A DNA stretch of 64,000 nt from a bacterium (GTDB lineage: Bacteria; Bacillota; Clostridia; Lachnospirales; Lachnospiraceae). Shown piece by piece: positions 1 through 64,000 of this stretch. A program made the translations under genes and the position numbers. The DNA is taken from the NCBI GenBank assembly GCA_023666335.1, contig JAMPCE010000009.1, positions 1 to 64,000 of the forward strand, written 5' to 3'. Below the pieces are notes generated by a model, which saw only the letters and a list, made by a program, of their open reading frames with translations, was not told where the DNA came from and did not search any database. How positions within the stretch are numbered: the stretch's first letter is position 1; every line of letters starts with the position of its first letter.

Positions 1-971
1 CGAAGTCCACCGAGAAGCTGTCATCCGGTTACAAGATCAACCGCGCGGCGGATGACGCGGCAGGGCTGTCCATTTCCGAGAAGATGCGCAGACAGGTAAG
101 AGGTCTGACACAGGCAGCGGCGAACGCACAGGACGGTATCAGTGTCGTGCAGACCGCAGAAGGTGCCCTCAACGAAGTTGAGGATATGCTCCAGAGAATG
201 AACGAGCTGGCTGTTAAGGGTGAGAACGGTACCCTGACCACCACGGAGCGTTCCGCTATTCAGTCTGAGATCAAACAGCTCATGAGTGAGGTCGATCGTG
301 TACAGAGTACGACAACTTTCAATGAGATGAACCTGCTCGATGGTAAGTTCATCAAAGGCTTGCAGGTAGGTGCGGAGGCTGGTCAGCACATTGACATCTC
401 CATTCGTAACATGAGTATGGCAGGTCTGGCAAATAAGATTGATTCGCTCTATGATCCGGTTATGTATACGGATTTGACCGCGAAAGATACCCCTTATGTT
501 GGAACCGACTATGGTAAGACTCTCACCAATAATACAGAGACTATCGTTGGTAAGATAAATACCACTGGAACGGCGACAACGTATGAGCCTGCGTTGATCA
601 AGACGAAGTATGGATCAACTGAGGCTACGACAATTTATGAGAAAGCTATGGATCTGACGGGCGGCAAGCCGGAGACGGTGTTTACGCAGGAAGACTTCAA
701 CGACCTGAACGCTTTCATTAAAGGCGCTATCACCCTGGTATCCATGCAGAGATCTGATCTCGGCGCGATCCAGAACCGTCTGGAGCACACGATCAACAAC
801 CTGGACAATATCACGGAGAATACGCAGTCCGCAGAGGCAGCGATCCGCGATACGGATATCGCTACGGAGATGGTACAGTTCTCCAACAACAATATCCTCC
901 AGCAGGCTGGTACGTCCATGCTGTCTCAGGCAAACCAGAGCAATCAGCTGGCACTGTCCTTACTCGGCTAA
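1..971 (+). CDS. Flagellin, 5' end outside the window
   Basis: Filament subunit of the bacterial flagellum, exported by the flagellar type III apparatus. The frame is open from base 3, so the start codon lies upstream; 322 residues are visible. The N-terminal D0/D1 helix signature is clear (KLSSGYKINRAADDAAGLSI followed by SEKMR), as is the C-terminal one (AIRDTDIATEMVQFSNNNIL and the LSQANQ...LSLLG end). The variable middle (about residues 125-225 of the visible part) is short, as in many Clostridia flagellins. The next gene is unrelated, and a strong hairpin terminator follows 50 bases after the stop, so this is probably the last gene of its transcript. Which flagellin paralogue it is cannot be told from the window. 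Confidence 0.96.
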   Translation, partial: KSTEKLSSGYKINRAADDAAGLSISEKMRRQVRGLTQAAANAQDGISVVQTAEGALNEVEDMLQRMNELAVKGENGTLTTTERSAIQSEIKQLMSEVDRVQSTTTFNEMNLLDGKFIKGLQVGAEAGQHIDISIRNMSMAGLANKIDSLYDPVMYTDLTAKDTPYVGTDYGKTLTNNTETIVGKINTTGTATTYEPALIKTKYGSTEATTIYEKAMDLTGGKPETVFTQEDFNDLNAFIKGAITLVSMQRSDLGAIQNRLEHTINNLDNITENTQSAEAAIRDTDIATEMVQFSNNNILQQAGTSMLSQANQSNQLALSLLG

Positions 972-1022
972 GATCGCCTGATGTAAGAACATTCGCTATA
1001 GGTAATGTTGTGTTTGGGAATG

Positions 1023-1052
1023 GCCGCATCCGAAAGGGTGCGGCTGTTTCTT
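1023..1052 (+). terminator. Rho-independent terminator after flagellin
   Basis: A 9-bp stem (1023-1031 with 1036-1044, one G-U pair) closes a GAAA tetraloop and is followed by a T-rich stretch. It lies just downstream of the flagellin stop. Confidence 0.85.
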
Positions 1053-1342
1053 TGCGGTTAAGATTTGGAAATGGAATGAGCGCGTGGATTTTTTTGGTAT
1101 ACGATATTTCGTATATTATTTTGTAAATATTCTATTGCATTGGAATGAAATCTATGATAAGATAGTCGCAAGCATAAATTTCTTTTTCATCAGTTAGTCT
1201 TTCAGTGTAAACTGTCAAATCATCTGAAATCAGAAAATCTATGCTTATATCCGGAATTAAAATATAGGCAGAAGATTTTTCGGGTGACCTTTTTGGATGC
1301 CTTCCCGGAAAGCGGATGCCGGAAAGGAGGACAGAATTTATC
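1053..1342. other. Intergenic region without a gene, with an AT-rich hairpin
   Basis: About 290 bases lie between the flagellin terminator and the coiled-coil gene. Two structures can be seen: a short palindrome near 1096 (TATACGATATTTCGTATA) and a hairpin at about 1234-1281 whose outer arms AAAATCT/AGATTTT are followed by a run of Ts. No convincing ORF is present. The only long ORF here, on the minus strand, is the antisense of the repeat gene that follows. Confidence 0.5.
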
Positions 1343-2086
1343 ATGAAGGGAGATGAGAGAATGACGGACAACGAGCTGCTGCTGGCGATGTCGAATATGA
1401 TGGATGAAAAAATAATTCCGATTCATAAGCGTCTCGACCGCATTGAGAATCGCCTTGAGCGGGTGGAAGGGAAGATCGTACAGATTGAGGACCGCCTGGA
1501 GCGGGTGGAAGGGAAAATCGTGCAGATTGAAGACCGCCTGGAACGGGTGGAAGAGAAGATCGTGCAGATTGAGGACCGCCTGGATCGAGTGGAAGAGAAG
1601 ATTGTACAGATTGAGGACCGCCTGGATCGGGTGGAAGAGAAGATTGTACAGATTGAGGACCGCCTGGATCGAGTGGAAAGTGATATCGAGCAGCTGAAAG
1701 TCAATCAGGAACGGATGGCTGGCGATGTCGAGCAGCTGAAAGTCAATCAGGAACGGATGGCGGGCGATATCGAGCAGCTGAAAGTCAATCAGGAACGGAT
1801 GGCTGGCGATATCAGGCAGCTGAAAATCAGTTATGTACGAATGGAAGCTGATATCGGGAGTGCAGAGAGTAAGATTGCGCAGATGGATGAGAGTCTGAAA
1901 TTGATAAGAGTCGATAAACTTGAAAATGATGTGATTCCCAGACTGCAAAACATTGAATCCTGTTATCTCGATACCTATCAGCGTTATATGAGTTATGGAG
2001 AAAAGATGGATGAAACGTTTGAAGACGTAGAAATGCTCAAAGAAACAGTGACCAGGCATAGTCAAAAATTACAGATGATTTCATAG
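1343..2086 (+). CDS. Coiled-coil protein built from 14-residue repeats
   Basis: A protein of 247 aa with no recognised catalytic domain. A short head (MTDNELLLAMSNMMDEKI) is followed by five 14-residue repeats of the type RLERVEGKIVQIED (DNA 1451-1660) and then three of the type DIEQLKVNQERMAG (1682-1807). Each unit is two heptads, giving one long charged coiled coil. No signal peptide or membrane segment is visible. A strong Shine-Dalgarno (AAAGGAGG, 1323-1330) precedes ATG 1343 with a long 12-nt gap. ATG 1361 also has GGGAGA in front and matches the start of similar Lachnospiraceae proteins known to me, so the start is uncertain. The repeats are nearly identical at DNA level, so copy number may change by recombination or slippage. 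The function is unknown; a scaffold-like role is only a guess. Confidence 0.8.
   Translation: MKGDERMTDNELLLAMSNMMDEKIIPIHKRLDRIENRLERVEGKIVQIEDRLERVEGKIVQIEDRLERVEEKIVQIEDRLDRVEEKIVQIEDRLDRVEEKIVQIEDRLDRVESDIEQLKVNQERMAGDVEQLKVNQERMAGDIEQLKVNQERMAGDIRQLKISYVRMEADIGSAESKIAQMDESLKLIRVDKLENDVIPRLQNIESCYLDTYQRYMSYGEKMDETFEDVEMLKETVTRHSQKLQMIS
1451..1807 (+). repeat. Two blocks of 42-bp tandem repeats within a gene
   Basis: Block A (1451-1660) has five 42-bp units and block B (1682-1807) has three. Both keep the reading frame, because 42 is a multiple of three. Within a block the units differ by only a few bases. Confidence 0.85.
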
Positions 2087-2122
2087 CGGGGTTGGACAGA
2101 AAGCTATGATTGGAACAAAGAG

Positions 2123-2150
2123 AAAAGGGAGCGGAATGGCTCCCTTTTGT
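2123..2150. terminator. Bidirectional terminator between convergent genes
   Basis: A perfect 10-bp stem (2123-2132 with 2139-2148) with A-rich and T-rich flanks lies between the convergent coiled-coil and M15 peptidase genes. It can serve both strands. Confidence 0.8.
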
Positions 2151-2165
2151 GTACTTTACAATATA

Positions 2166-3140
2166 TCAATCAAGTGTTTTCTGGAAATGCTGATAATCTT
2201 TCGTAGAGTTCCAATTCCCGCCCCAGGTAAAGCCGTGTTCGGTAAAGAGGCGGTAGCAGAGGTCGTTTTCATCGATCTTGTAGGGAAAGCTCTTGCTGCG
2301 GTCGGCGTAGATCTCGCTGCCGGGCGGAGAGATATAGTCGCTGCCGTCGCTGTTTCTGCCAAAGACGACATAAGGATTATAGTAGGGGTTTACGTCAATA
2401 GCAAGCCCGTAGGCGTGTTTGGAGAGATTGGTCGTGCCGTCCACCACCCGATAGTTGAAACAGGAGGTATTATTGTCTGACATGGAGGCGGTATCGTCGC
2501 CGTCATACGCATCGATCAGGCAGACGCGCTCAAGGCGGTAATCGTTTCGGTACAGTTCATAGAAAATTTCGACCATATCCTGCGCGACCGCCTGATTGCA
2601 GATCAGTTCGCCGATCTGCTCCTGACCATCAAAGTCAATGTATTTTAATCCCACATAGCGCAGGTCTTCATAGGGAACGGTACAGCCGCTCTCTGGGTAG
2701 GAGATGCCGGTGATCCGTTCTTTGACTGTATCAGTCAAAGGTTCATAAAAAAACCCCTCCTGATAGATTGTGCGATTGATATGAGCGGTCATGGTGTCTT
2801 TCTCCGCCTCCGTGATGTCACTCTTGCTATCAGGATATGCGGCGGAGTTGTCCGCTGTGTCAGCGTCTGTCAGTGCATGATCCGGCGTACTTTCGCCATT
2901 TTTTTCAAAATCTGACACATCTGTCGTTTGTGACACGGAAGAATTGACTGTATCAGTCAACACCTCCTCACCATCGGGAGCCTGTGTACCGTATGCCAGT
3001 TCCGGATTGTTGTGGGCATAGTCCGACAGCGTTTCCGAGCCTGTCAAGAAGCGCGCCAGAAAAGCGCAGATCAGGATGAGCGTGAGCAGAAAGAGGGCGG
3101 GGCCTGCGGCCTGCCGCAGCAGGGATTTGATATCGTGCAT
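2166..3140 (-). CDS. Membrane-anchored M15-family peptidase (D-Ala-D-Ala carboxypeptidase / L-Ala-D-Glu endopeptidase type)
   Basis: Zinc peptidase that should trim peptidoglycan stem peptides outside the cell. The 324-aa protein has one N-terminal membrane segment (about residues 13-33), an acidic Ser/Thr/Asp-rich linker to about residue 120, and a C-terminal M15 domain. The zinc site is visible as SKHAYGLAIDVNPYYNPYV (the His and the Asp) plus YQHF near the end for the second His. The start is supported by AAAGGA nine bases before the ATG. The gene stands alone between a shared terminator and the HigBA operon. It carries three copies of the interspersed TGAC-N7-GTCA palindrome (2622, 2722, 2944), two of which encode LTDTV. 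Whether it acts as a DD- or an LD-peptidase cannot be decided from sequence alone. Confidence 0.85.
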   Translation of the reverse strand: MHDIKSLLRQAAGPALFLLTLILICAFLARFLTGSETLSDYAHNNPELAYGTQAPDGEEVLTDTVNSSVSQTTDVSDFEKNGESTPDHALTDADTADNSAAYPDSKSDITEAEKDTMTAHINRTIYQEGFFYEPLTDTVKERITGISYPESGCTVPYEDLRYVGLKYIDFDGQEQIGELICNQAVAQDMVEIFYELYRNDYRLERVCLIDAYDGDDTASMSDNNTSCFNYRVVDGTTNLSKHAYGLAIDVNPYYNPYVVFGRNSDGSDYISPPGSEIYADRSKSFPYKIDENDLCYRLFTEHGFTWGGNWNSTKDYQHFQKTLD

Positions 3141-3189
3141 GATCTCATGTCCTTTCCCGTTGTTTCATAATGGGGCTTTTGATGATACA

Positions 3190-3483
3190 TTATTTAGGTG
3201 TTGCTTCCAGCGGCACAACAGCCAGCGTTTTTCCCAATGGGGCTAATACTTTTAGAATGGTTGTTAATTGCGGGTTGGTACTGCCCTTTTCCATTCTTGC
3301 AATGATGGGCTGCTTTACGCCGCTTAATTCTTCCAGTTTCTTTTGACTGATTCCTTTTTCCTGCCTTGCCTTGATCAGTTCCCCGATAATTGCCACGCGA
3401 AGATCACTTTCCACTATTTCCTCCGGCGTGAATAATTCTTTTCGTACATCATCCCAATTGCTGCCAATAGCACTATTATTCAT
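3190..3483 (-). CDS. higA: HigA-type antitoxin (XRE helix-turn-helix)
   Basis: A 97-aa DNA-binding antitoxin. The C-terminal half holds a Cro/C1-type helix-turn-helix ([20 protein letters not shown] then PIIARMEKG), as in HigA antitoxins. It is the second gene of a toxin-first pair and overlaps the toxin gene by 8 bases, so the two are translated together. In the HigBA family the antitoxin neutralises the toxin and represses the shared promoter. A perfect palindrome covering the -35 box of that promoter (3874-3899) is the likely operator. Confidence 0.88.
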
Positions 3484-3838
3484 TGTTTAGGCCCCTTTCT
3501 TTTAAGTCTGCCAGTTCACGCTTTGCCTTTTTTATTTCTCTGGCTGGTGTTTTCTGGGTCTTTTTCATAAACTGGTGAAGCATTACAAAACTGCCTTTTT
3601 CCCATGCGACAAATAAAATTCTGTCTCGTAAGGGCCGCAATTCCCATATATCGCCGTCCAGATGTTTTATATATGGCTCTCCGACAGCAATACCGTGAAG
3701 TCTTAAAGCCTCGATATAATCTTGTATTTTGTTAAGTTTTATGCGGCTGTCTTTATCCCTTTTATTTGCAAGCTTTCTCATATAGTCGATTACCGGCTCT
3801 TTCCCGCTCCTGTCTCTGTAAAAATGTATCTGATACAA
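3476..3838 (-). CDS. higB: HigB-like RelE-superfamily toxin (phage Gp49-like)
   Basis: A 120-aa protein of the HigB/Gp49-like group of the RelE/ParE superfamily, which usually cleaves mRNA on the ribosome. Supporting segments are the N-terminal strand [15 protein letters not shown], the core [13 protein letters not shown] and [20 protein letters not shown], followed by a basic C-terminal helix. The start codon is TTG at 3838, ten bases after AGGAGG. The order is toxin before antitoxin, as in higBA. The operon has its own near-consensus promoter. Activity as a toxin is inferred from the family. Confidence 0.85.
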
Positions 3839-3863
3839 GGTTATTATTCCTCCTGTATAGAAT

Positions 3864-3899
3864 AGTATACTTAAAAGTTATTGCCGCGTCAATAACTTT
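3864..3899 (-). promoter_or_regulatory. higBA promoter with palindromic operator
   Basis: On the minus strand TTGACG (3892-3887) and TATACT (3869-3864) are 17 bases apart. A perfect inverted repeat, AAAGTTATTG-N6-CAATAACTTT (3874-3899), covers the -35 box and part of the spacer, a good position for autorepression by the antitoxin. Confidence 0.8.
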
Positions 3900-3994
3900 C
3901 TGGTTATTATTAGCGGAAAATCTTGTATTTTATATGGAAATCTAGTAGAATAGGCGGTGGCGGAAGTCACGCCGCAAAAAGTGAGAAAACAACT

Positions 3995-4834
3995 ATGGGA
4001 ATCATAAGGGCAGACAAACTGACATTTGAATATATACGCCGTGACGAAGAGGGCAATGTGGAGGGCATCACCCGCGCCGTAGACGAAGTGGATCTCGATG
4101 TAAAGCAGGGCGAGTTCATTGCGATCCTGGGGCACAACGGTTCCGGAAAATCGACCCTGGCAAAACACATCAACGCCATCCTCTATCCAACGGAGGGGAC
4201 GGTCTGGGTGGACGGCATGGATACGCAGGATGAAGCGCATCTCTGGGATATCCGCAGTGAGGCGGGAATGGTCTTCCAGAATCCGGATAATCAGATCATC
4301 GGTCAGGTGGTGGAGGAGGATGTAGGCTTTGGTCCGGAGAACATGGGCGTTCCCACGAAAGAGATCTGGGAGCGTGTGGAGGAGAGCCTGAAAGCGGTGG
4401 GGATGTACCAGTACCGCAAGCATTCGCCCAACAAACTTTCGGGTGGGCAGAAACAGCGCGTTTCCATCGCGGGGGTCATTGCGATGCACCCGAAATGTAT
4501 CATTCTCGACGAGCCGACGGCGATGCTGGATCCGAACGGGCGCAGGGAAGTGATACGGGCGGTGCGGGCGTTAAACGATGTGGAAGGCATCACGGTGGTA
4601 TTGATCACACATTATATGGAAGAGATCGTTCATGCGGATATGGTTTATGTGATGGACCGGGGACGGATCGCTATGGAGGGAACGCCGCGGGAGATCTTTT
4701 CGCGGGTGGAGGAGTTACAGGAGCTGCGGCTCGATGTGCCGCAGGTGACGCTCTTAGCTTACGAGCTGAAACAGCGGGGCGTGAATCTGCCGGACGGCAT
4801 TTTGACGATAGAGGAGCTGGTGCGATGCCTTTGA
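3995..4834 (+). CDS. ecfA1: Energy-coupling factor transporter ATPase EcfA1
   Basis: One of the two ATPases of a group II ECF vitamin transporter. The 279-aa protein has Walker A (GHNGSGKST), a Q-loop in FQNPDNQI typical of EcfA1, the ABC signature LSGGQKQRV, Walker [13 protein letters not shown] and a switch His in LITHYMEE. The frame stays open upstream to 3923, but the family N-terminus corresponds to ATG 3995 ([16 protein letters not shown]). It overlaps ecfA2 by 10 bases and ecfT follows. No substrate-binding S component is adjacent, so the module is probably shared by unlinked S proteins, as in other Firmicutes; thiT at 61 kb is one candidate. Confidence 0.93.
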
Positions 4835-5667
4835 TTTTAGATCATGTCAATTACAGTTATGGGGATGATACGGCGCTTGCGGTACACGCGTTAAAAGATG
4901 TCAGTCTGGTGATTCCGGACGGGCAGTTCATCGGTCTGATCGGGCACACGGGTTCCGGGAAATCGACGCTGGTACAGCACCTAAACGGTCTGTTGAAACC
5001 GACGAGCGGCGCCATCTACTATAACGGCGAGGACATTCACGATAAGGATTATGATAAGAAGAAACTGCGGAGCAAGGTCGGTCTTGTCTTTCAGTATCCG
5101 GAGCACCAGCTTTTTGAGATCGACGTCTTCAAGGATGTGTGCTTTGGACCGAAAAATCTGGGACTTTCTCAGAAAGAGGCGGAACTTCGCGCCTACGCGG
5201 CATTAAAGCAGGCGGGCATTGCGGATGAATATTTTTATCAGTCGCCCTTTGACCTCTCCGGCGGGCAGAAGCGCCGGGTGGCGATCGCGGGAGTGCTTGC
5301 CATGAAGCCGGAGGTGCTGGTGCTCGACGAGCCGACGGCAGGACTTGACCCCAAAGGACGGGACGAGATCCTGGATCAGATCGCCAAATTGAAAGAGGAA
5401 ACGGGGATCACGGTGATCCTGGTCTCTCACAGCATGGAGGATGTGGCAAGATATGTGGAGCGGATCATTGTGATGAACGAGGGGAGCGTCCTCTTTGACG
5501 ATGCGCCGCGGGAAGTCTTCCGGCATTACCGCAAATTGGAAGAAGTAGGACTTGCGGCGCCGCAGGTGACTTATATCATGCAGGCGCTTGCGCAGAAAGG
5601 CATGAAAGTGGACACTTCGGTGACGACGATCGGCGAGGCAGTCGAGGAGATTCTAAAAGCATTGTAA
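4825..5667 (+). CDS. ecfA2: Energy-coupling factor transporter ATPase EcfA2
   Basis: Second ATPase of the ECF module, 280 aa. It has Walker [10 protein letters not shown], the Q-loop [10 protein letters not shown] characteristic of EcfA2, the signature [13 protein letters not shown], Walker [14 protein letters not shown] and switch His LVSHSMEDV. The start used is ATG 4825, inside the last codons of ecfA1 (10-base overlap); the longer open frame back to 4495 is only a shadow of ecfA1. EcfA1 and EcfA2 form the heterodimer that drives the EcfT scaffold. Confidence 0.93.
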
Positions 5668-5692
5668 CAAGTTATTCGGGTAGGATGGAAAC

Positions 5693-6493
5693 ATGATACG
5701 AGATATTACACTGGGCCAGTATTATCAGACGGAATCCGTCATTCATAAATTGGACCCGCGCGTGAAGCTGGTAGCGACGATAGGCTTTATCATCTCGCTC
5801 TTTGTCGTGGACAGTTGGGTGGGATACGCCGTTGCAGCCGTCTTTCTGGCGGTCATGATCAAATTGTCAAAGGTTCCTTTCCGCTTCATGGTAAAAGGAA
5901 TGAAAGCGATCGTCATGATCCTGATGATCACGGTGGTCTTCAATCTCTTTCTGACGCCGGGAGAGCCGCTTGTCACGTTCTGGAAGTTCGCGATCACGAA
6001 AGAGGGCGCGCGGATCGCCGTGATGATGGCGGTGCGGCTGTCGTTTCTCATCGTCGGTTCTTCGCTGATGACGCTGACGACTACGCCGAATAGTCTGACG
6101 GACGGCATGGAAAAATTGATGGGTCCCTTAAAATATATCAAGGTGCCCGTGCATGAGGTTGCCATGATGATGTCCATCGCCCTGCGCTTTATCCCGATTC
6201 TTCTGGAGGAGACGGATAAGATCATGAAAGCGCAGATCGCGCGCGGCGCGGATTTTGAGAGCGGGAATCTGATCAAAAAGGCAAAGGCTATGGTGCCGAT
6301 CCTGGTGCCGCTGTTTATCGCGGCTTTCCGTCGGGCAAACGATTTGGCGATGGCGATGGAGGCAAGGTGCTACCGGGGCGGAGAGCATCGGACAAAGATG
6401 AAACCCCTGCAATATCATGCGGCGGACCGGATCGCTTATCTGGTACTGCTTCTGTATGTGGCGGGATGCGTGGCGATAAGGGTGTGGCTGTGA
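5693..6493 (+). CDS. ecfT: Energy-coupling factor transporter transmembrane protein EcfT
   Basis: A 266-aa integral membrane scaffold that couples the two ATPases to an S component. The N-terminus (ITLGQYYQTESVIHKLDPRV) matches EcfT. Several hydrophobic helices follow at about residues 25-60, 65-85, 105-130 and 240-262. The cytoplasmic coupling region contains ARGADF and the second Ala-Arg-x motif MEARCYRGG, which dock into the ATPases. It lies 25 bases after ecfA2, so it is co-transcribed. truA follows at 56 bases, an arrangement common in Firmicutes. Confidence 0.93.
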   Translation: MIRDITLGQYYQTESVIHKLDPRVKLVATIGFIISLFVVDSWVGYAVAAVFLAVMIKLSKVPFRFMVKGMKAIVMILMITVVFNLFLTPGEPLVTFWKFAITKEGARIAVMMAVRLSFLIVGSSLMTLTTTPNSLTDGMEKLMGPLKYIKVPVHEVAMMMSIALRFIPILLEETDKIMKAQIARGADFESGNLIKKAKAMVPILVPLFIAAFRRANDLAMAMEARCYRGGEHRTKMKPLQYHAADRIAYLVLLLYVAGCVAIRVWL

Positions 6494-6549
6494 GTCTTGC
6501 AGGATGATGACGGTCTTGTGCGGAGTGTTCGAAGCGGAAAGTGTAGAAG

Positions 6550-7386
6550 ATGAAACGAGTTATGTTAACCGTAGCATACGACGGAACGGCGTATAAAGGC
6601 TGGCAGTTACAGGCAGGCGCGGAAACGATCGAGAGCGTTTTGAACCGCTGTCTGTCCGAGCTGACGGGGGAGACGGTGGAAGTGATCGGCGCAAGCCGCA
6701 CCGATTCCGGCGTACACGCGCTGGGGAATGTGGCGGTGTTTGACACGGAAAGCCCGATCCCGGCGGAAAAGTTTTCCTACGCGCTGAATCAGCGGCTGCC
6801 GGAGGATATCCGGATCCGCGGTTCCAAAGAGGTGGCGGCGGACTTTCATCCAAGGCGCTGTGAGAGTATCAAAACCTACGAGTACCGGATCTGTAACGCA
6901 GCCTTTCCCCTGCCGACCAGGCGGCTCTACGCGCATTTTACTTATGTGCCGCTCGATGTGGATCTCATGCGGCAGGCGGCGGCTTATCTGGTGGGCGAGC
7001 ATGATTTTAAGAGTTTTTGCAGCGCGGATACCCAGGCGAAGACGACCGTGCGGAAAATTGAGACGATCGAGGTGCGGGAGGAGCCGCTTGCAGATAGCGG
7101 TACGGCAATGACGCTTGTTACGGCAAACGACGCCGAAAAGCATATTTTCCCGGAGCGGGAGATCGTGATTTGCGTGAGAGGGAGAGGTTTCCTCTATAAT
7201 ATGGTAAGGATCATTGCGGGGACGCTGATGGAAGCCGGAAGAGGGCAGATACCGCCTGAGCGGGTCGGGGAGATTCTCCTTGCCTGCGACAGACAGGCGG
7301 CGGGGCCGACGGCTCCTGCCTGCGGATTGACGCTCATCGGCTATGAATTTTTGGAAAAACCTGTTGACACGCGCGGAACCGTATAA
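6550..7386 (+). CDS. truA: tRNA pseudouridine synthase A
   Basis: Isomerises uridines 38-40 in the anticodon arm of tRNAs to pseudouridine. The 278-aa protein shows the family start MKRVMLTVAYDGTAYKGWQL, the catalytic Asp in GASRTDSGVHA (about residue 52), SYALNQRLPEDI and the C-terminal FLYNMVRIIAGTL. It sits between ecfT and the rplM-rpsI operon, the usual Firmicute order (ecf-truA-rplM-rpsI). The promoter of rplM overlaps its last codons. Confidence 0.95.
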   Translation: MKRVMLTVAYDGTAYKGWQLQAGAETIESVLNRCLSELTGETVEVIGASRTDSGVHALGNVAVFDTESPIPAEKFSYALNQRLPEDIRIRGSKEVAADFHPRRCESIKTYEYRICNAAFPLPTRRLYAHFTYVPLDVDLMRQAAAYLVGEHDFKSFCSADTQAKTTVRKIETIEVREEPLADSGTAMTLVTANDAEKHIFPEREIVICVRGRGFLYNMVRIIAGTLMEAGRGQIPPERVGEILLACDRQAAGPTAPACGLTLIGYEFLEKPVDTRGTV

Positions 7387-7392
7387 TATAAT
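7364..7392 (+). promoter_or_regulatory. Promoter of rplM-rpsI
   Basis: TTGACA (7364-7369) and TATAAT (7387-7392) are separated by 17 bases, a perfect sigma-A consensus. It lies across the end of truA. Confidence 0.88.
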
Positions 7393-7416
7393 AGGTAACT
7401 GTGACGAATTGTTTAT

Positions 7417-7448
7417 AAATGTCTGACCAAAGCCCCGGCGAGACATTT
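7417..7448 (+). promoter_or_regulatory. Leader hairpin before rplM, candidate L13 autoregulatory leader
   Basis: Perfect 8-bp arms AAATGTCT/AGACATTT enclose a 16-base loop in the 5' UTR of rplM. Firmicute rplM leaders are known to be structured and are proposed L13-binding elements. The match to a specific leader family is inferred from position and shape only. Confidence 0.5.
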
Positions 7449-7477
7449 GAAACAGAAAGATTGGATGGAGGAATATC

Positions 7478-7906
7478 ATGAAAACTTTTATGGCAAGCCC
7501 GGCTACGATCGAGAGAAAATGGTATGTAGTCGATGCAACGGATATGACGCTCGGACGTTTGGCTTCTGAGGTTTCCAAAGTGCTCAGAGGCAAGAATAAG
7601 CCGATCTTTACCCCGCATATTGACACGGGTGACTATGTGATCGTGGTCAATGCGGAGAAGGTGAAAGTGACAGGCAAGAAGTTAGACCAGAAGATCTACT
7701 ATCATCACTCCGATTATGTGGGCGGAATGAAAGAGACCACCCTGCGGCAGATGTTACAGAGACATCCCGAGAGAGTTGTTGAGCACGCAGTCAGGGGAAT
7801 GCTTCCCAAGGGACCGCTCGGCAGACAGATGTACAAGAAACTTTTCGTGTATGTGGGACCTGAGCACAAGCAGGCGGCGCAGAAACCCGAAGTTTTAACA
7901 TTTTAA
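7478..7906 (+). CDS. rplM: 50S ribosomal protein L13
   Basis: A 142-aa large-subunit protein. Family sequences are clear throughout: [32 protein letters not shown], the [11 protein letters not shown] motif, [15 protein letters not shown] and [17 protein letters not shown]. It has full length and a strong RBS (GGATGGAGG). It is the first gene of the rplM-rpsI operon, transcribed from a consensus promoter through a structured leader; rpsI follows after 17 bases. Confidence 0.98.
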
Positions 7907-7923
7907 GAAAGGGATAAGGAATC

Positions 7924-8328
7924 ATGGCTAAAGCAGATAAATCAGCAAAGTATTACGGAACCGGCAGAAGAAAGAAATCGATCGCCAGAGTATTTTTAAT
8001 GCCCGGCAAGGGTCAGATCACCATCAATAAGAGAGACATCGACGATTACTTTGGTCTTGAGACGTTGAAAGTGATCGTGCGCCAGCCTCTTGCGGCGACT
8101 GATACGGCGGATAAGTTCGATGCGGTCATCACCGTAAAGGGCGGCGGCTACACGGGACAGGCGGGCGCTGTGAGACACGGTATCGCGAGAGCGCTGCTCC
8201 AGGCGGATCCCGACTACAGACCGACCTTAAAGAAAGCGGGATATCTCACCAGAGATCCTCGTATGAAAGAGAGAAAGAAATACGGCTTAAAGGCGGCAAG
8301 AAGAGCGCCGCAGTTCTCGAAGAGATAA
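7924..8328 (+). CDS. rpsI: 30S ribosomal protein S9
   Basis: A 134-aa small-subunit protein whose C-terminal tail reaches the P-site tRNA. Diagnostic parts are [40 protein letters not shown] and the basic end [16 protein letters not shown]. It is the second gene of the rplM-rpsI operon, and a good terminator follows. Confidence 0.98.
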
Positions 8329-8345
8329 GCGTATCTGCGAATCAC

Positions 8346-8383
8346 AAAGCCCCGGATGTTTGCGCATCTATGGGGCTTTTTCG
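8346..8383 (+). terminator. Terminator after rpsI
   Basis: Arms AAAGCCCC (8346-8353) and GGGGCTTT (8372-8379), with an inner GATG/CATC extension, are followed by a T run. Confidence 0.82.
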
Positions 8384-8400
8384 ATATATGTGGAGGAATT

Positions 8401-8580
8401 ATGTGCGACGTAAAAAAATATGAAAAAATCTTTGAAGAAATTAAAATTCTTCAGCCGGAGGATACGTTACAGCTTGCATTGGAAGCGGAAACGGAAGAAC
8501 AGAGGGATTTTTATGAGATGGTTGGTGATTTCCTGCTGCAAAAAAAACAGCGTCAGGTGATTGAAAGGAATCTTTTTTAG
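8401..8580 (+). CDS. 59-aa protein, candidate antitoxin partner of the zeta-like kinase
   Basis: A small acidic, helical protein of 59 aa (starts MCDVKKYEKIFEEIKIL) with no signal peptide or membrane segment. ATG 8401 has GGAGG just upstream. Its stop codon shares one base with the GTG start of the following zeta-like gene, so the two are translationally coupled. The size, order and coupling resemble an antitoxin-toxin pair, and the local sequence is more AT-rich than the ribosomal genes next to it. I recognise no named antitoxin family, so the role is an inference from context. Confidence 0.6.
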   Translation: MCDVKKYEKIFEEIKILQPEDTLQLALEAETEEQRDFYEMVGDFLLQKKQRQVIERNLF

Positions 8581-9152
8581 TGAAGAAATATATATTGATA
8601 GCGGGCGTAAATGGAGCGGGTAAATCAACTTTGTATCAGTCTTTGCAAAGTTTACAGGATATGCAGAGAGTAAATACTGATGAGATATTGAGAGAGTTTG
8701 GAGATTGGAAAAATCCGACGGATGTTATGACTGCGGGGAAAATGGCGGTAAAAAGGATCAGTCAATATTTTGAGAAGGGAGTTAGTTTTAATCAAGAGAC
8801 TACACTGTGCGGTCTGGCAATTTTGAAAAATATCAGATTAGCTAAAGAGAAAGATTATTTTATTGAGTTGCATTATATAGGAGTCGATCATGTGCAGATC
8901 GCAAAACAGAGAGTGATGGAACGCGTAAGACAGGGCGGACATGGCGTATCTGAGAAAGATATTGAAAGAAGATATATTGAAACGTTTCAAAACCTGAAAA
9001 ATATTCTTCCCTTTTCTGATCTGGCGGCTTTTTATGATAACACAATTGAGTTCCGCAGATTTGCAATTTATAAAAGCGGAAAGCCCGTGAGAATCTCTCA
9101 TAATATACCAATATGGTATCGCAGATTTATAGAAGATAATGAACCAACATAG
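8580..9152 (+). CDS. Zeta-toxin-family P-loop kinase
   Basis: A 190-aa P-loop protein of the zeta/PezT-like group. Zeta toxins phosphorylate UDP-N-acetylglucosamine and so block cell-wall synthesis. Visible features are Walker A GVNGAGKST (residues 9-17), RVNTDEI after it, FNQETTLCG in the substrate region, ELHYIGVDHVQIAKQRV (typical of this group) and a lid segment RRYIETFQNL. The start is GTG 8580, overlapping the stop of the 59-aa gene. Related proteins without toxic activity exist, so both substrate and toxicity are inferred. The pair is inserted between rpsI and the rdgB-like gene and is AT-richer than they are, which hints at transfer. Confidence 0.78.
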   Translation: MKKYILIAGVNGAGKSTLYQSLQSLQDMQRVNTDEILREFGDWKNPTDVMTAGKMAVKRISQYFEKGVSFNQETTLCGLAILKNIRLAKEKDYFIELHYIGVDHVQIAKQRVMERVRQGGHGVSEKDIERRYIETFQNLKNILPFSDLAAFYDNTIEFRRFAIYKSGKPVRISHNIPIWYRRFIEDNEPT

Positions 9153-9165
9153 AGGAAAGCGCAAT

Positions 9166-9789
9166 ATGAAATTACTGTACGGTACCGGAAATCCCGCAAA
9201 ACTGGCGACGATGAAAATGCGGTTGGAACAATTGGATATCGAGCTGATCGGCTTACAGGATCTTGCGGCAGAGGGAAAAACCATTCCGGAAGCGCCGGAA
9301 AACGGGAATACGCCGCTTGAAAATGCGCGGCAGAAAGCGCTTGTTTATTATGAAGCATTTCGGATTCCCGTGTTTTCCTGTGATACGGGGTTATATTTTG
9401 ACAATGTGCCGGACGAGGTGCAGCCGGGTGTACATGTGCGCAATGTGGGCGGAAAATGCCTGTCCGACGATGAGATGATAACATACTATACAGGTCTTGC
9501 AAAAAAGTACGGTGATCTGAGGGCGAGATACAAAAATGCGATCTGTTTTGTCAAAGATGAGGAACGCATCTACGAGTCAATGGATCCTGTCATGGAAAGC
9601 GAGCCGTTTCTTTTGACAGATCGACCGCACAGTGCGGTGCAAAGAAAGGGCTTTCCTCTGGACAGTCTGTCTGTTGACATTAAGAGCGGACGGTATTATT
9701 ATGATCTGCCTCAAAGAAAAGCAAATAAAGTTGCCGTGGAAGACGGTTTTTTACAGTTTTTCCAGCGAGTTCTGGATCTCAAAAATTGA
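9166..9789 (+). CDS. RdgB/HAM1-like non-canonical purine NTP pyrophosphatase
   Basis: Likely hydrolyses ITP, dITP or XTP to monophosphates to keep damaged purines out of nucleic acids. The 207-aa protein begins MKLLYGTGNPAKLATMK, matching the Ham1 pattern (TGN..K), and continues with ENARQKAL and the SCDTGLYFDNVP segment that corresponds to the catalytic SDDSGLEV region. The later part (PHSAVQRKGFPLDSL) is divergent from E. coli RdgB, so this belongs to a side branch. ATG 9166 has GAGGAAAG upstream; the open frame extends nine codons further back but without a better RBS. Confidence 0.75.
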   Translation: MKLLYGTGNPAKLATMKMRLEQLDIELIGLQDLAAEGKTIPEAPENGNTPLENARQKALVYYEAFRIPVFSCDTGLYFDNVPDEVQPGVHVRNVGGKCLSDDEMITYYTGLAKKYGDLRARYKNAICFVKDEERIYESMDPVMESEPFLLTDRPHSAVQRKGFPLDSLSVDIKSGRYYYDLPQRKANKVAVEDGFLQFFQRVLDLKN

Positions 9790-9800
9790 GGATTTTTTTC

Positions 9801-9828
9801 TTGCATTTTCTCTTTCATATGCTATAAT
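9801..9828 (+). promoter_or_regulatory. Promoter of the tRNA-Ala/tRNA-Val pair
   Basis: TTGCAT (9801-9806) and TATAAT (9823-9828) are 16 bases apart, with TGC before the -10 (extended -10). The tRNA starts ten bases downstream. Confidence 0.75.
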
Positions 9829-9837
9829 TTTTGATAT

Positions 9838-9910
9838 GGGGATATAGCTCAGCTGGGAGAGCGATACGTTCGCAACGTATAGGTCAGGGGTTCGAGTCCC
9901 CCTATCTCCA
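9838..9910 (+). tRNA. tRNA-Ala (anticodon CGC)
   Basis: A 73-base cloverleaf with acceptor GGGGATA/TATCTCC, which contains the G3-U70 pair that identifies alanine tRNA. D arm GCTC...GAGC, anticodon stem ATACG/CGTAT with loop TTCGCAA (anticodon CGC, decoding GCG) and T arm with GGTTCGAGTCC are all present. The 3' CCA is not encoded. Confidence 0.95.
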
Positions 9911-9914
9911 CTCT

Positions 9915-9988
9915 GGAAGCATAGCTCAGCTGGGATGAGCGTTCGCCTCACACGCGAGAGGTCAGGGGTTCGAGCCCCCTTGCTTCCA
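9915..9988 (+). tRNA. tRNA-Val (anticodon CAC)
   Basis: A 74-base cloverleaf with acceptor GGAAGCA/TGCTTCC, D arm GCTC...GAGC, anticodon loop CTCACAC (anticodon CAC, decoding GTG) and T-loop GGTTCGAGCCC. The CCA is not encoded. It starts four bases after tRNA-Ala, so both come from one transcript. Confidence 0.93.
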
Positions 9989-9997
9989 CTGGAACGG

Positions 9998-10026
9998 AAA
10001 GCCGGAATGAAGATTCCGGTTTTTTC
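9998..10026 (+). terminator. Terminator after the tRNA pair
   Basis: CCGGAAT (10002-10008) pairs with ATTCCGG (10013-10019) around a GAAG loop, followed by a run of Ts. Confidence 0.85.
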
Positions 10027-10097
10027 TGTGTATGGAAAGAAGCCGCAAAAGAGGGCGGCAGGATTACGGAAAAAGAAATTTAGAGGGACATTTGGCA

Positions 10098-11471
10098 ATG
10101 GCGGTGCATGTAAAAAATATGACGGAGGGCGCTCCGGTAAAATTGATTCTGACCTTTTCGCTTTCTCTGGTGGCGGGAAATGTGTTTCAGCAGTTATATG
10201 TTGTCGTAGACACGATGGTGGTGGGAAACTATCTCGGCGTGAACGCACTGGCTGCGCTGGGCGCGTCGGATTGGCTGAATTGGCTGATGTTAGGCATGAT
10301 CCAGGGGCTGACGCAGGGCTTCGGTATCAAAATGGCGCAGGAATTCGGCGCGGGCAGGATGGCGGAATTGAAAAAGAGTGTGGGAAATTCTGCGGTACTC
10401 TCCCTGCTTTCTGCTGTGCTCCTGCTTGCGGCGGGGCAGTTTGCGGCAAGACCGGTCCTTGTGCTGTTACAGACGCCGACGGGGATCATCGAAGATTCTC
10501 TGCTCTATCTGCGGATCTTGTTTGCGGGCGTGCCGATCGTGATGCTCTATAATCTGTTGGCATGTATTCTGCGTTCGCTGGGAGACAGCAGGACGCCGCT
10601 GCATGCCATGATCGTTGCGTCCCTGACCAATATCGTGCTGGATTACCTGTTTGTTATGGGGTTTGGCTGGGGAATCGCGGGCGCGGCGGCGGCTACGGTG
10701 ATCGCGCAGGCGGTTTCCGGGCTGTTTTGTTTCTTCTATATTAAGAAGATTACTTTTTTAAGGATGGAGCGGGCGGACTTTCGGCTGCAGGAAGACCTTG
10801 GCGCCCGGCTTTTTGTTCTGGGACTGCCGATGGCGTTTCAGAACGCGATCATTGCCATCGGCGGGATGATCGTGCAGTTTGTGGTGAACGGCTACGGCGT
10901 GCTCTTTATCGCGGGCTTTACGGCGACCAATAAACTTTACGGTCTGCTGGAGATCGCGGGCACTTCCTACGGCTATGCGATGGTGACTTATGTGGGACAG
11001 AATCTGGGCGCAGGGAAACTGGAGCGGATCCGCAGCGGGATGCGGGCGGCGATGGGGATCGCGATGCTGACTTCCGTGGCGATTGCGGTGTGCATGATCC
11101 TGTTCGGGAAATATCTGCTGGGGCTTTTTATTTCCGGCACGCCGGAAGTCGTGGAGCAGACGATGCAGATTGCCTATTTCTATCTGGCTGTCATGAGCGT
11201 AAGCCTCCCGATCCTCTATGTGCTGCATGTGACCCGTTCCGCCCTCCAGGGGATGGGGAATACGGTACTGCCGATGCTGTCGGGCGTGGCGGAGTTTGTC
11301 ATGCGGACTTCGGCTATTTTTCTCTTGCCGATGTTGTTTGGCGAAGTGGGAATCTTTTTTGCGGAGACGGCGGCATGGATCGGCGCGGATGTGGTGCTGG
11401 TCAGCAGCTACTTTTCCGTGTTCGGGAAATTGCAAAAAATAATGACTAAATCGGAGAATGCCGCTATTTAG
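10098..11471 (+). CDS. MATE-family multidrug/Na+ antiporter
   Basis: A 457-aa polytopic membrane protein of the MATE (MatE) family, which exports cationic drugs or metabolites in exchange for Na+ or H+. It has about twelve hydrophobic segments in two related halves. Family landmarks are the N-terminal PVKLILTFSLSLVAGNVFQQ followed by VDTMVVGNYLG, and IAGFTATNKLYGLLEI starting the second half. ATG 10098 (MAVHVKNMTEGAPVK) has TAGAGGGA upstream and matches the usual start. The gene is convergent with the SDR gene, and the two coding ends overlap by four bases. The substrate is unknown. Confidence 0.92.
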   Translation: MAVHVKNMTEGAPVKLILTFSLSLVAGNVFQQLYVVVDTMVVGNYLGVNALAALGASDWLNWLMLGMIQGLTQGFGIKMAQEFGAGRMAELKKSVGNSAVLSLLSAVLLLAAGQFAARPVLVLLQTPTGIIEDSLLYLRILFAGVPIVMLYNLLACILRSLGDSRTPLHAMIVASLTNIVLDYLFVMGFGWGIAGAAAATVIAQAVSGLFCFFYIKKITFLRMERADFRLQEDLGARLFVLGLPMAFQNAIIAIGGMIVQFVVNGYGVLFIAGFTATNKLYGLLEIAGTSYGYAMVTYVGQNLGAGKLERIRSGMRAAMGIAMLTSVAIAVCMILFGKYLLGLFISGTPEVVEQTMQIAYFYLAVMSVSLPILYVLHVTRSALQGMGNTVLPMLSGVAEFVMRTSAIFLLPMLFGEVGIFFAETAAWIGADVVLVSSYFSVFGKLQKIMTKSENAAI

Positions 11472-12211
11472 GCAGACCAGCCTCCATCCAGCGTGATGAT
11501 CTGTCCGGTCAGATAGTCGGGCGCATCGAGAAGCGAGAGAACGAGACGGGCAGCCTCCTCTGGTTGACCGATTCGGTCAGCAGGAATTTCAGCCACAAGC
11601 TGCTGCAGATCGTCCTCGGATAAATGGCGGTTCATCTCCGTGTCGATCAGACCGCAGGCGATGGCGTTGACCTGAATGCCGCTCGGAGCCAGTTCCTTGG
11701 CGAGTGCTTTCGTAAAGGCGTTCACCCCGCCCTTGGAGGCGGAATAAGCCACTTCCATAGAGGCGCCCACATTTCCCCAGATGGAGGAAATGTTGAGAAT
11801 CTTTCCGGCGTGGCGCCGTAACATCAGGGGGATTGCCAGACGGCAGGTGTAGAACAGGGCGTTCAAGTTCACATCCATGAGGGACTGCCACTGCTCGACG
11901 CTCATTTCATGGAGAAGCCCCACATGGGAGACGCCGGCGTTGTTGACTAATACAGTCAACTCCTTGATCTCGGAAAAGACGCGCTCCACGTCCCGCTCGT
12001 TTCCCATATCCGCTAAAATAGGCGTACACGGGACGGAAAAAGTTTCTGACAGGCGATATGACAGCTGTGTCAGTTCTGCTTCCGAATGCCGACAGGTGAG
12101 ATAGAGCCGATAGCCCTCTGCCGCCAGCGCCTCCGCGATGGCGCGCCCGATGCCCCGCGATGCTCCTGTTACCAGAGCTGTTTTAGTTGCGGCTGTTTGT
12201 TGTTCTGTCAT
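11468..12211 (-). CDS. Short-chain dehydrogenase/reductase (FabG-like; possibly the EF-P 5-aminopentanone reductase YmfI)
   Basis: A 247-aa NAD(P)H-dependent reductase of the classical SDR type. It shows the cofactor motif TGASRGIG, the structural NNAG motif, and the catalytic Ser-Tyr-Lys set (NISSIWG, then YSASK). The closing LTGQIITLDGGW is typical of FabG-like enzymes. A lone SDR outside a fab operon in Firmicutes is often YmfI, which reduces the 5-aminopentanone group on elongation factor P; sequence alone does not separate that from other ketoreductases. Two interspersed palindromes lie in the gene (11564, 11943). Confidence 0.85.
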   Translation of the reverse strand: MTEQQTAATKTALVTGASRGIGRAIAEALAAEGYRLYLTCRHSEAELTQLSYRLSETFSVPCTPILADMGNERDVERVFSEIKELTVLVNNAGVSHVGLLHEMSVEQWQSLMDVNLNALFYTCRLAIPLMLRRHAGKILNISSIWGNVGASMEVAYSASKGGVNAFTKALAKELAPSGIQVNAIACGLIDTEMNRHLSEDDLQQLVAEIPADRIGQPEEAARLVLSLLDAPDYLTGQIITLDGGWSA

Positions 12212-12284
12212 GGTGGTGGTCCTTCTTTCTGGTATTCTATTAAAGTTAGATACTGTAATGATTGTATAAATAACATAATCATAA

Positions 12285-12383
12285 GCAGACCCTTGGCAAT
12301 GTGGTAAATTCCTACGGAATTAACCACTCGAGCTGCTTCGCAGGCTCGGCATTACGTCCGGAATGGAGCGAAAGCGAGTCTGC
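12285..12383. repeat. Hairpin-forming dispersed repeat, copy 1
   Basis: A 99-bp element bounded by inverted GCAGAC/GTCTGC. Inside are a 12-bp stem with one mismatch (GTGGTAAATTCC/GGAATTAACCAC) and a CGAGC/GCTCG stem. Its reverse complement matches copy 2 at 18312: both read GCAGAC-Y-CGCTT-K-CGCT-Y-CATTCCG and end CCAAG-R-GTCTGC, while the middle differs. It lies between the divergent SDR and trxB genes. Confidence 0.7.
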
Positions 12384-12488
12384 GTTGGTTATTTCATTTC
12401 TGTGATTTTAGACTTTTTATGACGTTTCATAGGTTATACTATTATACTACACCCGGCAGAGAAAGTCATCTGCGGAAAGGAGAAGCAT

Positions 12489-13397
12489 ATGTACGATCTG
12501 ATTATTATCGGCGCGGGTCCGGCAGGGCTCTCTGCAGCAGTCTACGGCAGGAGGGCAGGGCTCTCCCTTCTCGTGATCGAACAGACGCCCACGGGCGGCG
12601 GTCAGGTGGTAAACACCTACGAAGTGGACAATTACCTCGGGCTGCCCGGCATAAACGGCTTTGAGCTGGGACAGAAATTCCGGCAGCACGCGGACGGGCA
12701 GGGCGCGGTCTTTCAGACAGGAAAAGTTACGAGGATTTACGACGACGGAGAGAAAAAACGTGTGGAACTTGCGGACGGCACGGTCTTTGAGGCGCGGGCG
12801 CTGATCCTTGCGGGCGGTGCGGAGCACGCAAAACTCGGCGTTCCGGGCGAAGAGACTTTCCGCGGACAGGGCGTGTCCTACTGCGCGACCTGCGACGGCG
12901 CTTTCTTTAAGAAGCGGGACGTGGCGGTGATCGGCGGCGGCGATGTGGCGGTCGAGGATGCGGTCTATCTGTCCAGATTCTGCCGCAAAGTGTATCTGAT
13001 CCACAGGCGGGACGAGCTGCGGGCGGCAAAGAGCCTGCAAGAGAAACTTTTTGCCTGTGAAAACGTGGAGCCGGTCTGGGACAGCGTGCTCCTTGCAATC
13101 GAGGGCAGCGATCTGGTGGAGAAGATCCGGATCCGCAATGTAAAGGAAGAAACGGAGCGGGAGCTTTCCGTCGAGGGAGTCTTCATTGCGGTGGGGATGC
13201 ACCCTGATACGGAAGCATACAGGGAACTTGTGGATCATGACGAAAACGGCTGGCTGATCGCAGGGGAGGACTGCGCGACGAATGTGCCCGGCATTTTTGC
13301 GGCGGGGGATATCCGCACCAAAAAACTGCGCCAGATCGTGACGGCGGTTGCGGACGGCGCCTGTGCGGTGGCATCCGCAGAGCGGTATCTCTCTTAA
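12489..13397 (+). CDS. trxB: Thioredoxin-disulfide reductase
   Basis: NADPH-dependent flavoenzyme that keeps thioredoxin reduced. The 302-aa protein has the FAD dinucleotide fold IIIGAGPAGLSAAVYGRRAG, the redox-active CATC in GVSYCATCDGAFF (about residues 132-135), the NADPH motif VIGGGDVAVEDA and the C-terminal FAD motif VPGIFAAGDIR. It has normal family length and a strong RBS (GGAAAGGAGAAG). It is probably a single-gene unit; no thioredoxin gene is adjacent. Confidence 0.93.
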   Translation: MYDLIIIGAGPAGLSAAVYGRRAGLSLLVIEQTPTGGGQVVNTYEVDNYLGLPGINGFELGQKFRQHADGQGAVFQTGKVTRIYDDGEKKRVELADGTVFEARALILAGGAEHAKLGVPGEETFRGQGVSYCATCDGAFFKKRDVAVIGGGDVAVEDAVYLSRFCRKVYLIHRRDELRAAKSLQEKLFACENVEPVWDSVLLAIEGSDLVEKIRIRNVKEETERELSVEGVFIAVGMHPDTEAYRELVDHDENGWLIAGEDCATNVPGIFAAGDIRTKKLRQIVTAVADGACAVASAERYLS

Positions 13398-13548
13398 AAA
13401 TTACGGAAATGTTACAAATGATTTTGTCTGTCGAAACGGCAAAAATTGACATAACTTTTTTGACACCCGATGGCGAGAAATTTGACTTTTTGTGAAAAAG
13501 ATACAACAACTTGCGTTTTTGTGTGCGCAATGATGGTAGATGATGTGG

Positions 13549-13577
13549 TTGACAAAACGTATGTGCAATGCTATATT
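13549..13577 (+). promoter_or_regulatory. Promoter of the SH3-NlpC/P60 gene
   Basis: TTGACA (13549-13554) and TATATT (13572-13577) with a 17-base spacer, 43 bases before the start codon. Confidence 0.82.
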
Positions 13578-13620
13578 ATAGCCAGATGTAACAATTCTGT
13601 AACAAATGAGGTGTTTTTTG

Positions 13621-14955
13621 ATGAGAAAAAACAATCTGAAATGGACAGCATGTGCATTGGCAGCTATCATCGGTTTTACGGGTACGGGACTTGAGGTGCA
13701 GGCGACCGGAAACGTGGGAAGCGTACTGCCGTCGGCAGGCATTGAGTTTTCTTTGCAGGACGGGGAGAAATCGACTTCGCTGTCAAATTTAAAAGAAGAG
13801 TCGGATAAAGAAGCAGCTGAACAGGGCGGCACGAAGCAGACAGAGTCCGATGCGGAGGGAATCAGCGTGGGCGGTCTTCAGGTCGGCGGATTTTCCGATC
13901 TGGCGAGCGCTTCCGACGGGATCAGCAAAGCGGCGGAAAAGAAGATCCTGGACACCGTGGTGGTCAGCGAGGGATATACCAGAGATCTGCGCGAGGCGGC
14001 AGGAAGCGGTCTCTCCGAGGAGGAAGAGAGTTTTAAGAATCTGGTCATCGCCAGAGTGAACGACTATGTAAACGTGCGCAGCATTCCCAGCGAGGAAGGC
14101 GAGATCGTAGGAAAGCTCTACAATAAATCCGTAGGAAGTTTTATCGAGGAGGAAGACGGCTGGTATAAGATCAGTTCCGGCTCCGTGGAAGGCTATGTCA
14201 AGGGCGAATTCTGTGTTACCGGCGAAGAAGCCGTCGATTATGCAAAGGAAGTGGGCACCCGTATCGCGACCGTTACGACCACGACTTTGAAAGTGCGTGA
14301 GCAGCCCGGTCTGGAAGAGACCGTTCTGGGTCTGGTTCCGATCGAGGATGAACTGATCGTCACGGAAGAGCTGGACGGCTGGGTAAAGGTCAACATCGAG
14401 GAAGGTGACGGCTACGTTTCTCTGGATTATGTCACGCTCTCTACAGAGTTTGTAAAAGCGGAGTCCATCGCGGAGGAAAAAGCGAGACTGGCAAAGGAAG
14501 AAGAGGCAAGAAACGCGGCGAAAGCGGCGGCAAAGAAGAAAACGGCGGAAAATGCGGCTTCCGGCGGCAAGACCGAGGAGGGCGGCAAGACTTATGCGAG
14601 CCCGACGGGCAGCACGGGCGCCGATGTGGTACAGTTTGCGAAACAGTTTGTGGGGAATCCCTATGTGTACGGCGGCACCAGCCTGACAAACGGTGCCGAC
14701 TGCTCCGGATTTGTCATGAGTGTATACAAGAACTTTGGCGTGAGCCTGCCTCATTCGTCTGCGGCTGACAGAAATGTGGGCGCGGCGGTGAACGGTCTGG
14801 AAAATGCGCAGCCCGGCGATATCATCTGCTATTCCGGTCATGTGGGCATTTATGCGGGCAACGGTCAGATCGTGCACGCATCCACTTCCAGGACCGGTAT
14901 CATCGTGTCGAGTGCGACCTACCGTTCCATCCTCTCCATCAGGAGAATCTTCTAA
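13621..14955 (+). CDS. Secreted SH3b-NlpC/P60 peptidoglycan hydrolase
   Basis: A 444-aa exported cell-wall hydrolase, predicted to cut gamma-D-Glu-meso-diaminopimelate bonds. It has a signal peptide (MRKNNLKWTACALAAIIGFT, cleavage probably near VQA-TG), two bacterial SH3 domains (about residues 140-200 and 215-280; VNVRSIPSEEGEIVGKLY and LKVREQPGLEETVLG), a Lys/Ala-rich linker, and a C-terminal NlpC/P60 domain. The catalytic Cys is in GADCSGFVMS (about 361) and the His in SGHVGIY (about 406). ATG 13621 follows GAGGTG; the in-frame ATG at 13606 lacks an RBS. The gene has its own promoter and terminator. Confidence 0.94.
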   Translation: MRKNNLKWTACALAAIIGFTGTGLEVQATGNVGSVLPSAGIEFSLQDGEKSTSLSNLKEESDKEAAEQGGTKQTESDAEGISVGGLQVGGFSDLASASDGISKAAEKKILDTVVVSEGYTRDLREAAGSGLSEEEESFKNLVIARVNDYVNVRSIPSEEGEIVGKLYNKSVGSFIEEEDGWYKISSGSVEGYVKGEFCVTGEEAVDYAKEVGTRIATVTTTTLKVREQPGLEETVLGLVPIEDELIVTEELDGWVKVNIEEGDGYVSLDYVTLSTEFVKAESIAEEKARLAKEEEARNAAKAAAKKKTAENAASGGKTEEGGKTYASPTGSTGADVVQFAKQFVGNPYVYGGTSLTNGADCSGFVMSVYKNFGVSLPHSSAADRNVGAAVNGLENAQPGDIICYSGHVGIYAGNGQIVHASTSRTGIIVSSATYRSILSIRRIF

Positions 14956-14981
14956 AAAAGTTTTTTGCAAAACGAACAGAC

Positions 14982-15014
14982 AGGAGGCGGCTTATGAAAG
15001 GTCGTCTCCTTTTG
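14982..15014 (+). terminator. Terminator after the NlpC/P60 gene
   Basis: A 9-bp stem (14983-14991 with 15001-15009, including G-U pairs) followed by TTTTG. Confidence 0.72.
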
Positions 15015-15027
15015 CGTCTGCTTATTC

Positions 15028-15057
15028 TTGCAATGCCTCAGTCGGATATGCTATAAT
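15028..15057 (+). promoter_or_regulatory. Promoter of hpf
   Basis: TTGCAA (15028-15033) and TATAAT (15052-15057) are 18 bases apart, with TGC immediately before the -10. Confidence 0.75.
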
Positions 15058-15093
15058 ACAGACAAGTCATAGCCAATGAAAGGGATGAGTGCG

Positions 15094-15621
15094 ATGAAAT
15101 TTATCATTATAGGCAAAAATATCGAAGTGACGCCGGGTCTGCGGGCAGCGGTGGAGGATAAGATCGGTAAGCTGGAAAAGTTTTTTACCGAGGAGACCGA
15201 GGTACATGTGACGCTCAGCGTGGAGAAGGACCGCCAGAAGATCGAGGTGACGATCCCCGTGAAAGGCAATATCATCCGTTCCGAGCAGGTCAGCAGCGAT
15301 ATGTATGTTTCCATCGACCTGGTGGAGGAGATCATCGAGCGGCAGTTGAAAAAGTACAAGCATAAGCTGGTGGACAAGAAGCAGGGCGCCGATTTCTTCC
15401 GTCAGGATTTTATCGAAAAGGACTATATGGATGAGGAGGAAGTCAAGATCATCCGTACCAAGAAGTTTGACATCAAGCCCATGTATCCCGAGGATGCCTG
15501 CGTGCAGATGGAACTTCTGGGACATAATTTCTTTGTCTTCTGCAATGCGGAGACGGATCAGGTAAATGTGGTCTACAAGAGAAAAGGAAACACTTACGGG
15601 CTGATCGAGCCGGAAGCGTGA
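15094..15621 (+). CDS. hpf: Long-form ribosome hibernation promoting factor
   Basis: Binds resting 70S ribosomes and, through its C-terminal domain, pairs them into 100S dimers. At 175 aa it is the long form. The N-terminal S30AE domain (MKFIIIGKNIEVTPGLRAAV, DMYVSIDLVEEIIERQLKKY) is followed by a charged linker and the dimerisation domain (VRTK-like IIRTKKFDIKPMYPEDACVQ, ELLGHNFFVF, VVYKRKGNTYGLIEP). ATG 15094 with AAAGGGA nine bases before is preferred over the in-frame ATG 15076, which has no RBS. A promoter and a strong terminator make it a single-gene unit. Confidence 0.94.
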   Translation: MKFIIIGKNIEVTPGLRAAVEDKIGKLEKFFTEETEVHVTLSVEKDRQKIEVTIPVKGNIIRSEQVSSDMYVSIDLVEEIIERQLKKYKHKLVDKKQGADFFRQDFIEKDYMDEEEVKIIRTKKFDIKPMYPEDACVQMELLGHNFFVFCNAETDQVNVVYKRKGNTYGLIEPEA

Positions 15622-15661
15622 GCAAGAGAAGAATCAGAATAGCGGTAATACGAAATGACGG

Positions 15662-15692
15662 CGGCAGGAGCACAGGCTCCTGCCGTTTTTTT
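15662..15692 (+). terminator. Terminator after hpf
   Basis: A perfect 10-bp GC-rich stem (15662-15671 with 15676-15685), ACAG loop and seven Ts. Confidence 0.92.
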
Positions 15693-15872
15693 CGTGAATA
15701 AGCAGAGCATTTCGAGTCAGCTCATACGACTATATGATACAGTCTGCGACATAACGTCTTAGTGCGACACATATATTTGAGGTATGATCGATCTGTGATT
15801 TGCGTCGGAGCCGGGGGTTTTCCTGATTGCAGTAAACTGCTCTGACAAAGAGGATTCGCAAGGAGGATTCGT

Positions 15873-17015
15873 ATGTCAGATAATGGGGGAGTGTGCGGCG
15901 GGCGCGGGAGAATGGCTTTGCGGATAGGGCTTCTTTTCCTGCTTGCCTTTGTCTGCGTCTGTATGACCGGAGAATTGCAAAAGAACCGATGGGAAGACAT
16001 ATGGCAGGGTTTTTATGATGCGGTAAGGACGGGGCGGGAGCAGGCTGTCGAGGTGACGGCTGACGGCGGCTATATCAAGTGGGTGGAATTTCACGCGCCC
16101 TGCGAAGCGCTGACTGCCGCCTATGAGCTGGATGTAGCGGCTTATCGGGACGAGACGCCCCTGCACTGGATCGAATTGCTTGCCTATGAGGGCGCAAGGA
16201 CAGGCGGCAGTTTTGACAAGAACAGCGTGCGAAAGATCCGTGAGACGGGAGAAAAACTGAAAAACAAAGAGACCACCATCGAGAAGCTGACGGAGGGGAT
16301 GGATTACTACGACTATTACCTCGAAGCCTACACGGCGGTTCTCGGCGGCATGGTGGGGGAATTTACGCTGGACGGGACGCGCTATTACGGGCTGAAAGCC
16401 TTTTCCCCCATCGCGAAAGGCTTTGACTACAGCCACTATGATGACTTCGGGTCTTCGCGGAGCTACGGCTACGCGAGACCGCATCTGGGGCATGACATGA
16501 TGGGGCAGATCGGCACGCCGATCATCGCCATAGAATCCGGCTATGTGGAGGCGCTCGGCTGGAATCAGTACGGCGGCTGGCGCATCGGCATCCGCAGTTT
16601 TGACGGCAGACGCTATTATTACTACGCGCATCTGCGTCAAAATTACCCTTATGCGGAGGGGCTTAAGGAGGGCAGCGTGGTGACAGCCGGGGATGTGATC
16701 GGCTACATGGGGCACACGGGCTACAGTACAACGGAAAATGTGAACAATATCAAGACCGTGCATCTGCACTGGGGCTTACAGCTTATTTTTGATGAGTCGC
16801 AGAAAGAGGGAAACAACGAGATCTGGATAGACTGCTATGAATTGACCAAGTTTCTCTACAGGAACCGCAGTCAGGTGGAGAAGGTCGGGGAGACCAGAGA
16901 GTGGCGGCGCACCACGCAGATGACGGATCCGGCGGCGGAGAGTTATCAGGAAAGTGGATTGCAAAACGGAAGCCGCTATGATACAATAAAAACGATGGAC
17001 AATGATGGAAAATAG
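15873..17015 (+). CDS. Membrane-anchored M23-family (LytM-type) peptidase
   Basis: A 380-aa protein with an N-terminal signal anchor (about residues 14-31, [17 protein letters not shown]) and a C-terminal M23 zinc endopeptidase domain that should cut peptide cross-links in peptidoglycan. Metal and catalytic motifs are visible: [10 protein letters not shown] (about 203-212) and HLHWG (about 296-300), with [10 protein letters not shown] between. The segment between anchor and peptidase (about 50-190) is family-specific and unassigned. The start at 15873 follows AGGAGG. Orthologues with this layout occur in spore formers, but a sporulation role is not shown here. The promoter of thl overlaps its 3' end. 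Confidence 0.85.
16959..16987 (+). promoter_or_regulatory. Putative promoter of the butyryl-CoA operon
   Basis: TTGCAA (16959-16964) and TACAAT (16982-16987) with a 17-base spacer, inside the last codons of the M23 gene and about 90 bases before the thl start. Confidence 0.65.
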
Positions 17016-17079
17016 CTATTGTTCCCAAGCCTTGTACAAAAGGCTTTCAATAAAAAACATAAGGATGGAGGAGAAGAAA

Positions 17080-18258
17080 ATGGCAACAAAAGTAGTTTTG
17101 GCAGGCGCCTGCCGTACGGCGATCGGCACGATGGGCGGGGGCTTAAGCACCACACCGGCGCCGGAACTCGGCGCGATTGTGATCAAGGAGGCATTGAACA
17201 GAGCAGGGGTGGCTCCTGATCAGGTGGATCAGGTATATATGGGATGTGTCATTCAGGCAGGTCTTGGACAGAACGTTGCCCGCCAGGCTTCCATCAAGGC
17301 GGGTCTTCCGAACGAGGTTCCTGCAGTCACCATCAACGTGGTCTGCGGTTCTGGCTTAAACTGCGTGAACATGGCGGCACAGATGATCCAGGCGGGCGAC
17401 GCTGATATCGTTGTGGCAGGCGGCATGGAGAACATGTCGATGGCTCCCTACGCTGTGATGCAGGGTCGTTACGGTTATCGGATGAACAACGGCACGCTGG
17501 TAGATACTATGGTAAACGATGCTCTCTGGGATGCGTTCAATAACTACCATATGATCATGACGGCGGACAATATCTGCCGCGAATGGGGGCTGACCCGCGA
17601 GGAGCTGGACGAGTTCGCATTAAAGAGCCAGCAGAAAGCGGAGGCGGCGCAGAAGAGCGGCGCGTTCGACAAAGAGATCGTTCCCGTTATGGTAAAGAAG
17701 AAAAAAGAGATGGTCGAGTTTAAGGTTGACGAAGGTCCGAGACCCGGTTCCACCATCGAGGGCTTACAGAAGCTCCGCACGATCAATCCCGACGGCTTCG
17801 TGACCGCAGGCAATGCTTCCGGCATCAACGACGGCGCGGCGGCGATCGTTGTAATGAGCGAGGAGAAAGCACAGGAGCTTGGCGTAAAGCCGATGGCAAC
17901 TTTCGTGGCAGGCGCGCTGGCAGGCTGCAGACCTGAGATCATGGGCATCGGTCCTGTTCCCGCGACGAAGAAAGCGATGGCGAAAGCCGGCTATAAGATC
18001 GAGGACTTCGATATCATCGAGGCGAACGAGGCGTTTGCGGCACAGTCCGTTGCGGTCGGTAAGGAACTCGGCATCGACGTAGACAAGCAGCTCAATCCGA
18101 ACGGCGGCGCGATCGCACTCGGTCATCCGGTAGGCGCTTCGGGCGCGCGTATTCTGGTAACGCTGCTGCATGAGATGCAGGCGAAAGGCGCGAAGAAAGG
18201 GCTGGCGACGCTGTGTATCGGCGGCGGTATGGGATGTGCGACCATTGTTGAGATGTAA
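17080..18258 (+). CDS. thl: Acetyl-CoA acetyltransferase (thiolase)
   Basis: Condenses two acetyl-CoA into acetoacetyl-CoA, the first step of butyrate synthesis. The 392-aa protein has the acyl-accepting Cys in [11 protein letters not shown] (about residue 89), the His motif [17 protein letters not shown] and the second Cys in [15 protein letters not shown] 17080 follows GGAGGAG; the longer open frame back to 17002 lacks support. It heads a six-gene set with crt, hbd, bcd, etfB and etfA on the same strand. The 227-base gap to crt is unusually long for this operon and holds a hairpin-forming repeat. Confidence 0.96.
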
Positions 18259-18288
18259 GCGTACGAAATTCATTATAAGTGATTGATG

Positions 18289-18422
18289 ATTGTACGAATT
18301 GACAATCCAATGCAGACCCGCTTGCGCTTCATTCCGACCGTAGCGGAACTAGGCTCGAAAATACCTCGCCAAGTACCGACGGTCTCCAAGAGTCTGCTTA
18401 TGGATATGTCAATCCGCACAAT
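18289..18422. repeat. Hairpin-forming dispersed repeat, copy 2, between thl and crt
   Basis: The core (18312-18397, 86 bp) is bounded by GCAGAC/GTCTGC and matches the reverse complement of the element at 12285-12383. Here the core is embedded in a further near-perfect inverted repeat of about 21 bases (18289-18309 with 18401-18422), so the mRNA could fold into a hairpin of about 134 nt between thl and crt. Confidence 0.7.
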
Positions 18423-18485
18423 TAGGGTAGGTCGTGATTGAATTTCGCAAATATACGATAAAAATTCAAAGAAAGGAAGACTACG

Positions 18486-19271
18486 ATGGAGTTTATATTG
18501 TATGAAACAAAAGGTCAGGTCGGAATCATCACCATCAACCGTGAGAAGGCGCTGAACGCTTTAAATTCTACGGTGCTGGACGAGCTTGACGCGACGCTGG
18601 ACGGCGTGGACTTAAAGGAGATCAGATGCCTGATCCTCACGGGTGCAGGCGAGAAATCTTTTGTGGCGGGCGCGGATATCGGTGAGATGAGCACCCTGAC
18701 CAAGGCGGAGGGCGAGGCTTTCGGTAAGAAAGGCAACGATGTGTTCCGCAAGTTAGAGACATTCCCGATCCCCGTGATCGCGGCGGTAAACGGCTTTGCT
18801 TTAGGCGGCGGCTGTGAAATCTCCATGAGCTGCGATATCCGTATCTGTTCCGACAATGCGGTGTTTGGCCAGCCCGAGGTGGGTCTTGGCATCACCCCCG
18901 GCTTTGGCGGCACGCAGAGACTGGCGCGGATCGTCGGTCCCGGCATGGCGAAACAGATGATCTATACCGCGCGAAACATCAAAGCGGACGAGGCGCTGCG
19001 CATCGGTCTGGTAAACGCGGTCTATCCGCAGGCGGAGTTGATGGCGGCGGCTGAGAAGATGGCGGCGGGCATTGCAAAGAATGCGCCGATCGCTGTGCGC
19101 AACTGCAAGAAAGCGATCAATGACGGCTTAGAGGTCGGTATGGACGAGGCGATCGTCATCGAAGAGAAGCTGTTTGGCGACTGCTTCGAGACCGAGGATC
19201 AGAAGTACGGTATGGCTTTCTTCCTTGATAAAAATAAGGAAAAGGTGAAAGAACCGTTTAAGAACTGTTAA
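18486..19271 (+). CDS. crt: Crotonase / 3-hydroxybutyryl-CoA dehydratase
   Basis: Dehydrates 3-hydroxybutyryl-CoA to crotonyl-CoA. The 261-aa enoyl-CoA hydratase-family protein has the oxyanion-hole segment GAGEKSFVAGADIGEMS, the crotonase signature AAVNGFALGGGCEISMSCDI and the catalytic Glu region FGQPEVGLGITPGFGGTQRL. The RBS is AAGGAAG. It is the second enzyme gene of the butyryl-CoA set and lies 28 bases before hbd. Confidence 0.96.
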   Translation: MEFILYETKGQVGIITINREKALNALNSTVLDELDATLDGVDLKEIRCLILTGAGEKSFVAGADIGEMSTLTKAEGEAFGKKGNDVFRKLETFPIPVIAAVNGFALGGGCEISMSCDIRICSDNAVFGQPEVGLGITPGFGGTQRLARIVGPGMAKQMIYTARNIKADEALRIGLVNAVYPQAELMAAAEKMAAGIAKNAPIAVRNCKKAINDGLEVGMDEAIVIEEKLFGDCFETEDQKYGMAFFLDKNKEKVKEPFKNC

Positions 19272-19299
19272 TTTTATATTCAAATAAGGAGGACGTACA

Positions 19300-20139
19300 A
19301 TGAAAGTAGGTATTATCGGCGCGGGAACTATGGGTTCCGGTATCGCGCAGGCATTCGCTATGACAGACGGCTACGAGGTTTGTCTCTGCGATATCAAAGA
19401 GGAGTACGCAGAGGGCGGTAAGGCAAAGATCCAGAAAAACATGAATTTCCTTGTGAGCAAGGAAAAGATCACGCAGGCAAAGGCTGACGAGGTCATGGGT
19501 AAGATCACGACGGGCTTAAACAACATCTGCGGCGACTGTGATCTGATCGTGGAAGTGGCGCTGGAGAAGATGGATATCAAACAGTCGATCTTTAAGGAGC
19601 TGCAGGGCATCGTAAAGAAAGACTGCATGTTTGCGAGCAACACTTCTTCCCTTTCCATCACCAAGATCGGCGAGGGTCTTGACAGACCGATGATCGGGAT
19701 GCACTTCTTCAATCCGGCTGACCGGATGAAGCTGGTGGAGGTCATCAGAGGCGAGAACACCCCGCAGGATATGGTGGACAAGATCACGAAGATCGCGGAG
19801 GAGATCGGCAAGACGCCCGTACAGGTGAAAGAGGCTCCCGGTTTTGTGGTAAACAGGATCCTCATTCCGATGATCAACGAGGCGATTGGCGTTCTCGACG
19901 CAGGCACCGCTTCCGCAGAGGATATCGACGTGGCGATGCAGCTCGGCGCTTCCCATCCGATGGGTCCGCTGCACCTCGGCGACCTGATCGGTCTGGATAT
20001 CTGCCTTGCTATCATGGAAGTGCTCTACAATGAGACCAAGGATGCGAAGTATGCGCCCCAGCCTCTCTTAAAGAAGATGGTAGAGGAGAAGAAACTCGGC
20101 AGAAAGACAGGCGTTGGTTTCTTTGACTATTCTAAATAA
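19300..20139 (+). CDS. hbd: 3-hydroxybutyryl-CoA dehydrogenase
   Basis: Reduces acetoacetyl-CoA to (S)-3-hydroxybutyryl-CoA with NAD(P)H. The 279-aa protein has the Rossmann motif GIIGAGTMGSGIAQAF, the active-site His in GMHFFNPADRMKLVEV, KEAPGFVVNRILIPM and the closing GRKTGVGFFDY. It is in operon with crt (28 bases before) and bcd (24 bases after), with a strong AAGGAGG RBS. Confidence 0.96.
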   Translation: MKVGIIGAGTMGSGIAQAFAMTDGYEVCLCDIKEEYAEGGKAKIQKNMNFLVSKEKITQAKADEVMGKITTGLNNICGDCDLIVEVALEKMDIKQSIFKELQGIVKKDCMFASNTSSLSITKIGEGLDRPMIGMHFFNPADRMKLVEVIRGENTPQDMVDKITKIAEEIGKTPVQVKEAPGFVVNRILIPMINEAIGVLDAGTASAEDIDVAMQLGASHPMGPLHLGDLIGLDICLAIMEVLYNETKDAKYAPQPLLKKMVEEKKLGRKTGVGFFDYSK

Positions 20140-20163
20140 AATAAAACGGAGGAATAAAAAATC

Positions 20164-21315
20164 ATGGATTTTACGTTAAGCAAAGAACATGAAATGGCGA
20201 GAGCGTTATTCAAAGAGTTCGCTGAAAAAGAAGTAAAGCCTCTCGCGCAGGAAGTGGATGAGACGGAAGTTTTCCCGAGAGGAACCGTCGAAAAGATGGC
20301 GAAGCTGGGCTTCCTCGGCATTCCTGTTCCCAAGGAGTACGGCGGGCAGGGGTGCGATCCGCTTACATACGCGATGTGCGTGGAGGAGCTTTCCAAGGTC
20401 TGCGGCACCACAGGCGTTATCGTTTCCGCACACACTTCTCTGTGCTGCGATCCGATCATGACCTACGGCACCGAGGAGCAGAAGCAGAAATATCTGGTTC
20501 CCCTGGCAAAGGGTGAGAAGCTGGGCGCATTCGGTCTGACCGAGCCCGGCGCAGGGACCGACGCACAGGGACAGCAGACAAAGGCTGTTCTTGACGGCGA
20601 CGAGTGGGTACTGAACGGTTCCAAGTGCTTCATTACCAACGGTAAAGAAGCTGACGTATATGTCATTTTTGCGATCACCGGAACGGTGGAAAAGAGAGGA
20701 CGTATGCAGAAAGAGATCTCCGCATTTATCGTGGAGAAAGGAACGCCCGGCTTTACTTTCGGTACGAAAGAGAAGAAGATGGGTATCCGCGGTTCTTCCA
20801 CCTATGAGCTGATCTTTACCGACTGCCGCATCCCGAAGGATAATCTCTTAGGGCAGCAGGGCAAGGGCTTCAACATCGCGATGCACACGCTGGACGGCGG
20901 TCGTATCGGTATCGCTTCTCAGGCGCTGGGTCTTGCCGAGGGCGCACTGGAGAACACGATCGCTTATGTAAAAGAGAGAAAGCAGTTCGGCAGAGCCATC
21001 GGCGCTTTCCAGAACACGCAGTTCCAGCTGGCTGACATGGCGACCAAGGTAGAGGCGGCGCAGCTCCTTGTTTACAAGGCAGCTATGGCGAAAGCTACCC
21101 AGAAAGTATATTCCGTAGAGGCGGCAAAGGCGAAACTCTATGCGGCGGAGGTCGCGATGGAAGTGACCACCAAGGCGGTACAGCTTCACGGCGGTTACGG
21201 CTACATCAGAGAGTACGACGTAGAGCGCATGATGCGTGACGCGAAGATTACGGAGATCTACGAAGGCACGAGCGAAGTGCAGAGAATGGTTATTTCCGGC
21301 GCTCTTTTGAAATAG
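20164..21315 (+). CDS. bcd: Butyryl-CoA dehydrogenase
   Basis: FAD enzyme that reduces crotonyl-CoA to butyryl-CoA in complex with EtfAB. In Clostridia this is coupled to ferredoxin reduction by flavin-based electron bifurcation. The 383-aa acyl-CoA dehydrogenase shows GAFGLTEPGAGTDAQGQQTK, CFITNGKEADVYV, RKQFGRAIGAFQNTQFQLAD, QLHGGYGYIREYDVERMMRD and the catalytic Glu in IYEGTSEVQRM (about residue 366). It lies directly upstream of etfB, as expected for a bifurcating Bcd-Etf complex. Confidence 0.96.
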   Translation: MDFTLSKEHEMARALFKEFAEKEVKPLAQEVDETEVFPRGTVEKMAKLGFLGIPVPKEYGGQGCDPLTYAMCVEELSKVCGTTGVIVSAHTSLCCDPIMTYGTEEQKQKYLVPLAKGEKLGAFGLTEPGAGTDAQGQQTKAVLDGDEWVLNGSKCFITNGKEADVYVIFAITGTVEKRGRMQKEISAFIVEKGTPGFTFGTKEKKMGIRGSSTYELIFTDCRIPKDNLLGQQGKGFNIAMHTLDGGRIGIASQALGLAEGALENTIAYVKERKQFGRAIGAFQNTQFQLADMATKVEAAQLLVYKAAMAKATQKVYSVEAAKAKLYAAEVAMEVTTKAVQLHGGYGYIREYDVERMMRDAKITEIYEGTSEVQRMVISGALLK

Positions 21316-21346
21316 AAAATAAAAATAATATAAGGAGAAAAATACA

Positions 21347-22129
21347 ATGAAAATTGTGGTTTGTGTGAAACAGGTTCCTGATACCGCAGGCGGCGTCAAG
21401 TTCAATCCCGATGGAACGCTTGACAGAGGCGCTATGCTCACGATCATGAACCCCGATGATAAAGCAGGTCTGGAGGCTGCCCTCAGATTAAAAGATCAGT
21501 ACGGTGCAGAGGTAACTGTCGTAACGATGGGTCTTCCCAAGGCGGAAGAGGTCCTGCGCGAGGCGATGGCTATGGGCGCAGACAAGGGCGTGCTGGTGAC
21601 AGACAGAGTGCTGGGCGGCGCTGATACCTGGGCGACTTCCACGACGCTTGCAGGCGCGATCCGGAATCTGGAGTATGATCTGATCATTACCGGCCGTCAG
21701 GCGATCGACGGCGATACCGCACAGGTTGGTCCGCAGATCTCCGAGCACCTTGACATTCCTGTCATTTCCTATGCGCAGGATATCAAGATCGAGGGCGACA
21801 GCGTTGTGGTGGAGCGTCAGTATGAGGACAGATACCATGTGGTAAAGGCAAAAATGCCCTGCCTGATCACCGCGCTTTCCGAGTTGAACGAGCCCAGATA
21901 TATGACGCCGGGCGGCATCTTTGACGCTTACAAGCAGGAGATCACCGTTTGGGGCAGAGCGGACTTAAAAGACGTTGACGATGCGAACTTAGGTCTGAAA
22001 GGTTCCCCGACCAAGATCGCGAAAGCGTCCGATAAGGTGAGAAAGGGCGCAGGCGAAAAGGTCTCCCTCGATCCCGACGAGTCCGTAAGCTATATTGTTG
22101 ATAAGTTAAAAGTAAAGCATGTGATCTGA
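21347..22129 (+). CDS. etfB: Electron transfer flavoprotein beta subunit
   Basis: A 260-aa EtfB subunit (MKIVVCVKQVPDTAGGVKFN start; MNPDDKAGLEAALRLKDQYG; VLREAMAMGADKGVLVTD; TGRQAIDGDTAQVGPQ). In bifurcating Etf complexes the beta subunit carries the FAD that receives electrons from NADH. The gene is 31 bases after bcd and 51 before etfA, fitting the bcd-etfB-etfA order. Expression is probably strong, since an AAGGAG site precedes it. Confidence 0.95.
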   Translation: MKIVVCVKQVPDTAGGVKFNPDGTLDRGAMLTIMNPDDKAGLEAALRLKDQYGAEVTVVTMGLPKAEEVLREAMAMGADKGVLVTDRVLGGADTWATSTTLAGAIRNLEYDLIITGRQAIDGDTAQVGPQISEHLDIPVISYAQDIKIEGDSVVVERQYEDRYHVVKAKMPCLITALSELNEPRYMTPGGIFDAYKQEITVWGRADLKDVDDANLGLKGSPTKIAKASDKVRKGAGEKVSLDPDESVSYIVDKLKVKHVI

Positions 22130-22180
22130 TGTTGTTCAACTAAAAAAGACTATATTCTGGTATAGAGAAAGGAATGTAAA

Positions 22181-23227
22181 ATGAATTTAGAAGAATACAA
22201 GGGTGTATATGTCTTTGCGCAGCAGGTAGATAACGAGATCAGCAGTATCGCGTTTGAATTGCTCGGCAAGGCAAAAGACCTCGCAAAAGATTTAAGTACA
22301 GATGTGACGGCTGTGTTGATCGGTTCCGGCGTAAAGGGCTTGGCGGATCAGCTCGCGGAGTACGGCGCAGACAAGGTGATCGTGGTGGACGATCCCGAAC
22401 TGAAAGATTACAGAACGGAGCCTTACGCACACGCGCTGGCTTCCGTCATCAATAAGTATAAACCTGAGATCATGCTGGTGGGCGCGACCGCAATCGGCAG
22501 AGACTTAGGCCCGAGGGTATCCGCGAGAGTGGCTACCGGTCTGACGGCTGACTGTACCGTGCTGGAGATTGGTGATTTCCCGCTGCAGGCGGTTCCCGGT
22601 CAGGAGCAGTTACATAATCAGCTCCTCATGACCCGTCCGGCGTTCGGCGGTAACACCATCGCTACCATTGCCTGCCCATACAACCGTCCGCAGATGGCGA
22701 CGGTTCGTGCCGGCGTTATGCAGAAGATTGCTCCGATCAAGGGTGCAAAGGCAAATGTCGAGGAGTACAACCCCGGCTTTACGCCCGACAATAAGTATGT
22801 GGAGATCCTTGACATCGTCAAGGCGGTAAGCAATACCGTTGATATCATGGATGCAAAGATTCTCGTATCCGGCGGCCGCGGCGTCGGCAGCCCGGAGAAT
22901 TTCAAGATCCTCGAGGATCTGGCGGAAGTGCTCGGCGGCACCGTAAGCTGCTCCCGTGCAGTTGTGGATTCCGGCTGGAAGCCGAAGGATCTGCAGGTGG
23001 GACAGACAGGAAAGACCGTCCGCCCGAACGTGTACTTCGCGATCGGTATCTCCGGCGCAATCCAGCATGTGGCAGGTATGGAAGAGTCCGATATCATCGT
23101 TGCCATCAACAAGGATGCGGATGCACCGATCTTCGATGTGGCTGACTACGGCGTGGTGGGCGACCTGAATAAGATCGTTCCCAAGCTGACGGAGGCGCTG
23201 AAAGCGGAGATCGCGGCTTCTAAGTAG
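22181..23227 (+). CDS. etfA: Electron transfer flavoprotein alpha subunit
   Basis: A 348-aa EtfA subunit that shuttles electrons between EtfB and Bcd. The C-terminal FAD domain is clear (LVSGGRGVGSPENFKILEDL, SRAVVDSGWKPKDLQVGQTG, then VRPNVYFAIGISGAIQHVAG and AINKDADAPIF). It is the last gene of the operon, and a perfect 14-bp terminator follows within six bases of the stop. No ferredoxin-type N-terminal extension is present. The next pathway step (butyryl-CoA:acetate CoA-transferase or Ptb-Buk) is not in this window. Confidence 0.95.
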   Translation: MNLEEYKGVYVFAQQVDNEISSIAFELLGKAKDLAKDLSTDVTAVLIGSGVKGLADQLAEYGADKVIVVDDPELKDYRTEPYAHALASVINKYKPEIMLVGATAIGRDLGPRVSARVATGLTADCTVLEIGDFPLQAVPGQEQLHNQLLMTRPAFGGNTIATIACPYNRPQMATVRAGVMQKIAPIKGAKANVEEYNPGFTPDNKYVEILDIVKAVSNTVDIMDAKILVSGGRGVGSPENFKILEDLAEVLGGTVSCSRAVVDSGWKPKDLQVGQTGKTVRPNVYFAIGISGAIQHVAGMEESDIIVAINKDADAPIFDVADYGVVGDLNKIVPKLTEALKAEIAASK

Positions 23228-23232
23228 TTGAT

Positions 23233-23268
23233 AAAAGGGATGCCTGGTTTGCAGGCATCCCTTTTGAT
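23233..23268. terminator. Terminator of the butyryl-CoA operon (bidirectional)
   Basis: A perfect 14-bp stem (23233-23246 with 23252-23265) with A-rich left and T-rich right flanks, serving etfA and the convergent Rpn-like gene. Confidence 0.92.
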
Positions 23269-23280
23269 AATTTTATTCAT

Positions 23281-23658
23281 TTAGCCAATTTCAAATTCCT
23301 GAAATAATTCTTCTCGGTAGGCAGCATCCGTTGTTGACCGTCGCAGATCTTCCAGACGGTTTTCGGCCATTAAAATCTGCACCAGCAGATTCAGCTGGGC
23401 GATTCCTTCGTTTCTTCCTTCTATACGCCCCGTTTCGTTGCCTTCTTCCCAGCCTTCGGAACGTATCGTCCGCTCGTATTTCTCTGCATCAAATTCTTCT
23501 AACAGCATCCCCAACACCTCCACTCTGTTTTTCGCCAGAAATTCTTTTAAGATCCCGTTTTCGATACAGTGGTCGATCACCGTCTGGTATTCCTGCGCCA
23601 GATAAATCAGAAAGCGCACCGGCAGGTTTCTTTTCTTCTTTTGTCTTCGTCCTGACAT
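23281..23658 (-). CDS. C-terminal fragment of an Rpn-family (PD-(D/E)XK, transposase-like) protein
   Basis: A 125-aa protein. Its body (HCIENGILKEFLAKNRVEVL, GMLLEEFDAEKYERTIRSEG, then EEGNETGRIEGRNEG) matches the C-terminal part of Rpn proteins, recombination-promoting nucleases with a PD-(D/E)XK domain. The N-terminal nuclease domain is absent; only about 25 basic residues (MSGRRQKKKRNLPVRF) precede the conserved part. ATG 23658 has AAAGGAGG at a good distance, so the fragment may be translated. A promoter-like pair at 23810-23838 lies upstream. It may be a remnant or an independent small gene that kept only the tail; the tail alone should lack nuclease activity. Confidence 0.55.
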   Translation of the reverse strand: MSGRRQKKKRNLPVRFLIYLAQEYQTVIDHCIENGILKEFLAKNRVEVLGMLLEEFDAEKYERTIRSEGWEEGNETGRIEGRNEGIAQLNLLVQILMAENRLEDLRRSTTDAAYREELFQEFEIG

Positions 23659-23985
23659 ACATATCCTCCTTTGATGTGGCAGGATACGATATGCCGCGGT
23701 GCGCCGTTCATTTTCTCCTGCCGTTTTCAATTGTGTCTCAAAGAGAAATCCGACAGAAGCTGTCTGGAAGGTGCGAACGCACACCTTTTAGAAATTCTTT
23801 GATAGCGTTATTGTAATCGCTTTTCATGAAAATGTCAATATTATTTCTAATTTTGAGTTTATTTTGAGTTTCCGTCTTTCTACGGAAATGCAGGTAATAT
23901 AAAAAATTCTTGCGTCTTTATCGGAATCATGATACAAAAGAAATATACAAATATTGCAAAATGTGTGAGAAAGGAAAAAGGACAA
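23659..23985. other. Intergenic region upstream of the Rpn-like fragment and the giant surface gene
   Basis: About 327 bases without a convincing gene. It holds a minus-strand promoter-like pair (TTGACA 23838-23833 and TACAAT 23815-23810, spacer 17) and a small hairpin GGTG...CACC near 23770. A 31-codon minus-strand ORF (23740-23826) has no RBS. Nothing recognisable drives the surface gene apart from AT-rich sequence around 23890-23930. Confidence 0.5.
23810..23838 (-). promoter_or_regulatory. Promoter upstream of the Rpn-like fragment
   Basis: TTGACA (23838-23833) and TACAAT (23815-23810) on the minus strand with a 17-base spacer, about 150 bases before the start codon. Confidence 0.6.
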
Positions 23986-26900
23986 ATGAAAAAGGGCAGG
24001 AAACGATTAAGAAGTAGGGCATTTGCAATGATGCTGGCGGCTGCAATGCTTTTTTCGTGTGTCGATTTGACGGCACTGGCGACAGAAGCGGGTGCGTCGA
24101 TCACAACAGAGGAGGAAGACACACAGAATCCTTCTCAGGAGGCGGCAGAAGAAAGCGGGACCTCTGGTGAAGAAATATCTGGGGGGGGCAGTGAAACTCC
24201 TGTAGATGGCGATCAGGCGACCGAAGATGGTGATGGTAAGGAAGAAGATGCGCCAGCCGGAGAGGGTTTCGGCGAAACCGATGCCGGAGCGGATAACGAT
24301 GACAAGAGCGAAGGCGACGCAGATATGACAGGAGATATTTCGGCTGAGGATGAAGATGCTAAGGACGGTGCAGATACGGAGAAAGATGAGGAAGAGAATC
24401 CATCCGTCAGTGAGAATGCGGTTTCAGTTAGTGAAAATGCAGTATCGGTCAGCGAAAATACCATTTCGATCAGTGAAAACAGTATATCGGTAAAAGCTGC
24501 CAACAGTCTGGGTACGCTGTTGCTTGCCGATCTACAGATCGCGGCACAGGAAGCGGGAGAGAAGGCGGCGGCAAGCTACGCGATAGGAGATATCGAAGTA
24601 TCCGGTACGACGGCAAATGTCCTGCTCCACGCGGCTGGAAGCTGTACGGCTGTGGTTGCCGTGTACGAGGAGGACAGCGAAAAGCCCTGTGCTTTTGGCA
24701 GCGCTGTTGTGCCGGAGGGAGAAAATCAGGTTACGGTAGAGATCGCGGCGGACAGCTTGCCGACTTATTTTAAAGTCAAAGGTTATCTGGTAGAAACAGA
24801 TACCCTGAGACCCTTGAGCGGAGAATACTGCACCGTCATGTACACAAAGGCAATGCAGGAATTTCTGGCAAAGACAGCGGATGATTTCGGAGACGCGCCG
24901 GTCTTAAATCTGGATGAAGACAAGACTACGAACTTTTTGGTATTAAAGGAAGGAAACCTTCTGGTCAAAGAGGCGTCCGGGGAAAGTGCGGGAGAGGAAA
25001 CGGTCAACCGACTGGTTTCCTTTGATGAGGCGAATGCTTCTTATACGTTTGAAAATGTGGATGAAAGCGTAAAGGGGCTGAAATCCGGCGATATTTTTGT
25101 ATATCAGTACGGAAAGAACGACTTTCATATCATAAAGGTGAAAACGATCGAGCTGCAGGGAACTGCGGCTATTATTGTTGCCGAAAAAGAGGAACTGAGC
25201 GCGGATGAAGTGTTTCAGCATGTCAGGATCGATCAGGTGTCAGGCACGGCAGGAGTGAATGAGATCAGTCAGGAAGATTGCCCGGAGGGTGTGACTTATC
25301 TGGGGCGGAAAGGTACGACGGCAGGGTATGCGGTCGAGGAGGATCCGACGATCACGATTGCGAAAGATACCTGGAAATACGAGAAAACAAAGGAAGGATC
25401 TTTGGGACCTGCCGATGGATCGCTTAGCTGTGATATAACAGCCGGATTTGGCGCGGCAGTAAAATTGCATTATTATTTAGATTGGACGCTTTTCTATGTG
25501 GATGTCAATTTTGAAGTGGAAGCGAGCGTGGAAGGTACGGTCAGCGCGGAGGGAGAAGTGGCTGTGCCGCTGGTTGCAGCGCCCTTGGAGACGACAGATG
25601 AGGAAAGTCTTTTTGTCTTTAGCTATACGCCGAAATTTGTTGTGGGTGGTAAGATCGAGGCGACCGTCAATCTTGGGATGAGCGGTTCTTTTGGAGTAAA
25701 GCTTGGCATAGGCGAACTGGAGGAAGGCACTTATGGGCCATATAACAATTTATCGCTCGATATTTTCCAGATAGATGCGGAAGCAACGATTTATCTGGGA
25801 ATCAAATTTGATCCGCAGTTAAAAGTGGGCGATATTTTTAACGCAGAATTGGAGTGCGGCGCTCTCATAGGGGGAGAGGCTGCGGCGAAAAACAACATGT
25901 CCGTCACGACAGGAGAAGATCTTGAAAGACACGAGTGCGGGATTCAGTGTGTCGCAATCAACGGGTATCTGGATATTCCTTTAGATGGCGAATTGAAGAT
26001 GCTCAAGTGGAAAGAGTATGATCTGGGCGAACTGCTGGATGTCGGCTTGGAGGGAAGCCTCTTAAAAATAGAGTTTGCAAACTGCTACTATTCTTTCAAG
26101 CATACGGAGTTTGGCTGGGGCGACTGTCCTCATAAGGAATATTTGATAACATGTACGGTAAAAGATAAATATGGCAAGCATACTGTGGCGGGCGCTTCCA
26201 TCGGAACGAGCCAGCCGTCAACCTATGCGCTGGACAGCCAGTCGGTTGAAGATGCACGATTGACCGAATCGGTCACTGAGAGTAAGGGAAACGCAGTTAT
26301 CTGGCTTCCCGCCGGAAAGCATACCTTATATGTGAGCAAGGGCGGGAAAACGACTTCTAATATCGTGCAGGTGGACGGTGCAAAAAAGCAGCATCTGTTG
26401 TATGACTATGTGGAAGAAGAAATCTGTTTTTCACCTCAGGGCAATGAAATTATGCTTCGCAGGGAGGATGGCAGCCTTTGGAAATGGGGAACCAATAAAA
26501 TTGAAAAAATAATGGAAAATGTCAGAGAGGTCAGTCTGGGCAGTCAGACAAATGCCGTTGTGACAGACGACGGCGCTTTATGGATGTGGGGAAGTCATCC
26601 AGCAGGAGGGACGAGTCTTGGGAAAACTCCGGTCAGGATCATGGAGGATGTCAGATATGTCAAATTATATGATTGCGGTATCTGCATAGTGATAAAAGAG
26701 GATGGCAGTTTGTGGACAGCAGGAAAAAATGATTGCGGTCTGCTGGGAAATGGCACAACGGAGAGCAGTAGAGATTTTGTCCAAATATTAGATTGTGTGA
26801 AAACGGCGGAATGCTATGGAAATTTTTGCGCGGCAATCACAGAGGACGGAGGACTGTGGACGTGGGGCTCAAATGAAGATGGTCAGATTGGAAACGGGAC

Positions 26901-29900
26901 GGCGCAGATACAACTCACTCCTTTTAAAGTAATGGATCATGTGACACAAGTAACGAGCTATGGTAAACGTGCGAGGAACACGGAGCATAAACATATAGCA
27001 GCGATCACTGAGGACGGCAGTCTGTATTTGTGGGGATCAGGGAGCAACGGGCAGATAGGAAATGGTAAGACTGCCCACGATGGTCAGTATGCGGTAACGA
27101 CTCCGTATAGAGCTATGGCTAATGTGAAAAAGGCTATGGTATCTGATGCGTGGATCAGCGCTGCCATCACAAATAGTGGAGATCTGTATATGTGGGGAGG
27201 AGATACTTTAGGACTACAGTATGGTGTTGGACAGTTGAAAGAAAACTATAATACTCCGACGTTGGTCATGAAAGGCGTGTTAGATATTTTTGCAAGCGAT
27301 AGGGGTGCGGAAAGCACCATTACCGCATTGAGAGCGGATGGAAGTTTATATACATGGGGCGGTAATTACTATGGACAGATAGGAAATGACACAACCGAGG
27401 ATCAGTATACAGCGGTGAAAATTTTAGATGGCATAGTAGACTTTCGTATGAATGATCAGGGTGTCAGCAGTGCGTTGAGTATGAGCGGAGAATTATATTT
27501 ATGGGGACGAAATTGGGGAGGAATTATCGGGAATGGAGTTTATTCGATAGCAAACGATACAAATCAGTTGACACCGTATAGGACACTGGACAATGTGAGA
27601 GATTATGAATTGTCCAGTTATTATGCTGGTGCTGTTACCGAGAATGGAGATCTATGGTTGTGGGGGTCGATGGCTGGTTCTTCTTCTATGGCAACGCCCA
27701 CAAAGATCACTTTCCCCGACGACACGCAGAGCGTCTCAGCCTACAGTCAGCAGGCGGACACGCAGGCGGCTCTCATGGCAGTACATACGGCGCAGCCCGG
27801 TTCTCCGGCTTCCTTTACAGGACTCATACCGAACGAGACCTATAACTTCTATGCCATGAAGACTCGGGAGACCGAGACGCCGCTTGCTTCGGATAATCTG
27901 CTCTATATCGGGCAGTATACTTCCGACGGCAGCGGAAACCTGAGCATACCTTATGAAATGCGGGAGGCGTACGAAACGCCGGAAGTATTTGTTGTCGGGC
28001 TGACACGCTTGGATCTGTCTGCGGCGCAGATCACGATTCCCGATATCCTTTATACCGGGAGTGGACAGGTGGTGGAAGCGGTTGTCACCTATGACGGGAA
28101 AACCTTGACAGAAGGAGTAGATTATGAGATATACGGCGCTTGTCTGGTGACGGAGCCGGGAGAGTATCAGGTCGTGGTGAAAGGCATCGGGGATTACTGC
28201 GGAGCGGTGGAAGTGACTTTCCGCGTGAAAAAGGACGAGGGCGGTTCTGACCCGACTCCGGATGATCCGACTCCGGATGATCCGGATGACGAGCCGGATC
28301 CGGACAGAAACGATGTGCTTCCGGAGGATGTGCCGGCGGACGGCGTGATTCCGGAGGGGTTGTGGATCGCAGGGCTTTCGGCGGACGGTTATCCCTATAC
28401 CGGCAGCGTCATCAAGCCGCAGATCCGGGTTTATGACCATAAGATTTTGTTAAAGGAAAAGACGGATTATACGATCGCGTACAAGAATAATAAAAAGGTA
28501 AACGATGCGTCTGTGGCGAAAACGGCGCCGACGATCACCGTGACCGGAAAAGGCAATTATTCCGGCAAGGATACGGCAGTATTTCAGATTCTTCCTTTAG
28601 ATATCAGCGGGGAAGCGTTTGATGCGGACGATATGACGCTGGCGGCGAACGGCAAGGCGCAGAAACCGATACCGACGCTTTGGTGGGAGAACAAAAAATT
28701 AAAGAATAAAACCGAATATACCGTTACTTATTATCATGAGAGCGGCAGCAAAGCGGATGCCTGCAAGGAAGTGGGAAATTACGAGGTAGAGTTGGCGGGC
28801 GTTGGTAACTTTACGGGAACGCGGCGGATCGCCCTGCGGATGACAGATCAGTTAAAGCTGATGAGCAGGATGACCGTTGTTAAGATCCAGAATCAGACAT
28901 TGCTGTCTTATAACGGCAGTCCTGTCACACCGACAGTTACGGTCAAGGAAGGGAAAACCGAACTGACGGAAGGGACGCATTACACGGTAAGCTATCGTAA
29001 TAACACAAAGATCGGGAGCGGTTATGCGATCGTGAAGGGATTGGAAGCAGGCGGTTACAGTGGGACAAAGCGCGTTTCTTTTAAGATTACGGGCGTATCG
29101 ATCAACCGTGCGACGGTGAGCGGTCTGACAGGGCAGACTTTTGTCTATGACGGTACGGACAAAAAACCGGCGCTGCAGCTTGCGTTGAAAACAGGCAGCG
29201 AAGTAAAAACGCTGGCAGAGGGCGACGATTACAGCGTAACGTGGCAGAAAAATCGGAATGCGGGTACGGCGACGGTCATTTTTAGCGGCAATCAGCAAAA
29301 AGGTTATATCGGCACGGTGAAGAAAACGTTTAAGATCAAAGCGTTTCATATTGCACAAAATGCGGAGGGATGTTTTGCAGCGGAGTTGACAGAGCAGGCG
29401 GTGCCCTATGCCAAGGGCGGCAGTAAGCCGACGGTTCGGGTCACATTTAGAAAAGCGGACGGCACGGTAGAGACGTTGCAGGAGAAAACGGACTATACGC
29501 TGAGTTATCAAAACAATAAAGCGGTAAACGACGGAAGCAATCCGAAAAAGCTGCCGACGGTGACGATCAAGGGAAAAGGGAATTTTACCGGAACTTTTGC
29601 GCAGAAACTGAATTATACGATCGTCACGCAGGATATCGGGAAGCTGTCCATAACGGCCGCTGATAAGACTTATCAAAATAAGAAAAATATTTACACGACG
29701 AAAGTCGTCGTGACGGATCTGGACGGCAAAGTGTTGAAAGCCGGGACGGATTATGAGAAAAAGGCGGTCTATACTTATAAAGAAGTGACACGATTGGATA
29801 ATGGGACGACGAGACAGGCTGGAGAAGTAGTGGATACAAAGGATATCATTCCGGCGGGCACGGCGCTTGAGGTGTGTGTCAGTGGGAAAGGAAACTATAC

Positions 29901-30192
29901 GGGAACGTTAAAAGGCGGGTATCGGATCACGCAGGCCAGTATATCTGCCGCCAGCGTTACCATTCCGGCACAGATTTATACGGGAAGACGCATTACGCCG
30001 GGTAAGGATGTGATGACTGTCAAGATAAAGGGAAAACCGATCGATTCCTCACAGTATGAGATCGTAAGTTATCAAAACAACGTCAAAAAAGGAAAAGCGG
30101 ATGTGACGATCCGGGGCGTAGATAATTACGGCGGCACGAAGACAGTGAAGTTTCAGATTCGTGCAAAGGGATTTTTGTGGTGGAAAAAATAG
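23986..30192 (+). CDS. Giant secreted protein with RCC1-type repeats and C-terminal beta-repeat domains
   Basis: A 2068-aa exported protein. It has a signal peptide (MKKGRKRLRSRAFAMMLAAA, then MLFSCVDLTALA), an acidic Ser/Glu/Asp-rich stretch, and a run of SVSEN repeats (about residues 138-170). A large unassigned region follows. Between about 825 and 1245 come RCC1/BNR-like repeats, each with a DGSLWTWGSNEDGQIGNGT-like core, expected to form a beta-propeller. A Pro-Asp linker (DPTPDDPTPDD, about 1422) leads to at least six repeats of roughly 90 residues with KTDYTISYKNN... and GKGNYTGT motifs, common in Firmicute surface proteins. It ends GFLWWKK, with no LPXTG or obvious anchor. ATG 23986 follows AAAGGAAAAAGG. 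A G8 run (24181-24188) lies near the start. Adhesion is a plausible but unproven role. Confidence 0.85.
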   Translation: MKKGRKRLRSRAFAMMLAAAMLFSCVDLTALATEAGASITTEEEDTQNPSQEAAEESGTSGEEISGGGSETPVDGDQATEDGDGKEEDAPAGEGFGETDAGADNDDKSEGDADMTGDISAEDEDAKDGADTEKDEEENPSVSENAVSVSENAVSVSENTISISENSISVKAANSLGTLLLADLQIAAQEAGEKAAASYAIGDIEVSGTTANVLLHAAGSCTAVVAVYEEDSEKPCAFGSAVVPEGENQVTVEIAADSLPTYFKVKGYLVETDTLRPLSGEYCTVMYTKAMQEFLAKTADDFGDAPVLNLDEDKTTNFLVLKEGNLLVKEASGESAGEETVNRLVSFDEANASYTFENVDESVKGLKSGDIFVYQYGKNDFHIIKVKTIELQGTAAIIVAEKEELSADEVFQHVRIDQVSGTAGVNEISQEDCPEGVTYLGRKGTTAGYAVEEDPTITIAKDTWKYEKTKEGSLGPADGSLSCDITAGFGAAVKLHYYLDWTLFYVDVNFEVEASVEGTVSAEGEVAVPLVAAPLETTDEESLFVFSYTPKFVVGGKIEATVNLGMSGSFGVKLGIGELEEGTYGPYNNLSLDIFQIDAEATIYLGIKFDPQLKVGDIFNAELECGALIGGEAAAKNNMSVTTGEDLERHECGIQCVAINGYLDIPLDGELKMLKWKEYDLGELLDVGLEGSLLKIEFANCYYSFKHTEFGWGDCPHKEYLITCTVKDKYGKHTVAGASIGTSQPSTYALDSQSVEDARLTESVTESKGNAVIWLPAGKHTLYVSKGGKTTSNIVQVDGAKKQHLLYDYVEEEICFSPQGNEIMLRREDGSLWKWGTNKIEKIMENVREVSLGSQTNAVVTDDGALWMWGSHPAGGTSLGKTPVRIMEDVRYVKLYDCGICIVIKEDGSLWTAGKNDCGLLGNGTTESSRDFVQILDCVKTAECYGNFCAAITEDGGLWTWGSNEDGQIGNGTAQIQLTPFKVMDHVTQVTSYGKRARNTEHKHIAAITEDGSLYLWGSGSNGQIGNGKTAHDGQYAVTTPYRAMANVKKAMVSDAWISAAITNSGDLYMWGGDTLGLQYGVGQLKENYNTPTLVMKGVLDIFASDRGAESTITALRADGSLYTWGGNYYGQIGNDTTEDQYTAVKILDGIVDFRMNDQGVSSALSMSGELYLWGRNWGGIIGNGVYSIANDTNQLTPYRTLDNVRDYELSSYYAGAVTENGDLWLWGSMAGSSSMATPTKITFPDDTQSVSAYSQQADTQAALMAVHTAQPGSPASFTGLIPNETYNFYAMKTRETETPLASDNLLYIGQYTSDGSGNLSIPYEMREAYETPEVFVVGLTRLDLSAAQITIPDILYTGSGQVVEAVVTYDGKTLTEGVDYEIYGACLVTEPGEYQVVVKGIGDYCGAVEVTFRVKKDEGGSDPTPDDPTPDDPDDEPDPDRNDVLPEDVPADGVIPEGLWIAGLSADGYPYTGSVIKPQIRVYDHKILLKEKTDYTIAYKNNKKVNDASVAKTAPTITVTGKGNYSGKDTAVFQILPLDISGEAFDADDMTLAANGKAQKPIPTLWWENKKLKNKTEYTVTYYHESGSKADACKEVGNYEVELAGVGNFTGTRRIALRMTDQLKLMSRMTVVKIQNQTLLSYNGSPVTPTVTVKEGKTELTEGTHYTVSYRNNTKIGSGYAIVKGLEAGGYSGTKRVSFKITGVSINRATVSGLTGQTFVYDGTDKKPALQLALKTGSEVKTLAEGDDYSVTWQKNRNAGTATVIFSGNQQKGYIGTVKKTFKIKAFHIAQNAEGCFAAELTEQAVPYAKGGSKPTVRVTFRKADGTVETLQEKTDYTLSYQNNKAVNDGSNPKKLPTVTIKGKGNFTGTFAQKLNYTIVTQDIGKLSITAADKTYQNKKNIYTTKVVVTDLDGKVLKAGTDYEKKAVYTYKEVTRLDNGTTRQAGEVVDTKDIIPAGTALEVCVSGKGNYTGTLKGGYRITQASISAASVTIPAQIYTGRRITPGKDVMTVKIKGKPIDSSQYEIVSYQNNVKKGKADVTIRGVDNYGGTKTVKFQIRAKGFLWWKK
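24181..24188 (+). repeat. Run of eight G near the start of the surface protein gene
   Basis: An uninterrupted G8 tract encodes Gly-Gly-Gly at about residues 66-68 of the secreted protein. Loss or gain of one G would end translation early. Confidence 0.8.
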
Positions 30193-30220
30193 GCGGACAG
30201 ATCATATGGATGATCAGGAA

Positions 30221-30254
30221 ATGGGACTTTCCAATATGGAGAGTCCCGTTTTTT
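30221..30254 (+). terminator. Terminator after the surface protein gene
   Basis: GGGACTTTCC (30223-30232) pairs with GGAGAGTCCC (30238-30247) and is followed by GTTTTTT. Confidence 0.88.
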
Positions 30255-30326
30255 CGTACAGGAATTTTTTGCTTATTCCTGACGAATGTGATAGTATGAT
30301 AATGACAAAACAAAAGGGAGACGATT

Positions 30327-31865
30327 ATGAACAATTTTCAGATACAGTCGCAGATGCCGCAGCCCCCGGCAAGGCGCTTCGGTCCGCCGACGCAGCCTTA
30401 TCTGCCCCAGCCGGACCGCGGGAAAAGAAATAAAATCATAGCGGTCTGTGTACTCGCGGCGCTGCTGCTCGCCGCGGGCGTCGCAGGCATCTGCTGGTTT
30501 TCCTACACGCATTCGCCCTCCTATCGGATCGGAAAGGGGTTTGCAAGACTTGCGAAAGAGGCGGAAGCATTGCAGAATCCTATGTGGGAAAAGCTGGGTA
30601 CGGACGAACTTCTGCGGATGTTCTTCACCGAGGGGGCGCAGGCGGATACGAAGATGGACGTGACTTTCGATACCTATTTGGGCGAGTTGACTCTGGGCGT
30701 GGATACGGACTATGTGATGGACAGGAGAGAGCGGGAAATGTCCGCCGCAACGCGCTTAAGCATCATGAACTATGAGTTCGGTCATTTGGATGTGTACGCG
30801 GATCGGGAGAATCTCTCTTTTTCCGTGCCGGAACTTTTTTTAGAGGATCTGTATCTGGAAAATGAGAATGTGCTCGCGCAGTACAACGCTTCCATGTGGG
30901 CGGAAGACTGGCTTTTTGGCGAGGTGCACGGGGATGATTTTTCCATCGATCTGTTTTCCGAGCCGTGGATCTTCAGTGGGGAAGACGGCGCCGTGCAGGC
31001 GTTTCTGGACCGCTATGACACGGAGCTCGAGGGGATACGTCGGGAATCGAAAGTGGAAGCGGCGGGGCAGGGCGTCTATCGCATCCGCGTTGACGGTTTT
31101 TGGTTCAATCAGCTGATGGGGGAAGCGCTGCACGACTACATAGATTCGTCAATGCCGGGCCGTGAGAGGGCGATGGGGCTTTGGAGCGGTTTTATCTCCG
31201 GACCGGATGAGATCGATCTCCTTGTGGAGATGGATGAGAGGGGCAGGATCGAGAGCATCCGTCTTGAAAAAGAACTGTCTCTGTGCAACGGTGTGATTCG
31301 TTTGGATGGTGACATCTATTTTCTGGGCGGGGAGAACAGTCTGGAAAAAATACAGGGCAGGATCTGCTTTGATGACAGCAGCGAGGAGGAGATCAGAGAG
31401 CGGGAGATCATCTGGGAGGCGGTGCGCAGTCTGGAAGAAGGCGAATACTGCATGGAATCGGAGGTAAAATACAGTTTTCTGCGGGACAGACAGAAAGAAA
31501 CGATGAAGCTGGGCTGGGATTTTTCCTATGATGCGCCGAAGAACGATTTTGAGACGCAGGCAAAGGTCAGGACGCAGGGCGGCGATGAGATCGCGCTGGA
31601 AGCGGAGGGAACGTTTTCTCACGTCGAGAGAGGCACGGGCTTTGATCTGAAAATGAAAGAAGCGAGTTTTCTGCTGGACGGGGAGGAGTTTTTGAAGGTC
31701 AGAGGGGAGCTTGATCTGGCGCCCCGGTCAAGGCGCGTGAAGCAGATCGCGGAGCCGAAGACCGCTTTCTTTGCATTGGATGAAGAGGCTTGGATCGATG
31801 TGCTTGATAAGTTGTATCGGGAATACGGATATCTTTTGGAGATGGCATCGGAATATCTGTGGTAA
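30327..31865 (+). CDS. Hypothetical protein with one membrane segment and a large extracellular part
   Basis: A 512-aa protein I cannot assign to a family. A Pro/Gln-rich cytoplasmic head (QMPQPPARRFGPPTQPYLPQ) is followed by basic residues, a single transmembrane helix (about residues 37-58, IIAVCVLAALLLAAGVAGIC) and an acidic extracellular domain of about 450 residues rich in Glu, Asp and aromatic residues. No Cys pairs or catalytic motifs stand out. The RBS AAAGGGAGACG precedes ATG 30327. It is followed after 56 bases by a small hypothetical gene. The head-anchor-domain layout is common among cell-envelope proteins of Lachnospiraceae; nothing more can be said. Confidence 0.75.
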   Translation: MNNFQIQSQMPQPPARRFGPPTQPYLPQPDRGKRNKIIAVCVLAALLLAAGVAGICWFSYTHSPSYRIGKGFARLAKEAEALQNPMWEKLGTDELLRMFFTEGAQADTKMDVTFDTYLGELTLGVDTDYVMDRREREMSAATRLSIMNYEFGHLDVYADRENLSFSVPELFLEDLYLENENVLAQYNASMWAEDWLFGEVHGDDFSIDLFSEPWIFSGEDGAVQAFLDRYDTELEGIRRESKVEAAGQGVYRIRVDGFWFNQLMGEALHDYIDSSMPGRERAMGLWSGFISGPDEIDLLVEMDERGRIESIRLEKELSLCNGVIRLDGDIYFLGGENSLEKIQGRICFDDSSEEEIREREIIWEAVRSLEEGEYCMESEVKYSFLRDRQKETMKLGWDFSYDAPKNDFETQAKVRTQGGDEIALEAEGTFSHVERGTGFDLKMKEASFLLDGEEFLKVRGELDLAPRSRRVKQIAEPKTAFFALDEEAWIDVLDKLYREYGYLLEMASEYLW

Positions 31866-31921
31866 AGGCTGCGAAAAATGCTGGAATCTGAGTGGGTGTG
31901 AAAGGCGGGGAAGAAACGACT

Positions 31922-32176
31922 ATGGAGGTAAAAAATGGCGGCGGGCAAAATCCGGGAGAGAATGAGCAGAACATGATCGAGGAGATTATGAGGCATCTGG
32001 ATGCGGAGACGGGGCAGGGCGTTTACCGGATGAGCGTGAATTTTGATGAGCAGAGCGCCGAACCGAAAAACGTGTCTCATGAGTGCTGCAATATGTACGG
32101 CAGACCTGCCTCCGAAACGGTGGGGCTGCTGGATATGTATACGGATATGAACGCAGGAAAACCGGATCGGCAGTAG
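31922..32176 (+). CDS. Small hypothetical protein
   Basis: An 84-aa acidic protein with no recognised domain (starts MEVKNGGGQNPGENEQNM; contains HECCNMYGRP and GLLDMYTDMNAGKP near the end). It has no signal peptide or membrane helix. ATG 31922 has only a weak GGGGAAG upstream; GTG 31892 in the same frame is an alternative. It sits between the membrane-anchored protein and the AAA ATPase, all on the same strand. Coding status is likely but not certain. Confidence 0.5.
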   Translation: MEVKNGGGQNPGENEQNMIEEIMRHLDAETGQGVYRMSVNFDEQSAEPKNVSHECCNMYGRPASETVGLLDMYTDMNAGKPDRQ

Positions 32177-32242
32177 GAGTATAAAAAGTGCGATTTTGCA
32201 GAAAAATAAGAAAATAAAAAATGCGATTTTGGGAGAGGGCGG

Positions 32243-33571
32243 ATGTTCCGAAGAAAGATTTACGATAAACTGGTGGAGTGGAAGAAAACGGCGCAGGGGA
32301 AAACCGCGCTTTTGGTGGAGGGAGCCAGGAGAATCGGTAAATCAACCGTGGTTGAGACATTTGGAAAAAGAGAATACAGGACTTATATTTTGATCGATTT
32401 TTCAGTGGCGTCGAAAAGTGTCAGGGATCTGTTTGAAGATATGTCCGATCTGAATTATTTTTTTCTGCAATTACAGCTGCAATATCAGACGGATCTTTAT
32501 GAGAGAGAATCTCTCATTATTTTTGATGAAGTGCAGTTGTGTCCTCTGGCGCGGCAGGCGGTCAAAGCGCTCGTAAAAGACCGCAGATATGATTATATCG
32601 AGACAGGGTCCTTGATCTCCATCAGAAAAAACGTAAAAGACATCCTGATTCCCAGCGAAGAGCGGAAAATAAATATGTTCCCGATGGATTATGAGGAGTT
32701 TCGGTGGGCGTTGGGAGATACGGCAACGAACGGTCTGCTGAAAGCCTGTTTTGAGGCCGGAAGACCGCTTGGCGATGCCGTGCATAGAAAGCAGCTGCGG
32801 GATTTTCGGCTGTATATGCTGGTGGGAGGGATGCCGCAGGCTGTCAGCGAGTATATAGAGACCAATAATTTCAGGAAAGTAGATGAAGTAAAGAGGGACA
32901 TCTTGAATCTGTACGATGAAGATTTTATGAAGATTGATTCTACCGGAAAAATATCGCTTTTGTTTCGTGCGGTTCCGGCACAGCTAAACAGCAATGCTGC
33001 AAGATATCAGGTCTCTTCTGTGATCGACGGGGAGCGGGCAGATACGGCGTTAGAGTTGATTGCGCAGATGAAGGAATCGAAGACGGTTTTGACAGCGTAT
33101 CACGCAAACGATCCGGCAGCAGGACTTGCCGGAAATGTCAATCCGGGGAAGTTTAAGATGTTCCTTAGCGATACAGGGCTTTTTGTGACGCAGATGTTTC
33201 GGGACAAGGAGTTTACGGAAAATATCATTTACGAGAAACTGTTGAACGATAAATTGTCGGCAAATCTCGGCTATCTGTATGAAAATGCCGTAGCGCAGAC
33301 TCTGGCGGCGAATGGAAAAGAATTATACTACCATACGATCATGAATCAGGTTTCCCGCCATAATTACGAAGTGGATTTCCTGCTGGCGGATAAAAATAAG
33401 ATCTGTCCGGTCGAAGTGAAATCGTCGGGGTATAAGGCACATAAATCGCTGGATGTATTTACAGAAAAGTTTTCTGACAGAATTTTGCGGCGGTATCTGA
33501 TCTATACGAAAGATTACAGAAAAGAGCAGGATATGATCTGCCTGCCGATTTATATGGCGCAGTTTTTATGA
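32243..33571 (+). CDS. AAA-family ATPase with DUF4143 C-terminal domain
   Basis: A 442-aa ATP-binding protein of the AAA_14/DUF4143 type. Walker A is EGARRIGKST (about residues 26-35), Walker B is SLIIFDEVQLCP (about 90-101), and TGSLISI follows as a sensor-like motif. The C-terminal DUF4143 part (NYEVDFLLADKNKICPVEVK) resembles a PD-(D/E)XK nuclease fold: E-V-D then E-V-K. These genes are common, often multi-copy accessory genes in anaerobes; their biological role is not established. Arg replaces the usual Gln in the RQVGKST-type Walker region. The gene appears complete. Confidence 0.85.
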   Translation: MFRRKIYDKLVEWKKTAQGKTALLVEGARRIGKSTVVETFGKREYRTYILIDFSVASKSVRDLFEDMSDLNYFFLQLQLQYQTDLYERESLIIFDEVQLCPLARQAVKALVKDRRYDYIETGSLISIRKNVKDILIPSEERKINMFPMDYEEFRWALGDTATNGLLKACFEAGRPLGDAVHRKQLRDFRLYMLVGGMPQAVSEYIETNNFRKVDEVKRDILNLYDEDFMKIDSTGKISLLFRAVPAQLNSNAARYQVSSVIDGERADTALELIAQMKESKTVLTAYHANDPAAGLAGNVNPGKFKMFLSDTGLFVTQMFRDKEFTENIIYEKLLNDKLSANLGYLYENAVAQTLAANGKELYYHTIMNQVSRHNYEVDFLLADKNKICPVEVKSSGYKAHKSLDVFTEKFSDRILRRYLIYTKDYRKEQDMICLPIYMAQFL

Positions 33572-33601
33572 GCGGCACGGATTTTTGGTCGGCAGTAGGA
33601 C

Positions 33602-33630
33602 TTGCAGTTTTTTTCCAAAAAGTGTATAAT
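33602..33630 (+). promoter_or_regulatory. Promoter of the 39-aa membrane peptide gene
   Basis: TTGCAG (33602-33607) and TATAAT (33625-33630) with a 17-base spacer. A small hairpin GGGACG/CGTCCC (33684-33700) follows in the leader, just before the RBS. Confidence 0.72.
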
Positions 33631-33719
33631 GTATTTTGTGTAGGGTCATATCTGTTACGATCAGAAAAGTGTCAGAAACGAAAGGGACGGAAAACGTCCC
33701 GGAATGGAGGCATTTGATT

Positions 33720-33839
33720 ATGGGATTTACATTGTTAGCAGGCGGTTTTGTCGTGGTAGTCATCATTCCTGTCGTGATCTCCGTCGTATCTTCGGTGGTT
33801 TCCGGAATCGCTGCGGCGGTGGAAGACGAAGAGGATTGA
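33720..33839 (+). CDS. 39-aa single-span membrane peptide
   Basis: A very short ORF supported by a good RBS (GGAGG nine bases before ATG 33720), its own promoter and a strong terminator downstream. The product is almost entirely one hydrophobic helix (LLAGGFVVVVIIPVVISVVS) with an acidic tail ending EDEED, so it should insert in the membrane with the tail on one side. Its TGA stop is supplied by a copy of the interspersed palindrome (33836-33852). No family is recognised. Small hydrophobic peptides with own promoters can be type I toxins, regulators of membrane enzymes or sporulation peptides; none can be chosen here. Confidence 0.6.
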   Translation: MGFTLLAGGFVVVVIIPVVISVVSSVVSGIAAAVEDEED

Positions 33840-33906
33840 CCCATATAGTCAATTTTGAATAAAGAACGGCATATGGAATATGTGATTGCACGGAGATTCA
33901 GGAATA

Positions 33907-33943
33907 GGGCAAGATTCCACAGCGTGGGATTTTGCCCCTTTTG
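33907..33943 (+). terminator. Terminator between the membrane peptide and glnS
   Basis: A 14-bp stem (33907-33920 with 33924-33937, with G-U pairs) followed by CTTTTG. It ends about 25 bases before the glnS start. Confidence 0.75.
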
Positions 33944-33967
33944 CGCGGATAAAGGGAGGCATGGATC

Positions 33968-35647
33968 GTGGAAGAAAAAGAAGCGAAAGAATCCAAAAAT
34001 TTTATCGAGCAGATCATTGAGAAAGATCTGGCGGAGGGCGTATACGATACGGTGCACACGCGGTTTCCGCCGGAGCCGAACGGCTATCTGCACATCGGTC
34101 ATGCAAAGAGCATCCTGTTAAATTCCGGGCTGGCGAAAGAATACGGCGGCAAATTCAATATGCGTTTCGACGATACGAACCCCACGAAAGAAAAGAACGA
34201 GTTTGTGGAGTCCATCAAAGCCGACGTGAAGTGGCTGGGCGCAGATTATGAAGACAGGCTGTTTTTTGCGTCCGACTACTTTGATGAGATGTATGAAGGG
34301 GCGCTGAAGTTGATCAGAAAGGGAAAGGCTTATGTCTCCGACCTGACGGCGGAGGAGATGCGGGAGTATCGGGGGACGCTGACGGAGCCGGGGCGAGACG
34401 ACCCCAACCGTGAGCGCAGCGTGGAGGAGAATCTGCGTCTGTTTACGGAGATGAAAGAGGGAAACTATGCGGACGGGGAAAAGACGCTGCGGGCAAAGAT
34501 CGACATGTCTTCGCCCAACATCAATATGCGCGATCCCATCCTGTACCGGGTGGCGCATCTCTCTCACCAGAATACGGGGGACAAGTGGTGCATCTATCCC
34601 ATGTATGATTATGCGCATCCGATCGAGGATGCGATCGAGGGGATCACGCATTCTATCTGCACTTTGGAATTTGAGGATCACAGACCATTATATAACTGGG
34701 TGGTGACGGAACTGGAATACCCGCACCCGCCGAAACAGATCGAGTTTGCCAAACTGTATTTGACCAATGTAGTCACTGGTAAACGTTACATTAAAAAACT
34801 GGTGGAGGACGGCATCGTGGACGGCTGGGACGATCCGCGGCTGGTGTCCATCGCCGCTCTGAGGAGACGCGGTTTCACGCCGGAATCCATCCGCCTGTTT
34901 GTGGATCTGTGCGGTGTTTCCAAGGCAAATTCCTCGGCGGAATACTCGATGCTGGAGTACTGCATCCGGGAGGATCTGAAACTGAAGCGCCCGCGGATCA
35001 TGGCGGTGACCGATCCGGTCAAACTGGTGATCGACAATTATCCCGAGGGGGAGACGGAGTATCTTCCCGTGGCGAACAATCCGGAGAATGAAAGTCTCGG
35101 TACGCGCGAAGTGCCTTTTGGCAGAGAGCTTTACATTGAGCGGGAGGACTTTATGGAGGAGCCGCCGAAAAAGTATTTCCGGCTCTTTCCCGGCAATGAG
35201 GTGCGTCTCATGGGCGCGTATTTCGTGAAGTGTACCGATTATGAGAAAGATGAGACAGGGAAAGTGACTCTCGTGCACTGTACCTACGATCCGGCGTCGC
35301 GCGGCGGGAACAGCCCGGATGGGCGCAAGGTGAAAGGGACGATCCACTGGGTATCCGCAGCGGAGTCCGTGCAGGCGGAAGTAAGGCTTTACGAAAACAT
35401 CATCGACGAGGAGAAGGGCGTCTACAATGAGGACGGCACCTTGAATCTGAATCCCGATTCCCTGAAAGTCTTAAAGGACTGCCGGATCGAGCCGTCGGTG
35501 AAAGACGCAAAGGCATACGAGAGTTTCCAGTTTGTCAGGCAGGGATTTTTCTGTGTGGATTGTAAAGATTCCAAGCCGGGCAGTCTGGTTTTTAACAGAA
35601 TTGTGTCACTAAAAAGCTCCTATGTATTGCCGAAATCGGAAAAATAG
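33968..35647 (+). CDS. glnS: Glutaminyl-tRNA synthetase
   Basis: Charges tRNA-Gln with glutamine. The 559-aa class I synthetase has [17 protein letters not shown] (HIGH motif near residue 42), NMRFDDTNP, the signature region [20 protein letters not shown] and [10 protein letters not shown] in place of KMSKS, followed by the C-terminal anticodon-binding beta-barrels. The start is GTG 33968: an ATG seven bases upstream (33961) is out of frame, and GGGAGG is suitably placed for the GTG. Many Firmicutes lack GlnRS and use GatCAB instead; its presence in Lachnospiraceae is known. Two palindrome copies lie in the gene (34760, 35006). Confidence 0.95.
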
Positions 35648-35764
35648 AGTATGATATAATGTGTGTCGGCATGAAGAAAGTGTTTCTGCATGCGGGGCAG
35701 ACGGTATTTGACAGGGAGAAAAAAGCAGATAAGATCGAACGAATAGGATGTGGAGGGTAACAAA

Positions 35765-36634
35765 ATGGCAGGACTGTTATCGGGCTTAGAGCAGTTTGGA
35801 CTGAGTAATCTGGAGGGGATGGATCTTTACGACGCCCCGAAAAAGGCGGAGGAGGGAGAAGGCGGAGAAGCCGGAGCGCATGTAACGCAGGAGCAGGATT
35901 TTCTTTTTGACAAATCCTTTACCTGTCCGCTCTGCGACAGGGAATTTAAGGCGAGGACCGTTAAGATCGGAAAAGCGAAGCTGGCGGGCAGCGATCTGGA
36001 TCTGCGCCCCAAATACGAGCAGATCGATCTGTTGAAATACGATGTGATCATGTGCCCGTCCTGTGGGTATGCGTCCTTGAGCAGATTTTTCAAATATCTG
36101 ACTTCGCCGCAGGCAAAGAATATCCAGAAAGCGATCTCCGCAAACTTTAAGCCGCAGAAAGAGACGGCGGAGACCTATACTTACGAGGAGGCGCTGGAGC
36201 GTTATAAGATGGCGCTTGCCAACGCGATCGTCAAGCAGACAAAGGCGAGCGAAAAAGCCTACATCTGTCTGAAAACGGCATGGCTCTTACGCGGGCAGGC
36301 GGAGCATCTGGATCCTGCGGAAGAGGGCTACGAGGAGAAGAAGAAACAGTGTCAGGCGGAGGAGGATGAATTTCTCCAGAATGCGCTGGAAGGTTTCCTT
36401 GCGGCGAGACAGACGGAGAGTTTCCCCATGTGCGGCATGGATGAGCCGACGGTGGACTTTTTGATCGCGGTAACGGCGATGCGCTTTGAGCAGTATGATG
36501 TGGCGAGCCGTCTGATCACGGGTCTGATTACGTCAAAGACAGCCAATCCCCGCATGAAGGATAAGGCGAGAGACGTGAAAGAAATGTTGATGAAGAAGAT
36601 CAAGGAGAAGAATGCTTCGGCTGCAAAAAAATAG
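35765..36634 (+). CDS. DUF2225 family protein with zinc-finger-like N-terminus
   Basis: A 289-aa protein of the DUF2225 family. Two CxxC pairs (FTCPLCDREF at about 58 and IMCPSCGYASLSRFF at about 98) should bind zinc, and the rest is helical with TPR-like character (EEALERYKMALANAIVKQ, KAYICLKTAWLLRGQAEHL). The function of DUF2225 is not known; it is widespread in Clostridia. ATG 35765 follows GGAGGG. The 3' end overlaps the MocR-type gene by 23 bases, suggesting coupled translation. The 117-base gap from glnS contains TATAAT at about 35655 and a short stem GCATG...CATGC. Confidence 0.85.
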   Translation: MAGLLSGLEQFGLSNLEGMDLYDAPKKAEEGEGGEAGAHVTQEQDFLFDKSFTCPLCDREFKARTVKIGKAKLAGSDLDLRPKYEQIDLLKYDVIMCPSCGYASLSRFFKYLTSPQAKNIQKAISANFKPQKETAETYTYEEALERYKMALANAIVKQTKASEKAYICLKTAWLLRGQAEHLDPAEEGYEEKKKQCQAEEDEFLQNALEGFLAARQTESFPMCGMDEPTVDFLIAVTAMRFEQYDVASRLITGLITSKTANPRMKDKARDVKEMLMKKIKEKNASAAKK

Positions 36635-38021
36635 CGGTAAAACTTTATATGAGCAGCTTTACGAGGATATCCGAGAGGAGATCAGGACAGGGAAACGTCT
36701 GCCGGGCGAGCGGCTTCCCTCGACCCGATTCCTCTCGGATTCTCTACAGGTGTCCAGAACGACGGTGGATATGGCTTACGGTCAGCTTACAGCGGAAGGG
36801 TATCTGACCGCGAAGCCTAAGAGCGGGTATTTTGTGAACGCCACGGAAGGACTGTACGACACCGGGATGACGGCTGCAAAGGAGAGGGCGCGCCCGGCGA
36901 AAAAAGAGCCGGAGAGCGCCTTTCGTTATGATTTTTCCCCGACTGCCATCGACATGACGCATTTTCCCTATGCCACCTGGAAAAAGATCACCAGGAACAT
37001 TCTGGTGGATGCGAAGAGTCAGATGTTTGCCTTGGGGGAGCCGCAGGGGGACGAGGAGCTTCGGCGGACGATCTGCCGCTATCTGCACGGTTCCCGCGGC
37101 GTAAACTGTGAGCCGGAGCAGCTCATCATCGGCGCGGGAAACGATTTTCTGCTTCTTTTGCTGGAAAAACTGCTGGGACGCCATGTGCCGATCGCTATGG
37201 AGGATCCGACTTATCTGCGGGCGTATCGGATCTTCCGCTCCTTTGCCTACCCGATCTCGCTGATTCCTCTGGATGAAAAAGGGATCAGCGTGGACAAGCT
37301 GTGGGAGAGCGGCGCGCAGGCAGCCTATGTGATGCCTTCCCACCAGTATCCGACGGGGATCTCCATGCCGATCGGCAGGCGCATGGAGCTTCTTGGCTGG
37401 GCGGCGGCAGAAAAAGACCGCTATCTGATCGAGGATGACTACGACAGTGAATTCCGCTATAAGGGAAGACCCCTGCCGTCTTTGCAGGCTTCGGATACGG
37501 CGGGCAGCGTAATCTATCTGGGCACTTTTTCCAAGGCGATCGCCCCCGCGATCCGTGTCAGTTACATGGCGCTGCCCTATCCGCTTCTGGAAAAATACCG
37601 CAGGGAGTGCAGCTTTTTTTCCTCCACGGTATCCAGGATCGACCAGGCGATCTTAAACGAGTTTATCCGCGACGGTTATTTCGAGCGGTATCTCAACAAG
37701 ATGCGCAAACAGTACCGCGCAAAACACGATCTGCTTTTGGGGCAGATTCGCGAATGGGAGGCGGATTTTGCCGTGAGCGGCGAGAATGCAGGGCTGCACA
37801 TTCTGCTTACGGACAAACGGGGCAGGAAAGAAACAGACCTTGTCCGGGCGGCGGAAAAGGCGGATGTGAAAGTATACGGGATGGAGGCTTTCCGCGTGGG
37901 AGAAAAAGACGCGCAGGCGGGAGAACAAAAACGCCCCGCAACCCTGATCCTCGGTTACGGGGGACTGTCGGAGGATGAGATTTTGCAGGGACTGAAAAGA
38001 CTGAAAGAAGCCTGGCAGTAA
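36612..38021 (+). CDS. MocR/PdxR-type GntR regulator with aminotransferase-like domain
   Basis: A 469-aa transcription factor of the MocR subgroup. The N-terminal GntR winged helix (LYEQLYEDIREEIRTGKRLP; STRFLSDSLQVSRTTVDMAY) is followed by a fold-type I aminotransferase domain with the PLP-binding Lys in GTFSKAIAPAIR (about residue 308) and EDDYDSEFRY. MocR proteins sense pyridoxal phosphate or amino compounds and often control vitamin B6 or transport genes. It overlaps the DUF2225 gene by 23 bases. No B6 gene is adjacent, so the target is unknown. Confidence 0.9.
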   Translation: MLRLQKNSGKTLYEQLYEDIREEIRTGKRLPGERLPSTRFLSDSLQVSRTTVDMAYGQLTAEGYLTAKPKSGYFVNATEGLYDTGMTAAKERARPAKKEPESAFRYDFSPTAIDMTHFPYATWKKITRNILVDAKSQMFALGEPQGDEELRRTICRYLHGSRGVNCEPEQLIIGAGNDFLLLLLEKLLGRHVPIAMEDPTYLRAYRIFRSFAYPISLIPLDEKGISVDKLWESGAQAAYVMPSHQYPTGISMPIGRRMELLGWAAAEKDRYLIEDDYDSEFRYKGRPLPSLQASDTAGSVIYLGTFSKAIAPAIRVSYMALPYPLLEKYRRECSFFSSTVSRIDQAILNEFIRDGYFERYLNKMRKQYRAKHDLLLGQIREWEADFAVSGENAGLHILLTDKRGRKETDLVRAAEKADVKVYGMEAFRVGEKDAQAGEQKRPATLILGYGGLSEDEILQGLKRLKEAWQ

Positions 38022-38053
38022 AAAAGACGCAGATTCGGCGATCTGCGCCTTTT
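38022..38053 (+). terminator. Terminator after the MocR gene
   Basis: CGCAGAT (38028-38034) pairs with ATCTGCG (38041-38047) around TCGGCG and is followed by CCTTTTG. Confidence 0.7.
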
Positions 38054-38072
38054 GCATGTCGACCATTTCAGG

Positions 38073-38117
38073 GAGAATGCGAAGCATTCTCTGGATCGTC
38101 GCCGTTAAGCGACGATC
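38073..38117 (-). other. Two tandem hairpins at the end of tetR
   Basis: GAGAATGC/GCATTCTC (38073-38091) and GATCGTCGC/GCGACGATC (38094-38117) are perfect adjacent stems; the second overlaps the tetR stop codon. Neither has a clear T run, so they may stabilise the transcript end rather than terminate. Confidence 0.55.
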
Positions 38118-38718
38118 AGCGGTAGGAGAGCGATTTTACCATAGTTAAGTAAGCGCAGCTCTCGTCGTAGAGCATATCCGCATGGAAAGATGCGTCCTCA
38201 AAATGAGCGTTCATCAGACCGCTCAGGGTATAAGTCAGCATCTGATCCAGCTTCTCGTAATCGACTTCCGCCTTAAAGCGGGAGCGGTCCGCCTGATTTT
38301 TCAGGACAGCCTGCACGTCGCCGAGGACATTCCTCTGCCGTTCGATGGCAACCAGCGCTTCGCTCACATCCTCACGGCGGCAGCGGTCCAGGAACTGCTG
38401 CATATAGGGATAGTTTTTCAGCACCTGCAATCTGGCATATTCCATCAGCCTGCGGATCTCAAAATAATCCTGCTCCGTGGAGGAGACGGCTCCGGTCAGT
38501 TCCAGCTTCATAAAGCGCACACTGTAGTCAAAGAGGAAGCTGTAAAGGCCAAGCTTACTCCCGAAATAGTGAAACAATAATCCCTTGCTGATGCCGGCCT
38601 CACCCACGATGTCGTCTGTACTGGCATGTTTATAGCCGCCCTGCGCGAATACCTTTAGGGCGGCATTGATCATGCGGTCCTGTTTTTCTTTTTTCAGATC
38701 AAAAAATTTTTCGTTCAT
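38116..38718 (-). CDS. TetR-family transcriptional regulator
   Basis: A 200-aa one-component repressor. The N-terminal helix-turn-helix is clear (MINAALKVFAQGGYKHASTD then DIVGEAGISKGLLFHYFGSK). The helical C-terminal ligand domain is not assignable. The promoter on the minus strand (TTGAAT/TATAGT, spacer 17, 38763-38791) is followed directly by the palindrome TTGACCTTATCGGTCAG (38741-38757), positioned in the initially transcribed region, so autorepression is very likely. That operator has the same consensus as the palindromes scattered through the window. No transporter is adjacent, so other targets are unknown. Confidence 0.9.
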   Translation of the reverse strand: MNEKFFDLKKEKQDRMINAALKVFAQGGYKHASTDDIVGEAGISKGLLFHYFGSKLGLYSFLFDYSVRFMKLELTGAVSSTEQDYFEIRRLMEYARLQVLKNYPYMQQFLDRCRREDVSEALVAIERQRNVLGDVQAVLKNQADRSRFKAEVDYEKLDQMLTYTLSGLMNAHFEDASFHADMLYDESCAYLTMVKSLSYR

Positions 38719-38740
38719 ATCTTCCCCGATTCTACATAAA

Positions 38741-38791
38741 TTGACCTTATCGGTCAGGTTTTACTATAACACAATGTCGGACAGGATTCAA
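38741..38791 (-). promoter_or_regulatory. tetR promoter and operator
   Basis: Minus strand: -35 TTGAAT (38791-38786), -10 TATAGT (38768-38763), spacer 17. The palindrome TGACC-N5-GGTCA (core of 38741-38757) lies just downstream of the -10. Confidence 0.75.
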
Positions 38792-38967
38792 TGAAAAGAA
38801 GAAAACTAGTTTCGAAAAAGTTTTTTGCCACAAGATGTAGTGGTCGGAATGCGGAATTGGTAAAATTTTCAGTTTTTTTATACATATTCTCTTTTCATTT
38901 TCACAAAATAGTATTAGTATATATAATATAGCGAAACGTATGCAGTTACGGTGAAAGGAGAACACTG

Positions 38968-39351
38968 ATGGCAAAAAAATTCGGTAAGTTATTGTTGGTG
39001 ACAGCGGCTCTTGGCGCCGTAGCGGGAGGGGCGTACTATTACCTTAAGGGTAAGGACGCTCTGATGGACGATGATTTTGACGATGATGACTTCGATAATT
39101 TCGACGAAGATCTGGACGAGGGCGATTCCGACCGCAACTATGTGGATCTGGATCTGAAAAAGGCGGAGGACAATCTGAAAGAAGCCGTGGCGGGCGAGTT
39201 CAAAGAGGGCATTCAGGCAGCGAAAGCCGAAGCGGCGGATAAGGTCGTGGGCGGCGCGCAGAAAGCGGAAGAGAAAGCAGAAGAAAAAGCAGAAGAAAAG
39301 GTGGAGGAGTTCTTTGACGACGACACCGAGGAGGAGTATCTGGACGAATAG
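38968..39351 (+). CDS. Small acidic membrane-anchored protein (YtxH-like)
   Basis: A 127-aa protein with an N-terminal hydrophobic segment (KLLLVTAALGAVAGGAYYYL), then a strongly acidic stretch (DDDFDDDDFDNFDEDLDEGD) and an Ala/Glu/Lys helix with EKAEEKAEEK repeats. This resembles YtxH-type general-stress proteins, but the similarity is compositional only. AAAGGAGAAC precedes ATG 38968. An AT-rich TATAAT-containing stretch (about 38920-38930) is the likely -10 region. A perfect 15-bp terminator follows. Confidence 0.7.
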   Translation: MAKKFGKLLLVTAALGAVAGGAYYYLKGKDALMDDDFDDDDFDNFDEDLDEGDSDRNYVDLDLKKAEDNLKEAVAGEFKEGIQAAKAEAADKVVGGAQKAEEKAEEKAEEKVEEFFDDDTEEEYLDE

Positions 39352-39376
39352 GAGCGCAGACAGATCATAAAGACAG

Positions 39377-39430
39377 AGGAGACATCTTTTTATCAATAAG
39401 AAAAAGATGTCTCCTGCTTTTTTATTTTTC
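39377..39430. terminator. Terminator shared by the acidic protein and DUF6062 genes
   Basis: A perfect 15-bp stem (39377-39391 with 39401-39415) followed by GCTTTTTTATTTTT. The genes are convergent, so it may act on both. Confidence 0.85.
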
Positions 39431-40191
39431 TATTTATTTGCCTGATACGGCGGGTCGGCGGGATACCCGCCTTTTAATTTCTGCATCCCGCGCTGGATGG
39501 CGTCTTTGGAATTTTTCCAGTCGGCGTCCTTATTGCGGTAGTCGAACTTCTCCACCAGCCAGGAGACATCTTCTGACAGACGTGTCATATTTTCCTCCAT
39601 CAGCGGGAAGACCATATCGTAAAAGTCTTTTTTCTCCTTATCATTCAGGCGGCTGTCCGCCGCTTCGCACAGATCGCCGAAATGGTGCAGGCAGAACCCT
39701 TTGCTTTCCCGCACCTTTGTGCGAAATTCGGCGTCCTTTTTGAACATCACGAAAAAGGTATCCAGATAGCGCTCGTAGGTGTCGGCATAACGCTTGCAGA
39801 TGTAGCAGGAGGCGTCTTTTTCCGCTGCCCAGACGCCGATGGGGTTGGTGCGCCCGGGCTGTTTTTTAAGCTTATCCTTGAGGGAAGTTTTACCGGGCGA
39901 AAAAGCTTTGATCTTTTCGTGGAGTTCCTGATTCATCCGCTGATAGTGCGTCTTTAAGATCCAGGCGTTTCCGAGCGTGTTGCCGTAGTCGAACATTTTC
40001 TGAAAATGATTTCTGCAAAATCCCTCTTTGTCGGTCTGCTCCCTGACGTCGCTCTCCATGTAGGAAGAGCCGGAGCCGAGGACAAAATCCAGAAGATCCT
40101 GTTCCACATTGCGCTCGATAAAGCAGAATGGACATTCGTCCTGCGCGTTTATGGCGTCGTTTAAGGGGATGGTGTAAAGTTTTTCTTTCAT
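39430..40191 (-). CDS. DUF6062 family protein with Cys/His motifs
   Basis: A 253-aa cytoplasmic protein. It holds two similar Cys-x2-Cys...Cys/His units: ECPFCFIERN with GFCRNHF in the first half and SCYICKRYAD with GFCLHHFGDL in the second, suggesting an internal duplication that binds metal. I associate this pattern with DUF6062, common in Lachnospiraceae and of unknown function. ATG 40191 has AAAGGAG at a good distance; the longer open frame upstream to 40602 has no support. Confidence 0.75.
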   Translation of the reverse strand: MKEKLYTIPLNDAINAQDECPFCFIERNVEQDLLDFVLGSGSSYMESDVREQTDKEGFCRNHFQKMFDYGNTLGNAWILKTHYQRMNQELHEKIKAFSPGKTSLKDKLKKQPGRTNPIGVWAAEKDASCYICKRYADTYERYLDTFFVMFKKDAEFRTKVRESKGFCLHHFGDLCEAADSRLNDKEKKDFYDMVFPLMEENMTRLSEDVSWLVEKFDYRNKDADWKNSKDAIQRGMQKLKGGYPADPPYQANK

Positions 40192-40270
40192 GGAAAGCTC
40201 CTTTCGCGTCATCTTACTATAAAGTATAACATCTGCGGCATGAGAAAGAAAGAGGCATCCGCGCAGAAAC

Positions 40271-40299
40271 TTTACAGGAGTTTTGATTTGCTGTATAAT
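40271..40299 (+). promoter_or_regulatory. Promoter of the AbrB/BTAD regulator
   Basis: TTTACA (40271-40276) and TATAAT (40294-40299) with a 17-base spacer. The leader to ATG 40411 is about 105 bases and purine-rich. Confidence 0.75.
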
Positions 40300-40410
40300 T
40301 ATGTAAACCACTATGCGCAGATGACAGGCACAGAAAGGAGGGAAAAGGAGGAACGTCGGGTATTCGGCGGCAGGATGCGGGTAGTGGAAAAAACGTAAAA
40401 GGGGAAAAAT

Positions 40411-40590
40411 ATGAAAGTACAAGTGAAAAACGGCGGGATGATCTATCTGCCCCCAAAAGCAATGGCAGCGTTCTCGATCAGGGAGCAGGACATGCTGGAC
40501 TGCAGTATCACGCAGACCGGCATTTTGCTCGCGCCGCTTATCCTGGCTGACAGTATGGCCGGGCTGAAAAAAAATTGGCGTACAAATTGA
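40411..40590 (+). CDS. AbrB-like domain, first part of a frameshifted AbrB-BTAD regulator
   Basis: A 59-codon ORF. The product MKVQVKNGGMIYLPPKAMAA... with DMLDCSITQTGILLAPLIL has the swapped-hairpin AbrB/MazE pattern. AAAGGGG precedes ATG 40411. At A8 (40567-40574) the frame runs on to a TGA at 40588, while the +1 frame continues into the BTAD regulator without a start codon of its own. Removing one A would give a single 233-aa protein running to 41113. Read alone, the ORF would be a very small DNA-binding protein; read with the next ORF, it is the N-terminal domain of a composite regulator. Either a real frameshift (mutation or programmed slippage) or an assembly error in the homopolymer is possible. 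Confidence 0.7.
   Translation: MKVQVKNGGMIYLPPKAMAAFSIREQDMLDCSITQTGILLAPLILADSMAGLKKNWRTN
40567..40574 (+). other. A8 slippery run at the AbrB/BTAD junction
   Basis: Eight consecutive A bases lie exactly where the AbrB frame must shift by +1 (or RNA polymerase drop one A) to enter the BTAD frame. Confidence 0.7.
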
Positions 40591-40636
40591 GTGTTTCGGC
40601 AAATTCAGTATTTACCGGAACGGGCGCTATCATCCG

Positions 40637-41113
40637 ATGAAGAACAAAAAAGCGGAAGAACTGCTTTCTTACCTCTGTTGCAGCGGCGGCAGGGCGGTCA
40701 GAAAGCGGATGCTGGAGGAGCTGATGTGGGCGGAGGCGGAACGCGGCAGAGCCAGGGACAGCCTGTATAAAGTCTGCGCTTTTTTGCAGGGATGGCAGAA
40801 GAAAGAGGGCGTGGAACTGCCGCTTGCGGTCTACAGGGAGGAGATTTATCTCGATACGGAGCTGATAGAGCTGGATCTGCGGGAATTTTTCCGGTGCCTC
40901 GACAGTCAGGAGGTGGAGGATTGGGAACGCGCAGAACGGCTTTATACGGCTCCGCTTTTGTTTGAGAACAGTTACGAGTGGGTGGAGGAGTACGAGGCTG
41001 TTTATGATATGGCTTACTATGACGTGCTGGGAAGACTCCTTGTCCATTATGAAAAGCAGGGCGATCGGGAAAAGGTCCTCTACTACAGCAGAAAACTGAA
41101 AGGATTCCGATAA
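40637..41113 (+). CDS. SARP-type regulator with bacterial transcriptional activator domain (BTAD)
   Basis: From ATG 40637, 158 aa. The conserved winged-helix start of this family actually begins upstream: from 40568 the same frame encodes IGVQIECFGKFSIYRNG, the usual opening of SARP-like proteins, so ATG 40637 cuts into the domain. After the winged helix (KAEELLSYLCCSGGRAVRKR; ARDSLYKVCAFLQGW) comes the helical BTAD (DLREFFRCLDSQEVEDWERA; LYTAPLLFENSYEWVEEYEA). SARP proteins activate promoters with direct repeats; such repeats occur right after this gene (41112-41143), before the RhiA-like gene. No RBS is evident before 40637, which also argues for read-through from the AbrB ORF. Confidence 0.75.
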   Translation: MKNKKAEELLSYLCCSGGRAVRKRMLEELMWAEAERGRARDSLYKVCAFLQGWQKKEGVELPLAVYREEIYLDTELIELDLREFFRCLDSQEVEDWERAERLYTAPLLFENSYEWVEEYEAVYDMAYYDVLGRLLVHYEKQGDREKVLYYSRKLKGFR

Positions 41114-41159
41114 CTTTCCGATCTGTGTCCGGAAACTTTCCGAATCCCTGTGCTACACT
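41112..41159 (+). promoter_or_regulatory. Candidate SARP-type direct-repeat promoter of the RhiA-like gene
   Basis: AACTTTCCGA occurs at 41112-41121 and 41134-41143, exactly 22 bases (two helical turns) apart. A -10-like TACACT lies at 41154-41159, ten bases after the second copy, and no good -35 is present. The second copy is also half of a small palindrome CGGAAA-C-TTTCCG. Confidence 0.6.
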
Positions 41160-41225
41160 GGCTTCATCAGACAGGGAGCGCGCAAACATGTTTGAAAAAA
41201 TAAAGGAAAATGGAGGAAATGAATC

Positions 41226-41837
41226 ATGGCAACAAAGTATCAACTTGATGTGGAGCATCAGGGAACATCCTGCGGCGATTTCTGCATCTATCAGACCTAC
41301 GAGGATCAGGACGAGGATATCCGGTCTCTGGTGTGGTTCAGCAAGAAAGCGCATCCCGGCACGACCCTGAAATTTGAGTGGAACATCGACTACAGCTTTG
41401 CGTGGAGCGAAGAGGGCGTGCTGGAGCCCGGTGTGATCTTCCGTGCATCCGAAGTGTACAAAGCGGATCCTTCCAATACGAGCGAGAATTCCATCGGCTT
41501 TACGCGGGAGAGCGAAGCTTATCACTTCGTAAGCTCCAATCACAAGACGACGCAGGGGAAACTCGGCATCAAATGCGACGGGACCATCCCTGCCGGCAAG
41601 GCGTCCATCGGTATCGCTATGTCCGGCAAGCCTGTGTTTGCAAGACAGGCGGATCCCAATTTGCAGTACACCTTCGCGGTGCATCCGAAATACTGGATCG
41701 CATTCGGGGATTTTGAGGAGGGCGAGGTCATCGACTTGAACCGCATGACGGAGCGCTACGAGATCGACTTCCCGGTCAATCAGTATGAGAGAGCGATCAG
41801 GCTCACGGCGGACAATACATGGGAAGCGGCTGACTAA
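41226..41837 (+). CDS. RhiA-like protein
   Basis: A 203-aa protein resembling RhiA, named from a quorum-sensing-controlled rhizosphere gene of Rhizobium. Matching segments are IRSLVWFSKKAHPGTTLKFE, WNIDYSFAWSEEGVLEPGVI, ASIGIAMSGKPVFARQADPN and LQYTFAVHPKYWIAFGDFEE. There is no signal peptide or membrane helix, and the molecular function of the family is unknown. GGAGG precedes ATG 41226. It lies 112 bases after the BTAD regulator, with direct repeats in the gap, so it is the likely target. A terminator follows, so it is a single-gene unit. The family assignment is from memory of its sequence pattern. Confidence 0.65.
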   Translation: MATKYQLDVEHQGTSCGDFCIYQTYEDQDEDIRSLVWFSKKAHPGTTLKFEWNIDYSFAWSEEGVLEPGVIFRASEVYKADPSNTSENSIGFTRESEAYHFVSSNHKTTQGKLGIKCDGTIPAGKASIGIAMSGKPVFARQADPNLQYTFAVHPKYWIAFGDFEEGEVIDLNRMTERYEIDFPVNQYERAIRLTADNTWEAAD

Positions 41838-41856
41838 ACGGCAAAGATGCTTCGGA

Positions 41857-41900
41857 GAAAGGACCGGCAGGACGAGATCGTACTGCCGGACTTTCTTTTT
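41857..41900 (+). terminator. Terminator after the RhiA-like gene
   Basis: An imperfect long stem (GAAAG...CCGGCAG at 41857-41870 with CTGCCGG...CTTTC at 41883-41895) followed by TTTTT. Confidence 0.82.
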
Positions 41901-41923
41901 AGGATAGGAAGGAGAAAAAGACG

Positions 41924-43654
41924 ATGATATTACAGAACAGAGATTATGAGAGTCGGGATCTGATGAAAGCGGTGGAACGAAATAATCAGCTTCTCATAGA
42001 GGATAAGAGCCGATGGTTTTATAGAAAATGGCGGCACCTTATGATAAACAGCGGGCGCGTAAGCAGGCTGGAGAATCAACTGGAAGAGCGGATGCGGCAC
42101 GTCAAGGACATTTATCGGTGGGCTTACGAGCGGGGGATGCAGCCTTATCCGACTGCTGTACCGTTTGTGGATCATAAGCGGCGCATGGGGGATGAGGATG
42201 ATACGCTGATGGAGATATTCCGCAGGCTTCCCAAAGGAGGTCTTCTCCACGTTCACAGCGCGGCGGCGCTTTCTGTGGAGGGGCTGATCGATCTTCTCAA
42301 AGATTTTATCAGGGAGAAAGAGCTGCCCACAATCTATATCGAGACGGCGGGCGCCGGTGCGGGAAAAATGTCTTATCAGGCGGCGGGGACGGAGACGCAG
42401 ATACCCTTGCAGACTTTTTTTCTCTCGTTTCAGCGGATGGCTGACGCGGAGGCAAAACTGAAAGACTGGCTGACGATCGGACCGCATACGGACGGGAATC
42501 CTTATATCTGGGATGAATTTAATCAGATCTTTCTCAGGACGTCCGATCTGTTTACAAACGAGACGTTCTACTATGAATATCATCTCCGGTTTTTCCTGGA
42601 ATGTCTGCAAGACCGGATCGACTATGTGGAGCTGCGGTGCGGTTTTCAGGAGTTTTCGGACGACGGGAACAGCAGGCAGGCAAACGTGGTGATGGATCAG
42701 TCGCCGCGCTTTCTGGATCTGCTTACGGCGGCAAGGGACGAGGCGGTGAAACGGTATCAGGACGACGTTTGCGCACAGAAGTGGAAACTGCCTTTGGGAG
42801 AGATGGGGCTTGGCGTTATTTTGTGCGCGAGGCGGGATCTGAATGCAGAGGTTGTGCGGGACAGGGAAAAGCTGATGAAAAAGATGGATACGGCGATCGT
42901 CTGGAAAAAGGGCGCTTATGCAAAACTGATCGCGGGATTTGATTTTGTCAGCGAAGAAGACCGCGGGAAAACCAGTTACAGCTATTATCAGGATATTTAT
43001 TACGGGACGGCGCTGTCCGGCTATACGACGCCGGCATTGCAGGAAGAAGCGGCGCGCCTGAAAAAGATGTATGATCCGGACGGTCATACGCGCGTGGAAC
43101 TGATCGATCTGATGCTCCATGCGGGCGAGAGTCTTTGGATGGAGCAGGAAAACATCATCGACGCGAAGATCGCTTCCAGATGGCGGATCGGGCACGGTTT
43201 CCAGCTTTTGGAATATCCGGGCGCGCTCACGCGTTATGCGGCAAGGAGCATAGATGAGATGCCGTGCGGGCCGGTGCTGGAGGTGTGCCCCATCAGCAAC
43301 CAGATGCTGCGGTACTTTCCGGATATCAGAAATCATTACGCGCTGCTCCTCATGAAGCTGGGCGTGCCCTGCGTGCTGGGAAACGATGATCCGCAGATTC
43401 TGGAAAATCCGGGATTATCCTATGATTTCTGGGAGATCTATCTGGCTTCCGAGGGCGGGCTCATGCTGATCAAGGGTCTTGTGTTCACGGCGTTTCTCTT
43501 TCACTATCAGCATCGGATCGGCGAGCCGCTTGAGACCTGGGATGAAGATGATTATGAGGCGTGCAGGATGACATTTGAGGGGCACTATTGGGAACCTTTC
43601 CTGGAGGAGATACAGCGGCATCTGGATCAGCAGGATGAAACGGTGCAGAAATGA
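41924..43654 (+). CDS. ADGF/CECR1-type adenosine deaminase-family protein
   Basis: A 576-aa metal-dependent amidohydrolase. The zinc ligands and catalytic residues fit the adenosine/AMP deaminase superfamily: GGLLHVHSAAAL (HxH, about residue 107), MLHAGES (His-Ala-Gly-Glu, about 397), RWRIGHGFQL (about 424), EVCPISNQML and LGNDDPQI for the second metal Asp. The length and the N-terminal helical extension of about 95 residues are closer to ADGF/CECR1-like proteins than to 340-residue Add. No signal peptide is present, so it should act in the cytosol, probably deaminating adenosine or a related nucleoside. A strong GGAAGGAG precedes ATG 41924. The amidase gene follows at 7 bases. Confidence 0.82.
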   Translation: MILQNRDYESRDLMKAVERNNQLLIEDKSRWFYRKWRHLMINSGRVSRLENQLEERMRHVKDIYRWAYERGMQPYPTAVPFVDHKRRMGDEDDTLMEIFRRLPKGGLLHVHSAAALSVEGLIDLLKDFIREKELPTIYIETAGAGAGKMSYQAAGTETQIPLQTFFLSFQRMADAEAKLKDWLTIGPHTDGNPYIWDEFNQIFLRTSDLFTNETFYYEYHLRFFLECLQDRIDYVELRCGFQEFSDDGNSRQANVVMDQSPRFLDLLTAARDEAVKRYQDDVCAQKWKLPLGEMGLGVILCARRDLNAEVVRDREKLMKKMDTAIVWKKGAYAKLIAGFDFVSEEDRGKTSYSYYQDIYYGTALSGYTTPALQEEAARLKKMYDPDGHTRVELIDLMLHAGESLWMEQENIIDAKIASRWRIGHGFQLLEYPGALTRYAARSIDEMPCGPVLEVCPISNQMLRYFPDIRNHYALLLMKLGVPCVLGNDDPQILENPGLSYDFWEIYLASEGGLMLIKGLVFTAFLFHYQHRIGEPLETWDEDDYEACRMTFEGHYWEPFLEEIQRHLDQQDETVQK

Positions 43655-43661
43655 GGGAACG

Positions 43662-44255
43662 ATGAGAACGATCAACATGATGCTCACTCCATATAATTTC
43701 AGAAGAGGGGACGCCGCACGCATCCGCTATCTTGTCATCCACTATACGGGCGCTTTCGGCACCGCCGAGGAGAACTGCCGCTTCTTTGCGGCGCAGAAGA
43801 GAAACAGCTCGGCGCATTATTTTGTGGGATATGAAGGTGAGATCTGGCAGAGCGTGGAGGACGAAAATATTGCATGGCATTGCGGAGCAAAGCAGTATCG
43901 GCATCCGGAATGCCGCAATGCCAACAGTATCGGGATCGAACTCTGCGTGAGGAAGAAAGACAAAAGCAGCAGGAAAGCGTCGGATCCGGACTGGTATTTT
44001 GAGGACGCGACGGTGGAGGCGGCGGCGGAGCTTTCTAGGTATCTGATGAAGCGGTACGGCATTCCCGCCTCCCGCGTCCTGCGGCATTACGACGTGACGG
44101 GAAAAGAGTGCCCCGCGCCTTATGTACATAACAATACGAAGCATACCTGGGAAGAATTTCAGAAAGTTATCCGCTGGGGAAGCTTTGACTTGATTGGTCA
44201 ACTGTGGAAGATATTCTCCGCATTTTTCCGCCATAAAAATAACGATATCGGGTGA
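43662..44255 (+). CDS. N-acetylmuramoyl-L-alanine amidase (Amidase_2 type)
   Basis: A 197-aa zinc amidase related to T7 lysozyme and PGRP. Zinc ligands appear as YLVIHYTGAFGT (first His), AWHCGAKQYRHPE and LRHYDVTGKECPAPY (second His and Cys), with IGIELCV between. No signal peptide is seen, so it may be exported by another route or act on internalised muropeptides. ATG 43662 has GAGGGA close upstream; the open frame reaches 43575 but overlaps the deaminase gene. It lies seven bases after the deaminase stop. The 3' end carries one interspersed palindrome (44185). Confidence 0.85.
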   Translation: MRTINMMLTPYNFRRGDAARIRYLVIHYTGAFGTAEENCRFFAAQKRNSSAHYFVGYEGEIWQSVEDENIAWHCGAKQYRHPECRNANSIGIELCVRKKDKSSRKASDPDWYFEDATVEAAAELSRYLMKRYGIPASRVLRHYDVTGKECPAPYVHNNTKHTWEEFQKVIRWGSFDLIGQLWKIFSAFFRHKNNDIG

Positions 44256-44301
44256 CGAAAACGGGAACTTTTGGTATACTGTATAGGAGTGAGGACGATG
44301 T

Positions 44302-45120
44302 ATGATGACAAAGATTCCCGTTGTAAATGAGGATGCGGAAAGGATCCTTTCACAGGTTCGGTGTTTTGCCCTGGATATGGACGGCACGGTCTATCTGGGG
44401 GAGCGCTGGATCGACGGCGCAAAAGAGTTTCTCGCACGGATCGAAGCGTCCGGAAGAAGCTATGTCTTTGTGACGAACAATTCTTCCAAAAACGCGGCGG
44501 TGTATGTGGAGAAACTAGAGCGCATGGGGCTTTCCGTGGGAGCGGAAAAGATCGTCACTTCGGGGCAGGCGGCGATTCATTATCTGAAACGGCATTTTCC
44601 GGGGAAGAAGGTCTTTCTTTTGGGGAACGAGCTTTTGCAGGCGGAGTTTTTGCAGGCGGGCATCGTTTTGGAAGACGCGTCCCCCGATGTGGTGGTGACG
44701 GCATTTGACACGTCGCTCACCTATGCGAAACTGTGCAAAGTCTGCGATCATGTGCGCGCAGGGCTTCCCTATCTGGCGACCCATCCGGACTATAACTGTC
44801 CGACGGAGGACGGATTTATTCCGGACGCCGGAGCGATCCACGCCTTTATCCACGCTTCCGCGTTTCGTTATCCGGACCGTGTGATCGGCAAGCCGAACGA
44901 GGATATCATTGCATATTTGACCGAACGGGTCAATACGGAGCGGGAGCATATCGCTATGGTGGGGGACAGGCTTTACACGGATATCGCGGCGGGCAGGAAT
45001 CACGGTCTCAAAAGCGTGCTCGTCTTAAGCGGGGAGGCTTCTTTGGAGGACGTAAAGGAGTCGGAAGTTGTGCCGCACCTGATCTTTTCTTCGGTGCGGG
45101 AGATGATTCCGTTTTTATAG
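44302..45120 (+). CDS. HAD-IIA (NagD-like) phosphatase
   Basis: A 272-aa haloacid-dehalogenase phosphatase of subclass IIA. Motif I is FALDMDGTVYLG (nucleophile Asp at about 25), motif II VTNNSSKN, motif III Lys in VIGKPNED and motif IV MVGDRLYTDI. The C2a cap lies between. Family members dephosphorylate nucleotides or sugar phosphates; the substrate is not predictable. It is followed after 24 bases by the EAL gene on the same strand. A palindrome copy (44917) encodes LTERV. Confidence 0.92.
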   Translation: MMTKIPVVNEDAERILSQVRCFALDMDGTVYLGERWIDGAKEFLARIEASGRSYVFVTNNSSKNAAVYVEKLERMGLSVGAEKIVTSGQAAIHYLKRHFPGKKVFLLGNELLQAEFLQAGIVLEDASPDVVVTAFDTSLTYAKLCKVCDHVRAGLPYLATHPDYNCPTEDGFIPDAGAIHAFIHASAFRYPDRVIGKPNEDIIAYLTERVNTEREHIAMVGDRLYTDIAAGRNHGLKSVLVLSGEASLEDVKESEVVPHLIFSSVREMIPFL

Positions 45121-45144
45121 GGAAGAGGATGTGAGGAGAGAGCA

Positions 45145-47040
45145 ATGAATATCTATGCACAGGTGTGCGGCATGATCCTGCTTGTCGTGATGATCGCATT
45201 TTACACAAGGTACAAGTCCCTGCGGCTGGGTACGCAGATCGCGTTTCAGGCGCTCATGACGGGGATGCTTTTGTGTATTTTCTTTGATATGTTCTCGATC
45301 TGGGCGATCGTTCATCTGATGCGGGATCACCTGACGCTCGTTTATGCCATCTGCAAGATCTATCTGATGACGATCGTGCTGGTGGCGCTGCTCGGGTTTC
45401 TGTATGAGTGCGCGGATGTGTACGCGGGGCAGAAGCGGTTCTGGACGGTGACATATATCGGCTGCGCCTTTTTTCTGGCGGAGAGTACCGTGATCGCCTG
45501 CCTGCCGATCGGCGTTTACAAAATGGCGGGCGTGGTGTATTCGGCGGGTCCGGCAGTCCTTGTGACGTACGCGTTTGCGGGCAGCTTTCTCATTTCCAAC
45601 GCCATCTTTACGATCCGCAATCAAAAGCTGGGAAATCCCCGCAGGACGCAGGTGATCCTGATCTGGATGGGGATGTGGGTCGCGGCTGCCGTGGTGCAGT
45701 TTTTGAACAATGACCTGCTGCTCGTGGGCTATGCGGGGGCGCTCGGCGTGCTGGTGATCTTTTTCAGGCTGGAGAATCCGGAGTACCTGACGGACCGGGT
45801 CACGGGGCTGTACAATCACGACGCGCTGCTGTTCTACGCGAGAAAACTTTACGGCGGCGGGAAAAAATTTGCGGTCATGTCGGTCTGGTGGAGTCTGGGA
45901 CTTGGACAGGCGGACGAAAATCAAAGGGAAGAGGTTGCGATGCGGGCTTTTGCAAAGAGGCTTCCAAAATTTGAACGCACGAAAGTCTTTAAGATGGCGG
46001 ACGACGAAGTGTGGCTCGTCTTTGAGACGCCGGAGGACGCCGAGCGTCATCTGGAAAAAATACGGAGTTTTGTGGAGTACGGGAGAAAAGAGATCGGCGG
46101 CATCGCGCAGACGGAATATACCTATCTGCCGGACACCACGCTGGTGCGGGATCATCAGGAGATGGTGCAGCTGATGCAGTACGCGCGGTGGAAGAGCCGC
46201 GACCACGGCACGGCGAATTTTAAGCGGGTGGACAGTGAGTTTGTCGAGCAGATGCGTCAGGAAAAGCGCATGGAGCAGATGCTCGAAGACGCCATGCAGG
46301 AGAACCGGATCGAAGTCTTCTACCAGCCTATTTATTCCACCCGGCAGAAGAAGTTTGTGAGCGCGGAGGCGCTGGTCAGAATGCGCGACCGCGAGGGGCA
46401 TCTGGTGCCGCCGGGCGCGTTTATTTCCGTGGCGGAGGCAAACGGCAAGATCCTGCCGCTGGGAGAGATCGTGTTTGACAAGGTGTGCCGCTTCTTTACC
46501 GCAGAAAGGCTGGAACAGTACGGTCTGCATTATATCGAAGTGAATCTGTCGGTCATCCAGTGCGGCTATTCCGAACTGGCGGACGATTACATAGCCATTA
46601 TGGAGAAATACCAGATCGATCCGAAACACATCAATCTGGAGATCACGGAGTCCGCGTCTATGGCGGCGAAGAAGACGCTTCTGGAAAATATGCGGCGGCT
46701 CATGGAATACGGCGTGTATTTCTCGCTGGACGACTTCGGCACCGGGCAGTCGAACTTAAATTACATCGTGGATATGCCCGTCAACATCGTAAAATTTGAC
46801 CGGGAGATGAGCCAGGCTTTCTTCCGCGACGAGAAGGCGAAATATGTGATGAACGCCGCCATGCAGATGATCCACGGCATGAAATTAAAGATCGTGTCGG
46901 AGGGGATCGAGACAAAGGAGCAGTATCTGGCGATGGAAGAGCTGGACATCGACTATATCCAGGGCTACTATTTTTCAAAGCCCCTGCCCGAGCGGGAGTT
47001 TTTGACCTTTTTGCAGGAAAATCAGGAAAGTGCAGGATAA
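45145..47040 (+). CDS. Membrane c-di-GMP phosphodiesterase (7TM sensor, degenerate GGDEF, EAL)
   Basis: A 631-aa protein. About seven N-terminal membrane helices (residues 1-210) are followed by a degenerate GGDEF domain (LTDRVTGLYNHDALLFYARK; the signature is replaced by KMADDEVWLVF, about 290) and a complete EAL domain (about 390-625). The EAL catalytic set is intact: SAEALVRM, VNLSVIQ, NLEITES, DDFGTGQSNLNY, KFDRE, SEGIET and QGYYFSKP. It should hydrolyse c-di-GMP to pGpG, lowering the signal and favouring motility, in keeping with the flagellin in the window. The N-terminal sensor ligand is unknown. One palindrome copy (45787) encodes LTDRV at the domain boundary. Confidence 0.92.
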   Translation: MNIYAQVCGMILLVVMIAFYTRYKSLRLGTQIAFQALMTGMLLCIFFDMFSIWAIVHLMRDHLTLVYAICKIYLMTIVLVALLGFLYECADVYAGQKRFWTVTYIGCAFFLAESTVIACLPIGVYKMAGVVYSAGPAVLVTYAFAGSFLISNAIFTIRNQKLGNPRRTQVILIWMGMWVAAAVVQFLNNDLLLVGYAGALGVLVIFFRLENPEYLTDRVTGLYNHDALLFYARKLYGGGKKFAVMSVWWSLGLGQADENQREEVAMRAFAKRLPKFERTKVFKMADDEVWLVFETPEDAERHLEKIRSFVEYGRKEIGGIAQTEYTYLPDTTLVRDHQEMVQLMQYARWKSRDHGTANFKRVDSEFVEQMRQEKRMEQMLEDAMQENRIEVFYQPIYSTRQKKFVSAEALVRMRDREGHLVPPGAFISVAEANGKILPLGEIVFDKVCRFFTAERLEQYGLHYIEVNLSVIQCGYSELADDYIAIMEKYQIDPKHINLEITESASMAAKKTLLENMRRLMEYGVYFSLDDFGTGQSNLNYIVDMPVNIVKFDREMSQAFFRDEKAKYVMNAAMQMIHGMKLKIVSEGIETKEQYLAMEELDIDYIQGYYFSKPLPEREFLTFLQENQESAG

Positions 47041-47043
47041 CGC

Positions 47044-47072
47044 TTGCCATTTTGGACAGGTTATTGTAAGAT
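47044..47072 (+). promoter_or_regulatory. Putative promoter of malQ
   Basis: TTGCCA (47044-47049) and TAAGAT (47067-47072) with a 17-base spacer. Confidence 0.5.
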
Positions 47073-47138
47073 AAGACTCAAGGAAAACGATTTCCGTAAA
47101 GCACACAACAAATTTTCAGGAAAGGAAATGTGGACGAT

Positions 47139-48629
47139 ATGAGAAAGAGCGGCGTTTTACTGCCTGTATCTGCTATCCCTTCAAAGTATGGGATCGGCGC
47201 CTTCTCAAAGGAGGCGTATGAATTTATTGATCTGTTGGAAATGGCGGGACAATCCTATTGGCAGATCCTGCCGCTGGGGCCTACGGGTTACGGGGATTCC
47301 CCGTATCAGTCTTTTTCCACGTTTGCGGGCAATCCTTACTATATCGATCTGGAGACGCTGATCGAGGACGGGTATCTGACAAAGAAAGACTGCGCGCAGT
47401 ACGATTTCGGCGGTGACGACGCTTATGTGGATTATGAAAAGATCTATCTGTCCCGCTTCAAAGTCTTAAAAAAGGCTTTCCAAAACAGCCACATCGAAAA
47501 AGATGCGGATTACCTGAACTTCGTGGAGGAAAATGCCTACTGGCTGAAAGATTACGCCCTGTACATGGCGGTGAAAAATGCGTTCGGCGGTAAGAGCTGG
47601 AGCGAGTGGGACGAGGAGATCAAGCGCAGAAAGCCTGCGGCGATGAAACGGTATGCGGAAAAGTATGCGGAGGAAATCGCATTTTACCAGTTCCAGCAGT
47701 ATCTGTTCGCCAAACAGTGGTTTGCCTTAAAGGCTTACGCGAATAAAAAGAAGATCGATATCATCGGGGATATCCCGATCTATGTAGCGTTCGACAGTTC
47801 GGACACCTGGGCGAATCCGGAACTTTTCCAGTTCGACGAGACGCTTACGCCCACGGCGGTGGCAGGCTGCCCGCCCGATGCTTTCTCGGCAACGGGGCAG
47901 CTTTGGGGGAATCCGCTCTACCGCTGGGATTATCATAAGAAGACGGACTATGCCTGGTGGATGAAGCGGATCGGCTATTGTTACAAACTCTACGACGTGG
48001 TGCGGATCGACCATTTCCGGGGATTCGACGAGTATTATTCCATCCCTTACGGGGATCCCACGGCGGAGTTCGGGCATTGGGAAAAGGGGCCGGGCTACGA
48101 CATCTTCCGCACGATGAAAGCGACGCTCGGCAAAAAAGCGGTGATCGCGGAGGATCTCGGATTTTTGACCGATTCGGTCATTAAGCTGGTGAAAAAGACA
48201 GGGTATCCCGGCATGAAGATCTTGCAGTTTGCCTTTGATTCCCGCGAGGACAGCGATTATCTGCCGCATAATTATACCGCAAACAGCATTGTCTATACGG
48301 GAACGCACGATAACGATACGACGCTTGGCTGGTATGAGAAACTGCCGCGGAAAGACAGGGCGTTTGCAAAGCGCTACCTCAATATCCGCTCCAAAAAGGA
48401 CGTACAGTGGGAGTTTATCCGGGCGGCTATGGCGAGCGTATCGGAGACCTGTGTGATCCCCATGCAGGATTATCTGGGACTTGGCGGAGAAGCGCGGACG
48501 AATCTCCCCTCTACGCTTGGCACGAACTGGAAGTGGCGGATGAAGCCCGGGCAGTTTACGGAAGAACTGGCGGAGCGGATCCTTTCCATGACAACACTTT
48601 ACGCAAGAGCGGTAAAGCCGGAGAAATAA
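47139..48629 (+). CDS. malQ: 4-alpha-glucanotransferase (amylomaltase)
   Basis: GH77 enzyme that transfers maltodextrin segments between 1,4-glucans in starch, glycogen or maltose use. The 496-aa protein has LPLGPTGYGDSPYQSFSTFA near the start, VRIDHFRGFDEYY with the nucleophile Asp, IAEDLGFLTDSV with the general acid Glu and TGTHDNDTTLGWY for the third acidic residue. ATG 47139 is preferred (AAAGGA 12 bases before); GTG 47130 is too close to it. No other glycan gene is adjacent. One palindrome copy (48165) encodes LTDSV. Confidence 0.95.
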   Translation: MRKSGVLLPVSAIPSKYGIGAFSKEAYEFIDLLEMAGQSYWQILPLGPTGYGDSPYQSFSTFAGNPYYIDLETLIEDGYLTKKDCAQYDFGGDDAYVDYEKIYLSRFKVLKKAFQNSHIEKDADYLNFVEENAYWLKDYALYMAVKNAFGGKSWSEWDEEIKRRKPAAMKRYAEKYAEEIAFYQFQQYLFAKQWFALKAYANKKKIDIIGDIPIYVAFDSSDTWANPELFQFDETLTPTAVAGCPPDAFSATGQLWGNPLYRWDYHKKTDYAWWMKRIGYCYKLYDVVRIDHFRGFDEYYSIPYGDPTAEFGHWEKGPGYDIFRTMKATLGKKAVIAEDLGFLTDSVIKLVKKTGYPGMKILQFAFDSREDSDYLPHNYTANSIVYTGTHDNDTTLGWYEKLPRKDRAFAKRYLNIRSKKDVQWEFIRAAMASVSETCVIPMQDYLGLGGEARTNLPSTLGTNWKWRMKPGQFTEELAERILSMTTLYARAVKPEK

Positions 48630-48735
48630 ATTCTCAACCAACGGTAGAGCAGCCGAAAATCAGGGATTCAACCACCGGTTCGTGGAAGAAACTTTTCCTT
48701 TCGGATATGCTGAGATCTGAAAGGAGGAGCCCGAT

Positions 48736-49353
48736 ATGGATCAGATCAAAATAGGAAGATTTATCGCATCCTGTAGAAAGGAGCAGAACCTGACGCAGGC
48801 GGCGCTTGCCGAGAAACTCGGAATCAGCGACCGGGCGGTATCCAAATGGGAGACCGGAAAGTCCATGCCGGATTCGGGAATCATGCTCGAACTGTGCGAA
48901 ATCTTACAGATCAATGTCAACGAACTCCTGTCGGGCGAAAACATTATGACAGAAGCATATGACAAGAGAGCGGAAGAAAATCTGCTCGCAATGCAGAGAG
49001 AAGTGGAAGAAAAGAACAGGCAGATGCTCCGGACGGAATTTTGGATCGGAGCGCCTGCGACCATCGCCGGGTTTGCGATGTGCATGGTGGCGGCATATGT
49101 CGATATGCCGGCGTGGATCCGGAGTTTTATCATCGTATTTGCGGTGGCGATGATCGTTGTCGTTGCGTTTATCGCGGTAGGCATCGAGCAGAAAGCCGGA
49201 TATTATGAGTGTCAGCACTGTCATCACAGGCAGGTTCCCACATACTGGCAGACAAATCTTGCCGCGCATATCGGCAGGACGAGATACATGAAATGTGCGG
49301 AATGCGGGAAATACAGCTGGCAGAAAAAAGTCCTCACCAGGGAGGACAGCTGA
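48736..49353 (+). CDS. XRE regulator with membrane helices and C-terminal zinc ribbon
   Basis: A 205-aa protein. It has an N-terminal Cro/C1 helix-turn-helix (FIASCRKEQNLTQAALAEKL; GISDRAVSKWETGKSMPDSG), a short coiled segment, two transmembrane helices (about 102-120 and 127-150) and a C-terminal zinc-ribbon-like end (YECQHCHHRQVP and MKCAECGKYSW). It is therefore a membrane-tethered DNA-binding protein. The CPBP gene starts two bases after its stop, so they form a pair. The signal it senses is unknown. Confidence 0.88.
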   Translation: MDQIKIGRFIASCRKEQNLTQAALAEKLGISDRAVSKWETGKSMPDSGIMLELCEILQINVNELLSGENIMTEAYDKRAEENLLAMQREVEEKNRQMLRTEFWIGAPATIAGFAMCMVAAYVDMPAWIRSFIIVFAVAMIVVVAFIAVGIEQKAGYYECQHCHHRQVPTYWQTNLAAHIGRTRYMKCAECGKYSWQKKVLTREDS

Positions 49354-49355
49354 TT

Positions 49356-50270
49356 ATGAATACGACGAAAAAGCAGTTTACAATCTATTTGACAGCGGCT
49401 TTCGTGATCGCATGGATCTTACAGATCGTCGCAAATGTTTTTATAAAGCAGGGCAATCTGGCGGTGTCGCGGATCGTGATGATGGTGCTGATGTATGCGC
49501 CGTTTGCGGCGACGCTGATCGCGGGCATTCCCTTAAAGGGCATGGGCTGGGCGCCGAAACTGAAGGGAAATGTCAGGTATCTGTTTGCCGCCCTGTGGCT
49601 CAATTCCGTGCTGATGGTAGTGGGCGCCGCCCTTTTCTTCTGTGTGTTTCCGAAAGCCTTTGATGCGGAACTTACCTATTTTACGAATACATTGGTCGCA
49701 CAGGCGGGAGAGCAGGCGTTAGCGCAGTTGGAGGCGCAGGGGCTGACGATGCCGATGTATCTGGCTGTCAATGCCGTACAGGCGCTTACGTTTGCCCCGT
49801 TTTTAAATATGTTTGCGGCTTTGGGGGAAGAAGTGGGCTGGAGAGGCGCGATGACGCCGTACTTAAAAGAGAAACTCGGCGTCGTGGAAGGCCGCCTTTT
49901 GAGCGGTGTGATCTGGGGCGTATGGCATTGGCCAGCAATGATCTTATTCGGTTATGAATACGGAACAGACTATATCGGCGCGCCGCTGCTCGGACCGCCC
50001 GTTTTCTGCCTGTGTACGGTGGCGATGGGCATTTTGATGGATGCTGTCTACGAAAAGACGGACTGCATCTGGTTTCCGGCGCTGATGCATGGGTCCGTGA
50101 ATGCTTTCGCTACAATCTTTCCGTATCTGGTCAGGGAAGAGTACAGCAGATATTCCATTTTCGGACCTGCTTATATCGGTCTGATCGCGATGATCCCGCT
50201 GTGGATCGCGGCGGGGATTGTTTTGGTGAGATCGCAAAAAGCAGCTCGTTCTGATGCGGAACAGATCTGA
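49356..50270 (+). CDS. CPBP-family intramembrane metalloprotease
   Basis: A 304-aa polytopic protein of the CPBP (CAAX protease and bacteriocin-processing) family. The active-site motifs are present: EEVGWRG (about residue 157), GVWHWPAMILFG (about 190) and LMHGSVNAFA (about 246). Members can act in bacteriocin self-immunity, peptide processing or signalling. The AGGGAGGA RBS lies inside the end of the XRE gene, two bases before this start, so translation is coupled. The role is inferred from family. Confidence 0.88.
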   Translation: MNTTKKQFTIYLTAAFVIAWILQIVANVFIKQGNLAVSRIVMMVLMYAPFAATLIAGIPLKGMGWAPKLKGNVRYLFAALWLNSVLMVVGAALFFCVFPKAFDAELTYFTNTLVAQAGEQALAQLEAQGLTMPMYLAVNAVQALTFAPFLNMFAALGEEVGWRGAMTPYLKEKLGVVEGRLLSGVIWGVWHWPAMILFGYEYGTDYIGAPLLGPPVFCLCTVAMGILMDAVYEKTDCIWFPALMHGSVNAFATIFPYLVREEYSRYSIFGPAYIGLIAMIPLWIAAGIVLVRSQKAARSDAEQI

Positions 50271-50293
50271 AAGAGGATAATGGAAAGGGGACG

Positions 50294-50797
50294 TCAGAAT
50301 GTTTGACGGCTCAGATTGGAATTATGGTAGGCGGGATCGTTGGTAACGTCTTGACTAAACCAGTCAAGCGGGAGAAACGCTTCCGCCGTTTCCTTGTCCG
50401 GAAATTCGACTTCCGCAATGACGAGCGGCGCAAAGGGCGGCTCGAAAATGTCCAGTTCTACGCATAGACTGAGTTGGTCAATATTATTTTCGAAAACTGA
50501 CAGGAGTGTCATATCAAACTGCGGGCGGTCGATGGGAATGAGATAGCGCTTTTTGGAGATGAGATTGCCGTCCGCTTTTTTCAGCAGATGTTCGTAGGAT
50601 GCCGCATTTAGGGGGAGATTGTACTCCTCGCGGGCAAGCAGCCCCTTTCCCTTGTAGGTCAGGTAGTAGGAGTCGTCCTCCCTGCGGATCCGGATGACCG
50701 GATCGGTATTGAGGTATGCCTGCTCGATGATGCGGCAGGGGTAGGAAGTCAGGTTTTCGGGTAAATGCGAGATGGTGAATTTGCGTTCGATCTCCAT
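50294..50797 (-). CDS. CYTH-domain protein (triphosphate tunnel metalloenzyme)
   Basis: A 167-aa CYTH domain: EIERKFTI at the N-terminus, RIRREDDSYYLTYKGKG, ISKKRYLIPI, ELDIF and AEVEF lining the tunnel. Bacterial members hydrolyse inorganic triphosphate or other triphosphates; some act as class IV adenylate cyclases. The substrate cannot be told. A strong hairpin (50814-50847) lies in its leader. A copy of the palindrome is near the 3' end (50351). Confidence 0.88.
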   Translation of the reverse strand: MEIERKFTISHLPENLTSYPCRIIEQAYLNTDPVIRIRREDDSYYLTYKGKGLLAREEYNLPLNAASYEHLLKKADGNLISKKRYLIPIDRPQFDMTLLSVFENNIDQLSLCVELDIFEPPFAPLVIAEVEFPDKETAEAFLPLDWFSQDVTNDPAYHNSNLSRQTF

Positions 50798-50813
50798 GAA
50801 GTGCTCCTTTCGG

Positions 50814-50847
50814 GTGCAGAGTCTTACCGCAGCATAAGACTCTACAC
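50814..50847. other. Strong hairpin upstream of the CYTH gene
   Basis: GTGCAGAGTCTTA (50814-50826) pairs with TAAGACTCTACAC (50835-50847) with one mismatch. It lies between the 53-aa ORF and the CYTH gene, both minus strand, and lacks a T run. Confidence 0.6.
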
Positions 50848-50880
50848 CTTGGTTTTCGAGTTACCGGAATAGTTCTTTAG

Positions 50881-51042
50881 TTAGTCCTGCAGGCTTTTGC
50901 GTACTCTTTCCAAATCACGTTTCAACTTCTTTTCAAGTTGTTCGTAATCCTGTTTTGTTAACATTTCAAGTTCGCTTTCAATTCTGATTTCTTCTTTTCG
51001 CAGTTCGTCCTTATATTGCAGATCAGTTGGCATTTCGTACAT
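50881..51042 (-). CDS. 53-aa coiled-coil peptide
   Basis: A short ORF with product MYEMPTDLQYKDELRKEEIR... ending VRKSLQD. It is highly charged (Lys/Glu/Arg) and predicted to be one long helix or coiled coil. GGAGGG lies seven bases before the ATG at 51042, and a near-consensus promoter (51090-51118) lies upstream, so expression is plausible. No family is recognised and there is no membrane segment. It precedes the CYTH gene by 84 bases on the same strand. Confidence 0.6.
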   Translation of the reverse strand: MYEMPTDLQYKDELRKEEIRIESELEMLTKQDYEQLEKKLKRDLERVRKSLQD

Positions 51043-51089
51043 CCTTTCACCCTCCTTACAGATAGTCAGACGATTTCTTGTCTGCTTTC

Positions 51090-51118
51090 ATTATAAAGGG
51101 ATTTGTCGGCGGTGTAAA
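51090..51118 (-). promoter_or_regulatory. Promoter of the 53-aa ORF
   Basis: Minus strand TTTACA (51118-51113) and TATAAT (51095-51090) with a 17-base spacer. Confidence 0.75.
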
Positions 51119-51281
51119 GTCTTATTTGTTTGTCAAAGAACAAAAAACATACGGTAAATCGTTTACTTGGAAATTCCCGGCGATATGCCGCGATAAGTAC
51201 GACCAAGAACAGCCATACAGACCAAAGGTAAATGATGAATATAGGATAGCATGATGGAGTCGGGGTGTCAAGCGATTGTAT

Positions 51282-51310
51282 TTGCAGTACAGATTATGAG
51301 GTGATATAAT
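51282..51310 (+). promoter_or_regulatory. Promoter of the DJ-1/PfpI gene
   Basis: TTGCAG (51282-51287) and TATAAT (51305-51310) with a 17-base spacer, about 100 bases before the start codon. Confidence 0.72.
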
Positions 51311-51411
51311 AAATGCCAGTTAGAATTTAATCATTTTACAGAGTGTGATATAGACTTATATGGAAATTAGAGTACACATGAATAATGAATAACAGGAAGG
51401 AGCAGAACAGT

Positions 51412-51963
51412 ATGAGCAGAATCGCAGTATTTTTCGCAACAGGCTTTGAGGAGATTGAGGCGCTTACGGTGGTGGACATCCTGCGCCGCGCAGGCGAGAC
51501 GGTAGAGATGGTCTCCGTCACGGGAGAAAAGACCGTGACAAGTTCCCACAGCGTGACGGTGGAGACGGACGCTCTCTTTTCGGAAGTGGATTTTGATAAG
51601 GTGGACGTGATCGTGCTGCCGGGCGGGATGCCGGGCACGAAGAATCTGGAGGCGTTCGCACCGCTGATGGAGCAGGTGGACGCTTTTGTGAATGCGGGAA
51701 AACTTGTGACGGCAATCTGCGCCGCGCCGAGCATCTTAGGGCACCGCGGTCATTTGAGAGGAAAAAAAGCCTGCTCTTTCCCGAGCTTTGAGGAGCATTT
51801 GGAGGGCGCCGAGGTTAGAAATGAGCCTGCTGTCATCGACGGCAGCCTCATCACGGGACGCGGTATGGGCGCCGCCATTCCGTTCGGACTTGCCATTCTG
51901 GAAAAGTTACAGGGAAAAGAAGCGGCGGAGGCGATGGCGGAAAAGATCGTATTTCCGCTCTGA
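51412..51963 (+). CDS. DJ-1/PfpI family protein (YajL/ThiJ-like)
   Basis: A 183-aa protein of the DJ-1 branch, which includes oxidative-stress chaperones and deglycases. It shows AVFFATGFEEIEALTVVDIL, the acidic Glu near residue 16, the nucleophile-elbow Cys in ICAAPSILG (about 104) and the late GRGMGAAIPFGLAILEKL. ATG 51412 follows GGAAGGAG; the upstream in-frame ATG at 51385 has no RBS. It has its own promoter. Confidence 0.92.
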   Translation: MSRIAVFFATGFEEIEALTVVDILRRAGETVEMVSVTGEKTVTSSHSVTVETDALFSEVDFDKVDVIVLPGGMPGTKNLEAFAPLMEQVDAFVNAGKLVTAICAAPSILGHRGHLRGKKACSFPSFEEHLEGAEVRNEPAVIDGSLITGRGMGAAIPFGLAILEKLQGKEAAEAMAEKIVFPL

Positions 51964-52063
51964 ATCTGCCAGCAATTTCCATTATAATTTTTTTTCACCC
52001 GAACATACTAACATCAAGATAAGCGGCAGACGAAAATGCGCAGTCAAGCAGACAAACGTCATC

Positions 52064-52092
52064 AGACAAGCGCAGGACGGATGCGCTTGTCT
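52064..52092. other. Perfect hairpin upstream of the spore protein gene
   Basis: AGACAAGCGCA (52064-52074) pairs perfectly with TGCGCTTGTCT (52082-52092). It could end the DJ-1 transcript, although no T run follows, or fold in the leader of the spore protein mRNA. Confidence 0.6.
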
Positions 52093-52145
52093 CAAATATA
52101 GATGAAGCATCAAAGGATGTAAACGTATTTCGGAGGTGAAAAGAA

Positions 52146-52346
52146 ATGGCAAGCAACAAGACCAATAGAACTGAGGTTCCTGAGGCTAAGGCAGCTATGG
52201 ACCGCTTCAAGACTGAGGTAGCGTCTGAACTCGGCGTAAACCTGAAAGAGGGTTACAACGGCGACCTGACTTCCAAAGAGGCAGGTTCCATCGGCGGCGA
52301 GATGGTTCGTAGAATGATCAAGAAGCAGGAAGAGCAGATGAAGTAA
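52146..52346 (+). CDS. Alpha/beta-type small acid-soluble spore protein
   Basis: A 66-aa DNA-coating protein of the spore core that protects DNA in the dormant spore and is degraded by GPR at germination. Family motifs are TEVASELGVNL (containing the GPR cleavage-like site) and YNGDLTSKEAGSIGGEMVRR. It is direct evidence that the organism can form spores. The RBS is GGAGGTG. Such genes are normally read by sigma-G; I could not identify a convincing sigma-G promoter upstream. Confidence 0.95.
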   Translation: MASNKTNRTEVPEAKAAMDRFKTEVASELGVNLKEGYNGDLTSKEAGSIGGEMVRRMIKKQEEQMK

Positions 52347-52356
52347 CACCAGCAGA

Positions 52357-52398
52357 AAAGGATGCCTCGCTTGTGAAAACACAGGCGGGGCGTCTTCA
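52357..52398 (+). terminator. Terminator-like hairpin after the spore protein gene
   Basis: GATGCCTCGCTTGTG pairs with CACAGGCGGGGCGTC around AAAA, using several G-U pairs. The following T content is weak. Confidence 0.6.
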
Positions 52399-52433
52399 TG
52401 TGCAAAATTTCCCTAGTATTTTCCAAGGTCTTG

Positions 52434-52442
52434 TGCTATAAT
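52434..52442 (+). promoter_or_regulatory. Extended -10 promoter of tig
   Basis: TGC-TATAAT (52434-52442) about 90 bases before the tig start; no good -35 is present. Confidence 0.55.
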
Positions 52443-52529
52443 ATCTCAGTGACTTTATGAAAATGGCTGAAATCTTATAAATATAGAAGAAAAAGAGCAG
52501 CAAGAGGAAAGTAAGGAGGAACCGGTCGC

Positions 52530-53825
52530 ATGAGTGTACAGGTGGAAAAATCAGAAAAGAACATGGCGAAGCTGACCATCGAGGTGGATGTGGACACCTT
52601 TGAGAAAGCGGTTGAGAAAGCTTACCAGAAAGAGAAGAAAAAAATCTCCATTCCGGGCTTTCGAAAGGGCAAAGTGCCCCGCCAGATGGTAGAAAAGATG
52701 TACGGCAAGGAAGTGTTTTTCGAGGAAGCGGCAAATATCGTGATCCCCGACGCTTACGATGAGGCGCTCGACGAGTGTGAGGAGGAGATCGTTTCCTCTC
52801 CCAAGATCGAGGTGACGCAGATCGCGGCTGGAAAGCCGTTTATCTTTACGGCGGAAGTGGCGTTAAAGCCGGAAGTGAAACTCGGCAAGTACAAGGGCGT
52901 GAAAGTTGACAAGATCGAGACGGCTGTGACGGACGAGGAAGTGGACGCCGAGATCAACAGGGAACGCGAGAACAGCGCGAGAAACGTTGCGGTGGATGAC
53001 CGTCCGGTGAAAGATGGCGATATGACGACGCTGGATTTTGAGGGCTTTGTGGACGGAGTTGCCTTTGAGGGCGGCAAGGGAGAAAACTATCCTCTGACCA
53101 TCGGTTCCGGGGCGTTCATTCCCGGCTTCGAGGAGCAGCTTGTCGGCGCAAAGATCGGCGAGGAGACAGAGGTGAAAGTGACTTTCCCCGAAGATTATCA
53201 GGCGGAGCACTTGCAGGGCAGGGAAGCGGTCTTTAAGTGCACGGTGAAAGAGATCCGCGAGAAGGAGCTGCCGGAGTTAAACGATGAGTTTGCAAGCGAC
53301 GTCTCCGAGTTTGAGACGCTTGCCGAGTACCGCGAGGATGTAAAGAAGAACCTGGAAGAGAAAAAGGCAAACGATGCGAAGCGGGAGAAAGAGGACGCTG
53401 CGGTGAAAGCTGCGGTGGATGCTTCCGAGATGGAGATCCCCGAGGCGATGCTTAACACACAGCAGAGACAGATGGTGGATGAATTTGCACAGCGTATCAC
53501 CATGCAGGGAATCTCTATGGAGCAGTATCTCCAGATGACCGGAACAAGCTATGAACAGATGATAGAGCAGGTGAAGCCGCAGGCGGAGGAGCGCATCCGC
53601 TCCAGACTTGTGCTCGAGGCGGTGGCGAAAGCGGAGAAGCTGGAGGTTTCCGACGAAGAGTATGAGGAAGAGTTAATGACTATGGCAGACGTTTACCAGA
53701 TGGAACTTGACAAGGTAAAAGAACTTCTGGGCGAGCGGGAGAAGAAAAATATCACGCAGGATCTGTTGGTCAGAAAGGCTGTAGAGTTTATCGCGGAGAA
53801 TGCGAAAGAAAGCAAGGCAAAATAA
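52530..53825 (+). CDS. tig: Trigger factor
   Basis: Ribosome-associated chaperone and peptidyl-prolyl isomerase that meets nascent chains. The 431-aa protein has the ribosome-docking loop signature IPGFRKGKVPRQMVE (about residues 42-56), a central FKBP domain (VKDGDMTTLDFEGFVDGVAF; IPGFEEQLVGAKIGEETEVK) and a helical C-terminal domain. The clpP gene follows after 18 bases, giving the classic tig-clpP-clpX(-lon) order of Firmicutes and proteobacteria. The RBS AAGGAGGAACC is strong. Confidence 0.97.
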   Translation: MSVQVEKSEKNMAKLTIEVDVDTFEKAVEKAYQKEKKKISIPGFRKGKVPRQMVEKMYGKEVFFEEAANIVIPDAYDEALDECEEEIVSSPKIEVTQIAAGKPFIFTAEVALKPEVKLGKYKGVKVDKIETAVTDEEVDAEINRERENSARNVAVDDRPVKDGDMTTLDFEGFVDGVAFEGGKGENYPLTIGSGAFIPGFEEQLVGAKIGEETEVKVTFPEDYQAEHLQGREAVFKCTVKEIREKELPELNDEFASDVSEFETLAEYREDVKKNLEEKKANDAKREKEDAAVKAAVDASEMEIPEAMLNTQQRQMVDEFAQRITMQGISMEQYLQMTGTSYEQMIEQVKPQAEERIRSRLVLEAVAKAEKLEVSDEEYEEELMTMADVYQMELDKVKELLGEREKKNITQDLLVRKAVEFIAENAKESKAK

Positions 53826-53843
53826 AAATTCGGGAGGTGCAAT

Positions 53844-54446
53844 ATGCCGTTAATACCTTATGTCATCGAACAAACGTCTAAAGGGGAACGCTCTTACGAT
53901 ATTTATTCCAGACTGTTGAAAGAGCGGATCATCTTCCTCGGCGAGGAAGTGAACGACGCCAGCGCGAGTGTGATCGTGGCGCAGCTTCTTTTCCTGGAAT
54001 CGGAGGATCCGGAGAAAGACATCAATCTCTACATCAACAGCCCCGGCGGTGTGATCACGGCCGGTATGGCGATCTACGATACCATGCAGTTTATCAAATG
54101 CGACGTTTCCACCGTATGTATCGGCATGGCAGCCAGTATGGGCGCTTTCCTGCTGGCGGGCGGCACGAAAGGAAAACGGATGGCTCTGCCGAATGCGGAG
54201 ATCATGATCCATCAGCCGTCTGGCGGCGCACAGGGGCAGGCTACCGAGATCGAGATCTCGGCGAAGCACATCCTGGCAACGAAAGAGAAGATGGCGCGGA
54301 TCATGGCGGAAAATACCGGACAGGATTTTGAAGTGGTCATGGCGGACACGGAGAGGGATAACTGGAAAACTGCGGAGGAAGCGCTTGCCTACGGGCTGAT
54401 CGACCGCATCATCACCAGTCATGCCAGCACGGAAGAAAAGGCGTGA
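53844..54446 (+). CDS. clpP: ATP-dependent Clp protease proteolytic subunit
   Basis: Serine protease that forms the double heptameric barrel of ClpXP. The 200-aa protein has catalytic Ser98 in [11 protein letters not shown], His123 in [13 protein letters not shown] and the Asp in [14 protein letters not shown], plus [20 protein letters not shown]. It starts [20 protein letters not shown], as expected for the family. It is in operon between tig and clpX. Confidence 0.98.
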
Positions 54447-54489
54447 TAAGTGACGCATCAAAAATAAAGGCTTCGGAATGAGGAACAAA

Positions 54490-55755
54490 ATGGCTGGAAA
54501 GATTTCTGAGGAAAAAGTAAGGTGCTCTTTTTGTAATAAGTCGCAGGATCAGGTGAAAAAGATGATTGCCGGTCCGAACGGCGTTTATATCTGTGACGAG
54601 TGCGTGGATATCTGCGCGGACATCATCGAGGAAGAGTATGAAGAAGGCGTTGCGGAGGAGATGGAGATCAATCTCCTAAAGCCGGTGGAGATCAAAAACT
54701 TCCTTGACGAGTATGTGATCGGGCAGGAGGAAGCCAAAAAAGTGATGGCGGTCTCCGTCTACAATCACTATAAGCGTGTGACGGCGCCGCAGGACGATGA
54801 AGACGAAGTGGAGCTGCAAAAGAGCAATATCATCATGATCGGTCCCACGGGTTCGGGTAAGACATATCTGGCGCAGACGCTGGCAAAGATCATCAATGTG
54901 CCTTTCGCCATCGCGGACGCGACGACGCTGACCGAGGCGGGGTATGTGGGCGAGGATGTGGAGAATATCCTCTTAAAGCTGATCCAGGCAGCGGACTACG
55001 ATATCGAGCGGGCGCAGTACGGCATCATCTATATCGACGAGATCGACAAGATCACAAAAAAAGGCGAAAATGTGTCCATCACCCGGGATGTGTCGGGTGA
55101 GGGTGTCCAGCAGGCGCTTCTTAAGATCATCGAGGGGACGGTGGCAAGCGTACCGCCGCAGGGCGGCAGAAAGCATCCCCATCAGGAACTGCTGCAGATC
55201 GACACGTCAAACATCCTTTTCATCTGCGGCGGCGCGTTTGACGGGCTGGAAAAGATCGTGGAGGAGCGGCTTGACCGACACTCCATCGGCTTTAACGCGG
55301 AAGTCGCGGAGAAGAGCGGCAAGGAGATCGGGGCGATCTTAAAGGAGGTCACGCCGCAGGATCTGATGAAGTTTGGTCTGATTCCGGAATTTATCGGGCG
55401 CGTTCCGGTGACGGTGGCGCTTGAGGGGCTGGATCAGGAAGCGCTCGTGCGCATTCTGCGGGAGCCAAAAAACGCGCTGATCAAGCAGTATAAAAAGCTG
55501 TTCGCTTTCGATGAAGTGAAACTTTCCGTGGAGGACGACGCGGTGCAGGAGATCGCAAGACTCGCGCATGAGAGAAAGACCGGAGCGAGGGGACTGCGCT
55601 CCATTTTGGAAAAAGTCATGATGGACGTGATGTACGAGATTCCCTCGGATGACAGCATCGCGGAGTGCATCCTGACGAAAAAGGCGGTGGACGGCGAAGA
55701 TAAGCCGACCGTACGCTACCGCGACAGATTGTTACAGGCAAAGATAACCGGGTGA
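54490..55755 (+). CDS. clpX: ATP-dependent Clp protease ATP-binding subunit ClpX
   Basis: AAA+ unfoldase that feeds substrates to ClpP. The 421-aa protein has an N-terminal four-Cys zinc-binding domain ([23 protein letters not shown]), Walker A GPTGSGKT, the pore loop [10 protein letters not shown], Walker [11 protein letters not shown] and the ClpP-binding IGF-like loop (SIGFNAEV). ATG 54490 ([12 protein letters not shown]) has GAGG upstream; ATG 54478 in frame is also possible. A hairpin overlaps its stop codon, before lon. Confidence 0.97.
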
Positions 55756-55775
55756 GCAAAGCTCACCCCATTTTG
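55750..55775 (+). terminator. Hairpin between clpX and lon
   Basis: GGGTGAGC (55750-55757) pairs with GCTCACCC (55761-55768) around AAA, followed by CATTTTG. It overlaps the clpX stop and may reduce read-through into lon. Confidence 0.6.
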
Positions 55776-55791
55776 TGTTAGGGATGATCCT

Positions 55792-58185
55792 ATGGATAAT
55801 TGGAATCAGTTGGAAAACGGAACGGGCAGCGCGGACGCCCTTGCCCTTTTGCAGCAGGATATGCTTCCGACCGTGACTTTGCGGGGCTTGACGATCCTGC
55901 CCGGTATGGTGATCCATTTTGACTTGAGCAGGGGGTCTTCGATCGCCTCGGTGGAGCAGGCGATGCTCAGAGATCAGCGGCTGGTCACGGTGACCTGCAA
56001 GGGTGACGGAGAGGAGACGCCGGGGCTTGACGGGATCTATCAGGTGGGAACGCTTGTATTGATCAGGCAGGTCAGCAAACTTCCGGGGCAGGTTTTGCGC
56101 GTGCTGGTGGAGGGGCTTTCCAGAGTCCGTATTTACGGTATTGTAGAGGCGGATACGGGCATAATGACACAGGTGTCATATGAGAAAGATGACAGCGCGG
56201 ACATTGACGAGGTCACGCATGAGGCGATGACCAGAACGGTCAAAGAGACGCTGGCTGCCTACAGCGCCTGCTTTCCCAAAGTGGGGAAAGCGGTGCAGGA
56301 TCAGATCGAGGAGGGAATGCCCCTCGGGAAGCTGTTGGACAGCGTCACCATCAATATGCCGCTCCAGACAGCGGATAAACAACGGATCCTGGGAGCGGTC
56401 TCCGTGCGGGAGCGCTTTACGATCCTGACGGGGATCCTCATGCGGGAAGTGGAGATCCTCCGCATCAAAAACGATCTGGCGAAGGATATCAGACAGCGGA
56501 TCGACAAGAACCAGCGCGATTATATCCTGCGGGAGCAGTTACAGTATATCAAAGAGGAATTGGGAGAGAACAATACCGACAGCGACGCGGAGCGCTTCCT
56601 TGCCGAGGCGGAGAAACTGAAAGCGAAAGAGGAAGTAAAGGAGAAGATCCGCAAGGAGGTCGCGCGATATACCAACGTGTCCGGCAGCAGTTCCGAGAGT
56701 GCGGTGGAACGGGCTTACATAGAGACTCTTTTGGAACTTCCCTGGGATAAGGTCTCTAAAGACAGCAGGGATCTTGCGCGGGCGGAAAAGATTCTGAACG
56801 AGCAGCATTACGGTCTCGAAAAGGTGAAAGAGCGGATGCTGGAATTTCTGGCGGTGCGGATGCTGTCGGGGAAAGCGGGAAGCCAGATCATCTGTCTGGT
56901 CGGACCGCCCGGCACGGGAAAGACTTCCGTAGCAAAGAGCGTGGCGGAGGCGCTAAACAGGCGGTATGTGCGGATCTGCCTCGGCGGCGTGCGGGATGAG
57001 GCGGAGATCAGGGGGCACCGCAAGACCTATGTGGGCGCCATGCCCGGGCGGGTGGCGGCAGCCCTGAAACAGGCGGGCGTCAAAAATCCGCTGATGCTCT
57101 TAGACGAGATCGACAAGCTGGGGAACGACTACAAGGGAGATCCCGCGTCCGCGCTTCTGGAAGTGCTGGACGGGGAGCAGAACCACGCGTTCCGCGATCA
57201 CTATGTAGAGATTCCGCTCGACCTTTCCCAGGTACTCTTTATCGCCACGGCAAACAGCCGGGACGGGATCCCGCGCCCTCTCTTAGACAGGATGGAGATC
57301 ATCGAACTCAACAGCTATACCGCCAACGAGAAGTTCCATATCGCCAGAGAGCATCTGGTGGAAAAGGCGATGAAGAAAAACGGCGTCAAAAAGACGGAGA
57401 TCGCTTTTTCCGACGAAGCGCTGAAAAATATCGTGCGCTTCTATACGAGGGAGGCGGGCGTGCGCGGATTGGAACGGCAGATTGGCGCGGTCTGCCGCAA
57501 AGAGGCGAGGGAGATCGTAAAGCGGCGCAAAAATAAAGTGACCGAACTGGTCAATATAACGCCCGAGAATCTGGAACACTATCTGGGAAAGCCCAAGTAT
57601 CGGGAAGATAAAGTAAATGAAAAGCCGGAGATAGGTATTGTCAGAGGGCTTGCGTGGACCAGCGTAGGCGGCGATACGTTACAGATCGAGGTGAATCTCA
57701 TGCCCGGAGAGGGAAAAATTGACCTAACCGGTCAAATGGGAGACGTCATGAAAGAATCTGCGCGGACAGCTTTAAGTTATGTCCGCTCTGTCAGCGGGAA
57801 GTACAAGGTGGCGGAAACCTTTTACAAAAAACACGATTTTCATGTCCACATCCCGGAGGGCGCGGTGCCAAAGGACGGTCCTTCCGCAGGAATCACTATG
57901 GCGACGGCGCTTCTTTCCGCAGTAACGCGGACGCCGGTGCGGGCGGATCTGGCGATGACCGGAGAAGTCACTCTGCGCGGCAGGGCGCTTCCCATCGGCG
58001 GGCTGAAAGAAAAACTTTTAGCGGCGCAGACGGCGGGCGTAAAGACCGTTCTGGTGCCGCGGGAGAACGAAAAAGACGTTGAAGAAGTTCCGGAGGAGAT
58101 CAAAGAGGGGATGGAGATCGTCTTCGTGGAGACGATGGAGGAAGTGACGAAGCACGCCCTGCTCTTTCGGGCAAAGGACGCCTGA
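55792..58185 (+). CDS. lon: ATP-dependent Lon protease
   Basis: Hexameric AAA+ serine protease for damaged and regulatory proteins. The 797-aa LonA has the N-terminal substrate domain (LPTVTLRGLTILPGMVIHFD), Walker A GPPGTGKTSVAKS (about 367), Walker B LMLLDEIDKLGNDY and a C-terminal protease domain with the catalytic Ser in KDGPSAGITMA (about 698) and the Lys in GLKEKLLAA (about 740). It follows clpX closely and precedes engB, the common lon-engB order. Three palindrome copies lie in it (56227, 57538, 57719); the last uses the rare Leu codon CTA. Confidence 0.97.
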   Translation: MDNWNQLENGTGSADALALLQQDMLPTVTLRGLTILPGMVIHFDLSRGSSIASVEQAMLRDQRLVTVTCKGDGEETPGLDGIYQVGTLVLIRQVSKLPGQVLRVLVEGLSRVRIYGIVEADTGIMTQVSYEKDDSADIDEVTHEAMTRTVKETLAAYSACFPKVGKAVQDQIEEGMPLGKLLDSVTINMPLQTADKQRILGAVSVRERFTILTGILMREVEILRIKNDLAKDIRQRIDKNQRDYILREQLQYIKEELGENNTDSDAERFLAEAEKLKAKEEVKEKIRKEVARYTNVSGSSSESAVERAYIETLLELPWDKVSKDSRDLARAEKILNEQHYGLEKVKERMLEFLAVRMLSGKAGSQIICLVGPPGTGKTSVAKSVAEALNRRYVRICLGGVRDEAEIRGHRKTYVGAMPGRVAAALKQAGVKNPLMLLDEIDKLGNDYKGDPASALLEVLDGEQNHAFRDHYVEIPLDLSQVLFIATANSRDGIPRPLLDRMEIIELNSYTANEKFHIAREHLVEKAMKKNGVKKTEIAFSDEALKNIVRFYTREAGVRGLERQIGAVCRKEAREIVKRRKNKVTELVNITPENLEHYLGKPKYREDKVNEKPEIGIVRGLAWTSVGGDTLQIEVNLMPGEGKIDLTGQMGDVMKESARTALSYVRSVSGKYKVAETFYKKHDFHVHIPEGAVPKDGPSAGITMATALLSAVTRTPVRADLAMTGEVTLRGRALPIGGLKEKLLAAQTAGVKTVLVPRENEKDVEEVPEEIKEGMEIVFVETMEEVTKHALLFRAKDA

Positions 58186-58205
58186 CGCTTCGGCTGGAGG
58201 TAACT

Positions 58206-58796
58206 ATGGTAATCAAAAATGTCAATCTGGAGACGGTGTGCGGCGTCACCAGCAAGCTGCCCGAGAACAGCCTGCCGGAGATCGCTTTCGCGGGGAAGAG
58301 CAATGTGGGAAAATCTTCCCTGATCAACGGGCTGATGAACCGAAAGTCGCTGGCGCGCACCAGTTCTTCCCCCGGGAAGACCCAGACCATCAATTATTAT
58401 AACATCAACGGAGAACTGTATTTTGTGGATCTGCCCGGGTACGGCTATGCGACCGCCAATGAAAAGGTCAAGGCGACCTGGGGCAAGATGATCGAGGATT
58501 ATCTGCATCAGTCAAAGCAGATACGGGCGGTCTTTCTGCTCATTGACATCCGGCACGAACCCTCGGAGAATGACCGGATCATGTATGACTGGATCGTGAG
58601 CAGAGGGTATCATCCGATCATCATCGCGACGAAACTGGATAAGATCAAGCGCAGCCAGATCGAAAGGCACAAGAAGATGATTTGTGACACGCTTGACGTA
58701 GAAGATGACACGATTGTCATACCTTATTCCGCCCTGAGCAAACAGGGGCGGGAGGAAATCTATGAGCTGCTGGATCGAATCTTGGAAAATGCGTGA
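58206..58796 (+). CDS. engB: Ribosome biogenesis GTPase EngB/YsxC
   Basis: GTPase needed for assembly of the large ribosomal subunit. The 196-aa protein has G1 GKSNVGKSSLING, G2 around SSSPGKTQTINYY, G3 DLPGYG, G4 ATKLDKIKR and G5 PYSALSKQG. It starts 21 bases after lon with an RBS GGAGG, and the next gene follows after 30 bases. A TGAC-N6-GTCA palindrome (58705) lies near the 3' end. Confidence 0.96.
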   Translation: MVIKNVNLETVCGVTSKLPENSLPEIAFAGKSNVGKSSLINGLMNRKSLARTSSSPGKTQTINYYNINGELYFVDLPGYGYATANEKVKATWGKMIEDYLHQSKQIRAVFLLIDIRHEPSENDRIMYDWIVSRGYHPIIIATKLDKIKRSQIERHKKMICDTLDVEDDTIVIPYSALSKQGREEIYELLDRILENA

Positions 58797-58826
58797 TCGA
58801 GACAGGACGATCCGAAGGAGAATTTT

Positions 58827-60125
58827 ATGAACCCTGCGTGGAAAACCTATCTGAAAGCGGCGCTGAATCTGTTTACGGTGTTGGTCGCGGCGTTTTTGTG
58901 TATTTTTCTGCTGCCCCGCTGTATCTGGTTCTTTATGCCGTTTATCATGGGATGGATCATTTCCCTGATCGCTTCTCCCGTGGTGCGGTTTTTTGAGGAA
59001 AAACTGAAAGTAAAGCGAAAAGCGATGTCGGCGGTCGTGATCGTAGCGGTGCTGGCGGTCGTGGTGCTTTTCGTCTATCTGCTGCTTGCAAAGCTGGTCA
59101 GGGAAGGCGTCAATTTCTTTCATGAATTGCCGAATATCTGGAATACTATTTTAGCAGAGCTGAATAAAGTAGGAGCCAATCTACAGGTCGTTTACGACAG
59201 GATGCCCGCCAATGTGCAGGAGACGATTGACCAAATCGGTCAGGACATGGGAGATTATGTGAGCGGCATCTTGGGAAACATCGAGCTGCCTTCTTTTGAG
59301 GCGGTGGGAAATGTGGCGAAGCAGATTCCGGATATTTTTCTCGGCGTGGTGATGTGTCTGCTTTCCGCTTACTTTTTTGTCGCGGATAAAGGGTATCTGG
59401 CAGCGGCGGCGGAAAAATATATCCCGACCTCGGTGCGCTATCATCTCAATCTGATCCGCAGAAGTTTCCGCAATGCGGTGGGCGGGTATTTTCGTGCGCA
59501 GCTTAAGATCGAGTGCTGGATCTATATCCTTCTGGTGATCGGACTGATGATCTTGGATGTCGATTACGCTTTTCTGGTGGCGTTCGGCATTGCGATTCTG
59601 GATTTTTTGCCGGTGTTCGGTACGGGGACGGTGATGCTTCCGTGGGCGGTCATCGAATTGCTGTCGGAAAATTATAAAATGATGTTCGGGCTGATCGCCA
59701 TCTGGCTGATCGGACAGCTCGTCCGTCAGGTGATCCAGCCGAAGATCGTGGGAGATTCCATCGGGATGGACGCGATACCGACATTATTCCTGCTCTATAT
59801 CGGATACAAAGCGGCGGGCGTGATCGGCATGATCTTTGCCGTGCCGATCGGGATCATTCTGGTCAACCTGTACGAAGAAGGCGCTTTTGACACTACGGCA
59901 AAGAGTCTGCGGATCCTCACGGCGGGTTTTAACCGTTTCCGCAGGATCCGTCCCGAAGATATGGCGGCGGCGGAAGCGTACGAGCGGGAGACGAAAGCTG
60001 TTTACCGACAGAATGCGGAACAGGACAAGGCGGAGAAAGAACAGCTTCACGAGGCTTCCCAGATCAAACTGGAGGAGCCGCAGATGCTCAAAAAGATCAA
60101 GGATAAGAAAAAGACGAAATCATGA
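58827..60125 (+). CDS. AI-2E family transporter (PerM/UPF0118)
   Basis: A 432-aa polytopic membrane protein with about eight helices. Family features are PFIMGWIISLIASPVVRFFE near the N-terminus, the FVADKGYL region and the C-terminal core ILDFLPVFGTGTVMLPWAVI then GDSIGMDAIPTLFLLYIGYK. The family was named from an E. coli member thought to export autoinducer-2, but many members are Na+/H+ antiporters or of unknown function. The C-terminal tail is highly charged and ends KDKKKTKS. The stop overlaps the start of the VanZ-like gene by four bases (ATGA). Confidence 0.88.
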   Translation: MNPAWKTYLKAALNLFTVLVAAFLCIFLLPRCIWFFMPFIMGWIISLIASPVVRFFEEKLKVKRKAMSAVVIVAVLAVVVLFVYLLLAKLVREGVNFFHELPNIWNTILAELNKVGANLQVVYDRMPANVQETIDQIGQDMGDYVSGILGNIELPSFEAVGNVAKQIPDIFLGVVMCLLSAYFFVADKGYLAAAAEKYIPTSVRYHLNLIRRSFRNAVGGYFRAQLKIECWIYILLVIGLMILDVDYAFLVAFGIAILDFLPVFGTGTVMLPWAVIELLSENYKMMFGLIAIWLIGQLVRQVIQPKIVGDSIGMDAIPTLFLLYIGYKAAGVIGMIFAVPIGIILVNLYEEGAFDTTAKSLRILTAGFNRFRRIRPEDMAAAEAYERETKAVYRQNAEQDKAEKEQLHEASQIKLEEPQMLKKIKDKKKTKS

Positions 60126-60595
60126 AAAGAAATCTGTGGAAAGTGTTTTTTGCTTTTTATATTTTTACGATCCTAAAGGTCATTGTCTTCAAGTTTCCGA
60201 TGGAAGAGATGATGGCGCGGACGGCGGGCTGGTGCGGAAATGTCGTGCGGCAGGGATTCCACACGGCAAACCTCGTACCGTTCAAAACGATAAAAATGTA
60301 TATCGAGTATTCTTATAAACTGAACAGCGTGGAGAATCTGGCGGGCAACGTGCTGGCGTTTATCCCGTTTGGCATTCTGTTTCCTATGGCGGCGGAAAAA
60401 GACCGCTTTTTTGTGATGCTGCTCAATGTTTTCGTGCTCGTGCTGGGGATCGAACTGTTTCAGCTTTTCAGCGCTTTCGGGGCGTTTGATGTGGACGACA
60501 TTCTGTTGAACTGCCTCGGCGCGGCGCTCGGTTTTGGCATGTACCGTCTGGCGCGGCAAAATTTTACTTGTATCTTACCGAAAAAAGTTTTATGA
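60122..60595 (+). CDS. VanZ-like membrane protein
   Basis: A 157-aa protein with about four membrane helices and the VanZ-family pattern: NLVPFKTI, NLAGNVLAFIPFGILFPMAA, GIELFQLFSAFGAFDVDDIL and LNCLGAALGFG. VanZ confers low-level teicoplanin resistance in enterococci; most relatives have no known role. ATG 60122 overlaps the previous stop (ATGA), so the two are translationally coupled. This overlap suggests a shared envelope-related function with the AI-2E-family protein. Confidence 0.88.
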   Translation: MKRNLWKVFFAFYIFTILKVIVFKFPMEEMMARTAGWCGNVVRQGFHTANLVPFKTIKMYIEYSYKLNSVENLAGNVLAFIPFGILFPMAAEKDRFFVMLLNVFVLVLGIELFQLFSAFGAFDVDDILLNCLGAALGFGMYRLARQNFTCILPKKVL

Positions 60596-60616
60596 TAATG
60601 GGAGAGGTGATGCAAT

Positions 60617-61078
60617 ATGAGAATCGGAGCGATCAGTTTTCAGCCTTATGTCTATAATGTAAATGCCATCAGTCCGGTCAGCATGAACAGGCTGTCACGG
60701 ATCTCTGACAATGTGCTGGATAAAAAAACGGATTTCGAGGGACTGGTAGAGAACGAAAATCCGTTGAAAAAGGGGCAGACCCTGAACTTTGAGGATATGC
60801 TCAAGATGCAGATGCAGCGCGGCAGGAGCAATGCGGCGCGTTTGATGCGCCCTGCAGAGGAAGAGGCGAACGATGCAGAGCAGACGCAGAATGCAGCGGT
60901 AACGTCCGAACAGGAAAATGTGGCGGGCACAGCACAGCCTGAGAAAGAGAGTGCGTTGCAGAGTGTGCAGGCGGATGCGCAGACAGCGGCGTCCGGCGGA
61001 GATAATACTGACAGTAGTGTCAGTAATTTCAGGATGCAGCAGGCGATCAGCGCTTACGAGATGTTTATGACGGCATAG
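60617..61078 (+). CDS. Hypothetical protein with conserved C-terminal helix
   Basis: A 153-aa soluble protein that I cannot assign. The N-terminal part starts MRIGAISFQPYVYNVNAISP, the middle is Gln/Glu/Ala-rich and probably disordered, and the last 15 residues (FRMQQAISAYEMFMTA) are hydrophobic-amphipathic and look conserved. Similar short proteins occur near flagellar genes in Lachnospiraceae, but that context is absent here. GGAGAGG precedes ATG 60617. A strong terminator follows. A TGAC-N6-GTCA palindrome (61008-61023) lies near its end. Confidence 0.65.
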   Translation: MRIGAISFQPYVYNVNAISPVSMNRLSRISDNVLDKKTDFEGLVENENPLKKGQTLNFEDMLKMQMQRGRSNAARLMRPAEEEANDAEQTQNAAVTSEQENVAGTAQPEKESALQSVQADAQTAASGGDNTDSSVSNFRMQQAISAYEMFMTA

Positions 61079-61105
61079 AATGTTTTCGGAAACAAAAGGA
61101 TTTAG

Positions 61106-61142
61106 ATAACCCCCAACTGATTGACAGGTGGGGGTTGATTTG
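61106..61142. terminator. Terminator between the hypothetical gene and thiT
   Basis: AACCCCCA (61108-61115) pairs with TGGGGGTT (61129-61136), followed by GATTTG. The flanking genes are convergent, so it may act on both. Confidence 0.75.
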
Positions 61143-61173
61143 TATACGGAATTTCAAATGGGTATTACCGATC

Positions 61174-61884
61174 TTACGACAGCGCCATCTTCTTGACGGC
61201 GCCGACCGCTTTCTGTACAGGCGGCAGCGCGAGGATGATCAGGGTGATCGCACCCTCCGCAAAAATGTAGATGCCGTTATAGACCAGAGAGTAAGGAAGC
61301 GGAAGCCACCCTTCCCAGGCGTATTCGGCAAAGAAGATCCAGCCGGAGAGCGAGACGAATACATATCGTCCCAGAATGCCGGCGAGATACCCCTTGAGTA
61401 AGCCCTTTTTTGCATTTGCAAACAGCCCCGAAAGACCGAGCGCGCCGAATGCAAGCAGATAGTCCAGCACAAGCTGCATCGGATAGAGCACATAAGGGTC
61501 GATCAGAAGCTGTAAAACGCCGTAAGCGATACTTGTCATCAGTCCGGCTCCCAGCCCGAAAAAATACCCCGGAAGACAGATGACGAACATGGAGAGCAGC
61601 GTGGCGGAGCCGCCCCAGGGAAAGTCGATGATCTTTATCTCCGAGAGAACGGTGCCGAGAGCGATGGACATCGCGCAGAAAGCGAGCTGCTTGACGGTCA
61701 GCTTTCCTTTTTGCTGGGGTACGGGGTCTTCGGCTTCTGCCTGCTGTTTTGCCGCATACCGCCGTGCAAACAGGATAGCGCCCGATAGAAGCGCGGCAAT
61801 GACCACGAGTAAAAGGACATTGCCCAGTGCGGTGGGGACGTAAGTGGTCTCGCCCCAATCATTGACAACAACATTGTAGAACAT
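61174..61884 (-). CDS. thiT: ECF transporter S component ThiT-like (thiamine uptake)
   Basis: A 236-aa membrane protein with about six helices, the substrate-binding subunit of an ECF transporter. The core matches energy-coupled S components (KQLAFCAMSIALGTVLSEIK; FPWGGSATLLSMFVICLPGY; DPYVLYPMQLVLDYLLAFGA; SGWIFFAEYAWEGW). In ThiT the W/Y-rich region SGWIFFAEYAWEGW lines the thiamine pocket. ATG 61884 is used because AGGAGG lies eight bases before it; the longer frame runs into the riboswitch. A TPP riboswitch and a consensus-like promoter upstream strongly support thiamine. EcfA1-A2-T at 4-6.5 kb would supply the energising module. Confidence 0.9.
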   Translation of the reverse strand: MFYNVVVNDWGETTYVPTALGNVLLLVVIAALLSGAILFARRYAAKQQAEAEDPVPQQKGKLTVKQLAFCAMSIALGTVLSEIKIIDFPWGGSATLLSMFVICLPGYFFGLGAGLMTSIAYGVLQLLIDPYVLYPMQLVLDYLLAFGALGLSGLFANAKKGLLKGYLAGILGRYVFVSLSGWIFFAEYAWEGWLPLPYSLVYNGIYIFAEGAITLIILALPPVQKAVGAVKKMALS

Positions 61885-61973
61885 AAAAAAATCCTCCTTT
61901 GTCTTTCGAATAAACAAGGAGGGGAACAGTAACGGCACACCGATTAAATAAAAACGATGTATCGCTATCAATG

Positions 61974-62072
61974 CCTCCCTACGACGGTACTGGCCGCATC
62001 AGGTGATGAGGGTTAGAGTCCGGCGGCGTTATTTAAGACGTATCCGGCTCAATCTCAGCAAAAGCTCCCCTG
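61974..62072 (-). promoter_or_regulatory. TPP (thi-box) riboswitch
   Basis: On the minus strand the conserved thi-box parts are present in order: GGGGAGC, the CTGAGATTGAG box, GACTCTAACC, CATCACCTGATGCGG, CCAGTACCGTCGTAGGGAG. The outer GGGGAG/CTCCC-type P1 helix closes it. It lies between the promoter and the RBS of thiT. Confidence 0.92.
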
Positions 62073-62125
62073 GCAGGTTATTCAGTTATGCGGCAGACGC
62101 CGCGGCGGACAAGTCCGCTTTTTTC

Positions 62126-62154
62126 ACTATAGAGTCTTATCGGAAAAATGTCAA
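62126..62154 (-). promoter_or_regulatory. Promoter of the TPP riboswitch-thiT unit
   Basis: Minus strand TTGACA (62154-62149) and TATAGT (62131-62126) with a 17-base spacer, 54 bases before the riboswitch. Confidence 0.85.
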
Positions 62155-62180
62155 GGAAATTTTACAGGAGGAATGTTGAT

Positions 62181-63038
62181 TTGAATGAACGGTCTTCACT
62201 GAAAAAGGCGTGGGATGTGCTGTTCCCGTATCTGTTGTATTATCTTGCCTACAATGCGGCTTATCTGATCATGGCGTTTGCCTGTCAGGTTACGGTGCAG
62301 CGTTTCGGCGGGGCATACGGGCAGTTTATGACGGACCATGCCGCCGACGTCGCAGGCGTGGCGGGCGGGCTGTGTATGCTGATAGGTATCCTGCCCCTTG
62401 TGCCGATGTTACAGAAAGAACTACAGGAGCGGGGGAAAGCGACGCCTTTCGCAGCGCCTGGAACAGCGATGACTACACAATATAGTCCGAAAGGGCGGCA
62501 CAAAGGCAGTATGTCAGTCCTCACGGTGGTGCTTGCCCTCACCGCTTCTTTGGGTCTAAACGCTTTCCTTACACTGATCGGATTTGCGGACAGTTCCCAA
62601 AGTTACAGGCAAGTGGCGGACAGACAGTACGGCGTGGCTTTTGCGGCGGGGCTGCTCCTCTATGGCGTCATTTCTCCGCTTGCGGAGGAAGTGGTCTTTC
62701 GCGGCGTGATCTACAACCGGATGCGCCGCCTCTATACCCCGGCGATCGGGATTGCAGCGTCCGGGCTTCTTTTCGGGATTTTTCACGGCAATCCGGTGCA
62801 GGGCGTGTACGGCGCGTGTCTGGGAATCCTGATGGCTTATTTGTATGAGAGGAGCGGGCGATTCCTGACTCCGGTTCTTTTTCATGCGGTGGCAAATCTG
62901 GCGGTATATACCACAGCGCGGATGGGAGCGGTGCAGGAAGTATTGTTTACGCCTGCGGGCTGCGCTGTGCTGCTTGCGGTCTCAGCGGGGTGTGTCTTTG
63001 CGGAGCGGGGCGGCATTTTTCAAAAGAAGGAGCGATAG
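62181..63038 (+). CDS. CPBP-family intramembrane metalloprotease (second copy)
   Basis: A 285-aa polytopic protein with the CPBP motifs EEVVFRG (about 170), FGIFHGN (about 206) and LFHAVANL (about 238). The start chosen is TTG 62181, because AGGAGG (62166-62171) sits nine bases before it; an in-frame ATG at 62148 overlaps the opposite-strand thiT promoter and has no RBS. It is convergent with the MFS gene and the coding ends overlap by 57 bases. It differs from the first CPBP protein (49356) in having no XRE partner. Confidence 0.82.
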   Translation: MNERSSLKKAWDVLFPYLLYYLAYNAAYLIMAFACQVTVQRFGGAYGQFMTDHAADVAGVAGGLCMLIGILPLVPMLQKELQERGKATPFAAPGTAMTTQYSPKGRHKGSMSVLTVVLALTASLGLNAFLTLIGFADSSQSYRQVADRQYGVAFAAGLLLYGVISPLAEEVVFRGVIYNRMRRLYTPAIGIAASGLLFGIFHGNPVQGVYGACLGILMAYLYERSGRFLTPVLFHAVANLAVYTTARMGAVQEVLFTPAGCAVLLAVSAGCVFAERGGIFQKKER

Positions 63039-64000
63039 GATCAATACCAGCGGAAAAACGCAGCCGACCATCATTCCTTTTCGCAGATCATTTCCGGCAT
63101 GCTGCGTGATGTTCCCCACGAGAGTCGGACCGAACGACCCGCCCAGATCCCCTGCCATAGCAAGCAGGGCAAACATGGCGGTTCCGCCCCCGGGAAGACG
63201 TCCCGAACAGATACTGATCGTGCCGGGCCACATGATACCTACGGAGAAACCGCACAGGATACAGCCAATCAGCCCGAGGAGAGGGTTATTTGAAACGGAT
63301 GCCGCGAGATAACAGAGCAGACACAGGGCGCCTGAACCGATCATAAATTTCATCAGATCCAGCCTGTCGCCGAACTTTCCAAAAATGACGCGGCTAATCC
63401 CCATCGTAACGGCAAACAGGCAGGGTCCGGCGAGATCGCCGACCGTTTTTGTCAGACCGAGCGCGGACTCGGCATAGGCGGAAGCCCACTGGGACATGGA
63501 AAGTTCGGAAGCCCCGGCGCAGACCATCAGAATGATGGCGATCCAGAATATGGGAATCCGCAAAAGGCTGCCAGTCTTCATGCCCTTGCCGTCTTCTGTT
63601 ATCATTTCAATCGGGCAGGTGGCAAAGTTGTAGAGATTGTAAAGCGGAATGAGTGCCCAGATACAGGCGAGCCATTTCCAGCGATCAATGCCAAAGACCG
63701 CAAAAAAGGCGGTGGATAACAGGATCACGCCCACCGAACCCCAGCAGTAAAAGGAGTGCAGCAGGCTCATGACAGCTTCCTTGTGGTCAAAGGGGCACGC
63801 CTCGACGATCGGACTGCAGAGCACTTCGATCAGACCGCTTCCGATCGCATAGACGATGACGCTTGCGAGAATGCCGGCCAGCGGGTTGGGAAAAAGTTCC
63901 GGCAGGAAAGCAAGTCCGATCAGCCCTGCGGCTGCGCACAGCTCCGAGGCGACCACGCAGCGGCGGTATCCGATGCGGTCGGCAAAATAGGAACACAGAA
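62982..64000 (-). CDS. MFS transporter, 5' end outside the window
   Basis: The frame is open to the end of the window; about 339 codons are visible. The protein is a polytopic major-facilitator-type transporter: the loop 2-3 motif appears as YFADRIGYRRCVVASELC near the visible start, about ten hydrophobic helices follow, and GKFGDRLDLMKFMIGSGALC is the equivalent loop in the second half. PGTISICSGRLPGGGTAMFA fits sugar/fucose-type MFS proteins, but the substrate is unknown. The stop at 62982 lies inside the convergent CPBP gene. Confidence 0.88.
   Translation of the reverse strand, partial: LCSYFADRIGYRRCVVASELCAAAGLIGLAFLPELFPNPLAGILASVIVYAIGSGLIEVLCSPIVEACPFDHKEAVMSLLHSFYCWGSVGVILLSTAFFAVFGIDRWKWLACIWALIPLYNLYNFATCPIEMITEDGKGMKTGSLLRIPIFWIAIILMVCAGASELSMSQWASAYAESALGLTKTVGDLAGPCLFAVTMGISRVIFGKFGDRLDLMKFMIGSGALCLLCYLAASVSNNPLLGLIGCILCGFSVGIMWPGTISICSGRLPGGGTAMFALLAMAGDLGGSFGPTLVGNITQHAGNDLRKGMMVGCVFPLVLILSLLLLKNAAPLRKDTPR

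Follow-up and report, generated by a model that had tools for sequence, protein, structure and literature searches.

A TetR-family protein as candidate binder of a gapped palindrome repeated within the genes of a Lachnospiraceae genus

The gapped palindrome TGAC-N7-GTCA, here called P1 (consensus ATTGACYGAWTCRGTCAAT), is a real repeat of the gut-bacterial genome from which the window was taken, the window being the whole stretch of 64,000 bases analyzed in this study. P1 is over-represented throughout that genome, its arms are conserved in relatives, it precedes the gene of one TetR-family protein in many genera of the family, and the presence of this gene accompanies higher site numbers. A moderately probable explanation, built on sequence comparison, is that P1, for which we propose the site form TTGACY-N5-RGTCAA, is bound by this TetR protein, an autorepressor that would have become a chromosome-wide protein.

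Abundance, reading frame and conservation of P1

An exact-match scan of the window returned 20 copies of P1, compared with a mean of 0.61 and a maximum of 2 in 100 dinucleotide shuffles. All 19 copies listed in a preliminary description of this DNA were recovered (their starts were given there one base earlier, at the flanking base), and a twentieth, at 57956, had been overlooked; its statement that copies exceed what eight fixed bases predict holds, at 20 against about 0.6 expected. The sharper form TGACY-N5-RGTCA accounts for 19 of the 20. The sites, strandless and placed relative to genes by crude ORF calls, are as follows:

2623..2637, P1 site
2723..2737, P1 site
2945..2959, P1 site
11565..11579, P1 site
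11944..11958, P1 site
26261..26275, P1 site
33837..33851, P1 site overlapping a stop codon
34761..34775, P1 site in glnS
35007..35021, P1 site in glnS
38742..38756, intergenic P1 site, proposed autoregulatory operator of tetR, a few bases downstream of a -10-like TATAGT
44186..44200, intergenic P1 site
44918..44932, P1 site
45788..45802, P1-like site, the exception to the sharper form (weaker, G at position 5)
48166..48180, P1 site
50352..50366, P1 site
56228..56242, P1 site in lon
57539..57553, P1 site in lon
57720..57734, P1 site in lon
57956..57970, P1 site in lon, the additional copy
59228..59242, P1 site

Genome-wide, TGAC-N7-GTCA occurs 281 times against 29 for the reversed control, and the sharper form 243 times against 4. 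When the spacer of TGAC-Nx-GTCA was varied from 0 to 15 bases in the window, N7 gave 20 matches, N6 gave 8, and every other spacer 0 to 3. Within 807 kb of ORFs, 82 P1 sites were found compared with 4.5 in synonymous-codon shuffles (18-fold), while spacers one or two bases away from N7 displayed no excess over such shuffles; P1 therefore stands above both baselines named in the preliminary description, codon shuffles and neighboring spacers.

As had been proposed, most copies lie within genes: 17 of 20 wholly within an ORF in the window, and 82 of 94 sampled sites. They are spread along the genes, with 4, 10, 8, 9, 11, 13, 6, 9, 9 and 3 sites in successive deciles of gene length. Among 61 intragenic sites in 433 kb of the genome, 49 encode [LVM]TxxV, 12 encode DxxxQ/H and none uses the third frame, in agreement with the two peptide patterns described earlier, and the copy said to supply a stop codon does overlap one (33837). 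The remark that the rare leucine codon CTA in lon preserves the arms proved weak, because the last two bases of that codon fall in the spacer, outside the arms.

The arms of P1 are conserved beyond protein constraint. In five relatives, approximately 80% identical and not independent of each other, all eight core bases were kept in 14/17, 9/12, 7/13, 8/13 and 7/9 aligned sites, compared with 18 to 28% for nearby controls matched in codon phase; identity in the spacer was 0.71 to 0.78, that is, the arms are conserved and the spacer is not. The preliminary description had named conservation no greater than protein constraint as evidence against its claim, and the relatives show the opposite. The sharper form is present in 36 of 36 relatives of the genus, a scope on which that description is silent, with 20 to 195 copies and control counts of 0 to 13 that lie below the P1 count in each genome; across the genus, copies per genome range from 20 to 243.

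A TetR-family candidate binder and its operator

The intergenic site at 38742 lies between two divergent genes:

38116..38718, minus strand, TetR-family protein of 200 aa, candidate P1 binder (Pfam TetR_N, PF00440, 51.6 bits, cut-off 24)
38968..39351, plus strand, small acidic protein of 127 aa with an N-terminal hydrophobic stretch, divergent neighbor of tetR (no Pfam match)

The AlphaFold2 model of the TetR protein (pLDDT 94.3) adopts a TetR fold with an all-helical core, the ordinary fold of many ordinary repressors, and structure comparison returned no special neighbor; HapR and LuxR are among the matches, and SlmA is not among the best 50 listed, which is uninformative on kinship.

The suggestion that the tetR operator shares the palindrome proved to be the key observation. 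The pattern YGACY-N5-RGTCA occurs within 200 bp upstream of 52 of 80 named tetR orthologs (the 80 listed out of 524 relatives), compared with 21 of 1125 control upstream regions. When the loci are split by TetR identity rather than by taxonomy, all 29 close orthologs (identity of 66% or more, L041-L069) have the operator, against 21 of 400 controls, as do 23 of the 51 distant orthologs (L070-L120), against 0 of 725; the other 28 lack it within 200 bp. It was also found in 8 of 12 tetR orthologs of other Lachnospiraceae genera and lies 140 bp upstream of the ortholog in G139, with 135 sites the richest of the family genomes compared outside the genus; the named loci partly overlap the genomes counted here (L041 equals contig C5 of G113 in length), and the two sets are not independent. 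Because the operator precedes its own gene in many genera, we infer that the protein represses itself. A gene similar to that of the acidic protein was detected by tblastn without the low-complexity filter at all 29 close loci and at 22 of the 51 more distant ones, matches that acidic composition may have inflated; at some of the latter it lies downstream of tetR instead of divergent. The acidic protein is a possible partner or target of the TetR protein.

Orthologs at E <= 2e-74 are present in 35 of the 37 genus genomes, the source genome included. None was found in G009 (80% complete) and G024 (68% complete), where P1 counts are still raised, at 39 against 4 and 20 against 2 in the control. 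In 198 genomes of the family that lie outside the genus, the median is 18.5 sites where an ortholog is present (E <= 1e-41, 26 genomes) and 7.0 where it is not (172 genomes), and 28 or more sites occur in 8 of the former and 0 of the latter, in a comparison that leaves out G000 and G113 and ignores shared ancestry. Ortholog presence thus accompanies more P1 sites, with exceptions: four carriers show little or no excess over control (G250, 5 against 14; G063, 9 against 11; G203, 7 against 5; G086, 8 against 5), and, of the genomes lacking a close ortholog, 15 hold 18 to 25 sites, some well above control (G201, 22 against 2). Orthologs can be arranged in a series that starts at Lachnospiraceae bacterium 28-4, which has the operator and 10 sites (control 3), passes genera holding 11 to 31 sites and ends at genomes that hold 63, 135 and 243.

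Chromosomal distribution and further palindromes

In six genomes, P1 is approximately 3 to 5.5 times as dense in the 47 to 80 kb around tetR as on average in the genome. With the window contig excluded, sites are unevenly distributed over the contigs (chi-square 31.5, 15 df, p 0.008), which are in no chromosomal order, and the 65 kb containing dnaA hold 8 sites against 5.1 expected. Synteny with the closed family genome G137 (21% sampled) was too low to order the contigs; on the G137 chromosome, the lon gene of the window falls at about 0.68 of the distance between dnaA and the skew switch, which is insufficient to place the window. A 400-kb contig of another genome (G018 C23), whose first 80 kb are low in G+C, is poor in P1 (10 against 17.8 expected) and in the palindrome P2 described below (2 against 12), and 8 of its 9 matches fall in the terminus half of G137. 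This depletion hints at chromosome domains, although not safely. In G137, the P1-rich contigs C23 and C24 of G000 have their matches at 0.73 (eight of them) and 0.92 (one), positions that speak against simple exclusion from Ter.

A second palindrome, P2 (TGACA-N4-TGTCA), absent from the preliminary description, is as widespread as P1, with 175 copies genome-wide against 1 control. Seven of the eight TGAC-N6-GTCA matches in the window scan belong to it:

12059..12072, no strand, P2 site
20652..20665, no strand, TGAC-N6-GTCA off the P2 consensus (left arm TGACG)
21751..21764, no strand, P2 site
39574..39587, no strand, P2 site
50498..50511, no strand, P2 site
56165..56178, no strand, P2 site
58706..58719, no strand, P2 site
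61009..61022, no strand, P2 site

A LacI-family protein of G000 (C24, 14706-15701, minus strand) was considered as P2 binder and rejected: its gene has a perfect P2 49 bp upstream, and among 30 genus loci (150 bp scanned) P2 occurs only there; the LacI locus L173 has a 9/10 match upstream. Nine other TetR genes of G000 were also set aside, with no P2 directly upstream in the loci inspected; at L160, P2 lies inside the TetR gene itself. A third palindrome, P3 (ATAAC-N4-GTTAT), is, like P2, gapped and over-represented within genes; regionally, it and P1 tend to exclude each other. P4 (RTTGC-N3-GCAAY) was rejected as part of the system, being an intergenic REP-like hairpin with 19 of 21 copies outside ORFs.

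Interpretation and comparison with known systems

In the explanation we favor, the TetR protein (38116-38718) would bind P1, and in many Lachnospiraceae genera it would repress itself through the operator of its own gene. Further sites would have arisen by point mutation in unrelated genes, in this genus and less so in some others, and would have been retained by selection on DNA. Since the sites are mainly intragenic and scattered along gene length, promoter control is probably not the main role, and the bound protein would mainly mark or shape the chromosome; a TetR dimer at many addresses, dense near its own gene, could link division or segregation to position on the chromosome. The chromosome-associated protein proposed among other options in the preliminary description is well supported.

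The operator and the gene association would also fit a global transcription regulator whose intragenic sites act locally, as roadblocks or on internal promoters. LuxR and HapR, which are global transcription regulators, are among the fold matches, and the few sites outside ORFs include the protein's own operator, one site 116 bp before glnS and one between two ORFs of G000 C23 that we take to be grpE and hrcA. Regulons of such size are nevertheless expected to cluster upstream of genes, whereas 82 of 94 sampled sites lie within and along ORFs, and we consider this reading unlikely. It is improbable that the protein binds sites that are mere decoys or tolerated noise, of no consequence except perhaps titration of the repressor: titration could exploit the dense sites around tetR, and for PhoB of E. 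coli most intragenic sites are reported to be inert and to lack conservation (PMC10294691), but inert sites should neither reach an 18-fold excess over synonymous shuffles nor keep their arms in relatives.

Still less probable is a DNA methyltransferase or repair bias that creates and maintains P1, as proposed for HIP1, a palindrome that is likewise over-represented and linked to methyltransferases. Two other gapped palindromes found in excess within genes would suit such a bias; it does not predict that P1 precedes one particular TetR gene even where otherwise rare (23 of 51 against 0 of 725), and because of this operator evidence a modification site, also an option of the preliminary description, becomes unnecessary rather than excluded. 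An mRNA hairpin with a 6-bp stem and a 5-base loop, an option of the preliminary description, is highly improbable. Most copies do lie in genes and their arms pair, and one of four variant comparisons, for which homologous regions from six genomes were among the sequences counted, favors G-U tolerance (TGAT..GTCA 15, TGAC..ATCA 8). The other three do not (TGGC..GTCA 0, TGAC..GCCA 0; TAAC..GTCA 1, TGAC..GTTA 2; CGAC..GTCA 10, TGAC..GTCG 11), positions 5 and 11 vary near-independently (CG 43, TG 29, TA 21, CA 15), and the operator adjoins promoter-like sequence of tetR. The pattern of P1 variants is easier to reconcile with recognition as DNA than with an RNA hairpin.

More tentatively, P1 (through TetR), P2 and P3 might be several gapped palindromes serving as chromosome addresses, perhaps of different domains, with P1 served by an autorepressor turned architectural or division-timing protein. 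If true, Lachnospiraceae would possess a domain-marking system whose earlier stages survive in sister genera with the operator and few other sites. To our knowledge, few lineages are known to possess site-specific proteins that act chromosome-wide, and the route to them from a local regulator is not understood; one orthologous TetR traceable from 10 sites to 243 would make this local-to-global transition testable by comparison. The family is common in the gut, and the TetR protein offers a concrete candidate for chromosome marking in these bacteria.

Among open PMC papers, none was found that treats this system by title or abstract start. RutR of Escherichia coli, like the candidate a TetR-family protein with a palindromic site, has a TTGAC half-site and many intragenic sites, with TGAC-N6-GTCA spacing and far fewer sites than P1. 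Its site is described as a 16-bp palindrome (PMC10891134). Against the NCBIfam RutR model the TetR protein scores 30.5 bits (cut-off 368), and is not a member. MatP, not a TetR protein, binds 23 matS sites confined to Ter. The E. coli matS sequence, GTGACRNYGTCAC, is described as marking a chromosome domain (PMC3116907); it shares the TGAC/GTCA arms of P1, with a spacer of 3 instead of 7. HIP1 is over-represented across cyanobacterial genomes and tied to methyltransferases (PMC4390886); it is ungapped (GCGATCGC) whereas P1 is gapped, and the excerpt of that source reports no operator link.

A further likeness in kind is to SlmA of E. coli, a TetR-family protein whose palindromic sites, some tens in number, are scattered over the chromosome and fall mainly within coding regions (PMC3116907, PMC4726725), as P1 sites mostly do. 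The SlmA site, GTGAGTACTCAC, differs in sequence from the form proposed for P1 and exists in approximately 50 copies, compared with up to 243 for P1. SlmA is a DNA-activated FtsZ antagonist, while the Lachnospiraceae candidate has no known FtsZ or membrane link, and SlmA sites are excluded from Ter, those of P1 being uneven between unordered contigs. RefZ of Bacillus subtilis has five sites (RBMs), near oriC and on the arms, against 243 for P1, and the TetR protein is not a member of the NCBIfam RefZ model (25.6 bits, cut-off 180). By analogy with SlmA, RefZ, Noc and MatP, the role of the TetR protein is probably to mark or shape the chromosome, and it may work like SlmA or RefZ, identity with either not being claimed.

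Abundance of the palindromes against shuffled codons and other spacers

The proposed excess of the palindrome TGAC-N7-GTCA is borne out both in the window, where 20 exact matches compare with 0.61 in shuffled sequence, and genome-wide, where 281 copies compare with 29 of the pattern read backwards (3.10 Mb, 117 contigs). Its sharper form, TGACY-N5-RGTCA (P1), has 19 copies in the window and 243 in the genome (control, 4), with the consensus ATTGACYGAWTCRGTCAAT derived from 67 sites in 433 kb. Among the spacers scanned in the window only N7 (20) and N6 (8) stand out, and seven of the eight N6 matches are a second palindrome, TGACA-N4-TGTCA (P2), present 175 times genome-wide (control, 1). A scan of every 5-mer palindrome with spacers of 0 to 15 over 884 kb placed TTGAC-N7-GTCAA at the top (50 versus 0.87 expected), P2 second (41 versus 0.77) and, leaving aside another P1 form, ATAAC-N4-GTTAT (P3) next (30 versus 0.48, with 21 of the 30 within ORFs). 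REP-like hairpins, RTTGC-N3-GCAAY, were also observed, 19 of 21 outside ORFs and often with longer arms.

Locations of the other repeats (G000, the genome of the window; C, its contigs)
Window 12059, 21751, 39574, 50498, 56165, 58706, 61009: P2 sites, TGACA-N4-TGTCA
G000 contigs C33, C27, C31, C21, C11, C29: P3 sites, ATAAC-N4-GTTAT
G000 C20 46534, C23 16015, C24 11189, others: REP-like intergenic hairpins, RTTGC-N3-GCAAY

Both controls suggested in the preliminary description were applied. With synonymous codons permuted within each ORF, preserving proteins and codon usage (735 ORFs, 807 kb, 100 shuffles), P1 remained far above its control, with 82 copies versus 4.45 (sd 2.08, maximum 10); P2 gave 35 versus 1.15 and P3 21 versus 1.05. 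The P1 arms at spacers one or two bases shorter or longer showed no excess (1 each versus 0.95 to 1.64 shuffled).

Position along genes and chromosome

Of 94 sampled P1 sites, 82 lie within ORFs, as had been described for the window, and are scattered along them; the end deciles of gene length are lowest (4 and 3 of 82), and in an overlapping set 2 of 119 sites fall in the first decile. P1 density is uneven among contigs (chi-square 48.0, 16 df) when the window contig is included, the window having been selected for its sites (that contig holds 20 P1 in 73 kb); without it the chi-square is 31.5 (15 df, p 0.008). P1 is concentrated around tetR (38116-38718, minus strand), also in genus relatives over spans of 47 to 80 kb: 20 versus 4.4 expected in G113, 11 versus 3.6 in G018, 8 versus 2.4 in G003, 8 versus 1.5 in G034 and 10 versus 2.8 in G015. 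These are not six independent facts, since many sites are shared by descent. P3 was absent from this region in six genus genomes and from 461 kb of close named loci around tetR (TetR identity at least 66%); in 20-kb bins it is weakly anticorrelated with P1 (Spearman -0.33, p 0.026) and correlates with G+C (0.47).

Around dnaA (G000 C84, 65 kb) P1 is near average, 8 versus 5.1 expected. Three parS-like sites lie at 61855-64097 of that contig, some 9 to 11 kb away from dnaA, as expected near an origin. A P2 copy lies between dnaA and dnaN (about 74139). Separately, window ORF 1316-2086 carries near-identical internal repeats (RLERVEGKIVQIED...), and its product is probably a coiled coil.

Conservation and the choice between DNA and RNA

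Conservation was assessed by aligning the tetR region to that of five genus relatives, over 27 to 44 kb at 79 to 82% identity; these relatives are not mutually independent. All eight P1 core bases are retained at 14/17 aligned sites in G113, 9/12 in G018, 7/13 in G003, 8/13 in G034 and 7/9 in G015, above the 18 to 28% of neighbouring control positions of matching codon phase (binomial p = 1.6e-6 to 4e-3), a conservation beyond protein constraint; core identity is 0.89 to 0.92 versus 0.71 to 0.78 for the spacer. P2 seems to turn over faster than P1, as it is kept 6/6 in G113 but 1/4, 1/5, 2/7 and 1/4 in the other relatives (control 10 to 15%).

An mRNA hairpin, the other level of selection originally entertained, fares poorly: position pairs 5/11 on the coding strand (CG 43, TG 29, TA 21, CA 15) are near independence, and of four comparisons, three show variants keeping a G-U pair to be about as frequent as pair-breaking ones, while one favours RNA (15 versus 8). 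P1 probably acts as a DNA rather than an RNA element, with that one comparison leaning towards RNA.

The tetR gene, its proposed operator and related systems

Three window sites are not wholly within ORFs, and only the one at 38742 precedes a recognised DNA-binding regulator gene, tetR. Orthologs of its 200-aa protein occur in 35/37 genus genomes (E <= 2e-74) and relatives in 60/200 family genomes (E <= 1e-15). Named tetR loci cover 80 of 524 relatives, among the matches listed; of these, 29/29 close and 23/51 more distant loci carry the operator, YGACY-N5-RGTCA, within 200 bp upstream, compared with 21/400 and 0/725 other ORFs. An acidic-protein gene lies near tetR in 29/29 close and 22/51 more distant loci, among the matches listed; in the window this small, very acidic protein (38968-39351) adjoins tetR, has an N-terminal hydrophobic stretch and gave no Pfam match. 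The operator sits a few bases downstream of a -10-like TATAGT in the promoter-like region of tetR; just past the -10 element is a usual position for a repressor. From this arrangement we infer autorepression of tetR.

TGAC-N7-GTCA exceeds its control in 36/36 genus relatives searched, barely in G023 (112 versus 100), and is raised in some of 24 other families of the order (66 versus 19 in G057, 32 versus 5 in G044) and not in others. P1 ranges from 20 to 195 per genus relative (34 versus 12 in G023), and P2 from 17 to 157 (36/36), versus 0 to 7 in the 24 other families. Among 198 family genomes outside the genus, P1 peaks at 135 versus 8 (G139) and 63 versus 7 (G229), and its median is 18.5 in the 26 with a tetR ortholog versus 7.0 in the 172 without (one-sided Mann-Whitney 1.1e-9, ancestry ignored, with exceptions). 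Among the named loci, the operator was found at that of Parablautia intestinalis and not in the 200 bp upstream of the Acetatifactor muris gene. It is present in 8/12 orthologs of other family genera. Given P1 totals of 31, 63, 11, 30, 135, 25, 24 and 26 in the eight genera with it, 32, 8 and 10 in three without and 18 in one with a degenerate operator, sites appear to have spread over the chromosome gradually, with the operator coming first.

Most likely, a TetR dimer would bind each P1 via two TTGAC-type half-sites and, once bound, would repress its own gene; at the many intragenic sites it would most likely mark the chromosome or make an architectural contact. No paper on this TetR-palindrome system was found among titles and abstract openings of open-access papers. 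A chromosomal role of this kind is known for the TetR proteins RefZ and SlmA, the sites of the latter lying mainly in coding regions (PMC3116907). The window TetR falls outside the RefZ and RutR families by NCBIfam score, and the site sequence of SlmA differs from P1; the window protein resembles SlmA, RefZ and RutR in layout only.
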